Shown here in pieces: positions 1 through 64,000 of a stretch of DNA of 64,000 bases (positions within the stretch are counted from its first letter, which is position 1; each line of letters begins with the position of its first letter). The position numbers and the translations under genes were made by a program. A model generated the notes under the pieces. That model was not told where the DNA came from. It did not search any database and saw nothing but the letters and a program-made list of their open reading frames with translations. Origin of the DNA: Tsukamurella asaccharolytica (GTDB taxonomy: Bacteria; Actinomycetota; Actinomycetes; Mycobacteriales; Mycobacteriaceae); contig NZ_VIGW01000001.1 in assembly GCF_007858435.1 (NCBI RefSeq), forward strand, positions 596,955-660,954, written 5' to 3'.

Positions 1-477
1 GCGGCGCTCGCCGCCTTCGCCCCCGAGGCGGAGCTGGACATCACGGTGCTGGACCTACCCGACGGGCGGACCCCCGCGCACTGGCTGCGCGAGAAGTCCC
101 TGGTGGCCGAGTTCCGGCGGTCGGCCTCGCCCGACATCGTCTTCGCGCCGCACCGCGGCGATGCCCACCAGGACCACCGTCAGCTCGCGGAACTCGTGCC
201 ACAGGAGTTCCGGGACCACCTGATCCTCGGCTACGAGATCCTCAAGTGGGAGGCCGACACCCCGCGGCCCACCGTCTTCAACCCGCTGTCGGCGTACGCC
301 GCCATGACGAAGGCGCGGCTGCTCACGGAGCACTACCCCTCGCAGGTCGGCCACGACTGGTTCGACGACGAGTCCTTCCTCGGCCTGGCGCGGCTGCGCG
401 GCATCCAGTGCCGCTCAGCGTACGCCGAGGGTTTCATGCTGGAAAAGGCGATCGTAGATCTCGGAGGCAATCGATGA
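1..477 (+). CDS. PIG-L family deacetylase, 5' end outside window
   Basis: The reading frame is open from the first base, so the gene begins upstream. The visible part is about 158 residues of a PIG-L/LmbE-type zinc deacetylase, a family that removes N-acetyl groups from amino sugars or pseudo-oligosaccharides. The motif HRGDAHQDH is the family's second metal-binding motif; the first (AHPDD-like) would lie before the window. The stop codon overlaps the ATG of the next gene (ATGA), so the two are translationally coupled. Its place at the head of a polysaccharide cluster suggests it acts on a sugar precursor or glycan. The exact substrate cannot be read from the sequence. Confidence 0.8.
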   Translation, partial: AALAAFAPEAELDITVLDLPDGRTPAHWLREKSLVAEFRRSASPDIVFAPHRGDAHQDHRQLAELVPQEFRDHLILGYEILKWEADTPRPTVFNPLSAYAAMTKARLLTEHYPSQVGHDWFDDESFLGLARLRGIQCRSAYAEGFMLEKAIVDLGGNR

Positions 478-1490
478 AGGTCCTGCTCACAGGCAGCCAG
501 GGATACCTCGGAACGGTGATGACGCCGGTCCTCCGCGCGGCCGGCCACGAGGTCACCGGTCTCGATTCCGGCCTCTTCGCCGACCGCGTGCTCGGGCCGG
601 CGGTGTCCGACCCGCCCACGCTCACCACCGACCTGCGTGACGTGACGGTCGAGGAACTGCAGGGCTTCGACGCGGTGATCCACCTCGCGGCACTGTCCAA
701 CGATCCCCTGGGCTCGCTGGCACCCCAGATCACCTACGACATCAACCACGCCGCGTCGAGCCGGCTCGCGCGCCTGGCGAAGGAGGCCGGGGTCTCCCGG
801 TTCCTGTACGCCTCGACGTGCTCCGTGTACGGCGCGGCGGGCGACGGCCTCGTCGACGAGGCGGCGCCGCTCAACCCCATCACGCCCTACGCGATCAGCA
901 AGGTGCGGGTGGAGGACGACGCCGCGGCGCTCGCGGACGCCGACTTCACGCCCGTCTTCCTGCGCAACGCCACGGCCTTCGGCTTCTCTCCGCGCCTGCG
1001 GGCGGACATCGTGCTGAACAACCTGATGGGGTACGCCGTCCTGACGGGCGAGGTGCTGGTGCTCTCCGACGGGACGCCGTGGCGACCGCTGGTGCACGCG
1101 CAGGACATCGCGCGGGCCTTCGCGACCTGCCTGACCGCGCCGAAGGAGACGGTCTCGGCGCGCGCCTACAACATCGGCACCGAGCGCAACAACGTGACCG
1201 TCGCCGAGATCGCGCAGGCCGTGGTCGACGTGGTGCCCGGCGCCGCCGTCCGGATCACCGGGGAAGCCGGGAACGATCCGCGGTCCTACCGGGTCGACTT
1301 CTCCCGTGCCCGCGACGAACTGGGCTTCGAGGCGCAGTGGACCGTCGCGGACGGCGCGGCGGAGCTGCACCGGTCCTACACCGAGTACGGGCTCACCGAG
1401 CGCTCCTTCCACGACGACTTCACCCGGCTCGCCGTGCTCAAGCAGCTGCAGGCCGGGGGCGCCATCGACGCCTCGATGCGCCGGCCATGA
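474..1490 (+). CDS. NAD-dependent sugar-nucleotide epimerase/dehydratase
   Basis: The product is a 338-residue extended short-chain dehydrogenase of the kind that interconverts NDP-sugars. The N-terminal dinucleotide motif GSQGYLG lies at residues 7-13. STCSVYG is at 114-120, and the catalytic Tyr139-xxx-Lys143 pair sits in PYAISK. The ATG at 474 overlaps the upstream stop and fits the conserved Rossmann start; an earlier in-frame start would only add unrelated residues. With the RmlC-like, methyltransferase and aminotransferase genes next to it, it probably makes a modified deoxy-sugar donor. Which sugar is unknown. Confidence 0.85.
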   Translation: MKVLLTGSQGYLGTVMTPVLRAAGHEVTGLDSGLFADRVLGPAVSDPPTLTTDLRDVTVEELQGFDAVIHLAALSNDPLGSLAPQITYDINHAASSRLARLAKEAGVSRFLYASTCSVYGAAGDGLVDEAAPLNPITPYAISKVRVEDDAAALADADFTPVFLRNATAFGFSPRLRADIVLNNLMGYAVLTGEVLVLSDGTPWRPLVHAQDIARAFATCLTAPKETVSARAYNIGTERNNVTVAEIAQAVVDVVPGAAVRITGEAGNDPRSYRVDFSRARDELGFEAQWTVADGAAELHRSYTEYGLTERSFHDDFTRLAVLKQLQAGGAIDASMRRP

Positions 1491-1495
1491 CCGGC

Positions 1496-2050
1496 TCAGC
1501 CCAGGCGGGCACGCAGATCGGCCCAGGAGCCGGCCGCGCTGTCCCGCGGCGAGACGATCGACGCGGCCAGCGGCCACTGCAGCGCCAGCTCCGGATCGGC
1601 GTGGTGCACTGCGAGATCCTCCGACGGGTCGTGCGGACGATCGATCCGGTAGCAGACGTCCGCCACCTCGGTCAGCGCCTGGAAGCCGTGCAGGAAGCCC
1701 GGCGGCACGTACAGCGTGCGGAATGCCTCGTCGTCCAGGCGGAAGGCCTGGCTCCGGCCGAAGGTGGACGAGTACGGCCGTGCGTCCACGAGCACGTCGT
1801 GCACCGCGCCGTGGGCGCAGCGCACCAGCTTCGCCTCCCCGCGGCCGGAACGGCCGTGCATGCCGCGGAGCACGCCCCGCGCCGAACGGGACTGCGAATC
1901 CTGCACGAATCGCGCTGCGGCGCCGGGCTCCCCGAGGTGATCGTCGAAGATCTCCGCGTCGAAGGTCCGGGTGAACAGGCCCCGGTCGTCCGCGTGCGGG
2001 GTGGGAACCAGCAGCAGGACGTCCGCCAGATCGGTCTGCTCGATGCGCAT
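1496..2050 (-). CDS. dTDP-4-dehydrorhamnose 3,5-epimerase family protein (RmlC-like)
   Basis: This is a cupin-type epimerase of about 184 residues. Recognisable family features include DDRGLFTRTF near the N-terminus, the QDSQSRSARGVLRGMH stretch (substrate-binding Arg and catalytic His), VLVDARPYSSTFG, and the C-terminal VPPGFLHGFQAL motif. I chose the ATG at 2050; an ATG at 2077 would add nine residues but would overlap the divergent gene starting at 2065. It is the only gene on the minus strand in this part of the cluster. The reaction is epimerisation of a 4-keto-6-deoxy NDP-sugar, or a related isomerisation. Confidence 0.82.
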   Translation of the reverse strand: MRIEQTDLADVLLLVPTPHADDRGLFTRTFDAEIFDDHLGEPGAAARFVQDSQSRSARGVLRGMHGRSGRGEAKLVRCAHGAVHDVLVDARPYSSTFGRSQAFRLDDEAFRTLYVPPGFLHGFQALTEVADVCYRIDRPHDPSEDLAVHHADPELALQWPLAASIVSPRDSAAGSWADLRARLG

Positions 2051-2064
2051 GGGGACATGCTGCC

Positions 2065-3164
2065 ATGAGACACGCACGTGCGTGCCGCGGCTGCGGCTCC
2101 GTCAAGCTCACCCGGGTGCTGGACCTGGGCCGCGTCCCCGCGGCGGATCGCTTCCCGCCCTCCGAGTCCCCGGTGGACCCGGGCGAGTCCGCCCATCCGC
2201 TCGCGATGGACCTGTGCGCGGCGTGCGGCCTCGCGCAGCTCGCCGATGACGACACCATCGCGGACGAACCCCGCGGAGTAGAACCCCGTGCCCTGCGCGA
2301 GCAGGCCGCGGACGCGGTGGCCCGGGTCGCCGGCGCCGGCCTCCTGCGCGGCACGACGGTGCGCGAGTTCGGCAGCCCGCACGGCGGCACGTGGCTGCCG
2401 CTCCTCGCCGAGCGGGGATTCCACGAGGCCGACGGTCCGGCCGACGTCGTCCTCGACAGCTTCGGGATCATGCACGAACCGGACCAGCGCACGGCCTTCG
2501 CGGCGCGGGCCGCTGCCGTCGCGCCCGGCGGCGTACTGCTCCTGCAGTACCAGCCGCTGGGGGGCATCGTCGACCAGTTGCAGTGGACCGCCCTGCGGCA
2601 CGGGCACTTCGGCTACTACACGCTCACCGCGTTGCTGCCTCTGCTCGCCGCGGCCGGCCTGGAACCGGTGCGCGCCTTCGAGTTCGACCTCTACGGCGGC
2701 ACGGTGCTGCTCGCCGTCCGGCACCGCGGCGCGGCCGACGTGGTCCCCGGCGCGGGCGCCGCCGATCCCACGATCCGGCGGATCCTGGCCACCGAGGCGG
2801 GCGCCGGGCTCGCCACCCCCGCGGGCCTGCGGGCTCTCAGCGCGGCCCCGGGTGATCAGGCGAGGGACCTCCGGGCCTGGGCGCAGGAGCACGCGGCCGC
2901 CGGGCGCACCGTCGCCGCCTACGGCGCCGCCTCGCGGGCCGTCGCCCTGTTCGCGCTCGCCGGGCTCGACACCGGCCTCGTCTCCTGCGTGGCAGACGCG
3001 TCACCGTCGAAGCAGGGGCGCCGCATGCCCGGTACCGACATCCCGATCGTCGCGCCGGAGCGCCTCCTCGCCTTCGACGGTCCCGTCCTCCTGACCCTGC
3101 CCGACCTGTACGACGAGGTGCTCGAGGCCTGGCCCGCCCTCCGCGGAAGACTGGTGAACCAGCC

Positions 3165-3168
<4 letters not shown>
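2065..3168 (+). CDS. Sugar C-methyltransferase, class I SAM-dependent
   Basis: The product is 367 residues. The N-terminal zinc-binding element has Cys7, Cys10, Cys51 and Cys54 (CRGC and CAAC), typical of TylC3/NovU-type NDP-sugar C-methyltransferases. The SAM domain follows; its motif reads EFGSPHGGTWL where the family usually has a G-rich EIGSNDG-type motif. A C-terminal domain typical of the family includes AAYGAASRAVAL. At 367 residues it is shorter than the usual roughly 410, with the shortening in the methyltransferase domain. Activity could be altered. Its stop overlaps the next ATG (ATGA). Confidence 0.78.
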
Positions 3169-4513
<1,345 letters not shown>

Positions 4514-4517
<4 letters not shown>

Positions 4518-5593
4518 CCGCGCCCGTCCGCGTGCTCGTCGTGGGTCCCGCGCCGCCCGGTCCGACGAGCCGGGGTGGCATGGCCACCGTGGTCGGTCAC
4601 ATGGCGGCGCAACCGGATCCGTCGATCGACGTGCAACTCCGGACGACCTACGTCGACGGCACCGTCGGACAGCGCCTCCGGGCCGGCCTCGGCGGCATGG
4701 CACGCGGCACCCTGAGCGTGCTGCGCGGCGACGTCGACGTGGTGCACGTGCACCTCTCGCACGGCGGCAGCGTCGTGCGGAAGTCACCGGTGCTCTGGGC
4801 GGCGCGCCTGCGCGGCGTCCCCGCGGTGATCCACGGCCACAGTTTCGACTTCGGCGGCTGGGTGGCCGGGCTGCCCGCCCCCGCGCGACCGCTCGTCCGC
4901 GCCGCCCTCCCCGCGGACCGGTGGCTGGTGCTCGGGACGGGGCTCGCCGCCCAGTACGCGGCGGCCTTGCACCTCGCACCGAGCACGGTCGAAGTGCTCT
5001 ACAACCCCGTGCCCGAGGTCCCGGTTCCGGCCGGTCTCGCCACGACGGGCGACGTGGTCCACGCGGTCGCGCTCGGCCGGCTCGGGGTCCGGAAGGGAAG
5101 CTACGACCTGATCGCGGCGGTCGCGCTCCTCCCGCCGGAGATTCGCGCACGGCTGCACCTGACGCTGGCGGGCGACGGCGAGGTCGATGAGGTGCGCGCC
5201 GCGGCTGCCGCGGCCGGCGTGGAGGAGTCGGTGTCGGTCCGCGGCTGGGTGGACCCGGCCGGGCGCGACGCGCTGCTCGCCACCGCGCAGGTCTTCGCCC
5301 TTCCCAGCTACGACGAGGGGCTGCCGATGGCGCTGCTGGAGGCGATGGCCTCGGGGCTGGCGCCGCTGACGACGCCCGTCGGCGCGATTCCCGAGGCGAT
5401 CACGGACGGCGCGGACGGGCTCCTGGTGCCACCCGGCGACGTTCCCGCGCTCAGCGCCGCGCTCGCCCGGCTGGTCGACGACCGGGACCTGCGCGAGCGC
5501 ATCGCCGCCGGCGCCCGGCGCCGCGCGCGGGACTTCGCCATCGAGCCCTGGCACGCGCGCCTGGCCGCATTGTGGAGGGAGCTCGCGGGCTGA
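4514..5593 (+). CDS. Glycosyltransferase family 4
   Basis: The product is a 359-residue GT-B glycosyltransferase. It starts at a GTG that overlaps the preceding stop (GTGA), where VRVLVVGPAPP begins the N-terminal Rossmann domain. The C-terminal GT4 hallmark is the E-x7-E block in SYDEGLPMALLEAMASG. GRLGVRKGSYDLIAA contributes the donor-phosphate contacts. It probably adds a sugar to the lipid-linked repeat unit on the cytoplasmic face of the membrane. Acceptor and donor cannot be inferred. Confidence 0.85.
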
Positions 5594-5610
5594 GCTCCTT
5601 GGGCACGCGG

Positions 5611-5626
5611 CCGCGGCGGGCCGCGG
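5611..5626. terminator. GC hairpin between convergent genes
   Basis: A CCGCGG-CGGG-CCGCGG hairpin lies in the 34-bp gap between the GT4 gene and the converging GH5 gene. There is no clear U-tract, so it is at best a weak or factor-assisted terminator. Confidence 0.3.
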
Positions 5627-5627
5627 G

Positions 5628-6821
5628 TCAGCCCCGGGAGAGGTGCTCGGGCTTCTCGATGACCGCGGCCTGGGACTGCGCCTGCGACAGACCCGCCGCC
5701 GGGAACCACACGTCGGGACCGGGGGCGTCGTACGCCCACAGGGGGCTGTGGAACGCGGACGACGTCCCGAAGTAGGTGACGGCCATGCCGTACCTGTTGG
5801 CGAGCGCGTACCACCGGTCGCCCAGGCGATTCCACTGCTCCGCGCTCTCCGCGGATTGGCCCGGCCCGTACCAGCCGACCTCGCCGACGGAGCATTCCAC
5901 CCCGCTGCGGACGCACCAGTCGCCGAAGGTCCGCAGCCTGCCGAGGAAGCCCCGCTCGTACCCGAGGTCCACCCACGACCGCCCCGCATCCCGGACGTAA
6001 CCGTCGTCGAGCTTGGCCGGATCGAAGACCTCGCCCTCGCCACTGTTGCGGACCGGGTACATGTGCTGGGAGTAGACGATCCGGCGCAGGGGATCCTCGA
6101 CCCAACCGCCGGTCGGATCCGTGTACGCGAAGTCCGAGAACCTCGAGCAGCACAGCGACTCCACCCACACCACCGTGCGATCGCCGGCGGCTCGTAGGGT
6201 GCGCACGACCTCATTGACGTGGCGCTGGTACACCGCGTAGCCGGGCTTGTCCGGGGACTGCAGGTCGGCCCGGGTGGGGTGGCTGAACCGGGTCGGCTCG
6301 TTGAACAGGTCGTAGGCGACCACGGCGGGTTCATCGCGGAAGCCCTCGGAGATCCGGCGCCACACCTGGTTGGTCTGCTCGACGGTGAGTCCGGCACCGC
6401 ACACCAGCGGCTCCGTCTGCGCCCTCGGCGCGCGCCACTCGCAACCGTTGTGCAGCCCGAGTACGACGCTCATGCCCGCCGCCTTGATCTTGCCGACCTC
6501 CGCCCGGATCGCGGACCAGTACGCCGGATGGAAGCTCTCGTCGCCCGAGCCGAGGCCCGGTTGGAGGAAGCTCCAGTCCACGGGCAGCCTGATCAGCCTG
6601 TGCCCCCGTTGCCGGAGTCGTTCGTACGACGACGGGGGCTCGCCCGTTCGGGTGTCGTCGGGGTGGTCGTAGATCGTGACCGCCTGCGTGAGCAACGTGG
6701 CCACGTTGATGCCGCGCATCCACGATCTCGTCGGCTCCGGTGGCCGGACGACCGCGATCGAGGTGAGGGCGAGAGCGACGACGAGCAGTGCGATCAGCGC
6801 TCCGCGCCGGATCGAAGTCAT
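5628..6821 (-). CDS. Glycoside hydrolase family 5 (cellulase-like), membrane-anchored or secreted
   Basis: The 397-residue product has an N-terminal signal anchor (about residues 7-25, Leu/Val/Ala-rich after MTSIRRG). The rest is a TIM-barrel glycoside hydrolase. The acid/base is Glu175 in AYDLFNEP and the nucleophile is likely Glu314 in CSVGEVGWYG, both as expected for GH5. Within a polysaccharide locus it may trim or release the extracellular polymer, as hydrolases linked to exopolysaccharide synthesis do. It converges on the GT4 gene and is divergent from the WecG-like gene. The real substrate is unknown. Confidence 0.82.
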   Translation of the reverse strand: MTSIRRGALIALLVVALALTSIAVVRPPEPTRSWMRGINVATLLTQAVTIYDHPDDTRTGEPPSSYERLRQRGHRLIRLPVDWSFLQPGLGSGDESFHPAYWSAIRAEVGKIKAAGMSVVLGLHNGCEWRAPRAQTEPLVCGAGLTVEQTNQVWRRISEGFRDEPAVVAYDLFNEPTRFSHPTRADLQSPDKPGYAVYQRHVNEVVRTLRAAGDRTVVWVESLCCSRFSDFAYTDPTGGWVEDPLRRIVYSQHMYPVRNSGEGEVFDPAKLDDGYVRDAGRSWVDLGYERGFLGRLRTFGDWCVRSGVECSVGEVGWYGPGQSAESAEQWNRLGDRWYALANRYGMAVTYFGTSSAFHSPLWAYDAPGPDVWFPAAGLSQAQSQAAVIEKPEHLSRG

Positions 6822-6885
6822 TGCACCCCCGCAGCGGTCATCGACGGTCCACGGCGCAGCCGGGACTCAGCGACTCGCAGCCTAC

Positions 6886-6897
6886 TGCAATTGCAAC
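6886..6897. promoter_or_regulatory. Palindrome TGCAATTGCA upstream of the WecG-like gene
   Basis: The 12-mer TGCAATTGCAAC contains a perfect 10-bp palindrome. It lies exactly 33 bp before the GTG of the glycosyltransferase at 6919. An identical 12-mer lies exactly 33 bp before the ATG at 13585. The shared sequence and spacing point to a common operator or promoter element. Confidence 0.5.
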
Positions 6898-6918
6898 AAT
6901 TGCCGGTATCCTGGACCC

Positions 6919-7773
6919 GTGCTGCACGACGTCCACATCCTCGGGGTCCGATTCGACGATCTCTCCTTCGACACCGCGGTGGCCCGCCTGCGGGACGCCG
7001 CGCGCGGGAACCAGCCGCGCACTGTCGTCTTCCCGAACGCCGCGACGCTCAACCTGGCCTCCGAATCCCCGTCCTACCGGGAGGTGCTGAACGCGTCGAC
7101 GTTCGTCTTCGGGGACGGCACGGGAGTGCGCTGGGGGGCGCGGATGCGCGGGGTGCGGCTCCGCGCGAATCTCAACGGCACCGACGTCGTCCCCGATCTT
7201 CTGGAGGCGACGCCCGGACTTCGGGTGTATCTGCTCGGCTCCACCGAGGAGGTGAACGCGGCTGCCGCCAGCGCCGTCGCGCAACGCTTCCCCGTCGAGG
7301 TCGTGGGCCGTCACCACGGCTTCTTCGACCATGACGACTGCCCGGACGTCCTGGCCGCCATCGCGGCCGCATCCCCCGACGTGCTCCTCGTAGGCTTCGG
7401 CAATCCCCTGCAGGAGGAGTGGATCGCGCGCCATCGCACCGCCCTGTCGGTACCGCTCACCGCGGCAGTGGGCGGGCTGTTCGGATTCTGGGCCGGAACC
7501 CGCACCCGCGCACCGGGCATCGCCCGCCGCATGGGCGTGGAGTGGGTGGACATCCTGCTGCGCGAGCCGCACAAGGCACGACGGTACCTCCTGGGCAATC
7601 CCGCCTTCCTGGTCCGGTCGATTCGCGCCCGCTCCGCCGAACTGCGCTCCGACCGCCCGGCACGGGCGCGCCGTCAGGTCCGGCCGGCGTCCCGGCCCGA
7701 TCGGCGCACGACCCGCCGCAGCTCGGCTCCGAGCGCGGCCGCCGACGCGGGGGCCGCGTACCCGCGGTCGTAG
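6919..7773 (+). CDS. WecG/TagA/CpsF family glycosyltransferase (GT26)
   Basis: The product is 284 residues. It matches the GT26 family throughout: FPNAATLNLA near residue 39, the catalytic-region FGDGTGVRWGAR around 64-75, LLVGFGNPLQEEWIA at 157-170, and the C-terminal RAPGIARRMGVEWVDILLREPHKARRY stretch. The GTG at 6919 gives the standard N-terminus; an upstream in-frame start would add about 80 residues read through the promoter palindrome. Such enzymes add the second sugar (often ManNAc(A)) to an undecaprenyl-linked sugar. The last 100 bp overlap the 3' end of the converging gene. The C-terminal tail is Arg/Ala/Pro-rich. Confidence 0.87.
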   Translation: MLHDVHILGVRFDDLSFDTAVARLRDAARGNQPRTVVFPNAATLNLASESPSYREVLNASTFVFGDGTGVRWGARMRGVRLRANLNGTDVVPDLLEATPGLRVYLLGSTEEVNAAAASAVAQRFPVEVVGRHHGFFDHDDCPDVLAAIAAASPDVLLVGFGNPLQEEWIARHRTALSVPLTAAVGGLFGFWAGTRTRAPGIARRMGVEWVDILLREPHKARRYLLGNPAFLVRSIRARSAELRSDRPARARRQVRPASRPDRRTTRRSSAPSAAADAGAAYPRS

Positions 7774-8720
7774 TGGCGGCGGGCAGCGGCGCCCCGGCGT
7801 TCCGCGGCGGCGGGCTCGGCCAGCGCGTCGAATGCCCGGGCCAGACCCACGACGTCGTCGACGCCGATCGGCTCCTCACCGGGGGGCTGGAACTCGGGGA
7901 GCGCTCCTTCGGGGGAGACGATCGGCGTCACCCCCAACTGCATCGCCAGCACCTGGACTCCGCTCTGCGTCGCGCGGCGGTAGTGCACCACCGAACCCTT
8001 CGCGCGGGCCATCGGCTCCAGCACGTCCGCGTACGAGTACCGTCCCCGGTGCCACCGCACCGCCGGGAACCGGCCGGGTGGGAGCTCACCGTCGCCGATC
8101 AGGACGAGTTCGTCGCCGCGCCAGCCCGGACCGGCGACGTGCTTCTCCCAGGCCGCGAGTGTCACCGCCAGATTCTTGTACTCCTCGAGCCGTCCGACGG
8201 CCACGAAGTCCCGCCGGTCCGCGGCGGGCACCGCCGCCGGCACGAGCCGCTCCTCGAGGTCGCTCGTCAGCGGCGCCACCGCCGTGGCTCCGACCCGGCT
8301 GCCGACGTACTCGCTGAAGCCGACCGTCGCGGCCGCGTTCCGCCCCCATCGCCCGAACAGCGCCCGCTCCCAGGCGGGGAAGACCTCGGCGGCGCCGTGC
8401 GGGCGGTCGTCGTGGATGAGGTTCACCCGGGGCGCGCCACCCGCCAGCAGCATCCACCGGGGATCCCGCACCAGCTCGGTGACGACCACGTCGGCCGCGT
8501 AGGCCCGCGCCGCGCGGAGGGCGCGCGCGAAACCGGGCCAGGTCGACGCGGTACGCGGGCGAGCGTCGAGCACCCACTCGTAGGGCCGCACGCCGTCGGA
8601 CTCCGGATGTTGATCGGTGGTCACCAGCACTACGTCCCAGCCCGCGTCGATGAGCTGCTCGCAGTACACCCGGGCGAGCGGTCGCATCCACGGCGAGAGC
8701 CAGAGCACCTTGCCCGTCAT
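7674..8720 (-). CDS. Glycosyltransferase, GT-B fold
   Basis: The 348-residue product starts at the ATG that overlaps the stop of the upstream gene (ATGA). The N-terminus VLWLSPWMRPLARVYCEQL and the GRLEEYKNLAVTLAAWE donor-domain segment identify a GT4-like enzyme. The E-x7-E motif is not canonical, and the C-terminal half reads ATQSGVQVLAMQLGVTPIVS. It is co-transcribed after the GT2-GT4 fusion. Its 3' end overlaps the opposing GT26 gene by 100 bp, an unusually long convergent overlap. Confidence 0.75.
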   Translation of the reverse strand: MTGKVLWLSPWMRPLARVYCEQLIDAGWDVVLVTTDQHPESDGVRPYEWVLDARPRTASTWPGFARALRAARAYAADVVVTELVRDPRWMLLAGGAPRVNLIHDDRPHGAAEVFPAWERALFGRWGRNAAATVGFSEYVGSRVGATAVAPLTSDLEERLVPAAVPAADRRDFVAVGRLEEYKNLAVTLAAWEKHVAGPGWRGDELVLIGDGELPPGRFPAVRWHRGRYSYADVLEPMARAKGSVVHYRRATQSGVQVLAMQLGVTPIVSPEGALPEFQPPGEEPIGVDDVVGLARAFDALAEPAAAERRGAAARRHYDRGYAAPASAAALGAELRRVVRRSGRDAGRT

Positions 8721-10738
8721 GGCAGGACGCCGGCGAAGGCCGCCTCGTAGGCGTCGGCCATGGCCTCGACGGAGTAGTTCGCCCGCATCCGCTCGAAACC
8801 GCGGTCGCCCAGGGCGGGCCACACCTGCGGGTCCGCGAACATGTCCGTCAGGGCCGTGCGCCAGCCGTCGACGGTGACGTCCTCGACGAGGCGTCCCGCC
8901 TGACCGTGGGCGAGGATCTCCGGGATCGCGCCGACGGCGGAGGCGATCACCGGCAATCGCCGGGCCATCGCCTCGAGGATCACGAGGGGGAAGGCCTCGT
9001 CCCGGCTCGGCACGCAGAGCAGGTCGGCGTCGGCGAGGGCCGCCTCGGGCCCGGGCGCCCACCCGCGCCAGTGCACGCGGTCCCGGACGGCGTCCGGCGT
9101 CATGGCCTCGAGCCGCTCCCGATCGGGACCGTCGCCGTAGATGGAGAGCTCCCAGTCGGGATCGGGGACGCCGGCGAGCGCGGCCGCGAGGAGGTGCGGG
9201 TTCTTGAACTCGACGGCGCGGGCGAGCATCACGAGGCGTCGCGGGCGGCCGAGCGGCGGCCGCGGCGGCACGTCGCCCCGGGAGGCCACGCGGTCGATGC
9301 CGTTGGGCGCGGTGAAGACGGGTGCGTCCAGGTCCTGGAACTGCGGGCCGACGTCCCAGTGGCCGTCCGCGAGGCCGATGAAGCCGTCGGCGCGGCGCAT
9401 CGCCCGGGCGAGGGGTGCGGAGAAGGTCGGCTCTTCCGCGTCGAACCACGAGTGCGCCGCGACCAACCACCTGCGGTCACGACCACCGGCACGCCACAGC
9501 GTGGCGAATCCGGTCTCGGTGTTCGTGGTCGCGCTGATGAGGATCTGCGGGCCCGCGACGGGATCGAGCACCGGCGCGAACCAGGGCTGCCGGACGACGC
9601 GCACCGAGTGCGGGACCTCGGCGACCATCGGCCCCAGCCGCTGCATGCAGGCGATGGTGACGGGGTAGCCGCGCCGGTCGAGTTCGCCCGCCAGCAGCAC
9701 GTGCTGGCGCTCGGCGCCCCCGTAGACCAGGCGATTCGTGGTGATGACGATCGCCGGACGATCCGTGGGCCGCGCCGCGCGGGCGTGCGCACGGCGGGTG
9801 GACCGCTGCAGCCGGTCGAGGATCGACGTTCCCGCGAGGTACAGGTCCCCGCCGGCCGCCCGGCCGTTGTGCTCGAGGTTGAGCGCGATGTTGGCGCGCA
9901 GCAGGTCTCCCGAACGTCGGCTGGCCCGCGCGTCGTCGGCGACGGTGCCGCCGCTGGTGTGGGTGATCCCCTCCTCGTCGGTGAGGACCAGCCGCCAGCC
10001 CGCGCGCCGAGCCCGTTCCTGCCAGTCCGCCTCCTCCCCGTAGAGGAAGAACTCCTCGTCGAACGGTCCGACCGCGTCCCAGGCATCGCGCTGTATCGCC
10101 AGGCATGCGCCGGTCAGGTAGCCCTCGACGGCGGTCGGGGCTTCCGCGTACAGGTCCGAGAGCGGAGTGCGGCGCAACCGCGGCGCGTATCCGGCGTAGG
10201 AGACCAGGGCGCGGATCGGGCCGCGGCGGCGATGCGCGACGTCCCAGTCCCGCTCGTGCGAGCCCTGAAGTGCAGGATCGTGAACTCTCGGCGCCGCTGC
10301 GGCGACCCCCGGGGTGCGCAGCGCGGACCGCGTGACCGCCAGGTCACCACGTACCACCGCGTCGGGATTGAGGAGCAGTAGATCGGCATCCGGCGCCTTC
10401 GCGGCAAGGCGGTTCACCGCCGCTGCGAAACCCGCGTTGACGCCGTCGCCGTACCAGGCGACGTCAGGGAACTCCGCCCGCACCTCCGCCATTCCCGGCC
10501 AGTCGATTCCCGAATTGTCCCAGATCAACGTCCGTGTATCGGAAAGGTGCTCCGCCACGGAAACGAGACACGCCCGCAGGTCTTCCGGATTGCGATACGC
10601 AACGATGAGCACCGCGAGTGGGTGCATGCGCGACGCGAGGGGCGGCGGGGCGGCGCGGAGGCCGCCGGGGAGGTAGGCACGGTCGAGCTCGCTCGGCACG
10701 AACTTCTCCTCTGTCGTCTGGGCTGTCAGCTTCGACAT
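8717..10738 (-). CDS. Bifunctional glycosyltransferase: GT2 domain fused to GT4 domain
   Basis: The product has about 673 residues. The N-terminal half is a GT2 rhamnosyltransferase-like domain: LAVLIVAYRNPEDLRACL, LLLLNPDAVV as the DXD-like region, then GYLTGACLAIQRDAWDAVGPFDEEFFLYGEEADW. The C-terminal half is a GT4 domain with VMLARAVEFKNPHLLAAAL and the E-x7-E motif in SRDEAFPLVILEAMARR. The fusion suggests two consecutive sugar transfers by one protein. I used the ATG at 10738; it has no Shine-Dalgarno and a TACGTA/TATAGT box sits just before it, so a leaderless message is possible. The internal ATG at 10627 (MHPLAVLIV) is an alternative. Confidence 0.82.
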   Translation of the reverse strand: MSKLTAQTTEEKFVPSELDRAYLPGGLRAAPPPLASRMHPLAVLIVAYRNPEDLRACLVSVAEHLSDTRTLIWDNSGIDWPGMAEVRAEFPDVAWYGDGVNAGFAAAVNRLAAKAPDADLLLLNPDAVVRGDLAVTRSALRTPGVAAAAPRVHDPALQGSHERDWDVAHRRRGPIRALVSYAGYAPRLRRTPLSDLYAEAPTAVEGYLTGACLAIQRDAWDAVGPFDEEFFLYGEEADWQERARRAGWRLVLTDEEGITHTSGGTVADDARASRRSGDLLRANIALNLEHNGRAAGGDLYLAGTSILDRLQRSTRRAHARAARPTDRPAIVITTNRLVYGGAERQHVLLAGELDRRGYPVTIACMQRLGPMVAEVPHSVRVVRQPWFAPVLDPVAGPQILISATTNTETGFATLWRAGGRDRRWLVAAHSWFDAEEPTFSAPLARAMRRADGFIGLADGHWDVGPQFQDLDAPVFTAPNGIDRVASRGDVPPRPPLGRPRRLVMLARAVEFKNPHLLAAALAGVPDPDWELSIYGDGPDRERLEAMTPDAVRDRVHWRGWAPGPEAALADADLLCVPSRDEAFPLVILEAMARRLPVIASAVGAIPEILAHGQAGRLVEDVTVDGWRTALTDMFADPQVWPALGDRGFERMRANYSVEAMADAYEAAFAGVLP

Positions 10739-10888
10739 ACTATACGTAACGGCAGAGTGGCACGATTCGACATTGCACAGCGGAATCGGCCGCGGCACGA
10801 CGATGAAGGGATGGACCGTGACGACGATGATCGGCCCCCGGCGGCGCAGCGGAGGAGGGCTCGACGGGCCGCGCCGGTCCGGGGCGCG

Positions 10889-11947
10889 TCACATCGCCGT
10901 CAGCATCCCGGCAAGGTGCGCGGCCATGGCGTCGCTCCTGAATCGTTCCCGCGCGCGGGACGCGGCGGCACGGCCCATGGCGACTCGCGCCCCATCGTCG
11001 ACGAGCAATTGGGAGATGGCCGCGGCCATCGCGTCGGGGTCCTCCGGCGGCACGAGCAGGCCGGTCACGCCGTGCTCCACGTAGTCGTCCACTCCCGGAT
11101 TGTTCGTGACCACGACCGGGCGGCCACTGGCCATCGCCTCCAGCACGACCGTCAGCCCGGATCCGGTGACTGTACGATGAAGTGCAATCGCAACCAGGTC
11201 CGCTCGGGCGTAAAGATCACGGATCCGTCCGTCCAATCGTTCGGCGTGCACCGTGACCAGGCCCTCCGGGGCTTCGAAGGGCAGTCCGGACGCCAGTTCG
11301 AGGTGAGCCCCGGGCCGCGTGGCACGAACCCGCTGCATCGCGCGGATCAACGTCGCGTGGTCGCGGAAGCGGTCCTCACCGGCGCTCACGACGAGGCCCG
11401 TGGTTTCCGGAACAGGTTGCTCGACATAGAATTCGGTATCGATTCCCAGGGGGATGAAGTGCATACGGGAAGCGGCCAGTCCCCACTCCCGCTGGAGCAC
11501 CGGGAGCACGGCCGAGCACTGCGCCCACACCGCGGCGGCGCGCGGCAAAGCCCGCGCGGCCAGCTCGCGGTGCACGCGGCTGGACCCCGCCCGAGTGGTC
11601 AACCAGCCGATTCCCGCGGCGACCGGCGTCCGCCCCGTCAGCAACGCGGGGACGCCGGTGCGTTCGTCGTAGGAGAGGATCGCGTCGCCCCCACGCGCAC
11701 CGGCACCGAGGGCCCGCTCGATGAACTCGTAGCCGCCGGTGCGGTGGCGCACCGACTGCGCGACGCGCTGCTCGATCCTCCCCCGAACGCCGCCGGCGGG
11801 CTGCGCCGAGGCGAATTCGACGCGCACGCCGTGATTCTCGAGGCGATGGAGTCCGTACGGTGAGCGATCGGGAACCTCGCCCGCCGCATACCGGCGCGCC
11901 CACGCCGGAGCCGTCAATCCCCCGGCAAGAGGCACCGTCACCCGCAC
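10889..11947 (-). CDS. Glycosyltransferase family 4
   Basis: The 352-residue GT-B enzyme starts at a GTG (VRVTVPLAGG...) preceded by GAAGGGG seven bases upstream. Longer in-frame starts reach 12067 but lie deep inside the opposite gene. GT4 features are VVSAGEDRFRDHATLIRAM and the C-terminal motif GSGLTVVLEAMASGRPVVVT. It is divergent from the flippase gene and their 5' ends overlap by about 88 bp. That means one of the two starts may be placed too far out. Confidence 0.8.
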   Translation of the reverse strand: MRVTVPLAGGLTAPAWARRYAAGEVPDRSPYGLHRLENHGVRVEFASAQPAGGVRGRIEQRVAQSVRHRTGGYEFIERALGAGARGGDAILSYDERTGVPALLTGRTPVAAGIGWLTTRAGSSRVHRELAARALPRAAAVWAQCSAVLPVLQREWGLAASRMHFIPLGIDTEFYVEQPVPETTGLVVSAGEDRFRDHATLIRAMQRVRATRPGAHLELASGLPFEAPEGLVTVHAERLDGRIRDLYARADLVAIALHRTVTGSGLTVVLEAMASGRPVVVTNNPGVDDYVEHGVTGLLVPPEDPDAMAAAISQLLVDDGARVAMGRAAASRARERFRSDAMAAHLAGMLTAM

Positions 11948-13488
11948 CGAATCACCCCTTCGAACCGACGGCTCCCTCATCCCCGGGGACCCACGCCCCG
12001 GCACCGTCCGAGGATGAGGGTATCGAGTCCCAGACGGATGTTCACCGCGGGCGCGCGACACCGGCACGGATCGCCAAGGCGTTCAGCTTGCAACTGGTGG
12101 CCCGCGTGGTCGGTCTCGTCGCCTCGCTCGCGACGATGGCGATCACCACGAACCACCTCGGCCTGGACTCCTACGGACACCTGACCGCGGCGATCGTCTT
12201 CATCGGCCTGTGGACCAGCCTCACCGAGCTCGGTATCGGCGCCGTCATCGTGCGCCGCGTCACCTCCGGCACGGGGGACCTGCGGCACCTCATCCGCGTC
12301 AACGTCGGTTTGTCGCTCGCGTACTGCGTGCCGCTGTCGGGGGCGGCGGTGGTGACCGGATGGCTCATCTACCGGGACACCGCCGAGGTCCCGGTGATGA
12401 TCGCGATCATCGCCGGGAGTCTCGCGCTGACCACGCTGGCCTCGTGTTTCCAACCTCTGTTCATGACGAACGTGCGGTTCGGCGCGGTCGCGGCGTCCGA
12501 CGTCGCCGGTCGCGCGCTCTCGCTGATCGGCACCATCGTGCTGGTGCGGATCGACGCCGACGTAGTGTGGTTCGCGGCCGTGCAGCTGATCCCGCCGCTG
12601 GTGATGCTGCTGATTCAGGGGGTCGTGGCGCACCGCGCGGTGGGCGTCCGCCCGGTCTTCTCCGCCAGGGAGAGCTGGGACCTGGTCCGTGAAAGCCTCC
12701 CCCAGACCGGCGTCCTCATCGTGGCGGCACTGTACTGGCGCGCCGACGCCTTCCTGCTCAGCGTGCTCAGCACCCCCGCGCAGACCGGCGCCTACGGGCT
12801 GGCCTACCAGATCACCTCCAACGCCACTGTGATCTCCGCCGTCTTCCTGGCCTCATCGCTATCCACGATGACAAACCTGTTCGCCACGGATCGGGCGCGG
12901 TTCGCCCGGTTCGTCCAACGCAGTGCGGAGATCCTGATCTTCGTGGGCGCGCCCGTCGCGGTGGTGGGTCTCGTGCTCTCTCCCAGTCTGATCGGGCTGC
13001 TCGCGACCCAGGAGTTCGTCGCCGTGGGCGGCCCGACCCTCGCGCTCCTGTTCATCGCCCTCGCCATCACCTTCATCACCGCGGTCCTGAGTCAGGCCCT
13101 CTTCGCCGCGCACGACCAGGTCTTCCTCCTGCGCCTGAACGTGCTGAACCTGATCGGCAACATCGTCCTGAATGTGATCCTGATCCCGCAGTTCGGCGCG
13201 GTCGGGGCGGCCTCGGCCCTGATCGTGAGCGAGGTCATCGGGATGGTCGTCGCCGGCTGGCGCCTGCGGACACGCGCGCCCTTCCAGCCCCCGTGGGGCT
13301 ACCTGCTGCGCCTGTCCGTTCCGCTCGCCGTCGCCGCCGGCGTCGCGATCGTCCTCCGTCACGAATTCGTGCTGATCCCCCTCGTCGCGTCCGCCGTCGC
13401 GTACGTGACCACCAGCGCGCTCGTCGGCCCGATCCGATTGCGCGCCCTGATGGGCGCGGCACGCGGCGGCGGTGCCGACGAGGTGTGA
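11860..13488 (+). CDS. Wzx-like oligosaccharide flippase
   Basis: The 542-residue MATE/Wzx-type membrane protein has a Pro/Thr/Ser-rich cytoplasmic tail (about residues 1-60) followed by about 12-14 hydrophobic segments. The first begins near FSLQLVARVVGLVASLATMAITT. It should flip the undecaprenyl-linked repeat unit across the membrane. The GTG at 11860 has GGAG eight bases upstream. The Pro-rich tail coincides with the region overlapping the divergent glycosyltransferase, so a later start is possible. It stands just before the Wzz- and ligase-like genes, which favours a Wzx/Wzy-type pathway. Confidence 0.83.
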   Translation: MSDREPRPPHTGAPTPEPSIPRQEAPSPAPNHPFEPTAPSSPGTHAPAPSEDEGIESQTDVHRGRATPARIAKAFSLQLVARVVGLVASLATMAITTNHLGLDSYGHLTAAIVFIGLWTSLTELGIGAVIVRRVTSGTGDLRHLIRVNVGLSLAYCVPLSGAAVVTGWLIYRDTAEVPVMIAIIAGSLALTTLASCFQPLFMTNVRFGAVAASDVAGRALSLIGTIVLVRIDADVVWFAAVQLIPPLVMLLIQGVVAHRAVGVRPVFSARESWDLVRESLPQTGVLIVAALYWRADAFLLSVLSTPAQTGAYGLAYQITSNATVISAVFLASSLSTMTNLFATDRARFARFVQRSAEILIFVGAPVAVVGLVLSPSLIGLLATQEFVAVGGPTLALLFIALAITFITAVLSQALFAAHDQVFLLRLNVLNLIGNIVLNVILIPQFGAVGAASALIVSEVIGMVVAGWRLRTRAPFQPPWGYLLRLSVPLAVAAGVAIVLRHEFVLIPLVASAVAYVTTSALVGPIRLRALMGAARGGGADEV

Positions 13489-13551
13489 GGCGAACCACCC
13501 CCGCGATGTGCACTTTTGTGAATCCGCGTAGTAGAGTCAACGCTCGTACGA

Positions 13552-13563
13552 TGCAATTGCAAC
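13552..13563. promoter_or_regulatory. Second copy of the TGCAATTGCA palindrome
   Basis: TGCAATTGCAAC is identical to the element at 6886 and sits the same 33 bp upstream of a start codon (ATG at 13585). An AGGGGA Shine-Dalgarno lies between it and the start. GAGTCA, found 18 bp upstream, resembles GACTCA 22 bp upstream of the first copy. Confidence 0.5.
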
Positions 13564-13584
13564 TGCGCTAGGGGATACTCCGCA

Positions 13585-14628
13585 ATGAACGTCGCCGGCT
13601 TCCTGCGCTGGGTGCTGACCAAACCCCTGATCATCGTTCTGGTGATCGCCGCCGGGCTCGCCGGCGGCGCGATCGGGTGGAAGTCGACCACGTCCCACTT
13701 CGAGAGCACCGCCGCGGTCCTCGTGATTCCCCCCGGCGCCGGCAGCACCAACGCCAAGGACAACCCCTTCACCGACCTCGACTACGGCTCGGCCCAGATC
13801 GCGCAGGTGCTCACCGTCGTCGCGCAGGGCCCCCGTGGCCGCGCAGCACTCGCGGCGGCAGGCGCATCGCCCGACGTCGTCATGGTCGCCTCGGTGGGTG
13901 AGGGCAACCCGAAGCAGATCTCCCCGCTCATCACCTACACCGTGTCCGCGCCCCAGCCTCAACAGGCCGAGGCCGGCGCGAAGGCGCTCATCGACTTCTG
14001 GCGCGCCGAGTTCCGGCGGATGCAGGTCGATGCGGGCGTCGTCGGCAACACCTTCGCCGACCTGCGCGTCCCCGTCGCGCCCACCCCCGGCACCGAGGTG
14101 GGCGGCAACGCGATGCGGGCGGCCCTGGGGCTCGCGATGGGCGCCGCCCTCGCGATGCTGGCGCTGTGCCTCGTCGCCGCAGCCGCGATGGAGGCACTCA
14201 AGCGGCGGCGCAGCACGGCCGCCGCCAGCACCCCGGCCGCCGATGCACCGACGGAGCAGTTCCCCGTCGTCGCCGCGGCTCCGGCGGCGGAGTCGCCCGC
14301 GCTGTCAGGGGTCGTCCCGGCGGCGGAGGACGCACCGTCGCGCACGGTGCCCGCAGCGATCCCGATCCGGCCCCCCGGCGATGCGGCCCGGCGCGCCATG
14401 ACCCGGTGGCGCGACCGCGTCGAGGAGGTCCCGGAGGCCGACGAGATCCCCCTGCCCGAACTCGACGAAACCGCTCCCCCGGCGCCGGGCGCCACGACCA
14501 GCGAGGTCGCGGATCAGCCGGCCACGGGTGCGCCGGGAACCGCCGCCGACGCGCCGCCGGGCGGGACGGCGCGGGCCGACGAGACCGCGGACGACCTCGA
14601 GCTCCCGCGGGCGCAGAGCGCGCGATGA
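13585..14628 (+). CDS. Wzz/YveK-like polysaccharide chain-length protein
   Basis: The 347-residue protein has two membrane segments, near residues 12-33 (LTKPLIIVLVIAAGLAGGAIGW) and about 172-198 (Ala/Leu-rich). They flank an extracytoplasmic domain of about 140 residues. This is the layout of polysaccharide co-polymerases. The C-terminal tail of about 150 residues is Ala/Pro/Glu-rich and probably cytoplasmic and disordered. No tyrosine-kinase domain or Tyr cluster is present. It overlaps the following ligase/polymerase gene by an ATGA. A role in setting glycan length is inferred from topology and neighbours. Confidence 0.7.
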   Translation: MNVAGFLRWVLTKPLIIVLVIAAGLAGGAIGWKSTTSHFESTAAVLVIPPGAGSTNAKDNPFTDLDYGSAQIAQVLTVVAQGPRGRAALAAAGASPDVVMVASVGEGNPKQISPLITYTVSAPQPQQAEAGAKALIDFWRAEFRRMQVDAGVVGNTFADLRVPVAPTPGTEVGGNAMRAALGLAMGAALAMLALCLVAAAAMEALKRRRSTAAASTPAADAPTEQFPVVAAAPAAESPALSGVVPAAEDAPSRTVPAAIPIRPPGDAARRAMTRWRDRVEEVPEADEIPLPELDETAPPAPGATTSEVADQPATGAPGTAADAPPGGTARADETADDLELPRAQSAR

Positions 14629-16001
14629 CGCTCGTCACCGACCGCGGTGCGCTGTCGGCGACGGAGACCCGGCAGGCGGTGCGGAACACCGAAGGAACGC
14701 AGGACAGGCCGCCCGACCTCGCGTTCGCACTCTTCGTCGGCACCGCCTGCTTCTTCCTCCTCGGGATGCAGCAGACCTTCACCGTGCCCGGGACGTTCGG
14801 GCTGAGCGTGGGGCAGGCGATGTTCGCCGCCGCCGGCATCACGTGGGTGTGCTTGAACATCACGGGGTTCTCGGGCCCGATCCGCGAGCGCATCACCCTC
14901 GTCACGGTGCTGCTGTACGTGACCACCTCGTTCCTGTCCTTCGGTGCCAGCATGATGCGCGGCGTGCCGCACGTCGCCCAGATCGCGCTCGACCGCTACG
15001 TGCTGGGCGACCTGTACATCCTCGGCACCGTGCTGTTCCTGCTCACCGTGATCCGATCCGTGGGTGGCCTCCGCATCGTGCTCGGCGGGCTCGTTCTCGG
15101 CGCGACCCTGTCCGCCTGGTTCGGCCTGGTCAAGGTGGGGACCGGCATCGACCTCGCGGTCTATTTCACGCTGCCCGGACTCAACTTCAGCGATTACCAG
15201 ATCGTCACGAATCTCATGCGCGAGGGTGTGGCCCGTCCCCAGGGGAGTGCCGGCCATCCCCTCGAGCTCAGCGCCGTGCTCACGGTCATCACACCGCTGG
15301 CGCTCGCGCTGGCCTTCGACGCCCGCGCACGACAGACCGCGACCTTCTGGATCTGGATCAGCTGTGCGGCGATCCTCGCGGGCGGGGCGCTGGTGACGCT
15401 GTCCCGGTCCGCGGTCGTCGGCACGGTGGCAGCCCTCATCGTCATGTGCTGGCGCTGGCCGATCACCCGCGTCGCCGTCGGATTGGTGGCCGGCGGGGCC
15501 GCGTTCGGCCTGGGCCTGCTGTTCCAGATGAAATTCGTCTCGTCGATGGTCACGGTGTTCGCCGGGGCCCTCGGTGACGACTCGCTCCATTCCCGCCAGC
15601 GCGGAATCGACTACGCGCGGGAGAACTTCTGGGAGCATCCCTGGCTCGGGCAGGGCGTCGGCGCGTACCCGGCGCTCAAGCAGCCCGTGCTCGACAACCA
15701 GTACATCTCCCGCCTCATGGAGGCGGGCGTCATCGGGCTCGCGACGTTCGTCGCCGCGCTGGTCATCGCCCTCGTGTTGGCGTGCCGCGCGTCGGCGGCG
15801 AAGGATCAGGCCATCGCGGAGCTCGGCGGAGGGATCGCGGGCTGCATCGCCGCGATGCTGGTCATCTCCCTGATCCTCGATACTGCCGGCTTCATCCAGA
15901 TCTGGTACTTGACCTGGCTCTTCGTGGCACTCGCGGGCGTCGTGTACAGCTTGCGCCGGGAATCCGAGGCCTCCACTCCCGCGCCGGTGACCACGCGATA
16001 G
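14625..16001 (+). CDS. O-antigen ligase/polymerase-like membrane protein
   Basis: The 458-residue polytopic protein has about 10-12 hydrophobic segments. In a large loop, HSRQRGIDYARENFWEHPWLGQGVGAYPALKQPVLDNQYI resembles the WaaL/Wzy signature (F..P..G.G.G, then HN-type residues). It is the last gene of the surface-glycan block and is coupled to the Wzz-like gene, so a polymerase (Wzy) role is as likely as ligase. Confidence 0.75.
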   Translation: MTLVTDRGALSATETRQAVRNTEGTQDRPPDLAFALFVGTACFFLLGMQQTFTVPGTFGLSVGQAMFAAAGITWVCLNITGFSGPIRERITLVTVLLYVTTSFLSFGASMMRGVPHVAQIALDRYVLGDLYILGTVLFLLTVIRSVGGLRIVLGGLVLGATLSAWFGLVKVGTGIDLAVYFTLPGLNFSDYQIVTNLMREGVARPQGSAGHPLELSAVLTVITPLALALAFDARARQTATFWIWISCAAILAGGALVTLSRSAVVGTVAALIVMCWRWPITRVAVGLVAGGAAFGLGLLFQMKFVSSMVTVFAGALGDDSLHSRQRGIDYARENFWEHPWLGQGVGAYPALKQPVLDNQYISRLMEAGVIGLATFVAALVIALVLACRASAAKDQAIAELGGGIAGCIAAMLVISLILDTAGFIQIWYLTWLFVALAGVVYSLRRESEASTPAPVTTR

Positions 16002-16037
16002 CTCGTCACACGGCGGCGGGTCGGAGCCCGGGAGCGG

Positions 16038-16949
16038 TCAGGCCTCCGCGGCGCGGGCCGCGGGCGACGTGGCGAGGTACGCGACGGCCTGCGCGGTGGA
16101 GCCGATCGACGCCGGGTCGAAGTTCGGCTTGAAGTAGATGAGCGTGAACTTGATGACGGAGCGGATCTTCGGCAGCAGGTTCTTATGCGAGGCCTTGAGG
16201 TACTCCCACCACAGTCGCGGATAGGAGTAGCTGAAGTTCGGGTTCGTGCGGAGCATGTAGCCGGTTGTGCGGTGCAGGGTCAGCCCGAGGAAGAAGACGA
16301 TCGTCAGCATCGCCCGCACGCGGTGCAGGTAGCTGGGGTCGAAGTACGTCGCCACGTCGTGCGCGACGGACCGGTGCTCGACCTCCTCGGCGCCGTGCCA
16401 ACGGCAGATGTCCGCCATCACGGGGTTCACGTCGTAGTCGTCCCACGCGTTGTTGAGCGCGAAGACGCCGAGGATCGCGGTGTAGTGCTCGATGCCGGCG
16501 ATCAGCCAGAGTCGCTGCACCATGTCGTTGTACCGGGCACGGTCCGACCGGTAGCGACGCGGCGCGAGGATCTTGCGGAAGATGTACTCGGCCTGCCGCG
16601 CGAGCGGAGCAGTGTCGATGCCGCAGCGCTCCAGGTACTCGGCGAGGGCCCGGTCGTGCGATTCGGCGTGCATCGCCTCCTGCCCGATGAAGCCGCGCAT
16701 GGTGCGGGCGAGGTCCTCGTCCTTCACGTACGGGAGAGCCTCGACGTACACCTCGCAGAACCAGCGCTCGCCCTCGGGGAGGATGGCGTGCAGGACGCTA
16801 CTGACGATGTCGCTGGCTACAGGCTCGCCCGGGATCCACTCCAACGGAACGGCGTCCCAGTCGAACTCGACGTTGCGGGCGTGGATCTCCACGCCGACGG
16901 GTTCCGCGGCGCAGACCTCGGTCTCGGCCTTGCTGCTGAGGGACACCAT
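16038..16949 (-). CDS. PF10118-type predicted metal-dependent hydrolase
   Basis: This helical protein of about 303 residues has metal-ligand-like motifs spaced as in a four-helix di-iron/ferritin-like fold: EGERWF, GQEAMHAESH, IAGIEHYTAI and WHGAEEVEHRSVAHDV. These are characteristic of the uncharacterised PF10118 family common in mycobacteria. The ATG at 16949 has GGAG six bases upstream; an ATG at 17039 would add 30 residues without a ribosome site. It lies downstream of a TetR gene on the same strand and is probably its target. Its reaction is not known. Confidence 0.78.
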   Translation of the reverse strand: MVSLSSKAETEVCAAEPVGVEIHARNVEFDWDAVPLEWIPGEPVASDIVSSVLHAILPEGERWFCEVYVEALPYVKDEDLARTMRGFIGQEAMHAESHDRALAEYLERCGIDTAPLARQAEYIFRKILAPRRYRSDRARYNDMVQRLWLIAGIEHYTAILGVFALNNAWDDYDVNPVMADICRWHGAEEVEHRSVAHDVATYFDPSYLHRVRAMLTIVFFLGLTLHRTTGYMLRTNPNFSYSYPRLWWEYLKASHKNLLPKIRSVIKFTLIYFKPNFDPASIGSTAQAVAYLATSPAARAAEA

Positions 16950-17048
16950 GCTCGACTCCAGCCCTGGTCGGATCCATTCGTACAGTGGTGTAGGAACTGA
17001 TTCCGAAGTCTGGTACGCCTCGGATGATATGTCAAGCAAAGGTTCCTA

Positions 17049-17639
17049 TCACTGCGCCTCCGCGTGGGAGTGCACCCGGTTCAGACGTCCGGCCAGGTAG
17101 CTCTCCATCGTCGCCGTGCACGAGGCGGACGGCCGCGGGGCCGAACGGGGCCGGGGCGCGGACGAGCGGAGCACCGCCTCGCCGATCACGATGCTCCAGA
17201 TCCCGCGGACCGTCGCGGCGGCCTCCTCGCCGTCGAGCCCGAGGTCGCGGACGCCGTCGGTCAGGTCCGACAGATGGTTCCGCGTGAACTCCTCGAACCC
17301 GATGTAGCCGTCCAGGATGCCGGCGAGCGCCCAGGGCTGCGCCTCGAGGAACCGCACCACCGCCTCCGACGCCTGAACGACGCGCTCGCACGGATCCTCC
17401 GGCAGTCGATCGCGCCGGTAGTCGGCGACACCGTCGTGCCTACTGAACAGGTAGCCGAGCAGCTCGCTCTTCGACGCGAAGTAGTAGTAGATCCCCATGG
17501 GGCTCGTACCCAGCCGGTCGGCGAGCCGGCGCATCGACAGCCCGGCGTATCCCTCCTCCGCCATGATCTCGGTCGCCGTCGCGACGATCTTGTCCCTGCT
17601 CATCCGGGGTGGTCTGCCTTGGCGGATCGTCGTATCCAT
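17049..17639 (-). CDS. TetR family transcriptional regulator
   Basis: The 196-residue repressor has an N-terminal helix-turn-helix (about residues 13-60: IVATATEIMAEEGYAGLSMRRLADRLGTSPMGIYYYFASKSELL). The C-terminal ligand domain is of the type with Trp/Phe-rich helices (FLEAQPWALAGILDGYIGFEEF). It precedes the PF10118 gene with a 99-bp gap that contains TAGGAAC (from 16991) and its complement GTTCCTA (from 17042), a possible but widely spaced operator pair. The ligand is unknown. Confidence 0.88.
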   Translation of the reverse strand: MDTTIRQGRPPRMSRDKIVATATEIMAEEGYAGLSMRRLADRLGTSPMGIYYYFASKSELLGYLFSRHDGVADYRRDRLPEDPCERVVQASEAVVRFLEAQPWALAGILDGYIGFEEFTRNHLSDLTDGVRDLGLDGEEAAATVRGIWSIVIGEAVLRSSAPRPRSAPRPSASCTATMESYLAGRLNRVHSHAEAQ

Positions 17640-17738
17640 ACGGTGCGGCGCCTCCTGTCGGGAATACCTGCTCTCCTCTATTCGAAGCCGAGGTCGCCGC
17701 GGATGGGACGGGCCCTTCGATCGGCTCCCCCGCGGGCC

Positions 17739-18173
17739 TCAGCCGAGCGCGTCCAAGTGCGCCGAGAGCCCCTTGGCCCCGTCGGTGAACAGCTTGTTCA
17801 CGGCGAGGGTGAAGACGGGCTCGAGGAAGCGGAACGCGCCGTGGAAGGTGAACTCCACCGCGTAGGTGACGGCGCTCCCCGCCCCCTCGGGGGCGATGGT
17901 GATGGTGTCGACCGCGGTCAACGAGCTCTTGTGCCCGCGGAGCCGGATCAGCGAGGTGGGCTCGAGATCGGTGAGTTCGTAGTCGAGGTCGGTGCGGGCG
18001 CCGGCGAACCTGCTCGTCACCCGGTAGACCGAGCCCACCCCGCCGTCGCCGGCGAGGCGCGTGACCGCGATCGCATTGGGATCCCACTGCTGCGCGTGGG
18101 TGAAGTCGGCCAGGTACGCGAAGACGGCGTCCGCGGGTGCCGAGGTGTGCACGGTCTGCTGCTTGGTGATCAT
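17739..18173 (-). CDS. SRPBCC (START/polyketide-cyclase-like) family protein
   Basis: The 144-residue protein has the SRPBCC helix-grip pattern: TVHTSAPADAVFAYLADFTHAQQWDPNAIAV at the start, an alternating hydrophobic beta sheet, and a C-terminal amphipathic helix. The ATG at 18173 is preceded by GGAAGGA. An upstream in-frame extension of 54 residues is low-complexity Pro/Ala and is rejected. It sits just after an SDR gene on the same strand, probably one transcript. It likely binds a hydrophobic ligand. Confidence 0.8.
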   Translation of the reverse strand: MITKQQTVHTSAPADAVFAYLADFTHAQQWDPNAIAVTRLAGDGGVGSVYRVTSRFAGARTDLDYELTDLEPTSLIRLRGHKSSLTAVDTITIAPEGAGSAVTYAVEFTFHGAFRFLEPVFTLAVNKLFTDGAKGLSAHLDALG

Positions 18174-18225
18174 GAGCTGTCCTTCCAGAGGTGTGCGAGA
18201 CGGATCGGGTCGAGCGAGGCGCGGA

Positions 18226-19173
18226 TCAGGGGGTGATGCCGGCGAAGGAGCACACCTGGCGCCACACGGCGCGGCGATCGTCGTCGCTGAACTCGGTGCG
18301 GCGCAGGTAGTGCTCGGGTCGCTCGGCACGGTCATGCCAGAATCTGCCGTTGCTCGGCTTCGGCTTCGTCGCCGCCAGCCACACCGCCGTATCCGCGCCC
18401 TGGTCGGCGTTCCGCAGCAGAGCGCCCGCCAGTTTCGTGAAGCCGGGCAGCGAGTCGGCGATACCGGGGGTGGACACCCACCCGGGGTGCATCCCCGCCA
18501 CGGTCACCTCCGCCGACTCCCACCGCCGCGCCAGGAGGGGCACCATCGCCACTTGGACGCGCTTGCTCCGTGCGTACGCGGTGGCTGCCTTGTACTCACC
18601 GGTGCGGTAGTCGAGATCGTCGACGGGGAGCTCCGCGGTGTACATACCGCCCGACGACATGAAGATCACGCGGGCGTCGGCACTGGCGGCCAACTGCGGC
18701 AGGAGCAGGTCGGTCAGGAGCACCGGCCCCAGCACGTGCGTCGCGAGCGACAGTTCGTGGCCGTTGCCGGCGGCCGTCCACTCCGGCGGCATCACACCGG
18801 CGTTGTGCACGATCACGTCCACGCCGTGCGGCGCGAGGCGGGCGGCCAGGCCGGGGAGCCCCTCGAGGTCGGAGACGTCACCGAGCTCGACGAGGACGGT
18901 GGCGTCCGGATGGCGACGGAGGATCCCGCCCCGCACCTCGGTGGCGCGCGCACTGTCGCGCCCGACGATGACGACCGTCGCACCCAGGGCCACGACCTGC
19001 TCGGCGATGGCGGCTCCGATGCCCGACGTGGCGCCGGTGACGACGACGGTGCGCCCGGCCAGCGATTCGGGACGCGGATCGCCACCGTCCCACCGCATCC
19101 TTCGCAGTGCGAAGCCGATGTTCGAGTAGCCGAACGCGATCGACCGATCCAGCGCCGAATCCAACAGACTCAT
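18226..19173 (-). CDS. Short-chain dehydrogenase/reductase (DHRS12-like)
   Basis: The 315-residue classical SDR has the cofactor motif TGATSGIG (near residues 46-53), the NAG motif in VIVHNAGVMPP, a catalytic Ser in MSSGGMYT, and the Tyr-x-x-x-Lys motif in AYARSKRVQ. The N-terminus and the C-terminal FWHDRAERPEHYLRRTEFS resemble DHRS12-type lipid or alcohol dehydrogenases. It is upstream of the SRPBCC gene, with 52 bp between them. The substrate is unknown. Confidence 0.83.
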   Translation of the reverse strand: MSLLDSALDRSIAFGYSNIGFALRRMRWDGGDPRPESLAGRTVVVTGATSGIGAAIAEQVVALGATVVIVGRDSARATEVRGGILRRHPDATVLVELGDVSDLEGLPGLAARLAPHGVDVIVHNAGVMPPEWTAAGNGHELSLATHVLGPVLLTDLLLPQLAASADARVIFMSSGGMYTAELPVDDLDYRTGEYKAATAYARSKRVQVAMVPLLARRWESAEVTVAGMHPGWVSTPGIADSLPGFTKLAGALLRNADQGADTAVWLAATKPKPSNGRFWHDRAERPEHYLRRTEFSDDDRRAVWRQVCSFAGITP

Positions 19174-19215
19174 TCTCGAGGCCCTTCTCTCTTCTCACTC
19201 GGGTCTACCGCAGGG

Positions 19216-19245
19216 CCGGGGCGGCCGCGGATGCGGCCGCCCCGG
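19216..19245. terminator. Strong GC hairpin after the fasciclin gene
   Basis: CCGGGGCGGCCGC and its exact complement GCGGCCGCCCCGG form a 13-bp stem with a 4-base GGAT loop. It lies between the fasciclin gene stop (minus strand) and the start of the SDR gene. There is no long U-tract. Confidence 0.6.
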
Positions 19246-19269
19246 CGTCCAACGCTCGTAGGCGCTGAT

Positions 19270-19959
19270 CTAGTTGGGCATCAAGACGGTGTCGATGAGG
19301 TAGACCGTCGCGTTCGCGGTCTTGACGCCGCCACACACCACCGTCGCGTCGCCGACCTTCACGGTGGACTGCGGAGTGCCGGTCACGGTGACCTCGCCGC
19401 CCTCGACGGTCTTGTGCGTGCCCGCCACCTGCTCAGGAGCAAGCTGACCCGGAACGACGTGGTACGTCAGGATCTTCGTCAGCAGCGCATCGTCGACCTT
19501 GAGCTTCTCGATGGTCTCCGCCGGGATCTTGGCGAACGCCGCGTCCGTGGGCGCGAACACCGTGAACTGCCCGCCGTTGAGAGTGTCGACCAGGTTCACC
19601 TTGGGATTGAGCTTGCCCGAGATCGCCGAGGTGAGGGTGGTCAACAGCGGATTGTTCGAGGCCGCAGTCGCCACCGGAGCTGCTCCCATCCCTGCGACCG
19701 AACCGGGGCCGGAGGGGTTCTGCGCGGCGTAGTCCGCGCAGCCGGCGCCGAACAGCGCCGAGGCACCCGCCGCAGGCGCGCTCGTCATCGGGCTGGACAT
19801 CGCGCCCGACATGGGCTGGGTCGACGTCGCGGACGTCATGCCGGTCGTGGCCGAAGCGCTATCGCCGCTGCTGTCGCTGCTACACCCGGCGACGAGACCG
19901 ACGACCAGACCCGCCGCTGCGATCGCTGCCGAACCCCTACGGAACTTCGTGTCAATCAT
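19270..19959 (-). CDS. Fasciclin (FAS1) domain lipoprotein, MPT83/MPB70-like
   Basis: The 229-residue protein has a lipoprotein signal peptide with lipobox LVAG-C26, then a Ser/Thr/Met/Pro-rich linker (about 27-65) and one FAS1 domain. H1 and H2-type segments are seen in [16 protein letters not shown] and [10 protein letters not shown], and the C-terminus is [13 protein letters not shown]. It resembles mycobacterial cell-surface MPT83. It should be lipid-anchored on the outer face of the membrane, with a role in adhesion. It is transcribed away from the amine catabolism genes. Confidence 0.88.
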
Positions 19960-20070
19960 TTCAACTCCCTCGTCGAATTACCTAGACACGAAGTATTCGA
20001 CGCAGAAGTCGATCCGGATGGGATCGGACGAAACGGACTGCCGTGATCCCTCGGCCGGAGCAGGTCATCT

Positions 20071-20108
20071 GACGACCTGGGGCACGAGTCAACCTGGTCA
20101 GATCAGGT
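20071..20108. promoter_or_regulatory. Two adjacent dyads in the fasciclin/ALDH divergent region
   Basis: The 344-bp gap at 19960-20303 contains no gene. It holds two neighbouring inverted repeats: CAGGTC-N7-GACCTG at 20071-20089 and ACCTG-N7-CAGGT at 20092-20108. Their spacers, ATCTGAC and GTCAGAT, are complementary to each other, so the two sites are partly nested copies. This looks like a tandem operator for the amine operon or for the fasciclin gene. No cognate regulator is adjacent. Confidence 0.4.
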
Positions 20109-20303
20109 GGTGAGCTGCGGATCGGGATTGATGAAGATTCACGAGTAAAGGTTCCCGCAGCAGACGGTAGGCAACACCCAAGTACCGCGGCACGCTCCGC
20201 GAAGTTAACTTGGTCACACTGGCGATGCGAGCCGGCGCCAGCATCCACGGCCAGGCTCACCGATCATCGCCACCGCCCCGACCATCATCCGCTAGGAGTC
20301 CTC

Positions 20304-21758
20304 GTGATCGACGTCTCGAACCTTCCCACTGACCTTCTCGTCGGGGGCGAGTGGCGACCGGCACAGGACCGGTTCAGCACCCCCAATCCGGCGACCGGCG
20401 AGGAGCTCATCACGCTGTCGGCGGCGTCGACATCCGACGTCGACGACGCCGTGGACGCCGCGACCGCCGCCTTCCAGGGCGACTGGGGCGCCACCGCCCC
20501 TTCGCAGCGAGGGATACTGCTCCACCGACTGGCCGATCTGGTCGAGCGCGACAGCGAGCAGCTCGCGAGGCTCGAGTCGCTGGACATGGGTCGTCCCCTC
20601 GGCATGAGCTCAGCACTCATGCTTCCGAATTTCATTGCAACACTGCGTTACTACGCAGGGTGGGCCGACAAGATCAACGGTGAGGCGATCGCCACAGACG
20701 GATACCTCGGCGCAGCCGTGCCACAGCACGCCTATACCCGCCGCGAGGCGATGGGAGTGATCGCGGCGATCGTGCCGTGGAACGCTCCACTGATGATCCT
20801 GGGGTGGAAACTGGCCCCGGCGTTGGCCTGTGGCAACGCCATCATCATCAAGCCCGCCGAGGACGCCTCGCTCTCCATCCTGCGACTCGGCGAACTGATC
20901 ACGGAGGCCGGCTTCCCACCCGGCACCGTCAACGTGCTCCCCGGCATCGGGAAGGTGGCCGGTGAGGCGCTCGCACTGCACCCCGGCATCGCGAAGATCT
21001 CGTTCACCGGATCCACCGCCGTCGGCCGCACGATCCTGCAGAACTCCGCGACCAACTTCAAGCGCACTGCGCTCGAGCTCGGCGGAAAGGCTCCGCAGAT
21101 CGTCTTCGGTGACGCCGATCTCGACGCCGCGATCGAAGGTTGCGCCATGGGCATGTTCTTCAACCAGGGGCAGGTATGCGCCGCCGGCACCCGGATCCTC
21201 GCGCATCGCTCGGTGTACGACGCGGTGCTCGACGGCCTCTCAGGTGCGGCCCGCGGGCAGGTGCTCGGCGACCCCTTCGACCCCGAATCCACCATGGGGC
21301 CGCTGGTCAACGCCGCGCAGCGCGACAAGGTGATCGGCCTGGTCCAGCAGGGCCGGGCCGAGGGCGCCGACGTGGTGGCCGGCGGCACGGCCCCGGACCG
21401 CCCTGGATTCTACGTCGAGCCCACCGTACTGGCCGGCACCAACGACATGGTGGTCGCTCGCGAGGAGATCTTCGGACCGGTAGGCCTGGTCACGCCGTTC
21501 GACTCCGACGACGACGCCGTGTCGCTGGCCAACGACAACCAGTACGGCCTGTCTGCCACGGTCTGGACCACCGACCTGTCTCGCGCGCACCGCATCGCGG
21601 CCCGCGTGCACGCCGGCGCGATCGGGGTCAACGGCTGGTCGCCGCTGGCGCCGCAGCTGCCCTGGGGCGGCGTCAAGGCCAGCGGCGTCGGCCGCGAGCT
21701 GGGGTACGAGGGAATCCTCTCGTACACCGAACCCAAGACCGTCACCGTAGTTCTGTAG
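20304..21758 (+). CDS. NAD(P)-dependent aldehyde dehydrogenase
   Basis: The 484-residue ALDH has all catalytic residues: Asn160 (VPWN), Glu258 (LELGGKAP) and the nucleophile Cys292 (NQGQVCAAGTR). The GTG start at 20304 is preceded by AGGAG. It resembles phenylacetaldehyde/betaine-aldehyde-type enzymes that act on aldehydes from amine oxidation. It is the first gene of a run with an APC permease and a flavin amine oxidase. The likely job is to oxidise the aldehyde made by that oxidase to an acid. If the amine is tryptamine, the product is indole-3-acetate, the substrate of the iac genes about 13 kb downstream; that step is inference. Confidence 0.9.
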   Translation: MIDVSNLPTDLLVGGEWRPAQDRFSTPNPATGEELITLSAASTSDVDDAVDAATAAFQGDWGATAPSQRGILLHRLADLVERDSEQLARLESLDMGRPLGMSSALMLPNFIATLRYYAGWADKINGEAIATDGYLGAAVPQHAYTRREAMGVIAAIVPWNAPLMILGWKLAPALACGNAIIIKPAEDASLSILRLGELITEAGFPPGTVNVLPGIGKVAGEALALHPGIAKISFTGSTAVGRTILQNSATNFKRTALELGGKAPQIVFGDADLDAAIEGCAMGMFFNQGQVCAAGTRILAHRSVYDAVLDGLSGAARGQVLGDPFDPESTMGPLVNAAQRDKVIGLVQQGRAEGADVVAGGTAPDRPGFYVEPTVLAGTNDMVVAREEIFGPVGLVTPFDSDDDAVSLANDNQYGLSATVWTTDLSRAHRIAARVHAGAIGVNGWSPLAPQLPWGGVKASGVGRELGYEGILSYTEPKTVTVVL

Positions 21759-21766
21759 GTGTGCAG

Positions 21767-23194
21767 ATGACGGAGGAGGGCCGGTTCGGCAAGGGAACCC
21801 GCACCACAGAGCCCACCGGGGGATCCACCGCACTACGCGGCTCCATCGGAGTCGGCGGGATCGTCTTCCTGGTGATCGCCGGGGCCGCGCCGTTGACCGC
21901 GGTGGCCGGCTCGCTCCCGGTGATGATCGCCACGGGGAACGGGGCGGGCGCCCCGCTCGCGTACATCTGCGCCGCCGTGGTCCTGCTGGTGTTCAGCGTC
22001 GGCTACGCCACCATGAGCGGTGCGGTCACCGACGCCGGCGCCTTCTACGCCTACGTCACCAAGGGGCTGGGGCGCGACCCGGGGCTCGGCGCCGCAGGGG
22101 TGGCGCTACTGGCCTACACCACCATCCAGGCGGCGATCTACGGCCTCGCGGCGAGCACGCTGCGCGACGTGGTGGCGAAGTTCGGCGGGCCTGACCTGCC
22201 CTGGTGGTTGTGGGCGTTCGTGCTGATGGCGCTGGTCGGCGTGCTCGGCTATCGCAGCATCGACCTGGGGGTCAAGGTCCTCGGCGTGCTGTTGGCCGCC
22301 GAGATCGCCCTGATCGTGGCGCTCTCGGCCGCCGTGCTGTTCCGGGGTGGAGCGCACGGCGTGGACACGGTCTCGTTCACGCCCTCGGCCTTCTTCTCCG
22401 GATCTCCCGGGATCGCTCTGATGTTCGCCATCGGCTCGTTCGTCGGCTTCGAGGCCACCGCCCTCTACGGCGAGGAGTCGCGTGACCCGCGGCGCACCGT
22501 CCCGAGGGCCACCTACGTCTCAGTGATCACAGTCGGCGTCCTGTACGCGCTGGCCAGCTGGGCCGTGGTCCTCGCCTTCGGCAGCGACCGGGTGGCCGAC
22601 ACGGCACGCCAGGACGCAGCCGGCCTCACCATCACCGCGGCCACCCGCTTCCTCGGCCCGGTGGCCGCGGACGTGATGCTTGTGATGCTGGTGACCAGCC
22701 TCTTCGCGGCACTTCTTGCCTTTCACAATGCCATCGTCCGCTATCTGTTCGCGCTGTCGCGGTCCGGGCACGCCCCTGCGGCCCTGGCGACCGTGCATCC
22801 GCGGCACAGCTCGCCACACGTCGGCTCATTGGTCCAGACCGCAGGGGCGGCGGTGTTGGTGGGGGCGTTCGCCCTCGCCGGCAGCGACCCGGTGCTCCAG
22901 CTGTTCACCTGGATGGCCGGAGTGTCCATCGTGTCGATCCTGCTGCTGATGGTGCTGACGTCGGTGGCGATCATCGTCTACTTCCGCCGCGACGGCTCCG
23001 ATACCCGGCTCTGGCAGACCCGCATCGCCCCGGTGCTGGGTACTCTCGGCCTGCTCGGCATCACAGCCCTGGTGATCAGCAACTTCACCACCCTGATCGA
23101 TGGCTCGCCCACACTGGCGGGAATCCTCCTCACCCTGATCGCGACCACCTTCCTGGCGGCAATCGCGTACGGACGCCTCACCTCAGATCGTTAG
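21767..23194 (+). CDS. APC family amino acid/amine permease
   Basis: The 475-residue membrane transporter has about 12 hydrophobic helices. The first begins GSIGVGGIVFLVIAGAAPLTAVAGSLP, the glycine-rich TM1 of the APC superfamily, and FVGFEATALYGEESRDPRRTVPRA is the conserved TM6-loop region of the AAT/EAAT-like branch. The ATG at 21767 follows the ALDH stop by 8 bp; a GTG at 21761 is an alternative. Between an ALDH and an amine oxidase it probably imports the amine. Confidence 0.85.
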   Translation: MTEEGRFGKGTRTTEPTGGSTALRGSIGVGGIVFLVIAGAAPLTAVAGSLPVMIATGNGAGAPLAYICAAVVLLVFSVGYATMSGAVTDAGAFYAYVTKGLGRDPGLGAAGVALLAYTTIQAAIYGLAASTLRDVVAKFGGPDLPWWLWAFVLMALVGVLGYRSIDLGVKVLGVLLAAEIALIVALSAAVLFRGGAHGVDTVSFTPSAFFSGSPGIALMFAIGSFVGFEATALYGEESRDPRRTVPRATYVSVITVGVLYALASWAVVLAFGSDRVADTARQDAAGLTITAATRFLGPVAADVMLVMLVTSLFAALLAFHNAIVRYLFALSRSGHAPAALATVHPRHSSPHVGSLVQTAGAAVLVGAFALAGSDPVLQLFTWMAGVSIVSILLLMVLTSVAIIVYFRRDGSDTRLWQTRIAPVLGTLGLLGITALVISNFTTLIDGSPTLAGILLTLIATTFLAAIAYGRLTSDR

Positions 23195-23202
23195 GACAAC
23201 TC

Positions 23203-24576
23203 ATGCCCGATAACACTTCTCACCCCTCCGTCATCGTCGTCGGGGCCGGCTTCGCCGGCCTGACCGCTGCCCGGGAGCTCGAAGGCATCGGTGTGGACGT
23301 GCGGATCTTCGAGGCCCGCGACCGCATCGGCGGCCGGGCATGGACCGCCGAATGCTTGGGCGGACACACTCTCGAGATGGGCGCCACCTGGGTGCACTGG
23401 ATGCAACCCTTCGTCTGGACCGAGATCACGCGGTACAACCAGGGCATCTTCCCGAGTCCCGACATCGACGACGCCTACTGGTACAGCCGCGGTACGGTGC
23501 ATCGGGGTACCGAACATGATCTCGACACCGCCCTGAGCCGGCTGCAGGCGAAGATTCTCGAGGACTCCCGCGAGTTCTTCCCTTTCCCGCACGATCCTAT
23601 GGCCATCCTCAATGACCCGGTCACCGATCCCGACCTGGTCGCCCGCTTTCTGGCGGCGGACGAAGGTAGCGTCCTCGACTGCCTGCGCAACGGCGAATAC
23701 AGCGACGAGGACATCGATCTCGCCGACTCCTACTGGTCCGCCGGCTACCAGGGCAACACCGCCACAGCCTCGCCGCTGATGGCCAAACACTGGGGCGCAC
23801 TCAGCGACCACCGCAGCTCGCTCATGGACGAGCAGACCCTACGGTTCAAGCTCACCAACGGAATGCGCGGGCTGTACCAGGCGATCGCCGACGACGTGCG
23901 CGCCGACATCTCGCTGAACACGCCAGTGCAGCGGATCGTGCACACTGCCGACGGTGCGGAGGTCACGCTCGTGGACGGCACCGTCGAGCGGGCGGATGCG
24001 GTCATCGTGACTGCGCCGATCGGGGCCTTGCAGCACATCGAGTTCCATCCGCCGCTGCCGGAGGAGCAGCAGGAGGTGATCTCGGATGGCACCAACTCAA
24101 CCGGCTTCAAGATCTGGATCAAGGTGGCGGGGCATCGGTCCGTGATCGCCGGCGCCCCCGGTGACAACCCGATCTCGCTACTTCGCAGCGAGAAGATGCT
24201 GAGCGACGAGGACGCCACCATCATGGTGGGCTTCGGATCGAATCACGAGGCCATCGTGCTCGACGACATCGCCTCGGCGCAGCGTGCGCTGGACGTCTGG
24301 GACGCGGACCTGACCGTGCTCGACTGCGGCGGCCACGACTGGGTTGCCGATAAGTGGTCCGGCCAGACCTGGGCGACATTGCGTTCGGGCCAGTTCTTCA
24401 ACGGCTGGAGCAGATTTCACACCACTGACACCCGGCTGCGTTTCGCGGGAGCCGACTACGCGAAGGGCTGGAACGGCGTCGTGGTCGACGGTGCTATCGA
24501 GTCCGGGATCTCAACCGCGCGGATCCTGCTCACCGAGCTCCGCCCCCAGCGCGGGCGGAGCTGGCCAACGGAATAG
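23203..24576 (+). CDS. Flavin monoamine oxidase
   Basis: The 457-residue FAD-dependent amine oxidase has the dinucleotide motif GAGFAGL (14-20), Glu38 for the ribose, and the RIGGRAW motif (41-47). The C-terminal FAD-binding stretch is LRFAGADYAKGWNGVVVDGAIESG. No obvious Cys for covalent flavin is present at the usual C-terminal position, as in most bacterial members. It would convert a primary amine to an aldehyde plus NH3 and H2O2. It is 8 bp from the permease gene and should be in one operon with it. Tryptamine, phenylethylamine and tyramine are all plausible; the adjacent iac locus favours tryptamine. Confidence 0.87.
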   Translation: MPDNTSHPSVIVVGAGFAGLTAARELEGIGVDVRIFEARDRIGGRAWTAECLGGHTLEMGATWVHWMQPFVWTEITRYNQGIFPSPDIDDAYWYSRGTVHRGTEHDLDTALSRLQAKILEDSREFFPFPHDPMAILNDPVTDPDLVARFLAADEGSVLDCLRNGEYSDEDIDLADSYWSAGYQGNTATASPLMAKHWGALSDHRSSLMDEQTLRFKLTNGMRGLYQAIADDVRADISLNTPVQRIVHTADGAEVTLVDGTVERADAVIVTAPIGALQHIEFHPPLPEEQQEVISDGTNSTGFKIWIKVAGHRSVIAGAPGDNPISLLRSEKMLSDEDATIMVGFGSNHEAIVLDDIASAQRALDVWDADLTVLDCGGHDWVADKWSGQTWATLRSGQFFNGWSRFHTTDTRLRFAGADYAKGWNGVVVDGAIESGISTARILLTELRPQRGRSWPTE

Positions 24577-24625
24577 GACACGCAGCCGGATCGAGCGGCC
24601 TGGTCCGTCGCCGCTGGGCGCCACG

Positions 24626-24672
24626 GTCCGGGTGCGCCGGTCCGTCCGGAGGGGGGACCGGCGCACCCGGAC
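24626..24672. terminator. Bidirectional terminator between amine and catechol operons
   Basis: A perfect 17-bp stem (24626-24642 with 24656-24672, beginning GTCCGGGTGCGCC) with a 13-base loop lies between the 3' ends of the convergent amine oxidase and thiolase genes. Confidence 0.75.
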
Positions 24673-24679
24673 TGCGTGT

Positions 24680-25876
24680 TCAGTCGAGCCGTTCGAAGAT
24701 CGCGGCGATGCCCTGCCCGCCACCGATGCACATAGTCTCTAGGAGGTAGCGGCCTTCCCGGCGCTGCAGCTCACACACACCAGTGGCAAGGATACGAGCA
24801 CCGGTGGCGCCCACGGGGTGTCCGAGGGAGATCCCGGAGCCGTTGGGGTTGAGCCGCGGATCATCAACCGGCAGGCCCCATTCCGCGAGAACGGCCAGCG
24901 TCTGGGCGGCAAAGGCCTCATTGAGTTCGATCACGTCCATGTCGGTCAGGGTCAGACCGGCCCGCGCGAGCGCACTGGCGGTCGCAGGAACGGGTCCGAT
25001 GCCCATCTCCTCGGGTGCGACGCCGGCGACAGCCCAAGAGACGAGGCGGGCGACAGGCCGCAGGCCGCGGCGCTGCGCCGCGCTAGTCGAGGCGACGAGC
25101 GCCGCAGCCGCGCCGTCGTTCTGCCCGCTCGCGTTCCCGGCGGTGACGGTGGCCTCGGGATCGACGGCCCGTCGCAGCGGTGTCAGGGTGCCGAGCTTCG
25201 CGCGGTCGACGTTCGGCCGTGGATGCTCGTCGGTGTCCACCAGCCCGCCGCCGGTGGCGACGGGGACGATCTCGGCGGAGAACCGACCCTCTCGTTGGGC
25301 CGCCACAGCCTTGCGGTGCGAGGCGAAGGCCAGGTCGTCCTGCGCCTCGCGGGAGATCCCGTAGCGGCGCCGCAGATTCTCGGCGGTCTCGATCATCCCA
25401 CCCGGCACGCGGTGCCGGTGCCCGCCGGCTGTGACGCGCGCGCGGGCGAGGCGGTCGAGAGATTCGCCGGGCGGTGCATCCTTCTCCCAACGGGGCGTGA
25501 GGGTGTAGAACTCGGACCTGCTCATTGATTCGACGCCGCCGGCGATCGCGATCTCCGCTCCGCCCGTGGCGATCTGGCCGGACGCCGCGATCACGGCCTG
25601 GAGGCCGGACCCGCACCGGCGGTCAACCTGCTGCCCCGGGACGCCGATGCCGAGACCCGCGTCGAGCGCCGCAATGCGGCCGATCGCGGGCGCCTCGCCG
25701 TTGGGACCGGCCTGCCCGAGTACGACGTCGTCGATCACCTCGGGATCGACACTCGTCCGCGAAATCAGCTCGCGGATCACGCCGGCAGCCAGGGTCTCCG
25801 GCGGGACCTCGCGGAGCGCGCCGGTGAACCGCGCGACGGGGGTGCGGAGCACCGCGCAGAGGACGATGTCGGTCAT
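24680..25876 (-). CDS. pcaF: 3-oxoadipyl-CoA thiolase
   Basis: The 398-residue thiolase has the acylated Cys88 (RRCGSGLQAV), the second catalytic Cys in MCIGGGQG near the C-terminus, and the His motif SLGHPVGATGAR. It cleaves 3-oxoadipyl-CoA to succinyl-CoA and acetyl-CoA, the last step of the 3-oxoadipate pathway. It is the last gene of the minus-strand cat/pca operon. A generic acetyl-CoA acetyltransferase is the alternative, but the operon context decides for PcaF. Confidence 0.88.
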   Translation of the reverse strand: MTDIVLCAVLRTPVARFTGALREVPPETLAAGVIRELISRTSVDPEVIDDVVLGQAGPNGEAPAIGRIAALDAGLGIGVPGQQVDRRCGSGLQAVIAASGQIATGGAEIAIAGGVESMSRSEFYTLTPRWEKDAPPGESLDRLARARVTAGGHRHRVPGGMIETAENLRRRYGISREAQDDLAFASHRKAVAAQREGRFSAEIVPVATGGGLVDTDEHPRPNVDRAKLGTLTPLRRAVDPEATVTAGNASGQNDGAAAALVASTSAAQRRGLRPVARLVSWAVAGVAPEEMGIGPVPATASALARAGLTLTDMDVIELNEAFAAQTLAVLAEWGLPVDDPRLNPNGSGISLGHPVGATGARILATGVCELQRREGRYLLETMCIGGGQGIAAIFERLD

Positions 25877-25883
25877 GGTGCGT

Positions 25884-26699
25884 TCAGGACCTTTCGGGAG
25901 AGAGGAAGGGGAGCAGGACCGCGTCGAATCGGTCCGGCGTCTCGAGGCTCGGCGTGTGGCCGGCGCCGCCGATCACGTGCGGATCGCCAGCGCCCAGGGC
26001 CTCGGCCAGGCCGACCCCCAGGACGCCCCGATCGAAGGCGTCCTCCGCGCCCACAACGACCGCGGCGGGGCGGGTGAAACGCTCCGCGACGACGGTCAGA
26101 TCCCGGCGGTCCGCGCGCCCCCGGAGAGCCGCGGCGGCACCCGCGGCGGGCGCCGCGGCGATCATGGCGCGCGCCGACGCACACGCCTCGGGGCGCGAAG
26201 CGACGGAGGTCGGCCCGAGGACGACGGGGAGGAACTCCTCGCCGTACGCGGCGGTGCCCTCGGCCTCCAGCCGGTCGGCGAGGGCATGCCGCCCCTTCCG
26301 AACCTCGTCAGTGTCGAGCCAGGCGAACGTGTCACTGAGCAGCATGCGGGTCAGCCGGGGCCCGGCCACGTCGGCGAGCTCGAGGGCGACCTGTCCGCCC
26401 ATCGAGTAACCGACCGCGGCGAAGGTGCGCGCGCCGAGCGCGTCGAGAACGTCCAGAGCGGCCTGCGCGTGGTGCTCGAGGGGGATCGTGCGGCCCACCG
26501 GTGCAGTGTCGCCGAACCCCAGGAGGTCGACCGCCACGGCGCGGTATCCCGCAGCGGCGAGCGAGCGCAGCTGCGGCTCCCACATCCGCCGGGAGAACAG
26601 GAACCCGTGCAGCAACACGACCGTGGGCGCCTGATCGCCGTCGGAAGCCGTGGAGGCACCGACGGGACCGTGCCGGGTGGCGACGATCGGATCAGCCAC
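25884..26699 (-). CDS. pcaD: 3-oxoadipate enol-lactonase, alpha/beta hydrolase
   Basis: The 271-residue alpha/beta hydrolase has the oxyanion segment LLHGFLFSRRMW, the nucleophile elbow GYSMGG (Ser99), an Asp in VVGAEDAFD and the catalytic His in GAGHTPSLE. In this operon it should hydrolyse 3-oxoadipate enol-lactone, the product of muconolactone isomerase. It is not fused to a CMD (PcaC) domain, as fits the catechol rather than the protocatechuate branch. Its ATG overlaps the end of the CoA-transferase beta gene by 8 bp. Confidence 0.82.
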   Translation of the reverse strand: MADPIVATRHGPVGASTASDGDQAPTVVLLHGFLFSRRMWEPQLRSLAAAGYRAVAVDLLGFGDTAPVGRTIPLEHHAQAALDVLDALGARTFAAVGYSMGGQVALELADVAGPRLTRMLLSDTFAWLDTDEVRKGRHALADRLEAEGTAAYGEEFLPVVLGPTSVASRPEACASARAMIAAAPAAGAAAALRGRADRRDLTVVAERFTRPAAVVVGAEDAFDRGVLGVGLAEALGAGDPHVIGGAGHTPSLETPDRFDAVLLPFLSPERS

Positions 26700-27351
26700 G
26701 CGTGAGCCTCGCGAGCAGTTCCCGGGCCGGCACGCCGAAGGTCTCGGCGATCACGGCCCCCGCAGGGCCGCACTCGATGATCGCCTCCGGCGTGTACACC
26801 CGGTTCACACAGCCGACGCCGGTGAGCGGGTAGGTGCAGGACGGGACCAGCTTGGGGCTGCCATCCTTCGCGAACAACGTCATCATCACCAGGACTTGCC
26901 GGGCGCCGGTGGCCAGATCCATGGCGCCGCCAACAGCAGGGATGGAGCCGGGTGCGCCGGTGCTCCAGTTGGCGAGATCGCCGCCGTACGAGACCTGGAA
27001 TGCGCCCATTACCGCGTAGTCCAGATGACCTCCGCGCATCATTGCGAACGAATCGGCGTGGTGGAAGTACGCGGCACCGGGGAGCTCAGTCACGGGCACC
27101 TTGCCCGCGTTGGTGAGGTCCAGGTCGATATCGTCGCCTTCGGCCGCGGGCCCCATGCCGAGCATGCCGTTCTCCGTGTGCAACACCACACCACGCGCGG
27201 GGTCGAGGTGGTCCGCGACCGTGGTGGGCTGCCCGATGCCCAGATTGACGAAAGAGCCGGCGGGAATGTCTGCGGCGACCCGCGCCGCCAACGCAGCCTT
27301 ACCCATCGGATCGGTGTGCTCGATGACATCGTCGGCCACCGCGGCGGTCAT
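26692..27351 (-). CDS. pcaJ: 3-oxoadipate CoA-transferase subunit B
   Basis: The 219-residue beta subunit has the catalytic Glu60 in LHTENGMLGMGP and the family ending AGAVIAETFGVPARELL. It pairs with the subunit encoded just upstream to move CoA from succinyl-CoA to 3-oxoadipate. The two genes overlap by 4 bp (ATGA), as expected for a stoichiometric heterodimer. SCOT-type 3-oxoacid transferases are close relatives; the operon supports the 3-oxoadipate role. Confidence 0.88.
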   Translation of the reverse strand: MTAAVADDVIEHTDPMGKAALAARVAADIPAGSFVNLGIGQPTTVADHLDPARGVVLHTENGMLGMGPAAEGDDIDLDLTNAGKVPVTELPGAAYFHHADSFAMMRGGHLDYAVMGAFQVSYGGDLANWSTGAPGSIPAVGGAMDLATGARQVLVMMTLFAKDGSPKLVPSCTYPLTGVGCVNRVYTPEAIIECGPAGAVIAETFGVPARELLARLTRG

Positions 27352-28040
27352 CGTGCGCCCGCCACGGCCAGGCGGCGTGCGGGCACCGCGACGATCCGGT
27401 CGGGGTAGATGCCCGGAGTGATGACACTCTCGGGATCCAGACCGCCTACCTCGACGATCTCCTCGACCTGGACCGCGACAAGCTCGGCTGCCGTTGCCAT
27501 TACAGGACCGAAGTTCCGAGCCGTTTTGCGGTACACCAGGTTCCCCGCCTGATCTGCCCGATGCGCGGCGATGAGCGCGAGGTCGGCACGGATGGGGAGC
27601 TCGAGGACGTAGGTGCGCCCATCGAGCTCACGCACCTCCTTCCCCGCGGCGAGCGGCGTTCCGACTGCCGTGGGACAGTAGAAGCCCCCGATGCCCGCGC
27701 CAGCGGCGCGGATCCGTTCGGCGAGGGTGCCCTGCGGCACCACCTCGAGCTCGATCTCGCCCGCCGCGTACAAGCCGTCGAAGACCCACGAATCGGACTG
27801 CCGGGGAAACGAGCAGATCATCTTGCGCACGCGCCGTGCCGCGAGCAGCGCCGCCAGCCCCTGGTCGCCGTTGCCGGCGTTGTTGCTCACCACCGTGAGG
27901 TCGGTCGCTCCGTTGTCGATCAACGCCTCGATCAGGTCGAAGGGCATGCCCGCGAGACCGAAACCGCCCACCAGAATCGTGGCGCCGTCGGCCACCCCCG
28001 CGACGGCCTCCGCCGGGGTGCCCACGATCCGGCTGGTCAC
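27348..28040 (-). CDS. pcaI: 3-oxoadipate CoA-transferase subunit A
   Basis: The 230-residue alpha subunit shows the typical GATILVGGFGLAGMPFDLIEAL, VSNNAGNGDQGLAALL and NFGPVMATAAELV segments. The GTG start at 28040 overlaps the stop of catC (GTGA); longer in-frame starts run into catC. The tight 4-bp couplings on both sides show it is translated within the catBAC-pca transcript. Confidence 0.88.
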   Translation of the reverse strand: MTSRIVGTPAEAVAGVADGATILVGGFGLAGMPFDLIEALIDNGATDLTVVSNNAGNGDQGLAALLAARRVRKMICSFPRQSDSWVFDGLYAAGEIELEVVPQGTLAERIRAAGAGIGGFYCPTAVGTPLAAGKEVRELDGRTYVLELPIRADLALIAAHRADQAGNLVYRKTARNFGPVMATAAELVAVQVEEIVEVGGLDPESVITPGIYPDRIVAVPARRLAVAGAR

Positions 28041-28339
28041 GACTCGCCGCCGTCGGCGAGCGCAACATCCGAGGGGTGCGTCGCCAGCGGCGTCACCTCC
28101 ACGGTCATCCACTGGAACAGAGGTAGGCCCCAGAGGATCTCGTGCAGACGTTCGTTGTCGGCCACGTCGAAGACCGAAATGTTCGAGTACTGGCCGACGA
28201 TCCGCCAGATGTACGGCCACTCGCCGCCGCGTTGCAGCTCTTGGCTGTACGCCTTCTCCCGCGCGATCGTCTCCGCTCGCAGCTCGGGATCGATGTCATC
28301 CGGGATCGCGACGTCCATCCGGACGGCGTACAAAGGCAT
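28037..28339 (-). CDS. catC: Muconolactone delta-isomerase
   Basis: The 100-residue protein has the CatC N-terminus PLYAVRMDVAIPDD. The Glu-Lys-Ala segment with REKAYSQELQRGGEWPYIWRIVGQYSNISVFDV and LHEILWGLPLF are also as in decameric muconolactone isomerases (usually about 92-100 residues). It moves the double bond of muconolactone to give the 3-oxoadipate enol-lactone. Its ATG overlaps the catA stop (TGATG). Confidence 0.93.
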   Translation of the reverse strand: MPLYAVRMDVAIPDDIDPELRAETIAREKAYSQELQRGGEWPYIWRIVGQYSNISVFDVADNERLHEILWGLPLFQWMTVEVTPLATHPSDVALADGGES

Positions 28340-29193
28340 CAGACGGTCTCCGGGTCCAGGGCGAAGTCGTACACCACGGTCTCCCCCACGCCGTCCTCGG
28401 CGGGCTTCGGGTCGAGCATCAGCTCGGGCTTGACCGCCGAGGCGATGTCGTCCCCGATGTGTGGGTCGCCGGGGAAATACAGTTGCGCCGTGAGGAGGTC
28501 CTTGCCGGGAGCAGAGACTTTGAGGTGCAGGTGCGCTGGGCGCCACGCGTGCCAGCCGGCAGCCGCGATCAACTTGCCGCATGCGCCGTCGGTGGGGATT
28601 TGGTACGGGGCGGGCCGCACCGTGGTGATCTCGAAATCGCCGTTGTCGTCCGCTGTCACGACGCCGCGCAGGTTCCACTCGGGCAGCCCGGGAGCATACT
28701 GGGAGTAGAAGCCGTGGGCGTCGGCGTGCCAGATCTCCACCTTCGCACCGGGAAGCGCATTCCCGTCGAGGTCGCTGACCCGACCGGAGAACACCAGCGG
28801 GGTGCCGGCCTCGTCGGCGCGCATGGGAAGGGTTCCGCGCGAGCCCAGGTCGGGCGCGCCGGGCACGTAGTACGGGCCCTCGATAGTGCCCTTGTTGCCC
28901 TTGTGGTGCGCGTTGTTGACCTCTTCGACCACGTGCTCGACCCAGACGTCCAGGAACAACGGCCATTCACCGTCCTGGCCCACATTGATCAGCCACGCCT
29001 TGAGGGCGTCGTACTCCTCGTAGGTCAGCTTGTGACGGCGGACCACATCGTGCACCGCGGTGATCACCTCGGTCGCGAGCTGCGAGACACGCTCCGGCGG
29101 CGTATCCGCCACGGGAGCCTGCTTGCTTAGGAAGGCGGCAGTGGCACCGGCGCCGGACTCGGCGGCCTTCGCGTCGAATTCGGAAGTGGTCAT
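28339..29193 (-). CDS. catA: Catechol 1,2-dioxygenase (intradiol)
   Basis: The 284-residue intradiol dioxygenase starts at the ATG at 29193 with AAGGAG upstream. The four Fe(III) ligands are in place: Tyr163 (HGFYSQYAPG), Tyr197 (RPAPYQIP), His221 and His223 (PAHLHLKV). The numbering is within one residue of what I recall for the Rhodococcus 1,2-catechol dioxygenase. The N-terminal helical dimerisation domain covers about 1-100. It cleaves catechol to cis,cis-muconate and would receive the catechol formed by the Iac enzymes. Confidence 0.95.
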   Translation of the reverse strand: MTTSEFDAKAAESGAGATAAFLSKQAPVADTPPERVSQLATEVITAVHDVVRRHKLTYEEYDALKAWLINVGQDGEWPLFLDVWVEHVVEEVNNAHHKGNKGTIEGPYYVPGAPDLGSRGTLPMRADEAGTPLVFSGRVSDLDGNALPGAKVEIWHADAHGFYSQYAPGLPEWNLRGVVTADDNGDFEITTVRPAPYQIPTDGACGKLIAAAGWHAWRPAHLHLKVSAPGKDLLTAQLYFPGDPHIGDDIASAVKPELMLDPKPAEDGVGETVVYDFALDPETV

Positions 29194-29251
29194 GATGTTC
29201 TCCTTGCTCTGCGGGCTGATGTTTCCTGAATGAAGGGTGGGTGGGCCGCCG

Positions 29252-30373
29252 TCAGGCGAGCCGGTAGTGCGCCAGTTTGTCGGGGTCAACCGAGACGCCG
29301 AGCCCGGTTCCGGCGGGCACGGCGAGCTCACCGTCAACGATGCGCAGCGGCTCGGTGAGCAGGTCGTCGGCCATGTCGAGGAAGTTGGACAGTTCCCCGG
29401 CGCGGGCGCTGGTCGCCTCGTGGGCCGCACCGAACGCCAGGGTGCAGGCCGTGCCGAGCTGCCCGTCGATCTGGTTGCCCATGACGACCTCGACACCGAG
29501 ACCGGTGGCGAGGTGCAGGATCTCCTGGGAGCTGGTGAAGCCGCTGCGCGCGGTCTTGATGGAGATCGCGGTCGCGCTGCCACCGAGGAGCTCACGGGTC
29601 ACCTCCGCGGGGGTGGTTACGGACTCGTCACCGACGAACGGCATGCGACAGTTCGCGACCAGCCGGCGCCGTCCCAGCACATCGTCGGCCGGACACAGCT
29701 CCTCAGCCAGGGTGAGGCCCGTATCGCTGAGCAGGTCGAGCGCATACTGCGCTTCCGACGCGGTCCACCCCCGGTTCCCGTCCATATACAGTTCTGCCTT
29801 GTCGCCCAGTGTTTTCCGTAGCGCGCGCACCACCTCGACATCCAGTTCGACGGGGCGGCGGCCGACTTTGACCTTGAACGTGCTGATGCCGTACCGGTCG
29901 GTGATCTCGCGTGCCTCGCGAGCCATCGCGGCGGGTTCATCGAAGCCCAGCATGTGGCAGACGCGCATCCGGTCGGTGAAACCGCCCAGCGCGCGGCTCA
30001 CCGAGACGCCCCAGGCCTGTCCGAGCACGTCCCAGACCGCCATGTCGATCGCGGACTTCGCCGCGGGGTTGCCAACGGTCCGATGCATCCGCTGCTTCGC
30101 GATCTCGCGTTCACCGGCGTCGAGCCCTACGAGTGCGGGCGCGAAGACCCCGTCGATGACGGCGACGATCCCGGCCTGGGTCTCACCGTAGGTGAACGGG
30201 CGCGGAGGAGCATCCGCGTAGCCGACGAGCCCACCGGCGGTCTGTACGCGCACGAGCACGTGGTCCGCATGAGTCACCTGGCCGGAAGCGAACTTCAGTG
30301 GCTTGACGTAGGGGATCCGGTAAGGGATCGCCTCGATCGCAGTGATCTGCAGGTCGGTCGCGCCGGGGCTCAT
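29252..30373 (-). CDS. catB: Muconate cycloisomerase
   Basis: The 373-residue enolase-superfamily enzyme has Lys167-x-Lys169 (FKVKVG), Asp198 (MDGN), Glu224 (AEEL), Asp249 (GDES) and Lys273 (SIKTARS). These are the positions used in the classical muconate-lactonising enzyme. It converts cis,cis-muconate to muconolactone. The ATG at 30373 overlaps the stop of the LysR gene (ATGA), so regulator and enzyme are co-transcribed, unlike the usual divergent catR-catB arrangement. Confidence 0.93.
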   Translation of the reverse strand: MSPGATDLQITAIEAIPYRIPYVKPLKFASGQVTHADHVLVRVQTAGGLVGYADAPPRPFTYGETQAGIVAVIDGVFAPALVGLDAGEREIAKQRMHRTVGNPAAKSAIDMAVWDVLGQAWGVSVSRALGGFTDRMRVCHMLGFDEPAAMAREAREITDRYGISTFKVKVGRRPVELDVEVVRALRKTLGDKAELYMDGNRGWTASEAQYALDLLSDTGLTLAEELCPADDVLGRRRLVANCRMPFVGDESVTTPAEVTRELLGGSATAISIKTARSGFTSSQEILHLATGLGVEVVMGNQIDGQLGTACTLAFGAAHEATSARAGELSNFLDMADDLLTEPLRIVDGELAVPAGTGLGVSVDPDKLAHYRLA

Positions 30374-31272
30374 GCCGCTGCCTCTTCTTCGGTGAGATCG
30401 GCGGACCCAAGGGCCTGCAGGACTCGGGCCAGGAGCGGAGAGTCGTCGCCGGCCCGCCACGCGATCGCGAGCTCCACCCGCTCGGTGTCAGGCACGGATT
30501 CGAAGCGGACACCGGTCAGCCGCACCGAGCTCGCGCTGCGCGGGACGAGCGCGATGCCGAGGCCGGCCGCGACGAGAGCGAGCAGAGTCGACGTCTGAGC
30601 GACCTGATGCGTCCGACGCGGCGTGAACCCCGCCGCGGCGCAGGTGCGAACCACCGCCCCGTCGACCACGGATCCGGTGTCGGCCGGGTAGGTGACGAAG
30701 GACTCGTCGTGTAGATCGGCCACGGTGACGTTTCGGTCGCCGATGAACCGGTGTCCGTCCGGGAGGGCGAGAATCAGTGGCTCGCTGAACAACACCCGGT
30801 GGTCGATGCCGGCGACCGCGACCGGGGTACGCAGCAGCGCCAGGTCGAGCCGGCCGTCGGTGAGTGCCGCCGCCTGGATCGGGGTGAGGAGCTCCGTCTC
30901 GATCGCGAGCTCTACGTCGGGCAGCTCTGCCTTCAGCCGCCGCACCACGCGGGGCAGCACTCCGTACGAGGCCGAGCCGGTGACACCCACCCGAAGCACC
31001 CCGCTCGCGCCCTCGCCGATGAGCCGAGCGCGGCCGACCGCGTCTTCGAGCTCGGCGAGCAGACTTCGCACCTCACCGGCGAACACGCGCCCGGCCTCCG
31101 TGAGCTGCACCTGCCGGGTGGTTCGCTCGAACAGCGGAGTGCCGATGTGATCCTCGAGCTGGCGGACCGTGCGCGACAGGGCCGGACCCGCGATGTGCAG
31201 CCCATCCGCCGCCCGGCCGAAATGCTCGGTCTCCGCGACAGCGAGGAACTGCCGTAGATGCCGCAGCTCCAT
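30370..31272 (-). CDS. catR: LysR-type regulator of the catechol operon
   Basis: The 300-residue LysR regulator has the N-terminal winged helix (MELRHLRQFLAVAETEHFGRAADGLHIAGPALSRTVRQLEDHIGTPLFERT). The C-terminal effector domain begins LRVGVTGSASYGVLPRVVRRL. It stands first in the cat/pca transcript, overlapping catB by 4 bp. By analogy with CatR/BenM it should respond to cis,cis-muconate, and it may also act on the divergent iacI promoter across the 195-bp gap at 31273-31467. The effector is inferred. Confidence 0.82.
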   Translation of the reverse strand: MELRHLRQFLAVAETEHFGRAADGLHIAGPALSRTVRQLEDHIGTPLFERTTRQVQLTEAGRVFAGEVRSLLAELEDAVGRARLIGEGASGVLRVGVTGSASYGVLPRVVRRLKAELPDVELAIETELLTPIQAAALTDGRLDLALLRTPVAVAGIDHRVLFSEPLILALPDGHRFIGDRNVTVADLHDESFVTYPADTGSVVDGAVVRTCAAAGFTPRRTHQVAQTSTLLALVAAGLGIALVPRSASSVRLTGVRFESVPDTERVELAIAWRAGDDSPLLARVLQALGSADLTEEEAAA

Positions 31273-31467
31273 GGCGCCCTCCTCAGTGTGATCCGTATCT
31301 CACTTCACACAGTAGAGCGACGGATTGAGATGCACCAGGACCTATTTGGTCTGGATTGAGTGTCAACAGGCAATAATCTGGAAGGGGTCGATTCGGGTCA
31401 CCACGGACGTAGCGTGGAGGCGCGGCGGTCGTCGGCCGCCGACATCCGCCTACGACGAGGAGGGCCC

Positions 31468-32025
31468 GTGAGCGACGCGGAGGCCATCGAAGAACTACGA
31501 CGGCGCGTGGAGCGGCTGGAATCGGAGGCGGAGATCCGCCGGCTCCAGGCGCGCTACATGTTCCTTTGCGACACGCCGTGCCCCGAGTTCGGCATCACCG
31601 ATGACGCGGCCCGGATCGACGCGATCCTGGCGCTGTACACGCCCGACGCCGTGTGGGAGGGCGTCGGGGAGTACTACGACGGGCAGTTCGGCCGGGCCGA
31701 GGGTGCCGGCGCGATCCGGCGACACTTCGAGCGGTTCTGGGGCGAGAAGAGCGACCCCACTCTCGTGCTCAACGCGCACTACCTGACCTCTGAGCAGATC
31801 CACGTGCGCGACGACGAAGCGGACGGGCAGTGGATACACATGCAGCCGTGGTTGTTCTCCGACGGCACGGGGCTTCTGCGCTCGAGCCGACTCAACAACG
31901 CCTTCCGGCGGATCGACGGACGCTGGTACATCTCGCGGACGCGGACCGAGAATGTGTTCATCGCTCCCCTGCCCGACCGATTCGCGAGCGACTACCCGTC
32001 TGCGTCCGTGCTGCTTCGCCCCTGA
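31468..32025 (+). CDS. iacI: SnoaL-like/aromatic-dioxygenase-beta-fold protein, IacI type
   Basis: The 185-residue NTF2-like protein starts at a GTG with GAGGAGGG upstream. The SnoaL pattern runs from an N-terminal coiled helix (AIEELRRRVERLESEAEIRRLQARYMFLCD) through DAILALYTPDAVWEGVGEYYDG and ends with an antiparallel sheet. A SnoaL-like protein called IacI accompanies every well-studied iac cluster. Its catalytic role is not settled. It is divergent from catR; its 3' end overlaps the end of the kinase gene by 34 bp. Confidence 0.7.
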   Translation: MSDAEAIEELRRRVERLESEAEIRRLQARYMFLCDTPCPEFGITDDAARIDAILALYTPDAVWEGVGEYYDGQFGRAEGAGAIRRHFERFWGEKSDPTLVLNAHYLTSEQIHVRDDEADGQWIHMQPWLFSDGTGLLRSSRLNNAFRRIDGRWYISRTRTENVFIAPLPDRFASDYPSASVLLRP

Positions 32026-33305
32026 TCGGGGTCGAGCAGGGGTAACCGGATCGTCGCGACGGTCCCCGTCGGCGAGTTCTGCTCGTAGCGCAGCTCCCCG
32101 CTGTGCCGCTCGACGATGTGCTCGGAAAGGATCAGCCCGATGCCGGCACCGTCGCGTTTGGTGCCGAAAGCGCCGGTCGCGAGACGGTCCCCTTCGGAGG
32201 CGGCCACGGCGCCCGGCATGCCGCTGCCGCGGTCGATCACGGACACGCACGCGGTCCGATCCTCGGCGAACACTCGAACGGTCAGTCTCTTGTCAGCCAC
32301 CGACGGCTGAACGATCTCGTCGATGGCGTTGAAGCAGAGGTTGATGATTACCTGGCCGATCAGTACGCTCTCGCCCTCGATGGGCAACTCGTCGGGGTGG
32401 GATTGCACCTCCAGTTCGACTCCCCGCTCTGCCGCCCGGAGGCGGACGAAGTAGAGGCTCTCGTCGACGGTCGTCCTGAGGTCGATGGTCGCTTTCGTGC
32501 TCTCGATCCGGCGGACGTAGCGTTTGACAGACGCGACGATCTCGCCCGCCCGCGACAGCTGCTTGGCGATGGCGTCCAGGCCGTACGACAGGGCATCGGG
32601 TGGCAGGGCGCCGTCGACGGTCCGGGCCTGCAGGCCGCGGAGGAAGTTCATTCCGGCCGCCAGCGGCTGTCCCAGTTCGTGCGCCAGGATCATCGCCATG
32701 TCTCCCATGGCGTTGTACCGGCTCAGGTATTGCAGGTTCGCTTGCTGGTAGGCGTGCGAGCGCTCCAGCTCGACGCGGTCAGTGACGTTGCGCACGGTGA
32801 GGACCAGCGACGTGATCCCGTCGTGCGCGACGCGTTCGAGTTCGCCCGCCAGCCAGGTGATCGCGCCGGACGGCGAGACCACACGTTGTGTGACGTTCAC
32901 CGACCCGGTGCCAGCGACCAGCCGGGCGGTGACGGTGGGTGATGAGGGGCGCGGTTCGCAGTCGCCGAGTTCCTCGATGCCCACGCCCATGAGTTCGTCG
33001 GCGGAGCGGCCGAAGAGCCTCGCGGCAGCGGGCGAGATGTCCTCGATCACACCGTTGGTATCGAGGACGACGATGCCCGCGGCCGTGTAGGTCATCAGGC
33101 GCTGGAGAGAGTCGGAGACGCGGTCGAGCTCCTGCTGCAGCTCCATCGCCGCTGCAAGGCGGAACTCGACCATGATCACTGGCCGCGCCTCGAACCGGAC
33201 CAGGGTGGCACTCGCATCGGTGAGGAAATCCTGGCCCGACTTGGTGCGGTACTTCCACTGCCGGCGGCTCGTCCCGTGGAGCACGGCGTCGTGCAGCCAG
33301 CCCAC
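31992..33305 (-). CDS. PAS-domain sensor histidine kinase (FixL-like), 3' part of an interrupted frame
   Basis: The 437-residue open part contains the end of one PAS domain (WLHDAVLHGTSRRQWKYRTKSGQDFLTDASA), a full second PAS (about 60-180: QRLMTYTAAGIVVLDTNGVIEDISPAAARLFG), the H-box AHELGQPLAAG with His209, and an HATPase domain (NLCFNAIDEI, DRGSGMP, GAGIGLILSEHIVERHSG). The frame is continuous with the 33312-33506 fragment except for one TAG at 33312-33314, so the ancestral protein had about 504 residues. No membrane segment is seen, so it is a soluble sensor. The partner is probably the FixJ-like regulator at 38971. Confidence 0.8.
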   Translation of the reverse strand: MGWLHDAVLHGTSRRQWKYRTKSGQDFLTDASATLVRFEARPVIMVEFRLAAAMELQQELDRVSDSLQRLMTYTAAGIVVLDTNGVIEDISPAAARLFGRSADELMGVGIEELGDCEPRPSSPTVTARLVAGTGSVNVTQRVVSPSGAITWLAGELERVAHDGITSLVLTVRNVTDRVELERSHAYQQANLQYLSRYNAMGDMAMILAHELGQPLAAGMNFLRGLQARTVDGALPPDALSYGLDAIAKQLSRAGEIVASVKRYVRRIESTKATIDLRTTVDESLYFVRLRAAERGVELEVQSHPDELPIEGESVLIGQVIINLCFNAIDEIVQPSVADKRLTVRVFAEDRTACVSVIDRGSGMPGAVAASEGDRLATGAFGTKRDGAGIGLILSEHIVERHSGELRYEQNSPTGTVATIRLPLLDPDQGRSSTDADG

Positions 33306-33311
33306 GCCGAC

Positions 33312-33506
33312 CTAACGGCGGAACTGCCGCTCCTGGCTGCTCATGTGGTGGGCCTTGAGCGGCGTCAGTTCCTCCAGCGTGAAGCCGAACATCCGCTGCG
33401 CAGCGGGGTTCGCCCAGAGGATCTCCTTGGTCGCCGCATCGTGGATGAGGATCCCGGTGGACGTCCGCACGACCATTTCGAGGGCATCGTGCTGCGTGGG
33501 AAACAT
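33312..33506 (-). pseudogene. N-terminal PAS fragment of the sensor kinase
   Basis: Sixty-four codons encode the first half of a PAS domain (ALEMVVRTSTGILIHDAATKEILWANPAAQRMFGFTLEELTPL). They end at an in-frame TAG; the same frame then carries the second half of that PAS domain and the kinase. It is either a nonsense mutation, a sequencing error or a readthrough site. If real and not read through, the kinase would have to start at an internal GTG and would lack an intact first sensor domain. Confidence 0.7.
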
Positions 33507-33642
33507 CGTCTCTCCTCCGGATCCCGACCGTGCAAAGACGGGCGCGGACCACCGTAATCACGGAGATCCTGCCGCGACGATAGGTGATTGCCTTAGTCCG
33601 CCCGCAGGAAATGCGGATACCGCTCCCCTGCCGGCGTCCTTA

Positions 33643-33660
33643 ACGTGGTCCACATCACGT
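33643..33660. promoter_or_regulatory. ACGTG-N8-CACGT dyad upstream of iacA
   Basis: The divergent region between the kinase and iacA holds ACGTG (33643-33647) and CACGT (33656-33660) about 40 bp before the iacA start. It is a candidate binding site for the response regulator encoded in the locus; a second, weaker pair TCCGC/GCGGA lies just upstream. Confidence 0.35.
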
Positions 33661-33700
33661 CCAGCCCCGCGGACAGTCCACACAGGAATCGGAGATGCCC

Positions 33701-34873
33701 ATGGCTACCAACCAGGCCCGGGTCCGCGTCAGCGCCGCCCCTGCCGGCGCCGAACGCGACCGCGCGTTCGAGTACGCCCTGGAGGTGCTGGCCGAGCGGC
33801 GCGACGAGTTCGCAGCCCAGCACTACGTACCCGGCGACTACATCGATCTGCTCAAGCGCACGGGCCTGTTCCGGGCGGCGACGCCGCAGCGATTCGGCGG
33901 TGAGCCCCTGTCGCCCTCCGCCTTCATGCGCCTCGTCGAGCGGGTGTCGGAGGTGGACCCCGCGACGGGGTGGGTCGCCAGCTTCGGCTCCGCCACGAGC
34001 TACTTCTCGGCCCTGCCCGTGGAGTCGCAGGAGCGGGTCTACGCCGACGGCCCAGACGTCGCGTTCGCGGCCGGGATGTTCCCGATGCAGACGGCGGAGT
34101 CCGTCCCGGGTGGTTACCTGGTGTCGGGTGAGTGGCAGTTCGCCAGCGGTTGCAAGGGGGCGGACCTGCTCGGCATGGGCCTCGCCGGCGGCCCCGAGAC
34201 CGAGGGAAAGCCGCTGACCGCCTTGGTGTCCCCCGACGACGTGGAGATCGTGGAGAACTGGGACGTGGCAGGGATGCGCGCCACCGGCTCGCACATCGTT
34301 CGGGCCGAGCGCGTCTTCATCCCCGCGGAGATGACCTTCGTCCGAGGCGGCACGCCGACAATCTCGGAGCCGCTGACGCGATACCCGATGCTCGCCTACG
34401 CGGCTCAGGTCCTCGCCGTCGTCACCCTCGGTGCTGCCCGTGGTGCGCTGCAATACGCGGAGAAGGCAGGAGCAGCCAAGACCTCCATCACCGGTGGCGG
34501 GGGCAAGGGTGCGCGACCGACCTATCAGATCGGCTTCGCACGGGCCGAGGCGTCGCTGCGCTCGGCCCGCGCGTTCTTTTACGAGATCACCGACGAGGTC
34601 TGGGACCTCGCGGTCCGCGACGAGGAGATCACGGAGCGGCATAGGACCCTGCTGCGACTGGGCGCGACCACGGCGGCACACGTCGGCCGTCGAGTGATCA
34701 TGGACGCCTTCGACCTCGCCGGCACCGGCGCGATCTACGTGAAACACCCCATGCAGCGGTTCCTGCAGGACGGAATCGTTCCCGCCCAGCACGCCATGCT
34801 CGCCACCGCGACGTACGAGGCGGCCGGCGCCGTCCTTCTCGGCATGCCAGCCGGGATCCCCAGCTTCCCCTGA
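33701..34873 (+). CDS. iacA: Acyl-CoA-dehydrogenase-fold flavin monooxygenase, indole-3-acetate hydroxylase IacA
   Basis: The 390-residue protein has the acyl-CoA dehydrogenase/group D monooxygenase fold: an N-terminal helical domain, a middle beta domain (GGYLVSGEWQFASGCKGADLLGMG, DVAGMRATGSHIV), and a C-terminal four-helix bundle. The lack of an acyl-CoA-type catalytic base context, together with the gene order, fits IacA, which attacks the indole ring of indole-3-acetate using reduced flavin from IacG. I chose the ATG at 33701 (GGAG six bases upstream) over the one at 33695, which abuts the ribosome site. It starts the six-gene iacABCDEF run. Confidence 0.82.
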   Translation: MATNQARVRVSAAPAGAERDRAFEYALEVLAERRDEFAAQHYVPGDYIDLLKRTGLFRAATPQRFGGEPLSPSAFMRLVERVSEVDPATGWVASFGSATSYFSALPVESQERVYADGPDVAFAAGMFPMQTAESVPGGYLVSGEWQFASGCKGADLLGMGLAGGPETEGKPLTALVSPDDVEIVENWDVAGMRATGSHIVRAERVFIPAEMTFVRGGTPTISEPLTRYPMLAYAAQVLAVVTLGAARGALQYAEKAGAAKTSITGGGGKGARPTYQIGFARAEASLRSARAFFYEITDEVWDLAVRDEEITERHRTLLRLGATTAAHVGRRVIMDAFDLAGTGAIYVKHPMQRFLQDGIVPAQHAMLATATYEAAGAVLLGMPAGIPSFP

Positions 34874-34909
34874 GCCTCAGCCCTTCCGTACCGACGAGAG
34901 AGAGATCCC

Positions 34910-35266
34910 GTGTCACCACTTCGAACCCTGTTCTGTTTCGGAAACAACCAGAACTTCTTCGACCTGCCGAAAGCCGATATCGGCCCCGTGTGGGTCGGTG
35001 TCTCGACGATGCTCACGAACCTCAAGAACATGGACGGGGTCGAGGTGATCGGCACCTTCGACGACGACGCGCACATGGTCGGCCCCTCCGACGGCTGGCC
35101 CTGGACCTGCTACGTGCTCGCGGACGTCCGCGACCAGGAGACTGTGCGCGATGTATGTAATCTTCTGCGCACCACCATGATCGGAGAATACGCCTTGTGG
35201 CGCTACCTCAAGGTGGAGGCGCGGATGGGGCGCGAGCTCACCATCCGTGACGACGTCGAAGTCTGA
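34910..35266 (+). CDS. iacB: Small conserved protein of the iac operon, IacB type
   Basis: The 118-residue protein starts at a GTG after a GAGAGAGAG ribosome site. The sequence (RTLFCFGNNQNFFDLPKADIGPVWVGVSTML, then ALWRYLKVEARMGRELTIRDD) suggests a ferredoxin-like alpha/beta barrel of the EthD/dimeric type, but no catalytic residues stand out. It lies exactly where iacB lies in known clusters, between the IacA-like monooxygenase and the Rieske oxygenase. Its function is unproven, though IacB is thought to act in the later steps towards catechol. Confidence 0.7.
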   Translation: MSPLRTLFCFGNNQNFFDLPKADIGPVWVGVSTMLTNLKNMDGVEVIGTFDDDAHMVGPSDGWPWTCYVLADVRDQETVRDVCNLLRTTMIGEYALWRYLKVEARMGRELTIRDDVEV

Positions 35267-35295
35267 GGATCGAGAAGCGTAAGGAGAGTAGGCCA

Positions 35296-36606
35296 ATGAC
35301 CAGCACCGAGAAGCGCGAGGCTTCGGCGTACGCCGACCTGGTCCAGGAGGACCGCGTCGCAGGACAGCTGTACACCGATCCCGAGATCTACGCCGAGGAG
35401 TTGCGCCGGATCTTCGACCGCACCTGGGTGTGGGTGGCGCACGAGAGCGAGATCCCCGAGTCGGGCTCGTTCAAGACGACGTGGGTCGGTGACCAGCCGG
35501 TCATCGTGAGCAGGGACCGCAAAGGGCAGTTCCACACGCTGCTCAACCGCTGTCGGCACCGCGGCGCCACCGTGTGCGACCAGCGCAGCGGCAAGGCGAA
35601 CGGGTTCACTTGCCCGTACCACAACTGGTCGTACGCACTCGACGGCCGGCTGCGCGGCATTCCGTACCCCGACGGCTACGAGGGCGTGGTGGACAAGAAG
35701 GACTACCCGCTCAAGTCGCTGCGGACCGAGAGCTTCCTGGGGATGATCTGGGCGACGTTCAATCACGACGCCGAGCCCCTCACCGACTTTCTCGGCGATG
35801 CGAAGATCTGGATGGAACGTTTCCTCAAGCAGTCCAACGGCTTCCCGACCAAGGTGATCGGGACTCACAAGTTCCGGTTCAACGGCAACTGGAAGATCCA
35901 GCTCGAGAACACCACCGACGGCTACCACTTCCCAATGGTGCACAAGTCGTGGATGACCTCGGTCGACGCGGAGACGGCGAACATGATGTCGTTCATGGAC
36001 GATCCCGAGGCCGTGACCCACGCCCTCGGCAACGGGCACAGCGTCGCCATCATGGCGGCGGCCCACGCCGACCTCGATGTGGACGACGGCGAAGAGGAGG
36101 TACAGCCGCGATTCCAGCATCTCGTGGACGAGCTGGAGGCCGCCGGAGAGGAGCCCGCTCGGATCCGGCGATACATGCGGTCCATGCACGGTAGTGGCTT
36201 CAACCTCAACATGTTCCCGAACATCGCCATGTCGTCCTCGTTCTTCCGGGTGTTGATCCCGATCGACGTGAACGTAACCGAGGTCTGGCACATGGCGATC
36301 GGCATGGACGGTGGCCCCGAGTCGATCAACCAGGAGCGCCTGCGGATCCACGAGCACTTCCAGGGTCCGTTCGGATTCGGCAGCCCCGACGACGCCGAGG
36401 GCTGGGACCGCGTCCAGATCGGTGCCGGCGGCGATCCGCGAATGCCGATCCTGGTCAACCGCGGCGAAGGACGCGAGAAGCCTTCGGACGAGGGCTGGCC
36501 CACGTCGCACGTCACCGACGAGACCGGGATGCGCGAGTCGTACGCGATGTGGAAGCGAATGATGGAACAGCCGCTGCCGGCTGCGGACGGAGGCGAGAAG
36601 CGATGA
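35296..36606 (+). CDS. iacC: Rieske non-haem iron oxygenase alpha subunit, IacC
   Basis: The 436-residue ring-hydroxylating oxygenase has the Rieske [2Fe-2S] ligands Cys86-x-His88 (CRHRG) and Cys106-x-x-His109 (CPYHNW). The catalytic domain has the bridging Asp208 and iron ligands His211 and His216 (ENTTDGYHFPMVHKSW). In the iac pathway the IacC/IacD oxygenase with IacF acts on an oxindole intermediate. AGGAGA precedes the ATG. The gene overlaps iacD by 4 bp. Confidence 0.88.
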   Translation: MTSTEKREASAYADLVQEDRVAGQLYTDPEIYAEELRRIFDRTWVWVAHESEIPESGSFKTTWVGDQPVIVSRDRKGQFHTLLNRCRHRGATVCDQRSGKANGFTCPYHNWSYALDGRLRGIPYPDGYEGVVDKKDYPLKSLRTESFLGMIWATFNHDAEPLTDFLGDAKIWMERFLKQSNGFPTKVIGTHKFRFNGNWKIQLENTTDGYHFPMVHKSWMTSVDAETANMMSFMDDPEAVTHALGNGHSVAIMAAAHADLDVDDGEEEVQPRFQHLVDELEAAGEEPARIRRYMRSMHGSGFNLNMFPNIAMSSSFFRVLIPIDVNVTEVWHMAIGMDGGPESINQERLRIHEHFQGPFGFGSPDDAEGWDRVQIGAGGDPRMPILVNRGEGREKPSDEGWPTSHVTDETGMRESYAMWKRMMEQPLPAADGGEKR

Positions 36607-37094
36607 GCGACCTGATGTTCGCAGACCCGCGAGTGCTCCGGGCGATCGAGCTGGCCTGGCACGAGGCGAAACTCCTCGACGACAAGAACTACGAGGCGTG
36701 GCAGGAGCTATTCACCGATGAGGGGCTCTACATCGTCCCGATCGATCCCGAGACGGATGACTTCGCCGGAACGTTGAACATGATCTACGACGACAAGCGG
36801 ATGCGCGCGCTGCGTGTCCAGCGGATGATCCAGGGATACTCACCGGCCGCGGTGGCCGCTGCGCGGACCGCGCGCATCGTCTCCCGGTTCTCTGTCACGT
36901 CCGTGGACGACCATCGGGTGGTGCTCCGCGGAGCACAGCTCCTCAGCGCCTTCAAGCGGAACGAGTTCATCACGATCGGCGCGGACGTGGAATACATCAT
37001 CGCCCTGCGCTCCCATGGTGACCGGATCGAACGCAAGGTGGTCCGCCTGCTCGACAGCGAGGACGCGACGCGCGCCTCCGGGTATCTGGTGTAG
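36603..37094 (+). CDS. iacD: Ring-hydroxylating oxygenase beta subunit, IacD
   Basis: The 163-residue NTF2-like small subunit begins at the ATG overlapping the iacC stop (ATGA). The conserved pattern AIELAWHEAKLLDDKNYEAWQELFTDEGLYIVPI and the closing beta sheet match oxygenase beta subunits. It supports the alpha3beta3 hexamer and is not catalytic. The coupled start fits equal production with IacC. Confidence 0.85.
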   Translation: MSDLMFADPRVLRAIELAWHEAKLLDDKNYEAWQELFTDEGLYIVPIDPETDDFAGTLNMIYDDKRMRALRVQRMIQGYSPAAVAAARTARIVSRFSVTSVDDHRVVLRGAQLLSAFKRNEFITIGADVEYIIALRSHGDRIERKVVRLLDSEDATRASGYLV

Positions 37095-37102
37095 GGGAGA
37101 CG

Positions 37103-37861
37103 ATGACTGACGAGAACACCGTCTCGGGGATCGCCGTGGTCACCGGTGCCGCCGGCGGCATGGGAGAGCGCATCGTTCGACGGCTGCACGCCGGCAACCA
37201 CCGGGTCCTGGTGACGGACATCGACCAGGCCGCCGCGGAAGGTCTGGCTGCGGAGCTCGACCCATCTGGCGCAACGGCCCGCGGGTTCCGACTCGACGTG
37301 TCCGAGAGGGCCGGGTTCGAGAACGCGCTCGCGGAGACTCGACGGCACTGGGGCACCCCCACTGTGCTGGTCAACAATGCCGCGGTCACCCAGGCCGCCG
37401 ATCTGATGACCCTTCCGCAGGATGCCTTCGAGCGGGTGCTCACCACGAACGTGAACAGCGTCTTCTTCGGGTGCCAGGTGATCGGCGGCGCAATGGCGGA
37501 CAAGGGCTACGGGCGGATTGTGAACATGGCCTCCCTCGCAGGCCAGAACGGCGGCACTGCGACCGGCGGCCACTACGCCGCCTCCAAGGGCGCGATCTTG
37601 ACGGTGACCAAGATCTTCGCCCGTGAACTCGCCGCCCGCGGGGTCACTGTGAACGCGATATCGCCCGGCCCGCACGATCTTCCGATCGTGCATCGAACAG
37701 TCCCGGCGGAGAAGCTGGACGACGTGATCGCGGGGATCCCCGTCGCACAGCTGGGGGATCCGGGCTTCGTCGCGAAGATGGTCGAGTTGCTGGCAGCCCC
37801 CGACGCGGGCTTCGTGACCGGCGCCTGTTGGGACGTCAACGGGGGCTTGTACGCGCGGTGA
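37103..37861 (+). CDS. iacE: Short-chain dehydrogenase/reductase, IacE
   Basis: The 252-residue classical SDR has the cofactor motif VTGAAGGMG, NNAA (VLVNNAAVTQAAD), a Ser in VNMASLAGQNGG, and catalytic Tyr-x-x-x-Lys in HYAASKGAI. The C-terminus is DVNGGLYAR. In the iac pathway IacE acts with IacA in forming the oxindole intermediate. It begins 8 bp after iacD, with GGGGAGA as ribosome site. Confidence 0.83.
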   Translation: MTDENTVSGIAVVTGAAGGMGERIVRRLHAGNHRVLVTDIDQAAAEGLAAELDPSGATARGFRLDVSERAGFENALAETRRHWGTPTVLVNNAAVTQAADLMTLPQDAFERVLTTNVNSVFFGCQVIGGAMADKGYGRIVNMASLAGQNGGTATGGHYAASKGAILTVTKIFARELAARGVTVNAISPGPHDLPIVHRTVPAEKLDDVIAGIPVAQLGDPGFVAKMVELLAAPDAGFVTGACWDVNGGLYAR

Positions 37862-37945
37862 CAGCGCGCACCGCCCGCTCCCGAGTCCTCCGGGGGGCGA
37901 GCGGATCGAACGCAAATATCCAACCCTCAGCTCCAGGAGTACGCC

Positions 37946-38893
37946 ATGACTTTGATCGACGTCACCGTCGCCGAGATCGTTGAAGAGACCCCGACGATCA
38001 AGTCCTTCCGACTGGTGCGATCCGACGGGACTCCGCTGGGGTCCTACATCCCGGGCGCCCACATCGACGTGGTCGGGCCGACGTCGATCACGCGTCAGTA
38101 CTCGCTGTGCAGCACCCCCGAGGCGCCGGATTCCTTCACGGTGGCCGTCAAACGTGAGGACGATTCGCGGGGCGGCTCCTCCGCTCTGCACGAGCTGAGG
38201 GTGGGTGACAGGCTCCAGATCAGTGAGCCGCGTAACGTTCTCCGCATCGAGGACGACGCCGCGTACCACATTCTCATCGCGGCGGGGATCGGGATCACCC
38301 CGATGCTGAGCATGGCCCGGTACATGGACGTGCACGACATCCCGTTCGAACTTCACTATTTCGCCCGCACGGCAGAGCAGGCGGCCTTCCTGCCCTTGCT
38401 GCAGGAGCGGTGCCCGGAGAAGCTGCACGCGAACCTGGGGATCAGCCGAGACGCGCAGGACACCGCGCTCGCCGCCCTCGTAGCGGCAGCCCCGAGAGGC
38501 TCGCACATCTACATGTGCGGCCCCGATGGCTTCATGGACAAGGTCATGGCCGCGGCGGAGAAGTGGTTTCCCGCGACCGCGATCCACTCCGAACGGTTCC
38601 ATGCTGCCGAGGTCGACGACTCCGACAACCGCGAGTTCGAGGTCGAGCTCGAGGGCGAGGTATACACCGTGCCGGCCGATCGCAGCATTGTGGAGGTGCT
38701 GCAGGAGAACGGCTGCGACGTCGACACCTCCTGCCAGGAGGGCATCTGCGGAACCTGCATCATGCAGGTCCTCTCCGGAACACCGGAGCACCGCGACAAC
38801 GTTCTCACAGCGTCCGAGAAGGACGCCGGTGAGACCATCGCGGTGTGCGTGTCGCGGACCAAGTCCGACCGAATCGTTCTCGACTACTACTGA
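37946..38893 (+). CDS. iacF: Oxygenase reductase (FMN, NADH, plant-type [2Fe-2S]), IacF
   Basis: The 315-residue phthalate dioxygenase reductase/VanB-type protein has an FMN-binding RQYSL motif (50-54), an NADH domain (AAGIGITPM at 112-120; YMCGPDGFM), and a C-terminal ferredoxin with Cys263, Cys268, Cys271 and Cys301. It passes electrons from NADH to the Rieske centre of IacC. It follows iacE after 84 bp and closes the iacABCDEF run. Confidence 0.88.
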   Translation: MTLIDVTVAEIVEETPTIKSFRLVRSDGTPLGSYIPGAHIDVVGPTSITRQYSLCSTPEAPDSFTVAVKREDDSRGGSSALHELRVGDRLQISEPRNVLRIEDDAAYHILIAAGIGITPMLSMARYMDVHDIPFELHYFARTAEQAAFLPLLQERCPEKLHANLGISRDAQDTALAALVAAAPRGSHIYMCGPDGFMDKVMAAAEKWFPATAIHSERFHAAEVDDSDNREFEVELEGEVYTVPADRSIVEVLQENGCDVDTSCQEGICGTCIMQVLSGTPEHRDNVLTASEKDAGETIAVCVSRTKSDRIVLDYY

Positions 38894-38970
38894 GGTCTCG
38901 GAGATCGCACAGCCGACCGCTACCGATGACCGGCAGCGCGGTGATTCGCGCCCGGTGCCGACTCGATCGC

Positions 38971-39627
38971 CTACTCTTCGACGTTATCGCCGGGTATCAC
39001 GACGTCGAATCGAAGGATATCCCGGACCAACGTGCTGATGGACTCCGCTTCCGTCTTCGCCTTGATCCGCGCGCGGTGCACATCGACCGTCTTGACACTC
39101 ATCTCGAGACGCCGTGCGATGTTCTGGCTCGGCAGCCCTTCGACGACCAGCGCGAGGATCTCCCGCTCGCGGCGCGTCAGCAGCGCGACCCGCCGCTGTA
39201 CCGCCCGCTGGCTGGAGAACTCCGTGAAACTCTCCGCGGCCTTCTGCATTCCGGACTGGACCGTATCCAATAACCGCTGCGGGTCGTACGGCTTCTCGAG
39301 GAAGTCGATAGCGCCCGCCTGCAGGACGGATACCGACATCCGGATATCGCCGTGCGCGGAGACGAAGATGATTGCCGCGTGCGGGGCGATGTCGTTGAGA
39401 GTCTCCTGCAGCCGCGTCCCGCTCGTCTTCGGCATCCGCACGTCCAGCACAATGCAAGCCGGGGTCGTGCCGTCGTACTGCTCCAACAACTCGTCGGCGC
39501 TGTGGCAGATGACGGGCCGGATGCCGATGCTGCCGAGGAGCCAGTCGACCGAATCGCACAGCGCGGGGTCGTCGTCCACGACGTAGACCGTGACGTCCGT
39601 GGCGTTCGCAGGTTCGGAGGGGATCAT
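38971..39627 (-). CDS. FixJ/NarL-like response regulator
   Basis: The 218-residue response regulator has a receiver domain with acidic pocket VVDDDP (about 16-21), phospho-acceptor Asp62 (IVLDVRMPKTSG), the conserved VSAHGD and Lys in EKPYDPQ. The LuxR-type helix-turn-helix is LTRREREILALVVEGLPSQNIARRLEMSVKTVDVHRARI. The ATG at 39627 overlaps the stop of the preceding gene. It is the obvious partner of the FixL-like kinase at the other end of iacA-F, giving a two-component system around the operon. The signal, perhaps indole-3-acetate, is inferred. Confidence 0.82.
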   Translation of the reverse strand: MIPSEPANATDVTVYVVDDDPALCDSVDWLLGSIGIRPVICHSADELLEQYDGTTPACIVLDVRMPKTSGTRLQETLNDIAPHAAIIFVSAHGDIRMSVSVLQAGAIDFLEKPYDPQRLLDTVQSGMQKAAESFTEFSSQRAVQRRVALLTRREREILALVVEGLPSQNIARRLEMSVKTVDVHRARIKAKTEAESISTLVRDILRFDVVIPGDNVEE

Positions 39628-39926
39628 CGCGCGCCTGTCGCCGACGCGTCTTCCCACCCCGCGTCGGCCGTCCAGTAATCCTGGCCGGCCGCGCTCACGC
39701 AATGAGTCCAATCCGATAGCCGCCGCAATTGCGGCTCCTCCCGGCGAACCGACTCGTCCGCCGCATCCGGCCCATCGGCCTCGACGGTCCAATGGACCCA
39801 GTTCACTTCGCGGCCGTGACGGTCGTGAACGAAGAGATCAACATGGTGCCATCCGTAGTTGAACGTGTCCTCGTAGCAGGTGAGGAACATGCGATGATGT
39901 TCGATCGGTCGCGGTGTGAGCAACAT
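39624..39926 (-). CDS. Conserved small protein of unknown function in the iacH transcript
   Basis: The 100-residue product starts at an ATG with AAAGGA nine bases upstream. It lies 46 bp after iacH and overlaps the response regulator by 4 bp. It is rich in aromatic and charged residues (FNYGWHHVDLFVHDRHGREVNWVHW, then SDWTHCVSAAGQDYWTADAGWED) with no motif I recognise. Coupling to iacH and to the regulator suggests a role in indole-acetate use or its sensing. I cannot assign a function. Confidence 0.6.
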   Translation of the reverse strand: MLLTPRPIEHHRMFLTCYEDTFNYGWHHVDLFVHDRHGREVNWVHWTVEADGPDAADESVRREEPQLRRLSDWTHCVSAAGQDYWTADAGWEDASATGAR

Positions 39927-39972
39927 GATGGCGATCCTTTCGCGGTGAGTCCGGTGGGCCTGCGGGAATCCG

Positions 39973-41319
39973 TCAGACGACGGTCGATCCGAGTCGCTGC
40001 TCGAGGGCCCGGGCAACGGCGAAGATCGCGCCCTCGCCGCCCCCGACCCCGATCACCTGCAATCCGAGCGGCATACCGTCGTCTGTGCGCGCCCCGGGCA
40101 CGGTGATCACTGGGCATCCGAGGAGTTGCCAGGCGCGGCTCAACACGGGGGAACCCGTGGCCCCGAGCCCCTTCGGTGCGGGCCCAAGCGCCGCGGGGCC
40201 GACTATCACCGCGTGGTCGCCGAGCGAGTCCGCGACCATCGTCCGCGACCGGTCCCGCCGGACCAGAGCCGCTCGATACGAGTCCGTCGACACCCCCGCT
40301 CCGGTGCGGAGCAGTTCCAGCAGAGATGTGCTCAACCGATCCGCGTGATCCCGGGCCTCCGCGGCGCGCGTCCGGGATGCCTCGTAGGCCATCACGGCCA
40401 CCTGATCGTCCGTCAGGGTTCGGATGTGGTCGTCCCGCTGCAGAGCCGTGGTGGTGACTCCCACCTCACCGAGCACCACAGGCAGCGTGTCGAGCAGATG
40501 ACGCATGTGGGCCGACAAGGTGTCGAGCGAACTTCCGGACCAGAGACGTACCTCCACGCCCGCGACGGCGGGGACGGCGAGCGGCTTGCCCGTGAAGGCT
40601 TCGTACACGTACTGAAGGTCGGTGATCGTTCTCGTCAGGAGTCCGAGGGAGTCCAGCGAAGGGCTCAAGCCGGTGATCCCTGAGGTATCCGTGCTCCCGT
40701 GGGCCAGAACCATTGCCGCCGCACCGCAGAACGACGCCGGGCGCGTCAACGACCCCGCGGTCTGCGTCCCCAGCGCGAAGGGAAGGGTGCCCGAACCGAC
40801 CGCGGCCGCCGAGCCGCTCGACGACCCACCCGGGGTGTGGTCGACGGCGTGGGGGTTGCGGGTGGCCCCCGGGCGGAAGTAGCCGAACTCGGTGGTCACC
40901 GTCTTCCCTTGGATCACCGCACCGAGAGTGCGCAGGCGATCGACGCACGGGGCATCAAGGGCGGCCGGCTCGTCCGATGTGATGTCTGATCCCGCACGCG
41001 TTGGCATCCCGGCGACGTCGATCAGGTCCTTGACGCCCACCGAGAGCCCGGCGAGCGGCAAAGAGTCGCCAGCGTCGGAAATACGGCGGTCGACTTCGCG
41101 CGCATCAGTCTCGATCGCGGGCGAAAACCCTACCCACGCACGGAGTTCCACCTCCCTGTCCTCGATCAGGGTGCGCACGGCGCCCGCCGAATCCTGGGCC
41201 GAAACGATGCGTGAGCGGACGGCGTTGACCTGCGCCCGGACCGAGCGGCTGTGCACGGGTCGCGCGATGGGGTTGGGCTGCGGACTGGTCACCCCTCCAA
41301 GTCTTACCCGATGTGACAT
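39973..41319 (-). CDS. iacH: Amidase-signature family hydrolase, IacH type
   Basis: The protein is about 448 residues with the amidase-signature triad: Lys in VGVKDLID, cis-Ser in GGSSSGSAAAV, and the nucleophile Ser in GTQTAGSLTRPASFCG. An amidase-like IacH is a standard member of iac clusters, where it is thought to act late in the conversion to catechol. The start is uncertain: the ATG at 41319 has no ribosome site, and a GTG nine codons later follows GGAGG too closely. It is divergent from the MFS gene. Confidence 0.8.
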   Translation of the reverse strand: MSHRVRLGGVTSPQPNPIARPVHSRSVRAQVNAVRSRIVSAQDSAGAVRTLIEDREVELRAWVGFSPAIETDAREVDRRISDAGDSLPLAGLSVGVKDLIDVAGMPTRAGSDITSDEPAALDAPCVDRLRTLGAVIQGKTVTTEFGYFRPGATRNPHAVDHTPGGSSSGSAAAVGSGTLPFALGTQTAGSLTRPASFCGAAAMVLAHGSTDTSGITGLSPSLDSLGLLTRTITDLQYVYEAFTGKPLAVPAVAGVEVRLWSGSSLDTLSAHMRHLLDTLPVVLGEVGVTTTALQRDDHIRTLTDDQVAVMAYEASRTRAAEARDHADRLSTSLLELLRTGAGVSTDSYRAALVRRDRSRTMVADSLGDHAVIVGPAALGPAPKGLGATGSPVLSRAWQLLGCPVITVPGARTDDGMPLGLQVIGVGGGEGAIFAVARALEQRLGSTVV

Positions 41320-41456
41320 GGATTACCAGTAAGGGTTTCCCTCCTATCTCGTTAAGTGATCCCGGTCATATTTTGGTGCCATCGGCTCTCCACAGAGACG
41401 ATCGGCGCAGCTCCAGCCCAGCGGCGCCGTTTCCACCCGGAAGGCCCGCAGAAATC

Positions 41457-42884
41457 ATGAGTCAATCCGTCACGTCCACACCCGCATTCTCGAGATTGTC
41501 GCCGACAACCGGTACCCGGTCCGCCTGGGTCGTGGTCGCGATGCTGGTGTTGTTTCAGGTCATCGCCTTCGCGGACAAGGCAGTCCTCGGACTCGTGGCG
41601 TCGCGCGCCATCCCGGACCTCGGAATCACCTCCGTCGAGTTCGGTTTCATCGGGAGCGCATTCTTCTTTCTCTACTCGATCGTGTCGATCCTCACCGGCA
41701 TGATCGCGACACGTGTTGCCGTGAGCTGGGTACTCCTGACACTCGGACTGATCTGGGCCGTCCTGCAGTTCCCCATGCTGCTCGGCGGCGGCGCCGCCGT
41801 TCTGCTCGTGACGCGCATCGTGCTCGGCGGCGCCGAAGGGCCGGCCACCGCGATGTCACTGACCTCGGCCCACTCGTGGTTCGCCCCGAACCGCCGCGCG
41901 CTCCCGTCGAACCTGGTGGCTGCCGGCTCCGCGCTGGGACCCGTCATAGCGGCACCACTCCTGACAGTGGTCATCGTGGCCTGGGGATGGCGCTGGGCGT
42001 TCGGCGTCCTCGGCATCGTGGGCCTGGTGTGGACCATCGGCTGGTTCCTGCTCGGCGGCGACGGCCCCTTCGGGCAGAAGCGCGCGCCGCGACACGGAAG
42101 CGAAGCCGATGTCGCCGGCGCTGCTGCGCCTTCCTCCGAAGCCGGCGGCGGGGACACGATCGACACTCAGCGACCAGTACCCACGCTCCGCATCTTCCTG
42201 AGCCTGACATTTCTAGCGGCGGTCATCGGCGGCGGCTCGAACTTCTTCGTGCAGGGTTTCCTCACCACCTGGCTGCCGCAGTACCTCGGCACCGTGATCG
42301 GACTCAGCACCGAGGCCGTCGGCATCGTCACCGTCGCCCCGTGGGTCGTCGGCGCGGCGCTGTTGGTGGGCCTCGGTGCCCTCGGGCAGCGCCTGATGGC
42401 GCGCGGCGCCACCGCACACACCGCCATCGCGGTGCCATTCGGGATCGCAGCACTCTTCGCCGGCACGGCGTTCCTCCTCGTCCCCGCGACCGCGGGTCCC
42501 GTCGCTGTGGCGTTCCTCTCGGCCGCAGCCGGGTGCAGCATCGTCTACCCGATGGTCGCCTCGGCACTGGCCTACGCCGTTGGCGCGCGGCAGCGGCCGT
42601 TGGTCCTGGCGACCCTGGGAGGAATCGCCTCGGTGGGCGCGGTCATCTCGCCGACTTTGGTCGGCTGGCTCATGGACCGAGCCGGATACACCGCGCCTCC
42701 CAAGGGCAGCGCACCGTCGTCCGCAATGGCGGAGGCGATGGCCACGGGAGTGAACCAGGCATTCACTCTCACCGGCGTTCTACTCATCCTCGGCGGAGCG
42801 CTCTGCATCGCCTTCCTCCGGCCCGAACGGTTCGGGGCGAAACTGCAGGCGCTCACCGAACCCAGGACCGAAACGAAGGAGTGA
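41457..42884 (+). CDS. MFS transporter, probable aromatic acid/auxin uptake
   Basis: The 475-residue major facilitator has about 12 transmembrane segments. The start at 41457 (MSQSVTST...) places TM1 at WVVVAMLVLFQVIAFADKAVLGLV; the D-K pair in TM1 is typical of the anion:cation symporter branch. A hydrophilic Gly/Ala/Glu-rich loop separates the two halves. It lies between iacH and iacG, so uptake of indole-3-acetate is the likely job. An upstream in-frame start at 41313 is rejected. Confidence 0.8.
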   Translation: MSQSVTSTPAFSRLSPTTGTRSAWVVVAMLVLFQVIAFADKAVLGLVASRAIPDLGITSVEFGFIGSAFFFLYSIVSILTGMIATRVAVSWVLLTLGLIWAVLQFPMLLGGGAAVLLVTRIVLGGAEGPATAMSLTSAHSWFAPNRRALPSNLVAAGSALGPVIAAPLLTVVIVAWGWRWAFGVLGIVGLVWTIGWFLLGGDGPFGQKRAPRHGSEADVAGAAAPSSEAGGGDTIDTQRPVPTLRIFLSLTFLAAVIGGGSNFFVQGFLTTWLPQYLGTVIGLSTEAVGIVTVAPWVVGAALLVGLGALGQRLMARGATAHTAIAVPFGIAALFAGTAFLLVPATAGPVAVAFLSAAAGCSIVYPMVASALAYAVGARQRPLVLATLGGIASVGAVISPTLVGWLMDRAGYTAPPKGSAPSSAMAEAMATGVNQAFTLTGVLLILGGALCIAFLRPERFGAKLQALTEPRTETKE

Positions 42885-42887
42885 CGC

Positions 42888-43388
42888 ATGGCCATCGACT
42901 CGACACGTGAAAACACCTGCGCGGCCGACGTTCTCGACGGTCTCCGGCTGCGGGAGGTGATGGGGCACTATCCGACCGGGGTCGTGGTCGTCACCGGGCT
43001 CACAGCTGACGGAGAGATCCTCGCCATGGTTGTCGGGACCTTCAGTTCCGTCTCCCTCGATCCGCCGCTCGTGTCCTTCATGCCGATGCGCACGTCACGC
43101 ACCTTCGACCGACTTCGAGAGTGCGAGACGCTGTGCATCAACGTCATGGGTGGCGGTGAGGAGGAAGTCGTCGCGACGATCGCTCGGCGCTGGGAGAACA
43201 AGCTGGACGGCATCGGATGGAAGCCGGCGCCGTCCGGGGCACCCGTTCTCGACGCCTCAATCGCCTGGCTGGAAGCATCGATGTCCCAGATCATCGAGGC
43301 TGGCGACCACTGGATCGTCCTGTGCGAGGTCCACGAGGTGGAGGTCAACGATCCCGTCCCGCCACTGATCTTTCTCCAGGGCGGATAA
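42888..43388 (+). CDS. iacG: Flavin reductase, IacG type; frame ends at a stop that cuts a longer fusion
   Basis: The 166-residue HpaC/DIM6-like flavin reductase has the fold segments REVMGHYPTGVVVVTGL, LDPPLVSFMPMRTSRTFDRL and HWIVLCEVHEVEV. It would supply reduced flavin to IacA. It starts 3 bp after the MFS stop. The frame stops at TAA after PLIFLQGG, exactly where relatives usually read G-x-Y-G. The same frame then stays open through GTFVCSSLVARLDH and on to 44096. The TAA therefore looks like a former Tyr codon in a flavin reductase-IclR-like fusion. Confidence 0.82.
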   Translation: MAIDSTRENTCAADVLDGLRLREVMGHYPTGVVVVTGLTADGEILAMVVGTFSSVSLDPPLVSFMPMRTSRTFDRLRECETLCINVMGGGEEEVVATIARRWENKLDGIGWKPAPSGAPVLDASIAWLEASMSQIIEAGDHWIVLCEVHEVEVNDPVPPLIFLQGG

Positions 43389-43412
43389 GGGACGTTCGTC
43401 TGCAGTTCTCTT

Positions 43413-44096
43413 GTGGCACGCCTGGACCACTCCATGGCGCCGATCGCGGAGGCACTCGCGGGCCTGCGGCCGGACGTCGAACGCCTTGCACACGAGATCG
43501 GCTGTGAAGTAACCGTCTTCACGGAAGTGGGTCAGGACGAGATGGCGGCCGTCATCTCCGCGGCTGCGCCGGGAGAGAGCCACAGCACCAACCTCGCCAA
43601 CCGAATTCCCTTGGTCCCGCCACTCGGCGACTCCGTCGTCTTCGATCGCGGCGCCGACGCCCAGGACCGGTGGTTGCGCCGCCTGGGAAAGGTGGACCAC
43701 GAGGTCGTGGACCGCTGCCGAGCGCGGCTCGACTTCCTCCGGGAACACGGATGGGTCCTCGCCTTCCTGCCCGACGGTGCGGTAGATGCCGCACAAGCGT
43801 ACGAGGCCGTGAATGCTGCTACCCGCAGATATGATTCGCCGAACGTCACGCCCGCCCACGAGCGGCGGGTCAGGGAAGCGATCACCAGCGCCGGGATCGA
43901 CTACACGCCGAAAGCCGTCGAGGCCGACGGCACGTACAACGTTGCGTCCATCGTCGTCCCGATGCGTGACCATTCCGACGCCACAACGTTAACCCTCCGT
44001 CTGGCGCGGCTTCCACTCAATGCAACCGGCGCCGAAGTGACGCGGTGGATCGAGGCAGCCAAGGAGGTTGCAGCCAACCACAGCGGCTCCGCGTAG
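43413..44096 (+). pseudogene. IclR-effector-like domain without a DNA-binding domain
   Basis: The 227 residues resemble an IclR ligand-binding domain: RPDVERLAHEIGCEVTVFTEVGQDEMAAVISA, then STNLANRIPLVPPLGDSVVFD, ending with a long helix. There is no helix-turn-helix and no ribosome site before the GTG at 43413. It is in the same frame as iacG, separated only by TAA at 43386-43388. I read it as the severed C-terminal regulatory domain of a two-domain flavin reductase. A stand-alone effector protein is the alternative. Confidence 0.6.
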
Positions 44097-44415
44097 CCCG
44101 GAGCGGCCAGGCCCTCGGCGACCTCGGAGACGACATGAGGATGCGGCGGCTGCGCCGATAGGTGATCGTCGGCCCACCGCGACGAAGCCGCGGCGCCCAC
44201 GCACTCATCGCACCGAACGCCGATCATCCGAGTGCTCCCGCAGCCAGTCCGTCAGCAGCGAGGAGCGATGCGAGTGGATTCACCGGCACCACGCTACGGG
44301 GTGGGTGATTCGGGCACCGTGCGACCTGAGCGCGAGCCGGACCGTGGTCCCCACGAGGGCGAACATCGCCGCGATCGTGCGCTCACTGCATTGGAAATAG
44401 CCGTTCCAGAAACAA
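44097..44415. other. 319-bp gap left of the island, no supported gene
   Basis: Several short frames cross this stretch in both directions, but none has a ribosome site or recognisable motif. It is the last chromosomal sequence before the island's left repeat. Confidence 0.5.
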
Positions 44416-44490
44416 GAACCCCAGGTCAAACGACTTCTCGAGTTCGTGACCTGGGGTTCGACAGTTCATAGAACTGCTCGTTGTGAGCGG
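44416..44490. repeat. Left island boundary (attL-like): tRNA-Leu downstream region copy
   Basis: A 13-bp perfect hairpin (44416-44428 with 44447-44459, GAACCCCAGGTCA) is followed by the dyad CAGTTC-ATA-GAACTG (44462-44476) and GCTCGTTGTG. The stretch is colinear with 62797-62868 next to the tRNA gene. It shares an exact 14-mer (CGAGTTCGTGACCT, 44439-44452) and an exact 15-mer (GAACTGCTCGTTGTG, 44471-44485) with identical spacing. It reads as the original terminator of tRNA-Leu, displaced by insertion. Confidence 0.7.
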
Positions 44491-44748
44491 TTCGCGATCG
44501 CATGTCACCGGTCGTCCATGGTCGCGGTCTCCACAGAATTGTTCGTGATTCTCCACAGAATCCACCGCGTGCTCGACGCGCGCTGGGCGGCGGCACGCTG
44601 GGTTTGGGCGCCTCGAGGACGGACCCTCGGCGTCGAGATGCAAACGAGTGAGGGGTGCAGTGTTGGTGAGCGTCTCAGCCTCGGCGCTATGTGGGCGCGG
44701 TTTGGACATGCGATTTTCCACAGAAATGGGTGGGCCGGGATACGAAAA

Positions 44749-44778
44749 GTGGCCGGCCCAGGATGCTGGGCCGGCCAC
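44749..44778. terminator. Terminator of the recombinase/DDE-like operon
   Basis: A perfect 12-bp stem, GTGGCCGGCCCA and TGGGCCGGCCAC, with a 6-base loop lies just beyond the stop at 44792 on the minus strand. Flanking CGAA/TTCG pairs extend it. Confidence 0.7.
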
Positions 44779-44791
44779 GATTCGTGACTGC

Positions 44792-46570
44792 TTACGTTCG
44801 AGCGGGGGTCATCGTCGGTGGGTAACCGAGGTCTGCTTCGAGGAGCCTCACGCGTCGGCGGATCGATCCGCCCCGCGGTCGGCGTTCCTCATGCGCCCGT
44901 TGCGTGGCTAGATTTGTGACCGCGACGGCCATCGCCAAACTGATCGCGATCATGGGCTGCCGTCGTGGTCCGACCGTCAAGTCCGCGAGACCTGTCACGG
45001 TCCTGGATTTGAGGACGCTGAACTGCCGCTCCGTCAGTGACCGCGCCGCTTCGTAGTAGAGCATGTGCTCCCACGACCCCGGGGTGAATCCGAACTGACC
45101 CATGCGCACCTGATCTGGCGTCAGACCGACTGTGATCGTGCCCTTTTCGCAGCACGCGTACTGCTGCGGGGTCCATGTCGGCTCGAGTGTCGGAAGGTCC
45201 CCTGACAGTGACATCGTGGTCGGCCTGAGCGGGCACCGAACCCTTTCAAAAGCCGCAGGACACACCACACGGACCTTCACCGTGTCGGGGTCTGATGGGC
45301 GCTCCGGGTCTTTTGGCCCACGTTGCACGCTACCGTGCACTGGCCTTGAGTTCCGCCCCATCAACAGCGGAAGAATCCGCTGCAACCTACGATCGTGATC
45401 GGCGAAGCCTGCGGGACTGGCGTTCAGAAGCTCGCGGGCTGGTGGGACGGTGATAGTCGACGCGATCTTCGTAACCGCTGGGCAGTACAGATCTCCTGCG
45501 ACCATTACCGGGCCTGGCTGTTGCTCGCCGAGCTTCGTCGGTGCGGACGCGTGAACGGTGCCCCACTTCTGGGGGTATCGGCCGACGTAGGCGTACCGTT
45601 GCCGGATCATCGCGTCGGCGAAGCCCTTCTTCGAGTTGTACCCCATGTCGACTGTGAGATAGGGCCATCGCGCTCGGGGAGTCGCACTGCGCGCCGTGAG
45701 ATTGTTCTCGCGAGCGCGTCCCAATGCGCGCAGCACGGCGCCGGGATCGCCGGATGTCGGGGCATGGACATCGATACCGATGATGACCGGTGCTACCGCG
45801 GTCAGTCGGTGGGGTTCGCCGACTCTGGTCAGTGCGGTCAGGCCAATTCCGATGCCGCTCTTGCGAAGTGACTTCTTGCCGTCGCCGGTTCCGAGGTTGT
45901 GCTTGTGGTCGCGCCCATACGTGCGGCTTCCTGGTGCCGCTCCGCGCTGACGATCCGGTGCTACTCCCAAGCCGTAGGTGTGTCGGGCGAGGTCGTAGAT
46001 GGATTCGTCCACGACGAGGTCTCCGACGCATCCTGTCGGGGCTTGCTCCCAGACCGATCCCATGACGAGACGGTTGATCACCTCGCTCAGCAAGTCGCGA
46101 GATCGCTGAGACGCCTCCCGGTCGGCTTCGCTGCGCTTGTCGATGATGCGCTGATTCTCAGCGTTGGTGATCCTGCGGGCAGGCAGATCGCGATCGGGAT
46201 CAATTGGCTCAAGACGGCGGCTGACCCACGCGTGGAACTTCTTGTACTCGGCCGTCGAGTGTGTCCGTACCGCGGACAAGTCCTGTCCATCCATGCCGAC
46301 TGCGGCCAGTTGGTCGACAGTGAAGTCGGCGAGCATCTGGAGGATCCCGGCGAGTGTCGGCGGGCGTTTGAGACTCACGCACAGCAGTGCAGCGGTGAAG
46401 AATCCTCGGACTGAGTATCGGATGCCGCTTGCACGGCGCCCACCAACGCCCGCCCAATTGTGGTAGATGCCCTCAAGGAGCACGTCGGCGCCCGAGCGGT
46501 TGATCACGCCGACCGCTTCGTCGAACAGGTCGCTCGACACTGTCAGCGTGGGCCTGATCGTTGAGATCAA
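44792..46570 (-). CDS. Large DDE-transposase-like protein paired with the recombinase
   Basis: The product is 592 residues. RNase-H-like elements can be followed: acidic strand GDLVVDES (Asp184/Asp188), LTVDMGYNSKKGFADAMI (Asp308, the usual D-x-GY form) and a C-terminal helix SLTERQFSVLKS (Glu514), with a large insertion between. Cys pairs in CPAAFERVRCPL and YACCEKG suggest a zinc site in the insertion. The TTG start overlaps the recombinase stop (TTGA), with GAGGGG upstream. No flanking terminal inverted repeats were found, so it does not look like an autonomous IS. The catalytic role is inferred. Confidence 0.62.
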   Translation of the reverse strand: MISTIRPTLTVSSDLFDEAVGVINRSGADVLLEGIYHNWAGVGGRRASGIRYSVRGFFTAALLCVSLKRPPTLAGILQMLADFTVDQLAAVGMDGQDLSAVRTHSTAEYKKFHAWVSRRLEPIDPDRDLPARRITNAENQRIIDKRSEADREASQRSRDLLSEVINRLVMGSVWEQAPTGCVGDLVVDESIYDLARHTYGLGVAPDRQRGAAPGSRTYGRDHKHNLGTGDGKKSLRKSGIGIGLTALTRVGEPHRLTAVAPVIIGIDVHAPTSGDPGAVLRALGRARENNLTARSATPRARWPYLTVDMGYNSKKGFADAMIRQRYAYVGRYPQKWGTVHASAPTKLGEQQPGPVMVAGDLYCPAVTKIASTITVPPARELLNASPAGFADHDRRLQRILPLLMGRNSRPVHGSVQRGPKDPERPSDPDTVKVRVVCPAAFERVRCPLRPTTMSLSGDLPTLEPTWTPQQYACCEKGTITVGLTPDQVRMGQFGFTPGSWEHMLYYEAARSLTERQFSVLKSRTVTGLADLTVGPRRQPMIAISLAMAVAVTNLATQRAHEERRPRGGSIRRRVRLLEADLGYPPTMTPART

Positions 46571-47670
46571 CTTGCACGCCCCTCAGGCTCGAGCGCCGCC
46601 ATCGTTGCCCGGATCCCGTAGGTAGGAAACTGCTTTCGATAGTGGCGTATCGCGTCGAAGTCCTTGATGTCCGAGAGTTGAACCAGCAGACACGCTGGCA
46701 CCGTCAATGCCAGGTCGAAGATCCATCGTTCCCGGGCGGCCAGGATGTCGATCGGTCGCTGCCCTCTCATCTTGAGCATCTCGTTGAGGCGATTGCCCAT
46801 GTTGCGTTCTGGGGTCGCGCATCCGGGCTCGAGCATGCTTGCGTCGCCGACCTCATTGGCCCGCTGCAAGATCCGGCGAGACCTATCGATATCGGCGACC
46901 GGGACGTGGCGTACACCGCCTGCACGGTTCGGCAGCGTGACCACGGCGTACTCGCGGCCCTGGTATTTCGTTGCTGCCACGGATGTTCCACGCACGCGCA
47001 GCAACTCACCCTGCCGGATCCCTGCTCCGAGGGCGAGGTCGAGGCTGACGTACGCGCGGCGGCCGGGCTCTCCGGGCAGGGAGGCCGCGGTGCTGTACCA
47101 GTCGGCGATGATCGCGTCCGTGGCCGGCTTCTTCGCCCTCTTCTGGGGCAGACTGTCGGCTGCCCGGGAGATCGGATATTCCCGAGGATGCACGAGCCGG
47201 CCCAACGCGTACAGCACCACACGTGTCTGACGGGCACCATCCCCACGTCCCGTCGCGGCGAGGTGATTGATGTACCCGTCGACCACTGACCTCCGGAACA
47301 CCTCGGACACATCGATCGGCAACGCCGGCTCCAGGAAGCCCGCAATCAGCCGCATCACATGCCCTACCGCACTGCGGTCCGTGTGTTCAGAGCGCCCAGG
47401 AATCTGACACTGGAGCGCCGCACCGATCCGCGCGGCCGGCTCCCGCAGCTCCGGTCGGCCCATGGTCGTCGTGCGCTGACACAAGCGCTCGAACCGCTCC
47501 TCCTCACCGGCGGGCACCCAGCCCCGAGGATCGCCAACGAACCTGCCAAGCAAGCGAGGTCCCACGACGGAAGCTGAAACCTCGGCTTCATCCGCTGGCT
47601 CCAGTTCCGGAATCGGCAACGGCAGCTGCGGCGAGATCTGTGCCGAGAGCTGGCGGCCGTAGCGAACCAT
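46567..47670 (-). CDS. Divergent tyrosine recombinase-like protein
   Basis: The product has about 367 residues from the ATG at 47670, which has AGGTGG seven bases upstream. A start at 47763 would add a Cys-rich 31-residue extension. The core-binding region (about 80-165) is followed by the catalytic fold: LDLALGAGIRQGELLRVRG holds Arg219 of the A-G-x-R-x-x-E-L motif, VTLPNRAGGVRHVPV is the beta sheet where a Lys is usual (none seen), and AARERW (Arg313/315) then RHY (Tyr344) occupy the second Arg and nucleophile positions. The box-II His is not obvious. Position next to the attL-like repeat supports a role in integration. Confidence 0.6.
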   Translation of the reverse strand: MVRYGRQLSAQISPQLPLPIPELEPADEAEVSASVVGPRLLGRFVGDPRGWVPAGEEERFERLCQRTTTMGRPELREPAARIGAALQCQIPGRSEHTDRSAVGHVMRLIAGFLEPALPIDVSEVFRRSVVDGYINHLAATGRGDGARQTRVVLYALGRLVHPREYPISRAADSLPQKRAKKPATDAIIADWYSTAASLPGEPGRRAYVSLDLALGAGIRQGELLRVRGTSVAATKYQGREYAVVTLPNRAGGVRHVPVADIDRSRRILQRANEVGDASMLEPGCATPERNMGNRLNEMLKMRGQRPIDILAARERWIFDLALTVPACLLVQLSDIKDFDAIRHYRKQFPTYGIRATMAALEPEGRAS

Positions 47671-47794
47671 CAGGCCACCACCTCGCCGACACGCCGAAAG
47701 ACACACTTGACACCCGCACATGGGTACGTTGAAATAGACACAGTCCTCCTTCAAAGGGACCACTCAAATTCAAAACTGCGGATCAGGTCCGCTC

Positions 47795-47826
47795 CGAAAG
47801 CCCTGGGTTGCCGCCCGGGGCTTTCG
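47795..47826. terminator. Hairpin between RHH-1 and the recombinase
   Basis: CGAAAGCCC-TGGG pairs with CCC-GGGGCTTTCG around a short loop. It lies between the ribbon-helix-helix gene and the recombinase on the same strand, so it could end the former or attenuate the latter. Confidence 0.6.
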
Positions 47827-47889
47827 ACGTTTAGCGCGCTACGCGCAGCATGAATCGCGACAACCGAAGCCGCCGTCTCATTGCTCCTG

Positions 47890-48069
47890 CTAGCTCTGCT
47901 GTTCCTCCTTCACTTCTGCAGTCATGCCTCCGACAAGCAATCGCTGCGCGACCGCGGACACCGTCCGCTGTTCCTCAGCAGCAAGTTCCTGTAGCTGCTC
48001 TGCCACAGGCGGATCCAGCCTCAACTCGAGACGAACCTTCGTCGCACGTCGATCAGACTGATCTGACAC
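47890..48069 (-). CDS. Small ribbon-helix-helix DNA-binding protein (RHH-1)
   Basis: The 59-residue protein starts at a GTG with AAAGGAG upstream. KVRLELRLDPPVAEQLQELAAEEQRTVSAVAQRLL is the beta strand, helix, helix arrangement of Arc/CopG-type repressors. It stands directly upstream of the recombinase operon on the same strand and is a natural candidate for its regulator or directionality factor. It is clearly similar in its DNA-binding part to the protein at 49737-49916 (LELRLD versus VELRLD, same length). Confidence 0.68.
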   Translation of the reverse strand: MSDQSDRRATKVRLELRLDPPVAEQLQELAAEEQRTVSAVAQRLLVGGMTAEVKEEQQS

Positions 48070-49073
48070 GAGGCTCTCCTTTGGTTCTCACCGGCGGCCA
48101 CCGGCACGATTCACCATAAGGCCCCGAACTGGAACTAGCGCCGCCCGTTTGCCAGCAGATCGGCGCTCCCACATACCGATTGTTGGCAGCTGAGATAAGT
48201 ATCGGGCGAATAGTTCCCATGGGTGGGAATAATCCAGCCACTCCTTTACCAAACCCGAGGTAGAGGGGGTCGCACCCCGACGCAAGATGCCCTTTCAGAC
48301 CACGACATGAAAACGTGATGCACATCACATATCTAGCCCTGCGGTCCGGCGTGTCGTCCTGGCCGTCGCGTCGACGAACGCGCATTCCGAATGCTACGGA
48401 AACCTCACCAGCGGACGGTGGGAGGCGCCCAGTCTCGAGGGCCTGCGAACGTAGTCGAGATCGGTCCGCGCAGCGTGCTCCGCCTTCCTTGACCGCGTGC
48501 GCCAACGATGCGCGTGAGGACCGCGGTGTCAACAGCGCCGGCGGGGACGTGATGGCGTAAGTACGCGTTGACGAAGCGACTACGGTGTGCGATCACGATG
48601 AATCCTGTCGCCATTTTTCAAATCAATCGCGCGTAACAACAAGACTCACTACCATGGGAAGGCAAGAGAATGCATACCCTCCGACCTGCGGCGACGGACC
48701 GAACTCAGACAAGCCGCGGTCCGTGACGCCTGGTAGCTAAGATTGAGCGCATTGGAAACAGGCTCGGCGTGTCGCGATGGACGCACCGATGTCTCCAGCC
48801 AGCGCAGGCCAGGCGTCAGCCACCCGTGCCCGATCGGACCACTACATCGACGCCAGGCTTGCTGGGGACCTGGCCGAGCGGTGGTGGCCTGGTACGCACA
48901 GCTACAGCGCGGTAGCGATGTCCAACGTGCGAGCGTCTATTCGGCGATCTCGTCGTCGATCGCTGCAAGACGGACTCCGTTCCTCGACGAGGACGGCAGC
49001 GTCGATTTCCTCGTCGATCGGGGACTAGGCAACCCTGAATCCGTCGAATGCGGGGTGCGTATCCACTGAGCGC
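48070..49073. other. 1-kb gene-poor stretch with a possible broken gene
   Basis: No gene is supported over most of this stretch. On the plus strand about 48777-49069, two overlapping frames each carry a protein-like part: DHYIDARLAGDLAERWWPG in one, then FLDEDGSVDFLVDRGLGNPES in another. This would fit one frameshifted gene of about 95 codons. Around 48629-48690, GCGTAACAA...GCATACC resembles the sequence at 50031-50090 upstream of RHH-2, a partial duplication of a regulatory region. Confidence 0.35.
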
Positions 49074-49574
49074 TTACCGGCCAGGCTCCGGTCGTTGGTC
49101 GATCGCCAGGATCGGGCCAGTCGCGTCGGGGTACGTCAACTCGAGCCAGGCCTCAATCTCCGTGGCGATATCACGGCTCTCGAGGCGGTCGAAATCTGTA
49201 GTGACGCCGTCCCACCAGTCGTAGTAGTTTTTCAGAAACTTGATGCCGAACCACTGCGCGTTCGCATTGCCTGAATACTTGGCGAACGCGAACGAGGACC
49301 CGAGCACCGACCACCAGTTATCCGCGCCGAACACGACGTTACCTTCTACCGTGCGGCGGCGCCGGTACCGAACGGGCAGTGGAAGAACCACAATGCACGG
49401 ACTCGTCATGTCCGGGAAATGGACCTCAGTGACCGCCGGCCGAGAGGCCTTACTGGGTCCCGTCGGCCGCATCACCACTGAGCCCTCGAAGCAGCTCCGG
49501 TCGACGACCCAGCGGTCCCTCACCCGCTTCGCTGGCGACTTCTTCATCATGAACCAGATGGTGCCACCGGCCAC
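49074..49574 (-). CDS. Hypothetical protein downstream of RHH-2
   Basis: The frame is 166 codons, with possible starts at 49574 or at the ATG pair near 49550. The product is basic at the N-terminus and aromatic-rich in the second half (FGADNWWSVLGSSFAFAKYSGNANAQWFGIKFLKNYYDWWDG), ending with an acidic helix (RDIATEIEAWLELTYPD). No known domain is recognised. It lies downstream of the RHH-2 gene on the same strand, 162 bp away. A regulator-plus-effector pair, such as a toxin-antitoxin-like unit, is possible but unproven. Confidence 0.5.
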   Translation of the reverse strand: MAGGTIWFMMKKSPAKRVRDRWVVDRSCFEGSVVMRPTGPSKASRPAVTEVHFPDMTSPCIVVLPLPVRYRRRRTVEGNVVFGADNWWSVLGSSFAFAKYSGNANAQWFGIKFLKNYYDWWDGVTTDFDRLESRDIATEIEAWLELTYPDATGPILAIDQRPEPGR

Positions 49575-49736
49575 CGACAGATTGGTGACGTCGGCGCCGT
49601 TGGGGGTACCACGCCCTACCAGGTCATCGTGCGGCTAATCGATCTGGCACGGCCCGCACCACCTGCTCTACGCGGAACTCGTGCACCGTCGCCTGAATGA
49701 CGTCCGCCCAAGTGCTATTCTGCTATTCGTGATTAG

Positions 49737-49916
49737 CTAGGCGCTCCCATCCGAGTCGAGGATGTTCAGTCCTGCCTCGATCACGCGGTTCCTGACAACA
49801 GACAGGTGCGATCGCTGCTCGCCGGCAAGCTTGTAGAGACGCTCAGCGAGATCCTCGTCAAGTCGCAGTTCGACACGTACGCGCCTCACTCGTGGAAGTT
49901 GAGGCCGCGCGCTCAT
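49737..49916 (-). CDS. Small ribbon-helix-helix DNA-binding protein (RHH-2)
   Basis: The 59-residue protein starts at an ATG with AGAAGGAG upstream. VRVELRLDEDLAERLYKLAGEQRSHLSVVRNRVIEAGL is a CopG/Arc-like ribbon-helix-helix. The longer in-frame start at 49967 lacks a ribosome site. It is a paralogue of RHH-1 at 47890. Its role is probably to regulate the neighbouring island genes. Confidence 0.7.
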   Translation of the reverse strand: MSARPQLPRVRRVRVELRLDEDLAERLYKLAGEQRSHLSVVRNRVIEAGLNILDSDGSA

Positions 49917-50571
49917 CACTGCTCCTTCTGACGTCGGGATCGACCGGCATCGGCCGGTAGACAGCACCCTAGCGCGACTGCAACACGGTCACTGCCAAAA
50001 GATCGCCGGAAATGGCGCTTGAAACACCTTGCGTAACAATATGATTTATCACCACCGGGAAGTTGAGCTATGCATAGCCGCCGCGACCTGCCTGACCTCG
50101 GCTGATGAACCCGGGCGCCCGACGATTGCCGTCTGTTATCCGCGCTGACTATGTCTTTCACACATCCGGTATCGCCCCCCCGGGCGTGTCGCAGCGATGT
50201 GGGACGCTCCCACGACGGGCACGCCAGCTGTCGACACTCGGCGGCACGATCAGACTGTGGCCCCTCGGGGTGACGCTGACCGACGGGACTAGCTACGTGA
50301 ACGCTCGCTCGGGCACGTCGGCACCCAGCCCTGACGCGGCGATGAGGTCAACACCACCGCCGCCTCCGACTGCATCCAGGTCTGGAGGCACCGGACGATG
50401 ATGCAGTCGATAGCACCGTGATCTCAGCACAAGCGACTGCCGGTAACGGCGGTGCTGCGCGAGTCGAGGAAGTCCCGTGAAGGTTCGCCCCAACGTCGTA
50501 CTCGCGGCGGGACCAAGACTGCGACTCCTCGACCTGCGTCGCCTACGTCCCGATTCCATACCTGAGCTGAG
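49917..50571. other. 655-bp stretch without a supported gene
   Basis: Only short overlapping frames with no ribosome site or recognisable motif are present. The 50031-50090 part resembles 48629-48690 and may be a conserved upstream control region. Confidence 0.45.
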
Positions 50572-51144
50572 CTACCGCTCCCGGGTGTTTTTCAGGTGCA
50601 CCGTGACTCCGCCCTGTGTGATCTCCAAGCGCTTGCCCTCGAACGAATCGAGCGCTTCCGGCGTGGGTACGGTGAGCGTGAACGCCACAAGTCCGGCAGG
50701 ATGAGTGGAGTGCGATTCGACTGTCGCGATATGGACAACGAACCCAACTATCGTTGCGACAAACGTCTTTCCGTGCCAGTACGACGGGTCCGCGATCCTC
50801 CACCACCGTCCAATGGCTGCCGCTAGGTCGGCCGCTGCGGCGTCAGGGCGCCACCCCATGAACTCCCGATCCGGATCGTTCGGGTCCACGCGAGCTGGGC
50901 GCACCCGAACCACCAGAGCTTCGGGATGGTCGGCCACAAACGGGCGCATACGAAGGCTGCCCAAGGTGGAGTCTGGTACTAGGACAGAGTTGATGTCTGT
51001 CCGCGCGCCCTTTCGGAACACCGGCCCACCAGCTCCCGAGACCGCAAGCAACGCCGCGCTCGGCCTCGACATGCCGAGGACACTCGCGACCTCAGGGATC
51101 GTGTGCAACACATCGGGCTGATCGACCAGTTCATCGAAGTCCAC
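50572..51144 (-). CDS. Hypothetical protein with N-terminal HTH-like segment
   Basis: The 190-residue product begins MDFDELVDQPDVLHTIPEVASVLGMSRPSAALLAVSG, where TIPEVASVLGMSRPSAALL could be a helix-turn-helix (MerR/excisionase-like). The rest is a beta-rich domain of about 120 residues (VVRVRPARVDPNDPDREFMGW, WHGKTFVATIVGFVVHIATVESH). It is divergent from the gene at 51252 and shares its palindromic promoter region. A regulator of its neighbour is possible; no family is recognised. Confidence 0.55.
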   Translation of the reverse strand: MDFDELVDQPDVLHTIPEVASVLGMSRPSAALLAVSGAGGPVFRKGARTDINSVLVPDSTLGSLRMRPFVADHPEALVVRVRPARVDPNDPDREFMGWRPDAAAADLAAAIGRWWRIADPSYWHGKTFVATIVGFVVHIATVESHSTHPAGLVAFTLTVPTPEALDSFEGKRLEITQGGVTVHLKNTRER

Positions 51145-51191
51145 CTAGCACCTCCATCATCACTCTAGCATCTTTTACCATCATGACACTC

Positions 51192-51222
51192 TTGACGGTT
51201 CTGTCATATAGGCTGTAGCCTA
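51192..51222 (+). promoter_or_regulatory. Promoter with embedded palindrome for the gene at 51252
   Basis: TTGACG (51192-51197) and TAGCCT (51216-51221) are spaced 18 bp apart as -35 and -10 boxes. The perfect palindrome TAGGCT-GT-AGCCTA (51209-51222) overlaps the -10 box, so a bound repressor would block transcription. Confidence 0.5.
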
Positions 51223-51251
51223 GCTGCACGACGCCGACAGAAGGGCCAACG

Positions 51252-52169
51252 ATGCTCTCAGACAACGACTTCCATCTCCACGGTAAACAACATGTACCCG
51301 CTCCATACGACACCCCAGTGCAGGGAGGATGGACTTCGGTCACTGGTGTCAGCGCACGTCCACACGAGGCGCAGGTCAACAGCAGTCTTGCTGCACTGGG
51401 CCGGTCCTCCAACCCATACCTCCGGCGTGCGATCGTCGCCGCGATCGTCCCCACGACAGACGTCGACGAATGGCCAACGGACGAACTGTGGATCAAAGAG
51501 CGCGGCGACGATGCCGATTGGCTCATCTTCGACCACCTGGAGAACGGTCAAGTTGTCGCAGCGTGCGAGCACAAACCCATGCATGCGCCCGCGCAATGGT
51601 CGAGAGCGTCAACCGCTGCCTTCTACGACGAACGAGCTGGCCAAGCAATACGCAACCTCGCGAACTACCAGTCGACGCTAAATCCGTATCGCCACGTCCT
51701 CGACCAGAAAACGTTCACGACGAACGACCTGGCCGCGATTGAGGCGCCCGACCCAGTTTACTACTTCAGTAAACGTTCGAAGAATCGCGGACATGAGCAC
51801 GGCCATCTGCAACACGTGATCCCCCAAGTTCTCAATTACTGGCACCGCCATCACGTCACGATACATATTCTCAACGACAAGCATTGCTCAGCATCCGAGC
51901 TGTATAAGGCCACCGGCGACCCTTACGGACTGCAGGACGCATTGTTCCCCATCCATACCACCGCGGACACCCTCAACGTCATCGCCACACGACTGAAGGG
52001 CGTCCGCCTCACCTCCGATGAAGCGCAAGCATTGACGCGCGTCCTCGACGCGATGTGGATTCGCGGACCCGAACGTATCGATCATTCACTCGATGACGAG
52101 GCACGCCGGCTAATCTCCCCAGCGGCACGGTGGGTCGGCTACCACATGGACGACGTTGAGTGGAGGTAG
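51252..52169 (+). CDS. Hypothetical protein, possible PD-(D/E)xK nuclease fold
   Basis: The 305-residue product is of unknown family. DADWLIFDHLENGQVVAACEHKPMH has the spacing of a D...(D/E)-x-K active site (the E-H-K on a beta strand). A helical His/Tyr-rich segment follows (KNRGHEHGHLQHVIPQVLNYWHRHHVTIHILNDKHC), with a long helical C-terminus. The position in a defence-type island would suit a nuclease, but this is inference from one motif. The start at 51252 is placed by the promoter and the divergent gene; no strong ribosome site is seen. Confidence 0.55.
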   Translation: MLSDNDFHLHGKQHVPAPYDTPVQGGWTSVTGVSARPHEAQVNSSLAALGRSSNPYLRRAIVAAIVPTTDVDEWPTDELWIKERGDDADWLIFDHLENGQVVAACEHKPMHAPAQWSRASTAAFYDERAGQAIRNLANYQSTLNPYRHVLDQKTFTTNDLAAIEAPDPVYYFSKRSKNRGHEHGHLQHVIPQVLNYWHRHHVTIHILNDKHCSASELYKATGDPYGLQDALFPIHTTADTLNVIATRLKGVRLTSDEAQALTRVLDAMWIRGPERIDHSLDDEARRLISPAARWVGYHMDDVEWR

Positions 52170-52270
52170 CCATGACTGCCATGACCGCCATGACCCCCCG
52201 CCAATCCGGAAAGAGACCCCACGACGTCAGACCTGTTGACCTCACGCCCGGTATACGGTAGATCAGTCTC

Positions 52271-53047
52271 ATGCTGGACGACGAGACCCGCGATTTCCTG
52301 GATTCGGTGGATGACAGGCCGACCGCGCTCCTGGCCCCTCTTCTTCGGGGCGATTGGCACCTCGAGGTGGCCGCCTACGACGCCGACCCGAGCATGACTT
52401 TCCGCGGTGAGCGCGGATACATCGGTGACGGACGGCCATTCATTCAAGTTGGCGTCTCGGTAATGCCACGACACCTATTTGTCCGCGCTGAACTGGCATT
52501 CACCTTGCTACTTATGGACAAGTTTATCTCGAATTCTCAGTGCTTCAACGACCCGAACGTCGGGGCCGCGCTGGCGGAGTTCATAGGATTTCCATCGGCT
52601 TACGTCATCGATCGAACCGACGCCACCGATTGGGACACACCCGCACTCGAGGACATTTTGACGGAAGTTGATGAGCGATTCACGCCGATCGCCGACGAAA
52701 CAATGATGCAGCCTTTGTGGTTAGACCATGAAAGCCAGGCGTTGATCGTACAGAACTCGACGAGTCACGCCTTCGGTCGATACTATTTGGTGAGCCAGAA
52801 GGTAGCGCTACGCGCTGGATTTGGTGATCTTTGGCAGCCCGATTCATTTGCTCTCGACGATGTCTATGTAGTTGAGGTGCCAGCGGTGATTGTACGAGAA
52901 TTCGGTGTTTATGAACCAGGCCCGCACAACCGGCGTGTGCCAGCGCGACCAGCCCGACCGACTACTGAGCGGCCGGTGTCCCGTCCGGGAGCGCAGGTCA
53001 CGACGCCGCTGCACTCGCGTCCGGCGCCGCCCTCACCTTCAGCCTAA
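52271..53047 (+). CDS. Hypothetical protein
   Basis: The 258-residue product starts at 52271. The first 220 residues look globular (WHLEVAAYDADPSMTF, LFVRAELAFTLLLMDKFISNSQCF, DDVYVVEVPAVIVREFGVYEPG). The last 35 or so are Pro/Arg-rich and may be an unstructured tail. The DNA is visibly lower in GC than the catabolic region, as if transferred. No domain is recognised. It follows the nuclease-like gene on the same strand after about 100 bp that contain a short triplication of ATGACYGCC. Confidence 0.5.
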   Translation: MLDDETRDFLDSVDDRPTALLAPLLRGDWHLEVAAYDADPSMTFRGERGYIGDGRPFIQVGVSVMPRHLFVRAELAFTLLLMDKFISNSQCFNDPNVGAALAEFIGFPSAYVIDRTDATDWDTPALEDILTEVDERFTPIADETMMQPLWLDHESQALIVQNSTSHAFGRYYLVSQKVALRAGFGDLWQPDSFALDDVYVVEVPAVIVREFGVYEPGPHNRRVPARPARPTTERPVSRPGAQVTTPLHSRPAPPSPSA

Positions 53048-53197
53048 GGGCCCTGTGAGGTGGCGACATGAACATGTTCCTAAGTGACGCAAAGGGAATG
53101 TCCCTCAGCCTGAAAACTGTTGCTCAAAAGACCTGGGCGTGCATAACGCGTGCGTGATCGCGTGTCATATGTCGGTGGAACGCGATAGCGTCTGGGC

Positions 53198-54226
53198 ATG
53201 GACGTAGAGCAAGTACAGGCGAGGCTGCAGATGTCTGCCGATGAGGATTTCGTCCTCACCGCCTGGCAGTATCGGATGCTGCAACGCGACATCGCCGCAG
53301 CCAAGGGCAAGCACCTGCCGTCCAAACGTGCTGTCCGCGACGAGTTCCGCAATGCCACCGTCGAGGTTCTCGGTCAGCGTGGGCCCGAGCAGTACGGTGC
53401 CGAGATCGCACACGAGGTGCGCCGACTCGACCCCATGAGCACGGCCCCGAACTTCGAAGTCCTTGAAGAGGCCGGACCAGCGGTCACCTCGACGATTGCA
53501 CGGCGATCCCGTGCGCTGCTCGTGATGATCGATCTCTACGGGTTCGAGCCATGGGGCGAGACCAGATGGGACAAAGACGCTCGCACAGCCACCCTTTCCG
53601 AAGCACATCAGGCGATGGCGCCGCTGCGACCCGAAGACCTCCATGCCGTAGCGGCCGCCTACACCGATGCCTTCAAGAAACTTGCCGGGCCAGGCTCTTG
53701 GAAGAAGTACGCGCTGCTCGCGGGAGCGGGGGTCGCTCTCGGCGCTCTTGCAGTGCCGGCAGTCGCCGGCGCTGCAGCTCTCGGCGGCAAGCTCAGAGGT
53801 TTCACTGCACCGCGCGTCGCTGCAGACGCTATCCGCCTGCACGTGGTCACCCAACTCGTGCTTCGTGACATCGAGGGTGACGAAGAAGCCGCTAAGGCAG
53901 TCATCGTCAGCATGCGTGAACGCGTCGCCAATCTCACGGTTGCTTTCGCGACACTGACCGAACGGTACGACGCGCTACGAGCACAGCTCGCCGCCAAGCA
54001 GCAGGAAGTCGAGGACGAGCGCGCACGTCGGCTCGAGGCGGAGTCGAAACTCGCGTGGTTCGAATCCCTCAGCGAAAAGGTGAAGGAGCGCATCTCAGGC
54101 CCAGACGAAGCCGAGCTCGAGACCCTCTCGAACCAGCTCAGCCTTCTCGCCGACGAGCGGAAGGCGACCCGAGCAGTCGCCGATGGAGTCGCAAGCCTCG
54201 CCGACGACCTCGAGGCCGTCGCGTGA
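53198..54226 (+). CDS. Membrane-anchored coiled-coil protein of unknown function
   Basis: The 342-residue protein has three parts: a soluble N-terminal domain (about 1-168; WQYRMLQRDIAAAKGKHLPSKRAVRDEFR and STAPNFEVLEEAGPAV), an Ala/Gly-rich hydrophobic segment (about 170-195; YALLAGAGVALGALAVPAVAGAAAL), and a long charged coiled coil from about 225 to the end. The next gene starts at a GTG overlapping its stop. The layout suggests a two-component membrane-associated complex. No known family is recognised. Confidence 0.6.
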   Translation: MDVEQVQARLQMSADEDFVLTAWQYRMLQRDIAAAKGKHLPSKRAVRDEFRNATVEVLGQRGPEQYGAEIAHEVRRLDPMSTAPNFEVLEEAGPAVTSTIARRSRALLVMIDLYGFEPWGETRWDKDARTATLSEAHQAMAPLRPEDLHAVAAAYTDAFKKLAGPGSWKKYALLAGAGVALGALAVPAVAGAAALGGKLRGFTAPRVAADAIRLHVVTQLVLRDIEGDEEAAKAVIVSMRERVANLTVAFATLTERYDALRAQLAAKQQEVEDERARRLEAESKLAWFESLSEKVKERISGPDEAELETLSNQLSLLADERKATRAVADGVASLADDLEAVA

Positions 54227-55467
54227 CCGCCCAAGACGGCGATCGCCGGAAAGCTCTCGATGCCGACCTGCTCAGCAACCTCGATGCCCTCGGCCGGGAC
54301 CTCGACGACATCGAAGCCCTCGCTGCCGCAACGCTCAACGACGAACCGAGCGATCCGACAGTGCGCGGTCGACTCGCCGATACCCCGACCGGCCTTTCCT
54401 ACCTTGAGCTCACTGAATACAACCAGCAACGGCGCGAGGGCGAAGGTTGGGGCGCACCAGACCTCACCGACCTACTGGACGCAGCCGCGCTTGAGCAACT
54501 CGACCAATGGCGGTCAGCACAACGCATTCCCTGGGACCGTAGCGACCTGATAGTCGTCGGGTTCGCAGGACTGTTCGGGGCACTGGCCAGCCTCTTCGAC
54601 ACTCAGTTGGACGCAACCGTCCTGAAGGGTCTGTCGCAGTTGGAGAAGACTCCTCTCATTCGCCAATGGAAAAAGGACACCGCGCGCCTTCCCATCGACC
54701 ACACCGGCTTCAAGTTCGGTGGCCCCGCGCACCGAGGGCTGTCCCCGGGACACGACATCGGGCGACTATTCAGCGCGCTCAACCAAATCCGCAGCGGAAC
54801 CTTCAGCGGAACCTACTGGGAGAACGGGGTTCGATACACCATGTCGCTGTCCGAGCCCCGTTCGGGAATACCGTTCGCGCGCGCGGACGACCCCTACACC
54901 GCGATCGCGCTACTCATGAAGCACCTCGCAACAGATGTCGTGACCACGATGAGCCTGCCCCTGCCAGGATGGACGCACCTCCGTGACATACCCAACCGAC
55001 AACTGCGGACCTTCGCGCACAAGGCCTACGCCGGCACCAACACTGGAGACGGCCTCAACCTCCGCACCGGACTACTGACTCCAGGCCTAGGAATGCTTGC
55101 CACCGAAGTGTTCATACGAACGCACACTCACCTAGACGCATACCTCGCCACCGGCGATCCGCGCCTAGCCCCCGCCAACAAGGCCAAGCGGAACGAGATG
55201 CTCCTCGCAGCCCACGCAGCCGCCGGCGCGGTGAGCGTCTCCAAGACTGCCGTCACCGCGGTCACGAGTGAAACAGCGCTCGCCGTCCGCCACCTGAATG
55301 TGCCAGTTCTCATGCGAATCGGAAGACTCGCTCTGCAAGTCAGATCAGATGCCCTCGACCGCGAAGCTACCGGCAGCCCCTCATGGGCAGCGCTTCTCCG
55401 CGAGGAAGGTGCCACGTGGACCCTGCCAGAAGCACTCACGATCGCAGACCTGATCACCAGCACGTAG
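54223..55467 (+). CDS. Hypothetical partner protein of the coiled-coil membrane gene
   Basis: The 414-residue product starts at a GTG coupled to the previous gene (GTGA). Its N-terminal 60 residues are acidic and helical. A hydrophobic stretch follows (DLIVVGFAGLFGALASLFDT), then a conserved-looking core (DHTGFKFGGPAHRGLSPGHDIGRLFSALNQIRSG; KHLATDVVTTMSLPLPGWTHL; NTGDGLNLRTGLLTPGLGMLATEVFIRTH). The core is followed by Ala-rich helices. I recognise no catalytic motif. Tight coupling and island context make the pair a candidate uncharacterised defence system. Confidence 0.6.
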   Translation: MTAQDGDRRKALDADLLSNLDALGRDLDDIEALAAATLNDEPSDPTVRGRLADTPTGLSYLELTEYNQQRREGEGWGAPDLTDLLDAAALEQLDQWRSAQRIPWDRSDLIVVGFAGLFGALASLFDTQLDATVLKGLSQLEKTPLIRQWKKDTARLPIDHTGFKFGGPAHRGLSPGHDIGRLFSALNQIRSGTFSGTYWENGVRYTMSLSEPRSGIPFARADDPYTAIALLMKHLATDVVTTMSLPLPGWTHLRDIPNRQLRTFAHKAYAGTNTGDGLNLRTGLLTPGLGMLATEVFIRTHTHLDAYLATGDPRLAPANKAKRNEMLLAAHAAAGAVSVSKTAVTAVTSETALAVRHLNVPVLMRIGRLALQVRSDALDREATGSPSWAALLREEGATWTLPEALTIADLITST

Positions 55468-56048
55468 CCACTCGGCTACCCCCCGAATGGACAGCCGAGC
55501 CCAGTGTTGATCCTCACAGTACTCCGGCTGAACTGCGGATACACCGTCTACTCGACGTAGAGTGAACGCTTACCTCGTCCCGATCGCGCCACCTGGAGGA
55601 AGGCACATTCATCGTGGACTTGCACAGCGCCAGGACTTAGTTAGAGCCCGACTCGCCCGCCGCGTGACCGCCTTCGGCGGATTGAATCCCTCCCGGCCGG
55701 GCCGCGATGAACGAAGACTCGAGCTGTTCGACACCTACGCCACTGAGCAGCGCGGTATTGGGTTGTGCTTCGAGATGGTCTCGATCTCAGTCTCGGTGAT
55801 GCGAATCACCGTAGCGAGTCCGGAGACCTTCGTGTTTCGGGCCCGCCAGCGGTGGAGTCTGATGATGCGACGCACTTCGCCAACTCCTCTCCCGCACCGC
55901 TGATCCTCACAGGGCAACCGCCCACAGCTCGCACCCGTAAGCGGCGGTTCAGGTGATGCATCCCGGATACATCACCTCATCGCTGACAGGTGGCCGCACT
56001 GCCCAATAGCGGACAACCTGTCAGACACGTTTGATATTCAGTCGAACC
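55468..56048. other. 580-bp stretch without a supported gene
   Basis: Short frames run through both strands (for example plus 55562-55903 and minus 55735-55917), none with a ribosome site or motif. The minus frame VRRIIRLHRWRARNTKVSGLATVIRIT reads somewhat like a protein fragment and may be a gene remnant. Confidence 0.4.
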
Positions 56049-57155
56049 ATGACGAGAAGACCAACGAAGATCACTGCACGGCTCGCCGAGACCCGTCGGT
56101 TGGTATATGCCGAGAACGATGAGGACTGGGCATACGTGCACCGCCCCGGAGATCCGGACCGCCCAATCTTGCACTGCCCCGAGTCGTCCGCTGGCTGCGC
56201 CAATCAGCTGGTGGCGGTTGAGAACCGGGTCCGCGCCGACGGTGGACATCTGCGCTCGTTCCGTTTCACCAAGAACACCGCCGCGAACGACCGCTGCCAA
56301 CACGCGGTGGCAGACGCGGTACTCATCGGCGGCAGAGAGACTGCAGAGCATCGATGGCTCAAGCGGTACGTGCTGGAAGCAGCACGTGAACTGGGATATG
56401 AGGCCGAATTGGAGAGACCGTTGAAGTCCGGTCTTGTGGCTGACGTGTGGATCGACGACGCGGTATCGCGCCGGCGCGTCGAGGTGCAGCGTGTGCGCAC
56501 CGACATACCTGCTCGCACCGAGCGAGACGCCGACGTCCTGTGGTTGCTACGTGAAACCTCACGTAACAACAAGGACATGAACACATATCTGTTCACTAAC
56601 CCCTGTGTCCGAGTCAGTATTTTCGGCGCGGGTCGGCGTCCGGTTCATCCCTGGGACGACCCCGATGCGGCGTTCGAGATCCGTGTCTTCGCCACAGTCC
56701 TTCGCCGCACCGAAAACCCCAACTCTCCGCGAGACTTCTTCGAAACCGGCGAGATGCCGCTGCGTACATTCCTCCGCGAAGTGTGGTCGGGCGAGCGAAG
56801 GTGGGTCAACGACCGGACGGTCTACAAGTTCGCGAGCTGGGCTCGGGACAGCGATCTCGAGGTGCGGCGGGCGTGGGTGCAGGCTCGGCGGGAGCGCGCT
56901 GCCGCCGCCAGAGAAGCGGCGCTCGAAGCTCGCCGACAAGCTCAACGACAACTGCACGAGCAACGGGCCCGCTCCGTCGCCGAGATTCCCCGGCCGCCGC
57001 AGCCAGAACGACCAGCAGAGCCGTCCGTCTCAGTCCCGCCAGCACCTCATGGTGCGCCACCAAGAGTTCCGGTTCTGCATCGTCCCGTCGAACCGCCACC
57101 TGTCGCGCCGGTATCAGCGTGGCGTCGTCTCATCGATTGGCTACGGGGCCGGTGA
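56049..57155 (+). CDS. CoiA-like nuclease-domain protein
   Basis: The product has about 368 residues from the ATG at 56049. The central part follows the competence-protein CoiA-like pattern: CQHAVADAVLIGGRETAEHRWLKRYVLEAARELGYEAELERPLKSGLVADVWIDDAVSRRRVEVQRVRT. The H-x-x-L-K helix, the R-x-D-V strand and the E-V-Q strand form a PD-(D/E)xK site. The C-terminal third is a charged coiled coil followed by a Pro-rich tail and WRRLIDWLRGR. In this setting it is more likely an island or defence nuclease than a competence factor. Confidence 0.68.
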   Translation: MTRRPTKITARLAETRRLVYAENDEDWAYVHRPGDPDRPILHCPESSAGCANQLVAVENRVRADGGHLRSFRFTKNTAANDRCQHAVADAVLIGGRETAEHRWLKRYVLEAARELGYEAELERPLKSGLVADVWIDDAVSRRRVEVQRVRTDIPARTERDADVLWLLRETSRNNKDMNTYLFTNPCVRVSIFGAGRRPVHPWDDPDAAFEIRVFATVLRRTENPNSPRDFFETGEMPLRTFLREVWSGERRWVNDRTVYKFASWARDSDLEVRRAWVQARRERAAAAREAALEARRQAQRQLHEQRARSVAEIPRPPQPERPAEPSVSVPPAPHGAPPRVPVLHRPVEPPPVAPVSAWRRLIDWLRGR

Positions 57156-57192
57156 CCTCCGGCTGCGCTCATGCGGCGCGTGGAAACCGCGC

Positions 57193-58386
57193 CTATCGTC
57201 CACGTTCGGTGAGCCTCTGAGCCTCGGCGTCGTAGACCCAGCCGACGATGTCGCCGGACTGAATCAGGTCGATTGCCCGGTCGATCACATCGCGCGGGAC
57301 AACGAACCACTCCGCCGGGTCGTAATCGCGCCCCTTCTGATCCGTCTGGGTGAGGTTCAGCCGAACCTCGGCGAAAAGTCGGTGCAGCAGGTTCTCCAGC
57401 GCTGACGTCCGGAGGTTGTAGGTGCGGTAACTGGCGACCACTTCCACCGGGGCCATCAGGTAGGTCGGCGACTTCGCAGCGTTCTTGATGCGCTTCTCGA
57501 CCGACCCTCGCGTGAAGCCGACCTTGTGCAAGTCCTTGATGCCGGCGATCTGCGGATCGTTACTGAGGGACCGAAGGACGTAGATGTACCCGCTCACCTC
57601 GTCGTCGCTGAGAATGTCCGGCACGTCGGTGGGCACGACGATCTGGCCGTCTTCGTCGCTGAGCCTGATTGCGAGCGACTGGCGGTACATCGACGACTCC
57701 GTGCCGTTCTCGAACACGCACCGCAGTCGCTCCCGCTTGTTCTCCCGGACGGTTGACTTCTTGTACTCGGTCTCGCCGACTTCGGCGACGAACAGCATGA
57801 TGCCGTTGAGGACGAAGAACGCGCCCTCAACGATGTTGGCCATGCCGGGGTAATTCCGAAGGGTGCTGGTGCCGGCCTGGAGTTCGGCGTGCTTCTGCTT
57901 GAACAGCGGCTCGAACTGGTCGAAGTCCTGGGCCTTTTCACGCCGCGCGACGTTTCCGCCTTCATACACCTGTCGCCGCACTGGCAGGTCCGAGACGTCC
58001 AGCAGTCCGGACTCGTCGGCGAGGAGGTCGATGTCGTCGGATCCCAGGAGGTCGTCGATCGAGGCTGGGGCATCGGGCGTGTCCAACAGGCCGAACTCGT
58101 CGAGGGCTTTGAGTGCCGCGATCTTGTCGTCGTCAGCGAGGATTCCGTCGAGCCGCGCCCCTAACTTGCGTTCGGCGATCTCCCGCGTGGTCGAGCTCGG
58201 AATTCGGTTATAGGTCCGCCGGAACTCCACGACCTCGAGAAACGCACGTTCTAAACGGTCAGCGGACGTGATCTTCGCTGGCTTCTCGGGAGCGTTCAGT
58301 AGCCCTTCGACATCGGAGTCGAAGATGGCGTCGAAGCTCGAGGGGAGCGTGACATCAACTGCGTTGGTGCTGTCGTCGGCGGTCAT
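57193..58386 (-). CDS. GIY-YIG nuclease family protein
   Basis: The 397-residue protein has a C-terminal GIY-YIG domain: GYIYVLRS (266-273), then LHKVGFTRGSVEKRIKNA (287-304), with the Tyr-x-Val and Lys-Val-Gly-x-x-x-x-x-x-x-Arg core in place. The acidic N-terminal half is helical. The ATG overlaps the helicase stop (ATGA), so it is the third cistron of the methylase-helicase-nuclease operon. It is the plausible DNA-cutting component. Confidence 0.78.
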   Translation of the reverse strand: MTADDSTNAVDVTLPSSFDAIFDSDVEGLLNAPEKPAKITSADRLERAFLEVVEFRRTYNRIPSSTTREIAERKLGARLDGILADDDKIAALKALDEFGLLDTPDAPASIDDLLGSDDIDLLADESGLLDVSDLPVRRQVYEGGNVARREKAQDFDQFEPLFKQKHAELQAGTSTLRNYPGMANIVEGAFFVLNGIMLFVAEVGETEYKKSTVRENKRERLRCVFENGTESSMYRQSLAIRLSDEDGQIVVPTDVPDILSDDEVSGYIYVLRSLSNDPQIAGIKDLHKVGFTRGSVEKRIKNAAKSPTYLMAPVEVVASYRTYNLRTSALENLLHRLFAEVRLNLTQTDQKGRDYDPAEWFVVPRDVIDRAIDLIQSGDIVGWVYDAEAQRLTERGR

Positions 58387-60266
58387 GACTGCTCAGCCTG
58401 CGCTTCCCGGGCAGCGGCATCGCGTTGCTGCTTCTTGCGCTGCAGGAACAGCAGCACCTCGGCGTAGCGCTTCTCGGTCGGCTCCTCGGAACGGACGTTG
58501 GGTTTGCGGCCGCTGACCTTGACCCACTGTTGGATCTTCGGCCATGCGGCCAGCGCCTCTTCTTCAGTGATCTCGACGCGTGTCGCGGTGATGGCGTCGG
58601 AGATGATCCGGAGCACGGATGGCGTGACGGACTTGGACATCACCTCGAACGCGCGCTGGAAGGGGTTGACCGAGTCGATGAGGTTGATGTTGATGTGCTC
58701 GATGTTGACGAACTTCTCGGACATCTTGATGAACCGCTTGTCTCCGACGTCGCGAACCTCTCCGTTCTTGATCACCGAGTCCACGACGACCTGCTGACGC
58801 AGCTCCTCGACCTGGGACTCGTCCAGATCGGGGTAGCGCTCCCGGATGATCTTCGGGATCAGAACCTTGTTCGTGGTCTCGGGATCCACTGAGCCGGCCG
58901 CAGCCTTCGCGAACGTATCGTCCTGCAGGATGGTCGCCTTGAGATCGTTGAGGTCGGTCTCGACGATCTGCTTCACCCTGTCGGTCGAGGGCTCCTTGAA
59001 GCCCGAGATCGTGATGGTCCCCGGCGGCGGAGCCCCGCCCTCACCTGGCCGCTTGGTCTTGAAGGTGAAGTTCTGCGCCAGCACCTGCTCCATCAACAGA
59101 GAGGCGGTGATCGCCTTAAGCATGTTATTCACGGACACCTTCACCTCGCCCTGTGACGCGTCCGGCTCAGCGATCAGATTGGTGAACTGGGCATGGTCCT
59201 TGCCCGGAGAGTCCCGGGTGACGCGACCGATGATCTGGATGACCTCAGTGAGCGACGCGCGGTAGGCGACCGTAAGTGCGTGTTCAGCGAAGGGCCAGTC
59301 GAACCCTTCCTTAGCCATCCCGAGCGCGATGATGACGTCCACCGCGTCGCGGTCCTTCGACGCGACCGTCGTGAGGTAGTGCAGGGTGTCCGCGCGCTTC
59401 TTCTGATCGGTGTCGTCGACCAAGTCGGCCACCCGCACAATCGCCCCAGTGTCGGAACGGCGGACGCTGATGATCCCGGTGTCGGGATCGACTTCCTCGA
59501 CGTGCCCGATCGAGTCGATGATGAAGCCGACCTCCTCGATCTTGTCTTTGGTGGACTCGCCCGAGTTCACGTTCGGAATGTGGATAATCGTCTTCTTATC
59601 CAGGTCGAAGACCTCGCCGATGGCTTCTGTATATCGGCCCTGGTAGAAGTGGTGCCCGATACCGAGCGAGCGCAGGTACTGGTAGCCGTTGAGCTGGTCG
59701 TAGTAGTTGAACGTGACCGGGGTGAACTTCGCCTCGTCATCGGCCGAGAGCACCGGCACCGAGTCGCCACGGAAGTACGAGCCCGTCATCGCAACGATGT
59801 GCACATCCGAACCGTTCATCACGTCGCGCAGCAGCGCCCCGAGCCTGCTTGCCTCGGTATCGGCGGACACGTGGTGGAACTCGTCGATCGCCAGGACTGT
59901 CCCATCGAACGCGTCCGGAGAGAGCTTCTCGAACGCGAACCGCAGCGTCGCGTGGGTGCAGACCAGGACCGCGTCGGGCCCCTTCAAGAAGTCGATGAAC
60001 GCCCCGACCTTGCCCTGCGACGAGCCGGGGTCACAGAGGTTGTGCTCGGGCTTGACCTCCCAGTCGGCGAAGAAGCCGTGCGCGCTCAGTTTGGTCGACG
60101 CGAACGACGCCCCGATCGACCGCTCCGGCACGGCGACGATGACCTTCTTGCGACCCTGGTTGTAGAGCTTGTCGAGCCCCACGAACATCAACGCGCGCGA
60201 CTTGCCCGAAGCCGGCGGGGCCTTCACCAGCAGGTGCTGGGCGTCGCGCTTGGCGAAGACCCGCTC
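58383..60266 (-). CDS. DEAD/DEAH-box helicase, N-terminus missing
   Basis: Homology to superfamily 2 helicases starts abruptly at ERVFAKRDAQHLLVKAPPASGKS, where Walker A Lys is present. DEFHH (motif II), MTGS (III), GMAKEGFDWPF and QIIGRVTRDSPGKDH (motifs V and VI) follow, then a C-terminal domain of about 250 residues. The frame stays open to 60380, but that stretch translates to low-complexity Arg/Pro sequence. In relatives I would expect some 100-150 more residues before Walker A. The truncation coincides with an inverted scrap of the upstream methylase gene. Confidence 0.75.
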   Translation of the reverse strand, partial: ERVFAKRDAQHLLVKAPPASGKSRALMFVGLDKLYNQGRKKVIVAVPERSIGASFASTKLSAHGFFADWEVKPEHNLCDPGSSQGKVGAFIDFLKGPDAVLVCTHATLRFAFEKLSPDAFDGTVLAIDEFHHVSADTEASRLGALLRDVMNGSDVHIVAMTGSYFRGDSVPVLSADDEAKFTPVTFNYYDQLNGYQYLRSLGIGHHFYQGRYTEAIGEVFDLDKKTIIHIPNVNSGESTKDKIEEVGFIIDSIGHVEEVDPDTGIISVRRSDTGAIVRVADLVDDTDQKKRADTLHYLTTVASKDRDAVDVIIALGMAKEGFDWPFAEHALTVAYRASLTEVIQIIGRVTRDSPGKDHAQFTNLIAEPDASQGEVKVSVNNMLKAITASLLMEQVLAQNFTFKTKRPGEGGAPPPGTITISGFKEPSTDRVKQIVETDLNDLKATILQDDTFAKAAAGSVDPETTNKVLIPKIIRERYPDLDESQVEELRQQVVVDSVIKNGEVRDVGDKRFIKMSEKFVNIEHININLIDSVNPFQRAFEVMSKSVTPSVLRIISDAITATRVEITEEEALAAWPKIQQWVKVSGRKPNVRSEEPTEKRYAEVLLFLQRKKQQRDAAAREAQAEQS

Positions 60267-62490
60267 ACTGCGAGCAGACGCTCGCCGAGCTGTACGACCC
60301 GGATCTGATGCCGGATGACCTGCGTCGGGCGCACGCCGAGGTGCCAGCCAATATCTGGGTCGGTACCTTCGAGCTTGCAAGTCTCATAGCGGCCGTGCGC
60401 TCGAACCGCTCACGAAGCCCCTCATATTCTGACGCGGATTCGAGCTCATCGAGCGGCACCCAGATGCAGTATCGGTCAGTACCTCTGATGAACTCTTCTG
60501 ATCCGAGCAATCGTCTGATGTATCGCGCGACTCCAGGTGAATCCGATATGAGACGGTCGCACTCATCCGCTCCCATCGTGAGATTTCCGCCGTCCGTAAG
60601 TTTCGAACCGTAGACCATAGGTGGGAGTTGAGGACTAAGCGGCTTCGACCGGGCTGTCACGAATATGTTGTCACCGTCTGCAAGATAGCCATTGATATTG
60701 TTTGCGGCTATCCGGAGGTCGTTCGAATAGAGATACTTTGGCTCACCTACGATTGCCCTAAGTGAGATGACCGCAACGGTGACGTCGGCGTTTGCCTTGG
60801 CGTTGTTGTCCCATTGGAAACCTGTGTTGGCAAACCCAATCTCTACGCCCATGTCGAATATTGTTGGAAACATCAAGTTGACATGCTCGCCTTGCGCAAC
60901 AGTTTTTGTTGTCACAAATGCAAGCTCGGCCTGCGAGTTCGCTAGGTAGGCGGCTCCCTTAATAAACCACAGTGCTATGTAGTTCAGCTTTTTCGAATAT
61001 TCCCTTCCGCCGAGCGCGTATGGAAAGTCGCCCTTTTGGTCCGCCGACTGCATGCTTGAACCTGCATACGGCGGATTGCCAATCAGATAAATCTCTCCGG
61101 CGTCATTGGGGCACACAGTGTTCCAGTCAACGCGGGCAGCGTTTCCTTTATAAATCTTGCCGGTTTCATTGAGCGGGATCAGCGGAATCGAGAGGTTGAA
61201 TTTCTCTTTGAACTCAGTGTTCATCTGGTGCTTGGCGATCCAGAGGGACAAAATCGCGACCTCCGTCGCGAAGTCCGCGAGCTCGATGCCGTAGAAGTTC
61301 TCGATGCTGATCTTCGACTCGGCGAAGAGCACTTGGTGCTTGGCATCCAATTCAGCAAGCCGCTCAAGAACCGCGTGCTCGAGCTTGCGCAGTTCCTTGT
61401 AGGCGATGACGAGGAAATTACCCGAGCCGCAAGCTGGGTCGAAGACCTTGATCGCGCTGATCCGCTCCAGGAGCGCCTCGAGCTTGCGCACCGAATCGAA
61501 ACCCGAATCGAGCTGCTCGCGGAGGCCGTCAAGAAAGAGCGGCTCGATCGTCTTGAGAATGTTCGGGACCGAGGTGTAATGCTGCCCGAGGTTACTGCGC
61601 TCATGCGGGTTCACGACCGCTTGGAACATCGAGCCGAAGATGTCGGGGTTGATCTCGCTCCAGTTGAGGTTACCCACGTCGATCAGCAGTCGCCGGGCAG
61701 TCTTGGTGAACGTCGGCACCACCTGCGCCCCATCCATGGTGAAGAGCCGACCGTTGACGTACGGGAACGCTGCCAAGTACGTGGGCTTCTCGCATGCGTC
61801 CTCGGTATCCAAGGCGCTAAACAGCGCGGCCAGGAACTCGCTTACGCCCGATCCGTCGGGCTGCGTGTGCGAGCTGACCGCGATGGTGAATTGGCCGTCG
61901 GCAAAGATCCCTGTGTCCTCGGCGAAGAAGCAGAACAGCAGTCGGGCGAAGAACACGTTCAAGCCGTGACGGCTTTGAGCTGCGTCGATCAACCCGGGGT
62001 TGGCCGCGAGCAGCTCGTCGAACAGCTTGCCCATGCGTTCGGCGGCCTTGACGTCCGCGTGGGCCTCTGCGACGTACTGTGCCTTCTCCATCCCGGCCCA
62101 CGGCAGGAAGAAGGTGAAGTGCTGATCGATCTCTCGTATTGGAATCATCAGGTTCTCACCGGTTTTCGTATCGACGGCGAGGAGCTCGGTGTAGTCGGTG
62201 ACCACCACGAATCGTGTGCGGTACCGGACGACCGACGGCGAGGTCTTCAGCTCGTCGATGACGGCGAGCGGGACGCCGGTCGTCTCCTTGAAGTAGACGA
62301 CGTTCTTCTGGGCGACTTCGGTGGTCTTGTCGTCGGCGACATTGAGCGAGCCGTTCCGCAGGCGCGTGACATTGCCCCGCGGCTTCCCGTAGGCGAGCAG
62401 CAGGTCAAAGATAAGTTCGCGGTCGTACGACTCGCGCCCACCGAGAGGAGCGACTCGCTCCTCGACAGCCTTCAGATTGAGTCTCACCAC
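60265..62490 (-). CDS. Class I N6-adenine DNA methylase (MmeI-like), C-terminus truncated
   Basis: The frame has 741 codons. It contains the N-terminal spacer domain, a helical linker (RHGLNVFFARLLFCFFAEDTGIF), the SAM motif FDPACGSGNFL (350-360), the catalytic IGNPPYAG (471-477), and a target-recognition region up to about LGSEEFIRGTDRYC (662-675). No separate N-terminal nuclease motif is evident. Intact relatives are usually about 900 residues; here homology fades after about residue 715 and the last 25 residues are low-complexity read-through. It heads a three-gene operon with the helicase and the GIY-YIG protein. Confidence 0.75.
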   Translation of the reverse strand: MVRLNLKAVEERVAPLGGRESYDRELIFDLLLAYGKPRGNVTRLRNGSLNVADDKTTEVAQKNVVYFKETTGVPLAVIDELKTSPSVVRYRTRFVVVTDYTELLAVDTKTGENLMIPIREIDQHFTFFLPWAGMEKAQYVAEAHADVKAAERMGKLFDELLAANPGLIDAAQSRHGLNVFFARLLFCFFAEDTGIFADGQFTIAVSSHTQPDGSGVSEFLAALFSALDTEDACEKPTYLAAFPYVNGRLFTMDGAQVVPTFTKTARRLLIDVGNLNWSEINPDIFGSMFQAVVNPHERSNLGQHYTSVPNILKTIEPLFLDGLREQLDSGFDSVRKLEALLERISAIKVFDPACGSGNFLVIAYKELRKLEHAVLERLAELDAKHQVLFAESKISIENFYGIELADFATEVAILSLWIAKHQMNTEFKEKFNLSIPLIPLNETGKIYKGNAARVDWNTVCPNDAGEIYLIGNPPYAGSSMQSADQKGDFPYALGGREYSKKLNYIALWFIKGAAYLANSQAELAFVTTKTVAQGEHVNLMFPTIFDMGVEIGFANTGFQWDNNAKANADVTVAVISLRAIVGEPKYLYSNDLRIAANNINGYLADGDNIFVTARSKPLSPQLPPMVYGSKLTDGGNLTMGADECDRLISDSPGVARYIRRLLGSEEFIRGTDRYCIWVPLDELESASEYEGLRERFERTAAMRLASSKVPTQILAGTSACARRRSSGIRSGSYSSASVCSQ
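60269..60340 (+). other. Inverted fragment of the methylase 3' end
   Basis: The plus strand here encodes EQTLAELYDPDLMPDDLRRAHAE, which reads as the usual C-terminal segment of MmeI-like methylases. The methylase itself runs on the minus strand and lacks this segment. The piece is about 70 bp and sits exactly between the broken 3' end of the methylase and the broken 5' end of the helicase. Confidence 0.55.
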
Positions 62491-62792
62491 GACAGACCTC
62501 CTTCACGAACGTGAACCTCTCACGCCGGCCAGTGCTACTCCGGGTCGGCTGCCGGTGTGAATCCTACGAGGCCGCAAGTTTGCTCCGGACGTAGTCCGAC
62601 GAAGGCGTGAAGATCGGTGTCATGCTTCCGAGCCGACTCCAGATGGACCGCAATCCCCCGACTCAATCTACGCAGGCAATCGGCGCACACCGATTGAGCC
62701 CCTGTGCGCGCAAGGGTCGCCACAGCGGCCACCACTCGTCACAACAGCGACCGATCCGGCGGGCGGCGACAACAACCGGGTCCGAAAATGAG
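62491..62792. other. Gap of about 300 bp before the tRNA terminator, no gene seen
   Basis: This is the upstream region of the methylase operon and probably its promoter. No open frame with a ribosome site is supported. Confidence 0.5.
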
Positions 62793-62834
62793 AAAACCCG
62801 AGGTCACAGACTCTTTCGAGTTCGTGACCTCGGG
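62793..62834 (-). terminator. Intrinsic terminator of tRNA-Leu
   Basis: CCCGAGGTCAC pairs with GTGACCTCGGG (11 bp; 62797-62807 with 62824-62834), followed on the minus strand by TTTTCT. It lies 28 bp after the tRNA 3' end. Confidence 0.85.
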
Positions 62835-62868
62835 TAGAGCAGTTCGTGGAACTGCTCGTTGTGGGCGA
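62797..62868. repeat. Right island boundary (attR-like)
   Basis: This copy is colinear with 44416-44490: hairpin, then the dyad AGCAGTTC-GTG-GAACTGCT (62838-62856), then GCTCGTTGTG running into the 3' end of tRNA-Leu. Exact matches with the left copy are a 14-mer at 62817-62830 and a 15-mer at 62849-62863. The 8-bp arms of the dyad with a 3-base centre resemble a recombinase core site. Confidence 0.7.
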
Positions 62869-62944
62869 AGGGGGACTTGAACCCCCACGTCCCGAAGGAC
62901 ACTGGCACCTGAAGCCAGCGCGTCTGCCATTCCGCCACTCGCCC
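62862..62944 (-). tRNA. tRNA-Leu (anticodon CAG)
   Basis: The tRNA is 83 bases without an encoded CCA. The 5' GGGCGAG pairs with 3' TTCGCCC (one G-T wobble) as acceptor stem, with discriminator A. The anticodon arm CTGGC-TTCAGGT-GCCAG gives CAG. A long variable arm (GTGTCCTTCGGGACG) marks it as class II leucine. GGGGGTTCAAGTCCCCC is the T arm. TAATCT about 13 bases upstream may be the -10 box. It is the apparent integration target of the island. Confidence 0.95.
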
Positions 62945-63158
62945 GAGCGACCGGAGAAGATTAACACGAGACGACGCGGGCCGCGAAATCGTCTCGCGAC
63001 CTGGGGCTCCTCCCTTGCCGGGCCCTGGTCGTTCGTGCTACCAAAGGTACAGTTGGGACCAATGGGGTTACGCTGGCTTCGCTGAGCCCCGATTGGCGGC
63101 TATCATCATTGGTCAGAACATGCATCACGACACGCTGAGGAAGGGGGAAGTCAGTTCT
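62945..63158. promoter_or_regulatory. Divergent promoter region of tRNA-Leu and fhaA
   Basis: The 214-bp gap between divergently transcribed genes has no open frame of note. GAGGAAGGGGGAAG near 63137-63150 is the fhaA ribosome site region. Confidence 0.5.
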
Positions 63159-64000
63159 ATGGGAATCCTGCAGCGGTTCGAGCGCAAGCTCGAGGGCGCC
63201 GTGGGCGACGGCTTCGCCCGCGTCTTCGGCGGCAAGGTGGTCCCCCAGGAAGTGGAGGCCGCTCTCCAACGCGAGGCTGAGGATCAGCTGCAAACCCTCG
63301 GAGACGGGGCGTACCTGGTACCGAACAAGTACGTCATCGCCGTGTCCCCCACCGATCAGGAGACCTTCGAGGCGGATCGCGATCTCGCGATCCGTGCGTT
63401 CTCGAAGCACCTCGACGAATACATCCATGACAACGGCTGGCAGACTTATGGTGACGTGGTCGTGCACTTCGAGCAGTCACCAGGCCTGCACACGGGCCAG
63501 TTCCGGGCCCGCGGCACCGTGGATCCGGATGCAGTCCCACAGATCCTTGTACCCCAGCGACCACCTGCAGAATCAGGAGCCGATTCGATGAGCAAGAACC
63601 CCGGATACGACCAGGGACGGCACGGCGGCCAGTACGACCAGGGCGGCTACCAGCCGCAGCAGCAGCCGGGGTACGACCAGAACTACGGTCAGCAGCAGCC
63701 GGCGTACGACCAGAACTACGGCCAGCAGAACTACCAGCAGCCCGCGTACGACCAGGGCTACGGCCAGCAGGGCTACGACCAGGGCTACCAGCAGCCGGCG
63801 TACGACCAGAACTACGGCCAGCAGAACTACCAGCAGCCCGCGTACGACCAGGGCTACCAGCAGCAGCCCGGCTACGACCAGGGCTACGGCCAGCAGGGCT
63901 ACGACCAGGGCTACCAGCAGCCGGCGTACGACCAGAACTACGGCCAGCAGAACTACCAGCAGCCCGCGTACGACCAGGGCTACCAGCAGCAGCCCGGCTA
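63159..64000 (+). CDS. fhaA: FHA-domain protein FhaA, 3' end outside window
   Basis: The N-terminal 115 or so residues ([42 protein letters not shown], then [19 protein letters not shown]) are the DUF3662/FhaA N-terminal domain. A short linker leads to a Tyr/Gln/Asp/Gly-rich repeat region ([19 protein letters not shown]) from about residue 145 that runs off the window. The FHA domain should follow. In mycobacteria FhaA is a phospho-dependent adaptor in the cell wall cluster with PknA/PknB and binds MviN. The ATG at 63159 is preceded by AGGAAGGGGG. Confidence 0.92.
63600..64000 (+). repeat. fhaA: Tandem YDQ-rich repeats inside fhaA
   Basis: From about 63610 the DNA is built of short in-frame units coding for YDQ(N/G)YGQQ and QQPAYDQ. 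A 126-bp unit starting GGCTACCAGCAGCCGGCG at 63783 recurs at 63909 and continues past the window edge. Such exact repetition can vary in copy number by slippage, and it codes for a low-complexity linker. Confidence 0.85.

Follow-up and report, generated by a model that had tools for sequence, protein, structure and literature searches.

We consider it probable that three adjacent genes of the window (the whole 64,000-nucleotide stretch of DNA analysed here), for an aldehyde dehydrogenase (ALDH), an APC-family permease and a flavin monoamine oxidase, constitute the upper pathway in an enlarged iac regulon, with tryptamine as the likely substrate. This reading is built on gene content, linkage, co-occurrence and a shared predicted box, all of which are observed. 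On balance, and with less assurance, we further lean towards a mobile, rearrangeable regulon of Mycobacteriales type that mineralises tryptamine via auxin and catechol. In such a regulon a flavin and a copper amine oxidase would be interchangeable as the first enzyme, the amine and auxin stages would both answer to the iac two-component system, and, in the lineage of the window, iac would stand in the place of ben beside native cat genes. Tryptamine is a widespread amine in plants, food and the gut. A conserved upper module linked to iac through its position, co-occurrence and a predicted operator common to both offers a testable account of tryptamine consumption by actinobacteria. It points to a role of iac in the use of amines in addition to auxin, and suggests that auxin-degrading bacteria are worth screening for growth on amines.

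What would such a route look like? We infer both its substrate and the flux through it. The permease would take up an arylethylamine, most likely tryptamine, which the flavin amine oxidase would convert to indole-3-acetaldehyde, ammonia and H2O2; the StyD-like dehydrogenase would produce indole-3-acetate, IacA/G, IacE and IacC/D/F would lead on to catechol, with IacB, IacH and IacI in undefined roles, and CatA, CatB, CatC, CatD and PcaIJ together with the thiolase would carry catechol to succinyl-CoA and acetyl-CoA. The sensor kinase/response regulator pair of the locus would activate the iac and amine promoters via one palindromic box, and catR would serve the cat operon. Since IacA of Caballeronia glathei, in whole E. 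coli cells, did not oxidise tryptamine according to the accessible part of the report (PMC7225977), the amine step should precede IacA.

Genes were called with our own caller and annotated by NCBIfam and Pfam profile searches (Table 1). The calls bear out the original prediction in that the amine genes (20304-24576, plus strand) lie beside a full catechol branch, the complete catR-catBAC-pcaIJ-catD-thiolase operon (24680-31272, minus strand), which itself adjoins an iac locus with its full gene set; the iac genes, however, continue to 44096 rather than ending at 41457. Genes for all three stages of the continuous route that had been envisaged are thus present, but they form several transcription units on both strands and no single operon. 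The amine and cat genes lie tail-to-tail on opposite strands with convergent ends, which rules out their co-transcription.

Table 1. Genes and predicted regulatory sites of the amine, cat/pca and iac regions of the window.
Feature	Coordinates	Strand	Basis
Predicted IacR-type box AGTAAAGGTTCCCGCAGC, ALDH promoter	20144-20161	.	11.0 bits
Aldehyde dehydrogenase, phenylacetaldehyde-dehydrogenase (StyD)-like	20304-21758	+	NF045736, 713.9 bits; PF00171
APC-family permease	21767-23194	+	PF00324/PF13520
Flavin monoamine oxidase	23203-24576	+	PF01593, 207.5 bits
Thiolase	24680-25876	-	Thiolase model, over cut-off
catD-like enol-lactonase	25884-26699	-	Below model cut-off, but inside operon
pcaJ	26692-27351	-	Over cut-off
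pcaI	27348-28040	-	Over cut-off
catC	28037-28339	-	Over cut-off
catA	28339-29193	-	TIGR02438, 480.5 bits (cut-off 404.4)
catB	29252-30373	-	Below model cut-off, but inside operon
LysR regulator, catR	30370-31272	-	Family hit
iacI-like SnoaL-fold protein, divergent from catR	31468-32025	+	PF13577
FixL-like sensor kinase (IacS-like)	31992-33506	-	PAS, HATPase, HisKA (just under its cut-off)
Predicted IacR-type box, kinase/iacA promoter	33580-33597	.	9.6 bits
iacA, iacB, iacC, iacD, iacE, iacF	33695-38893 (starts 33695, 34910, 35296, 36603, 37103, 37946)	+	Family hits (iacB by position); Rieske, SDR, ferredoxin motifs
FixJ-like response regulator (IacR-like)	38971-39627	-	Response_reg and GerE
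Small conserved protein between regulator and iacH	39624-39926	-	57-83% identical in most mapped iac loci
iacH amidase	39973-41292	-	PF01425
Predicted IacR-type box between iacH and MFS	41328-41345	.	21.0 bits
MFS transporter	41532-42884	+	PF07690
iacG flavin reductase	42888-43388	+	NF045630, 132 bits (cut-off 230)
iacG detached C-terminal part	43434-44096	+	

Within the amine module, the proposed assignments are an indole-3-acetaldehyde dehydrogenase and a tryptamine oxidase. The ALDH carries FNQGQVC and ELGGK and falls short of the curated StyD cut-off of 800 bits, being related to StyD and not assigned to it. The oxidase has a full Amino_oxidase domain (residues 17-442) with the FAD-binding GxGxxG present as GAGFAG at 14. 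The solved structures closest to it are the 8EEF series (best E 1.8e-142), which we take to be the Corynebacterium ammoniagenes amine oxidase of Muellers et al. 2023 and which match it over almost the whole length. Candidate substrates of the permease are an arylethylamine, an aromatic amino acid or an arylacetate.

The iac gene set comprises IacA, C, D, E, F, G, H and I, and homologues of all of these occur together in the window, so that by gene content the locus would be classed as iac-type. In 36 other genomes IacC shows 66-86% identity, the iacA-iacF order is kept in many loci, and IacI-like copies are 70-79% identical in several. IacB, of 118 residues, is named by position as it has no family hit; its counterparts in other iac loci are 53-91% identical. 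The response regulator scores 176.7 bits against NF006900 (cut-off 255), and a Pfam search gave no hit for the small protein beside it. In the cat operon the ortho-cleavage set is complete (CatA, CatB, CatC, enol-lactonase, CoA-transferase and thiolase) and is predicted to take catechol to 3-oxoadipate and TCA intermediates. Its catA is the only one in the genome (at E 1e-40), and over 6,726 bp the operon shares 78.9% nucleotide identity with that of congener G158; it looks native, and iac looks to occupy the place that ben holds in four congeners.

Is the neighbourhood of amine and iac genes more than incidental? At thresholds of at least 70% identity for the oxidase and at least 66% for IacC, 13 of the 301 family genomes carry an oxidase orthologue, and every one of these is among the 37 with IacC (Fisher 1.7e-13; the genomes are not independent). 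Oxidase and iacC lie within 12 kb of each other in 8 of the 13, a ninth (G202) being split at contig ends; the oxidase is far from iac in G269, G040 and G143 and on another contig in G106 (4 of 13). These counts place the association beyond chance. A wider oxidase search at E 1e-120 in 394 genomes of the class returned only the window and G002, and the genus g3 genomes that carry oxidase homologues of 51-57% identity lack an IacC hit at the threshold applied. Gene orders vary among lineages, one example being a Rhodococcus plasmid where IS transposases flank the genes on either side. All three stages lie together in 3 of the 13 genomes, that of the window included, and in one Mycolicibacterium. 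The complete layout is uncommon but not unique, and adjacency of iac and cat alone has already been published. In the open-access literature, searched by titles and abstract starts and with subscription journals mostly outside coverage, an amine-iac locus was not named.

The oxidase itself appears exchangeable. In all ten genomes of genus g24 a copper amine oxidase and the same permease adjoin iac, the ALDH of these modules being 59-64% identical in nine and 37% in one; the box is mostly weak in this copper-oxidase module, with no clear site. Next to iac, permease orthologues accompany flavin and copper amine oxidases alike. Members of the permease family also adjoin a copper amine oxidase away from iac, in 8 of 8 loci fetched (10 such places are known), and the permease is absent from the oxidase loci G059, L003, L005, L006 and L008 and from the YL-1 plasmid stretch. 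It is therefore neither tryptamine-specific nor a constant part of the module. A search of plasmids for the permease gave no match at 1e-120.

A common regulatory signal points in the same direction. The box matrix was learned only from iacA and iacH promoters of other loci, the window and the amine promoters being left out, and the iacA or iacH promoter ranks first or second in 14 of 17 iac loci not used for training. The iacH/MFS site is the best of 63,983 window positions; the ALDH-promoter site is modest, the second-best intergenic hit and fourth overall, behind two intragenic hits, and the kinase/iacA site is the third-best intergenic hit and a conserved element in alignment A1. Across loci that are related to each other, the palindromic box reaches at least 12 bits in 18 of the 31 gaps at amine promoters versus 2 of 121 other gaps, a contrast matched by 0 of 300 permuted matrices; this final test, with operon heads and a 20-base overlap, was adopted after sites at gene ends had been seen to be lost, and its P values are optimistic. 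An earlier, stricter test (sites wholly inside gaps, no operon logic) was weaker, with 11 of 30 versus 8 of 141 at 10 bits (Mann-Whitney 1.8e-4). Box-positive amine promoters include those of G269, G040 and G106, where the oxidase is unlinked to iac; 13 of the 31 gaps remain below 12 bits, and in G129, G202a, G274 and L005 every amine promoter scores under 8 bits. The box would thus be a predicted site common to iac and amine promoters, as for a single tryptamine regulon, presumably paired with the response regulator. The cat promoter of the window scores 0.9 bits with the iacA motif and is not among the 40 best window hits of the box matrix; in G079, catBAC stands in one run with iacG behind a 24.6-bit box.

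Two other candidates for the common signal were rejected. The GGAAATCCCGATACC element exceeds 10 bits at iacA/kinase promoters and not at amine promoters, except those of L003 and L006, where the ALDH shares the iacA intergenic region. A TetR operator marks amine promoters in relatives, but gene and site are both missing in the window.

The original prediction had inferred the amine substrate from position alone; co-occurrence, linkage counts and the shared predicted box now take the link between amine genes and iac beyond position, and, with the replacement by an unrelated amine oxidase, they support the conserved linkage elsewhere that had been proposed as a check. A serious though less probable contender is a broad aromatic amine oxidase, in a module that funnels tryptamine, phenylethylamine and others, its linkage to iac reflecting only one of several uses. 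The E. coli oxidase is broad, as far as the accessible part of its description goes (PMC4640556), and some oxidase loci additionally contain a GMC oxidoreductase, luciferase-like monooxygenases and a second APC permease; against this, orthologues at 70% identity co-occur only with iac in the family sample. In mechanism this reading is compatible with the main one and differs only in breadth.

To a similar degree it is conceivable that the locus is decaying and the route no longer works in its own genome, whatever its role in relatives. The sensor kinase is interrupted by an in-frame TAG (33312-33314) and iacG is split by an in-frame TAA (43386-43388); 13 related loci compared for each have no stop at the former place and an uninterrupted gene at the latter. 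Nor does this genome hold a close match to the TetR that 16 of 18 oxidase loci carry. Unlike the kinase and IacG, however, the response regulator is intact. The remaining reading frames of the iac, cat and amine genes are open, as are the reductase domain and the catalytic part of the kinase as separate frames, and errors in the draft assembly are a possible source of the stops. Because of these two lesions, which may weaken the system, the route is possibly impaired here; together with a cat promoter lacking the shared box, they qualify the continuous tryptamine route that had been proposed.

We think it unlikely that the module is instead meant for phenylethylamine or tyramine, with phenylacetate or 4-hydroxyphenylacetate passing to routes encoded elsewhere in the genome and the position beside cat and iac incidental. 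The ALDH is closest to phenylacetaldehyde dehydrogenase models, the genome has paaA, which makes phenylethylamine a further possible substrate, and in E. coli tynA-feaB-paa forms a phenylethylamine route of this type whose oxidase, in the part of the source available, takes tryptamine too (PMC4640556). Yet, for the two routes as examined through paaA and HpaD, paaA over its cut-off is present in 5 and absent from 8 of the 13 oxidase genomes, which favours tryptamine over phenylethylamine, and HpaD reaches its cut-off of 321 bits in none of the 13, weaker HpaD-like matches being found in all (best 201 bits); moreover, the oxidase tracks iac in 13 of 13, and the iac box lies at amine promoters. 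That the module makes auxin by the tryptamine route of indole-3-acetate synthesis, which involves the same chemistry and is proposed for Pseudomonas putida W619 in the accessible part of that report (PMC3056050), is very improbable, as the product would then arise next to genes that destroy it, with one box apparently governing both.

Tryptamine catabolism through iac thus remains our preferred reading, and its parts have precedents, which we compare here by the available parts of their descriptions. Clusters of iac and cat are known from Pseudomonas putida 1290, Acinetobacter baumannii ATCC 19606 and Enterobacter soli LF7 (PMC11676955; PMC7225977), where genes leading from indole-3-acetate to catechol likewise have cat genes nearby; to these the window adds the amine oxidase, ALDH and permease as well as the FixL/FixJ-like pair. 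Two-component regulation of iac is described for Paraburkholderia phytofirmans PsJN and four Pseudomonas strains (PMC11630574), with a LuxR-type regulator and an IacS kinase in an iac-like operon; a box shared with an amine module does not appear in the part of that account available, and the kinase of the window is interrupted. In the E. coli tynA-feaB-paa system (PMC4640556), too, an amine oxidase and an aldehyde dehydrogenase feed an arylacetate pathway, but there the oxidase is a copper enzyme and the arylacetate is phenylacetate, whereas the window pairs a flavin oxidase with indole-3-acetate, and the copper version stands beside iac in ten related genomes.

What can be discerned about the metabolic role of this region from its gene content and from its relatives? 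Independent gene calling and family searches bear out the parts list of the original prediction, namely amine, cat/pca and iac genes, although its end for the iac locus lay too early, since the MFS gene and iacG continue the locus further. The window's catA is the sole copy (search at E 1e-40) in a source genome of 4.12 Mb in 81 contigs.

Features of the Tsukamurella asaccharolytica window (window positions)
Feature	Position	Strand	Remark
ALDH	20304-21758	+	gene calls and family searches
APC permease	21767-23194	+	gene calls and family searches
Flavin amine oxidase	23203-24576	+	gene calls and family searches
catR-catB-catA-catC-pcaI-pcaJ-catD-thiolase	24680-31272	-	operon end tail-to-tail with oxidase
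iac locus	31468-44096		MFS and iacG at far end
Predicted box, ALDH	20144-20161		
Predicted box, iacA	33580-33597		
Predicted box, iacH/MFS	41328-41345		
In-frame TAG, sensor kinase	33312-33314		residue 65
In-frame TAA, IacG fusion	43386-43388		residue 167
Small conserved protein	39624-39926		between response regulator and iacH
Weak defence-type matches	57193-62944		G+C about 0.61-0.63
tRNA-Leu	62861-62944		adjoins weak matches

In the family sample the amine module goes together with iac. Among 301 family genomes, the oxidase search (E 1e-80) matched 20, comprising 13 with orthologues (at least 70% identity) and seven at 39-57%; IacC, searched at E 1e-60 in an equal number of genomes drawn likewise, matched 52, of which 37 had at least one match at 66% or more. 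All 13 oxidase genomes fall within these 37 (Fisher 1.7e-13, a P value made optimistic by the kinship of the genomes). Eight of the 13 (G000, G211, G079, G249, G092, G129, G274, G059) have oxidase and iacC no more than 12 kb apart; in G202 both are near contig ends, in G269, G040 and G143 the gap exceeds 200 kb, and in G106 the two genes are on different contigs. A second set, 24 named loci fetched by IacA, has the oxidase within the stretch in eight (L003, L005, L006, L008, L010, L012, L022, L024), from Gordonia, Williamsia, Mycobacterium and Mycolicibacterium; three contigs of this set (L010, L011 and L022), judged by their length, are apparently those of G059, G202 and G211. On a plasmid of Rhodococcus sp. 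YL-1, IS transposases flank, on either side, a stretch that holds oxidase, TetR, iac, GMC oxidoreductase and ALDH together with an APC permease belonging to another subfamily. The GMC gene immediately precedes ALDH in three oxidase loci (L030:15922-17451, L026:16125-17624, L065:28143-29639) and might let tryptophol enter at that aldehyde step. Luciferase-like monooxygenases stand directly ahead of the oxidase on the YL-1 plasmid (L065:16172-18206) and in G274 (L036:17867-19890), and G281 and G211 hold a second, more divergent iac-like cluster (L055, L056; iacC 67-68%, iacA 42-46%).

A shared regulatory element is predicted as well. iacA promoters have a near-palindrome in common (alignment A1). 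The training set for a palindromic 18-base matrix comprised promoters from other loci, 13 of iacA and 12 of iacH, excluding the window and G274. In 14 of 17 iac loci outside the training set, an iacA or iacH promoter is among the two top-ranked sites of its stretch. Across 63,983 window positions the top match is iacH/MFS (21.0 bits); the ALDH (11.0 bits) and iacA (9.6 bits) promoters come second and third among intergenic matches, two intragenic matches outscoring the ALDH site and a third the iacA site. In the window and 18 loci, the box reaches 12 bits or more in 18/31 amine-operon gaps versus 2/121 others, in a design adjusted after a weaker first version, and 0 of 300 permuted matrices gave a median difference as large. 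One of the two exceptions sits upstream of the YL-1 permease-to-oxidase run, and the result takes in three genomes with unlinked amine and iac genes (G269, G040, G106). The window's cat promoter is without a box; in G079, cat genes lie downstream of iacG behind a strong one. The in-locus FixJ-like regulator presumably binds the box.

Which amine would be used? Eight oxidase genomes retain oxidase and iac without paaA, which favours tryptamine as the predicted substrate; paaA passes its cut-off in the other five of 13, including the window's genome. HpaD passes in none of the 13, with weaker matches in all (best 201 bits versus 321), compared with 3/14 control genomes. Since Caballeronia glathei IacA did not oxidise tryptamine in whole E. 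coli cells (PMC7225977, excerpt), a deaminating step should come first, ahead of IacA.

In ten of ten genomes of another genus of the family with IacC at 66% or more, permease orthologues (67-70%) lie within 13 kb of iacC. In G145 the permease adjoins a copper primary-amine oxidase (NF008559, 880.5 bits, cut-off 651), found by similarity in all ten; the accompanying ALDH is at 59-64% in nine genomes and at 37% in the tenth. Because an unrelated oxidase is thus swapped into the same setting, the arrangement supports an amine step ahead of indole-3-acetate. Copper oxidase, permease and an amidohydrolase adjoin iac there (L058, L086-L095; ten genomes). The same copper oxidase-permease pair also stands apart from iac in all eight further loci fetched, of ten such permease places, with paaA nearby in the one case checked (G274); by this distribution, therefore, the permease is not tryptamine-specific.

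The original prediction knew of no other locus holding all three stages. They are indeed adjacent in the window, but amine module, iac and catA also lie within about 30 kb in G079 and G274, making 3/13 oxidase genomes, and together on a Mycolicibacterium plasmid contig (L006); the layout is therefore neither unique nor the rule. L008 and L024 have pcaIJ and catR, with catA not found within the stretch. The window's cat/pca operon is collinear with that of congener G158 (78.9% over 6,726 bp, window 24690-31349), and catA matches in 8/16 genus genomes. benA exceeds its cut-off in four of the 16, adjoining catR in all four; it is absent from the window, where iac occupies the place beside catR. 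The sole other congener with iac among the 16, G168, has cat on a separate contig. The cat operon thus looks native, with iac at the position of ben and the amine module on the other side; any order of events is inferred.

Of the 13 related loci with which each gene was compared, none has a stop at the position seen in the window's kinase or IacG, three of the kinases (L003, L008, L010) being only about 40% identical; the L011 kinase has one stop, at its far end (position 495). The stops may reflect decay or assembly error. TetR, present in 16/18 oxidase loci, has no close match in the window's genome (best 30%). The small protein beside iacH recurs in most iac loci mapped and belongs to no known family. 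Further downstream, two weak matches, one DNA-phosphorothioation restriction-like at 31.4 bits and the other BREX PglX-like at 34.6 bits, fall far short of their cut-offs; the stretch, lower in G+C, is a possible defence island.

Among the papers found by searches of a largely open-access library, none names an amine-iac locus in its title or abstract opening. A two-component system in iac-like operons is already published (PMC11630574, excerpt), as are, for several proteobacteria, cat genes close to iac (PMC11676955, excerpt). E. coli tynA-feaB-paa provides a known case of an amine oxidase and an aldehyde dehydrogenase supplying an arylacetate pathway (PMC4640556, excerpt).
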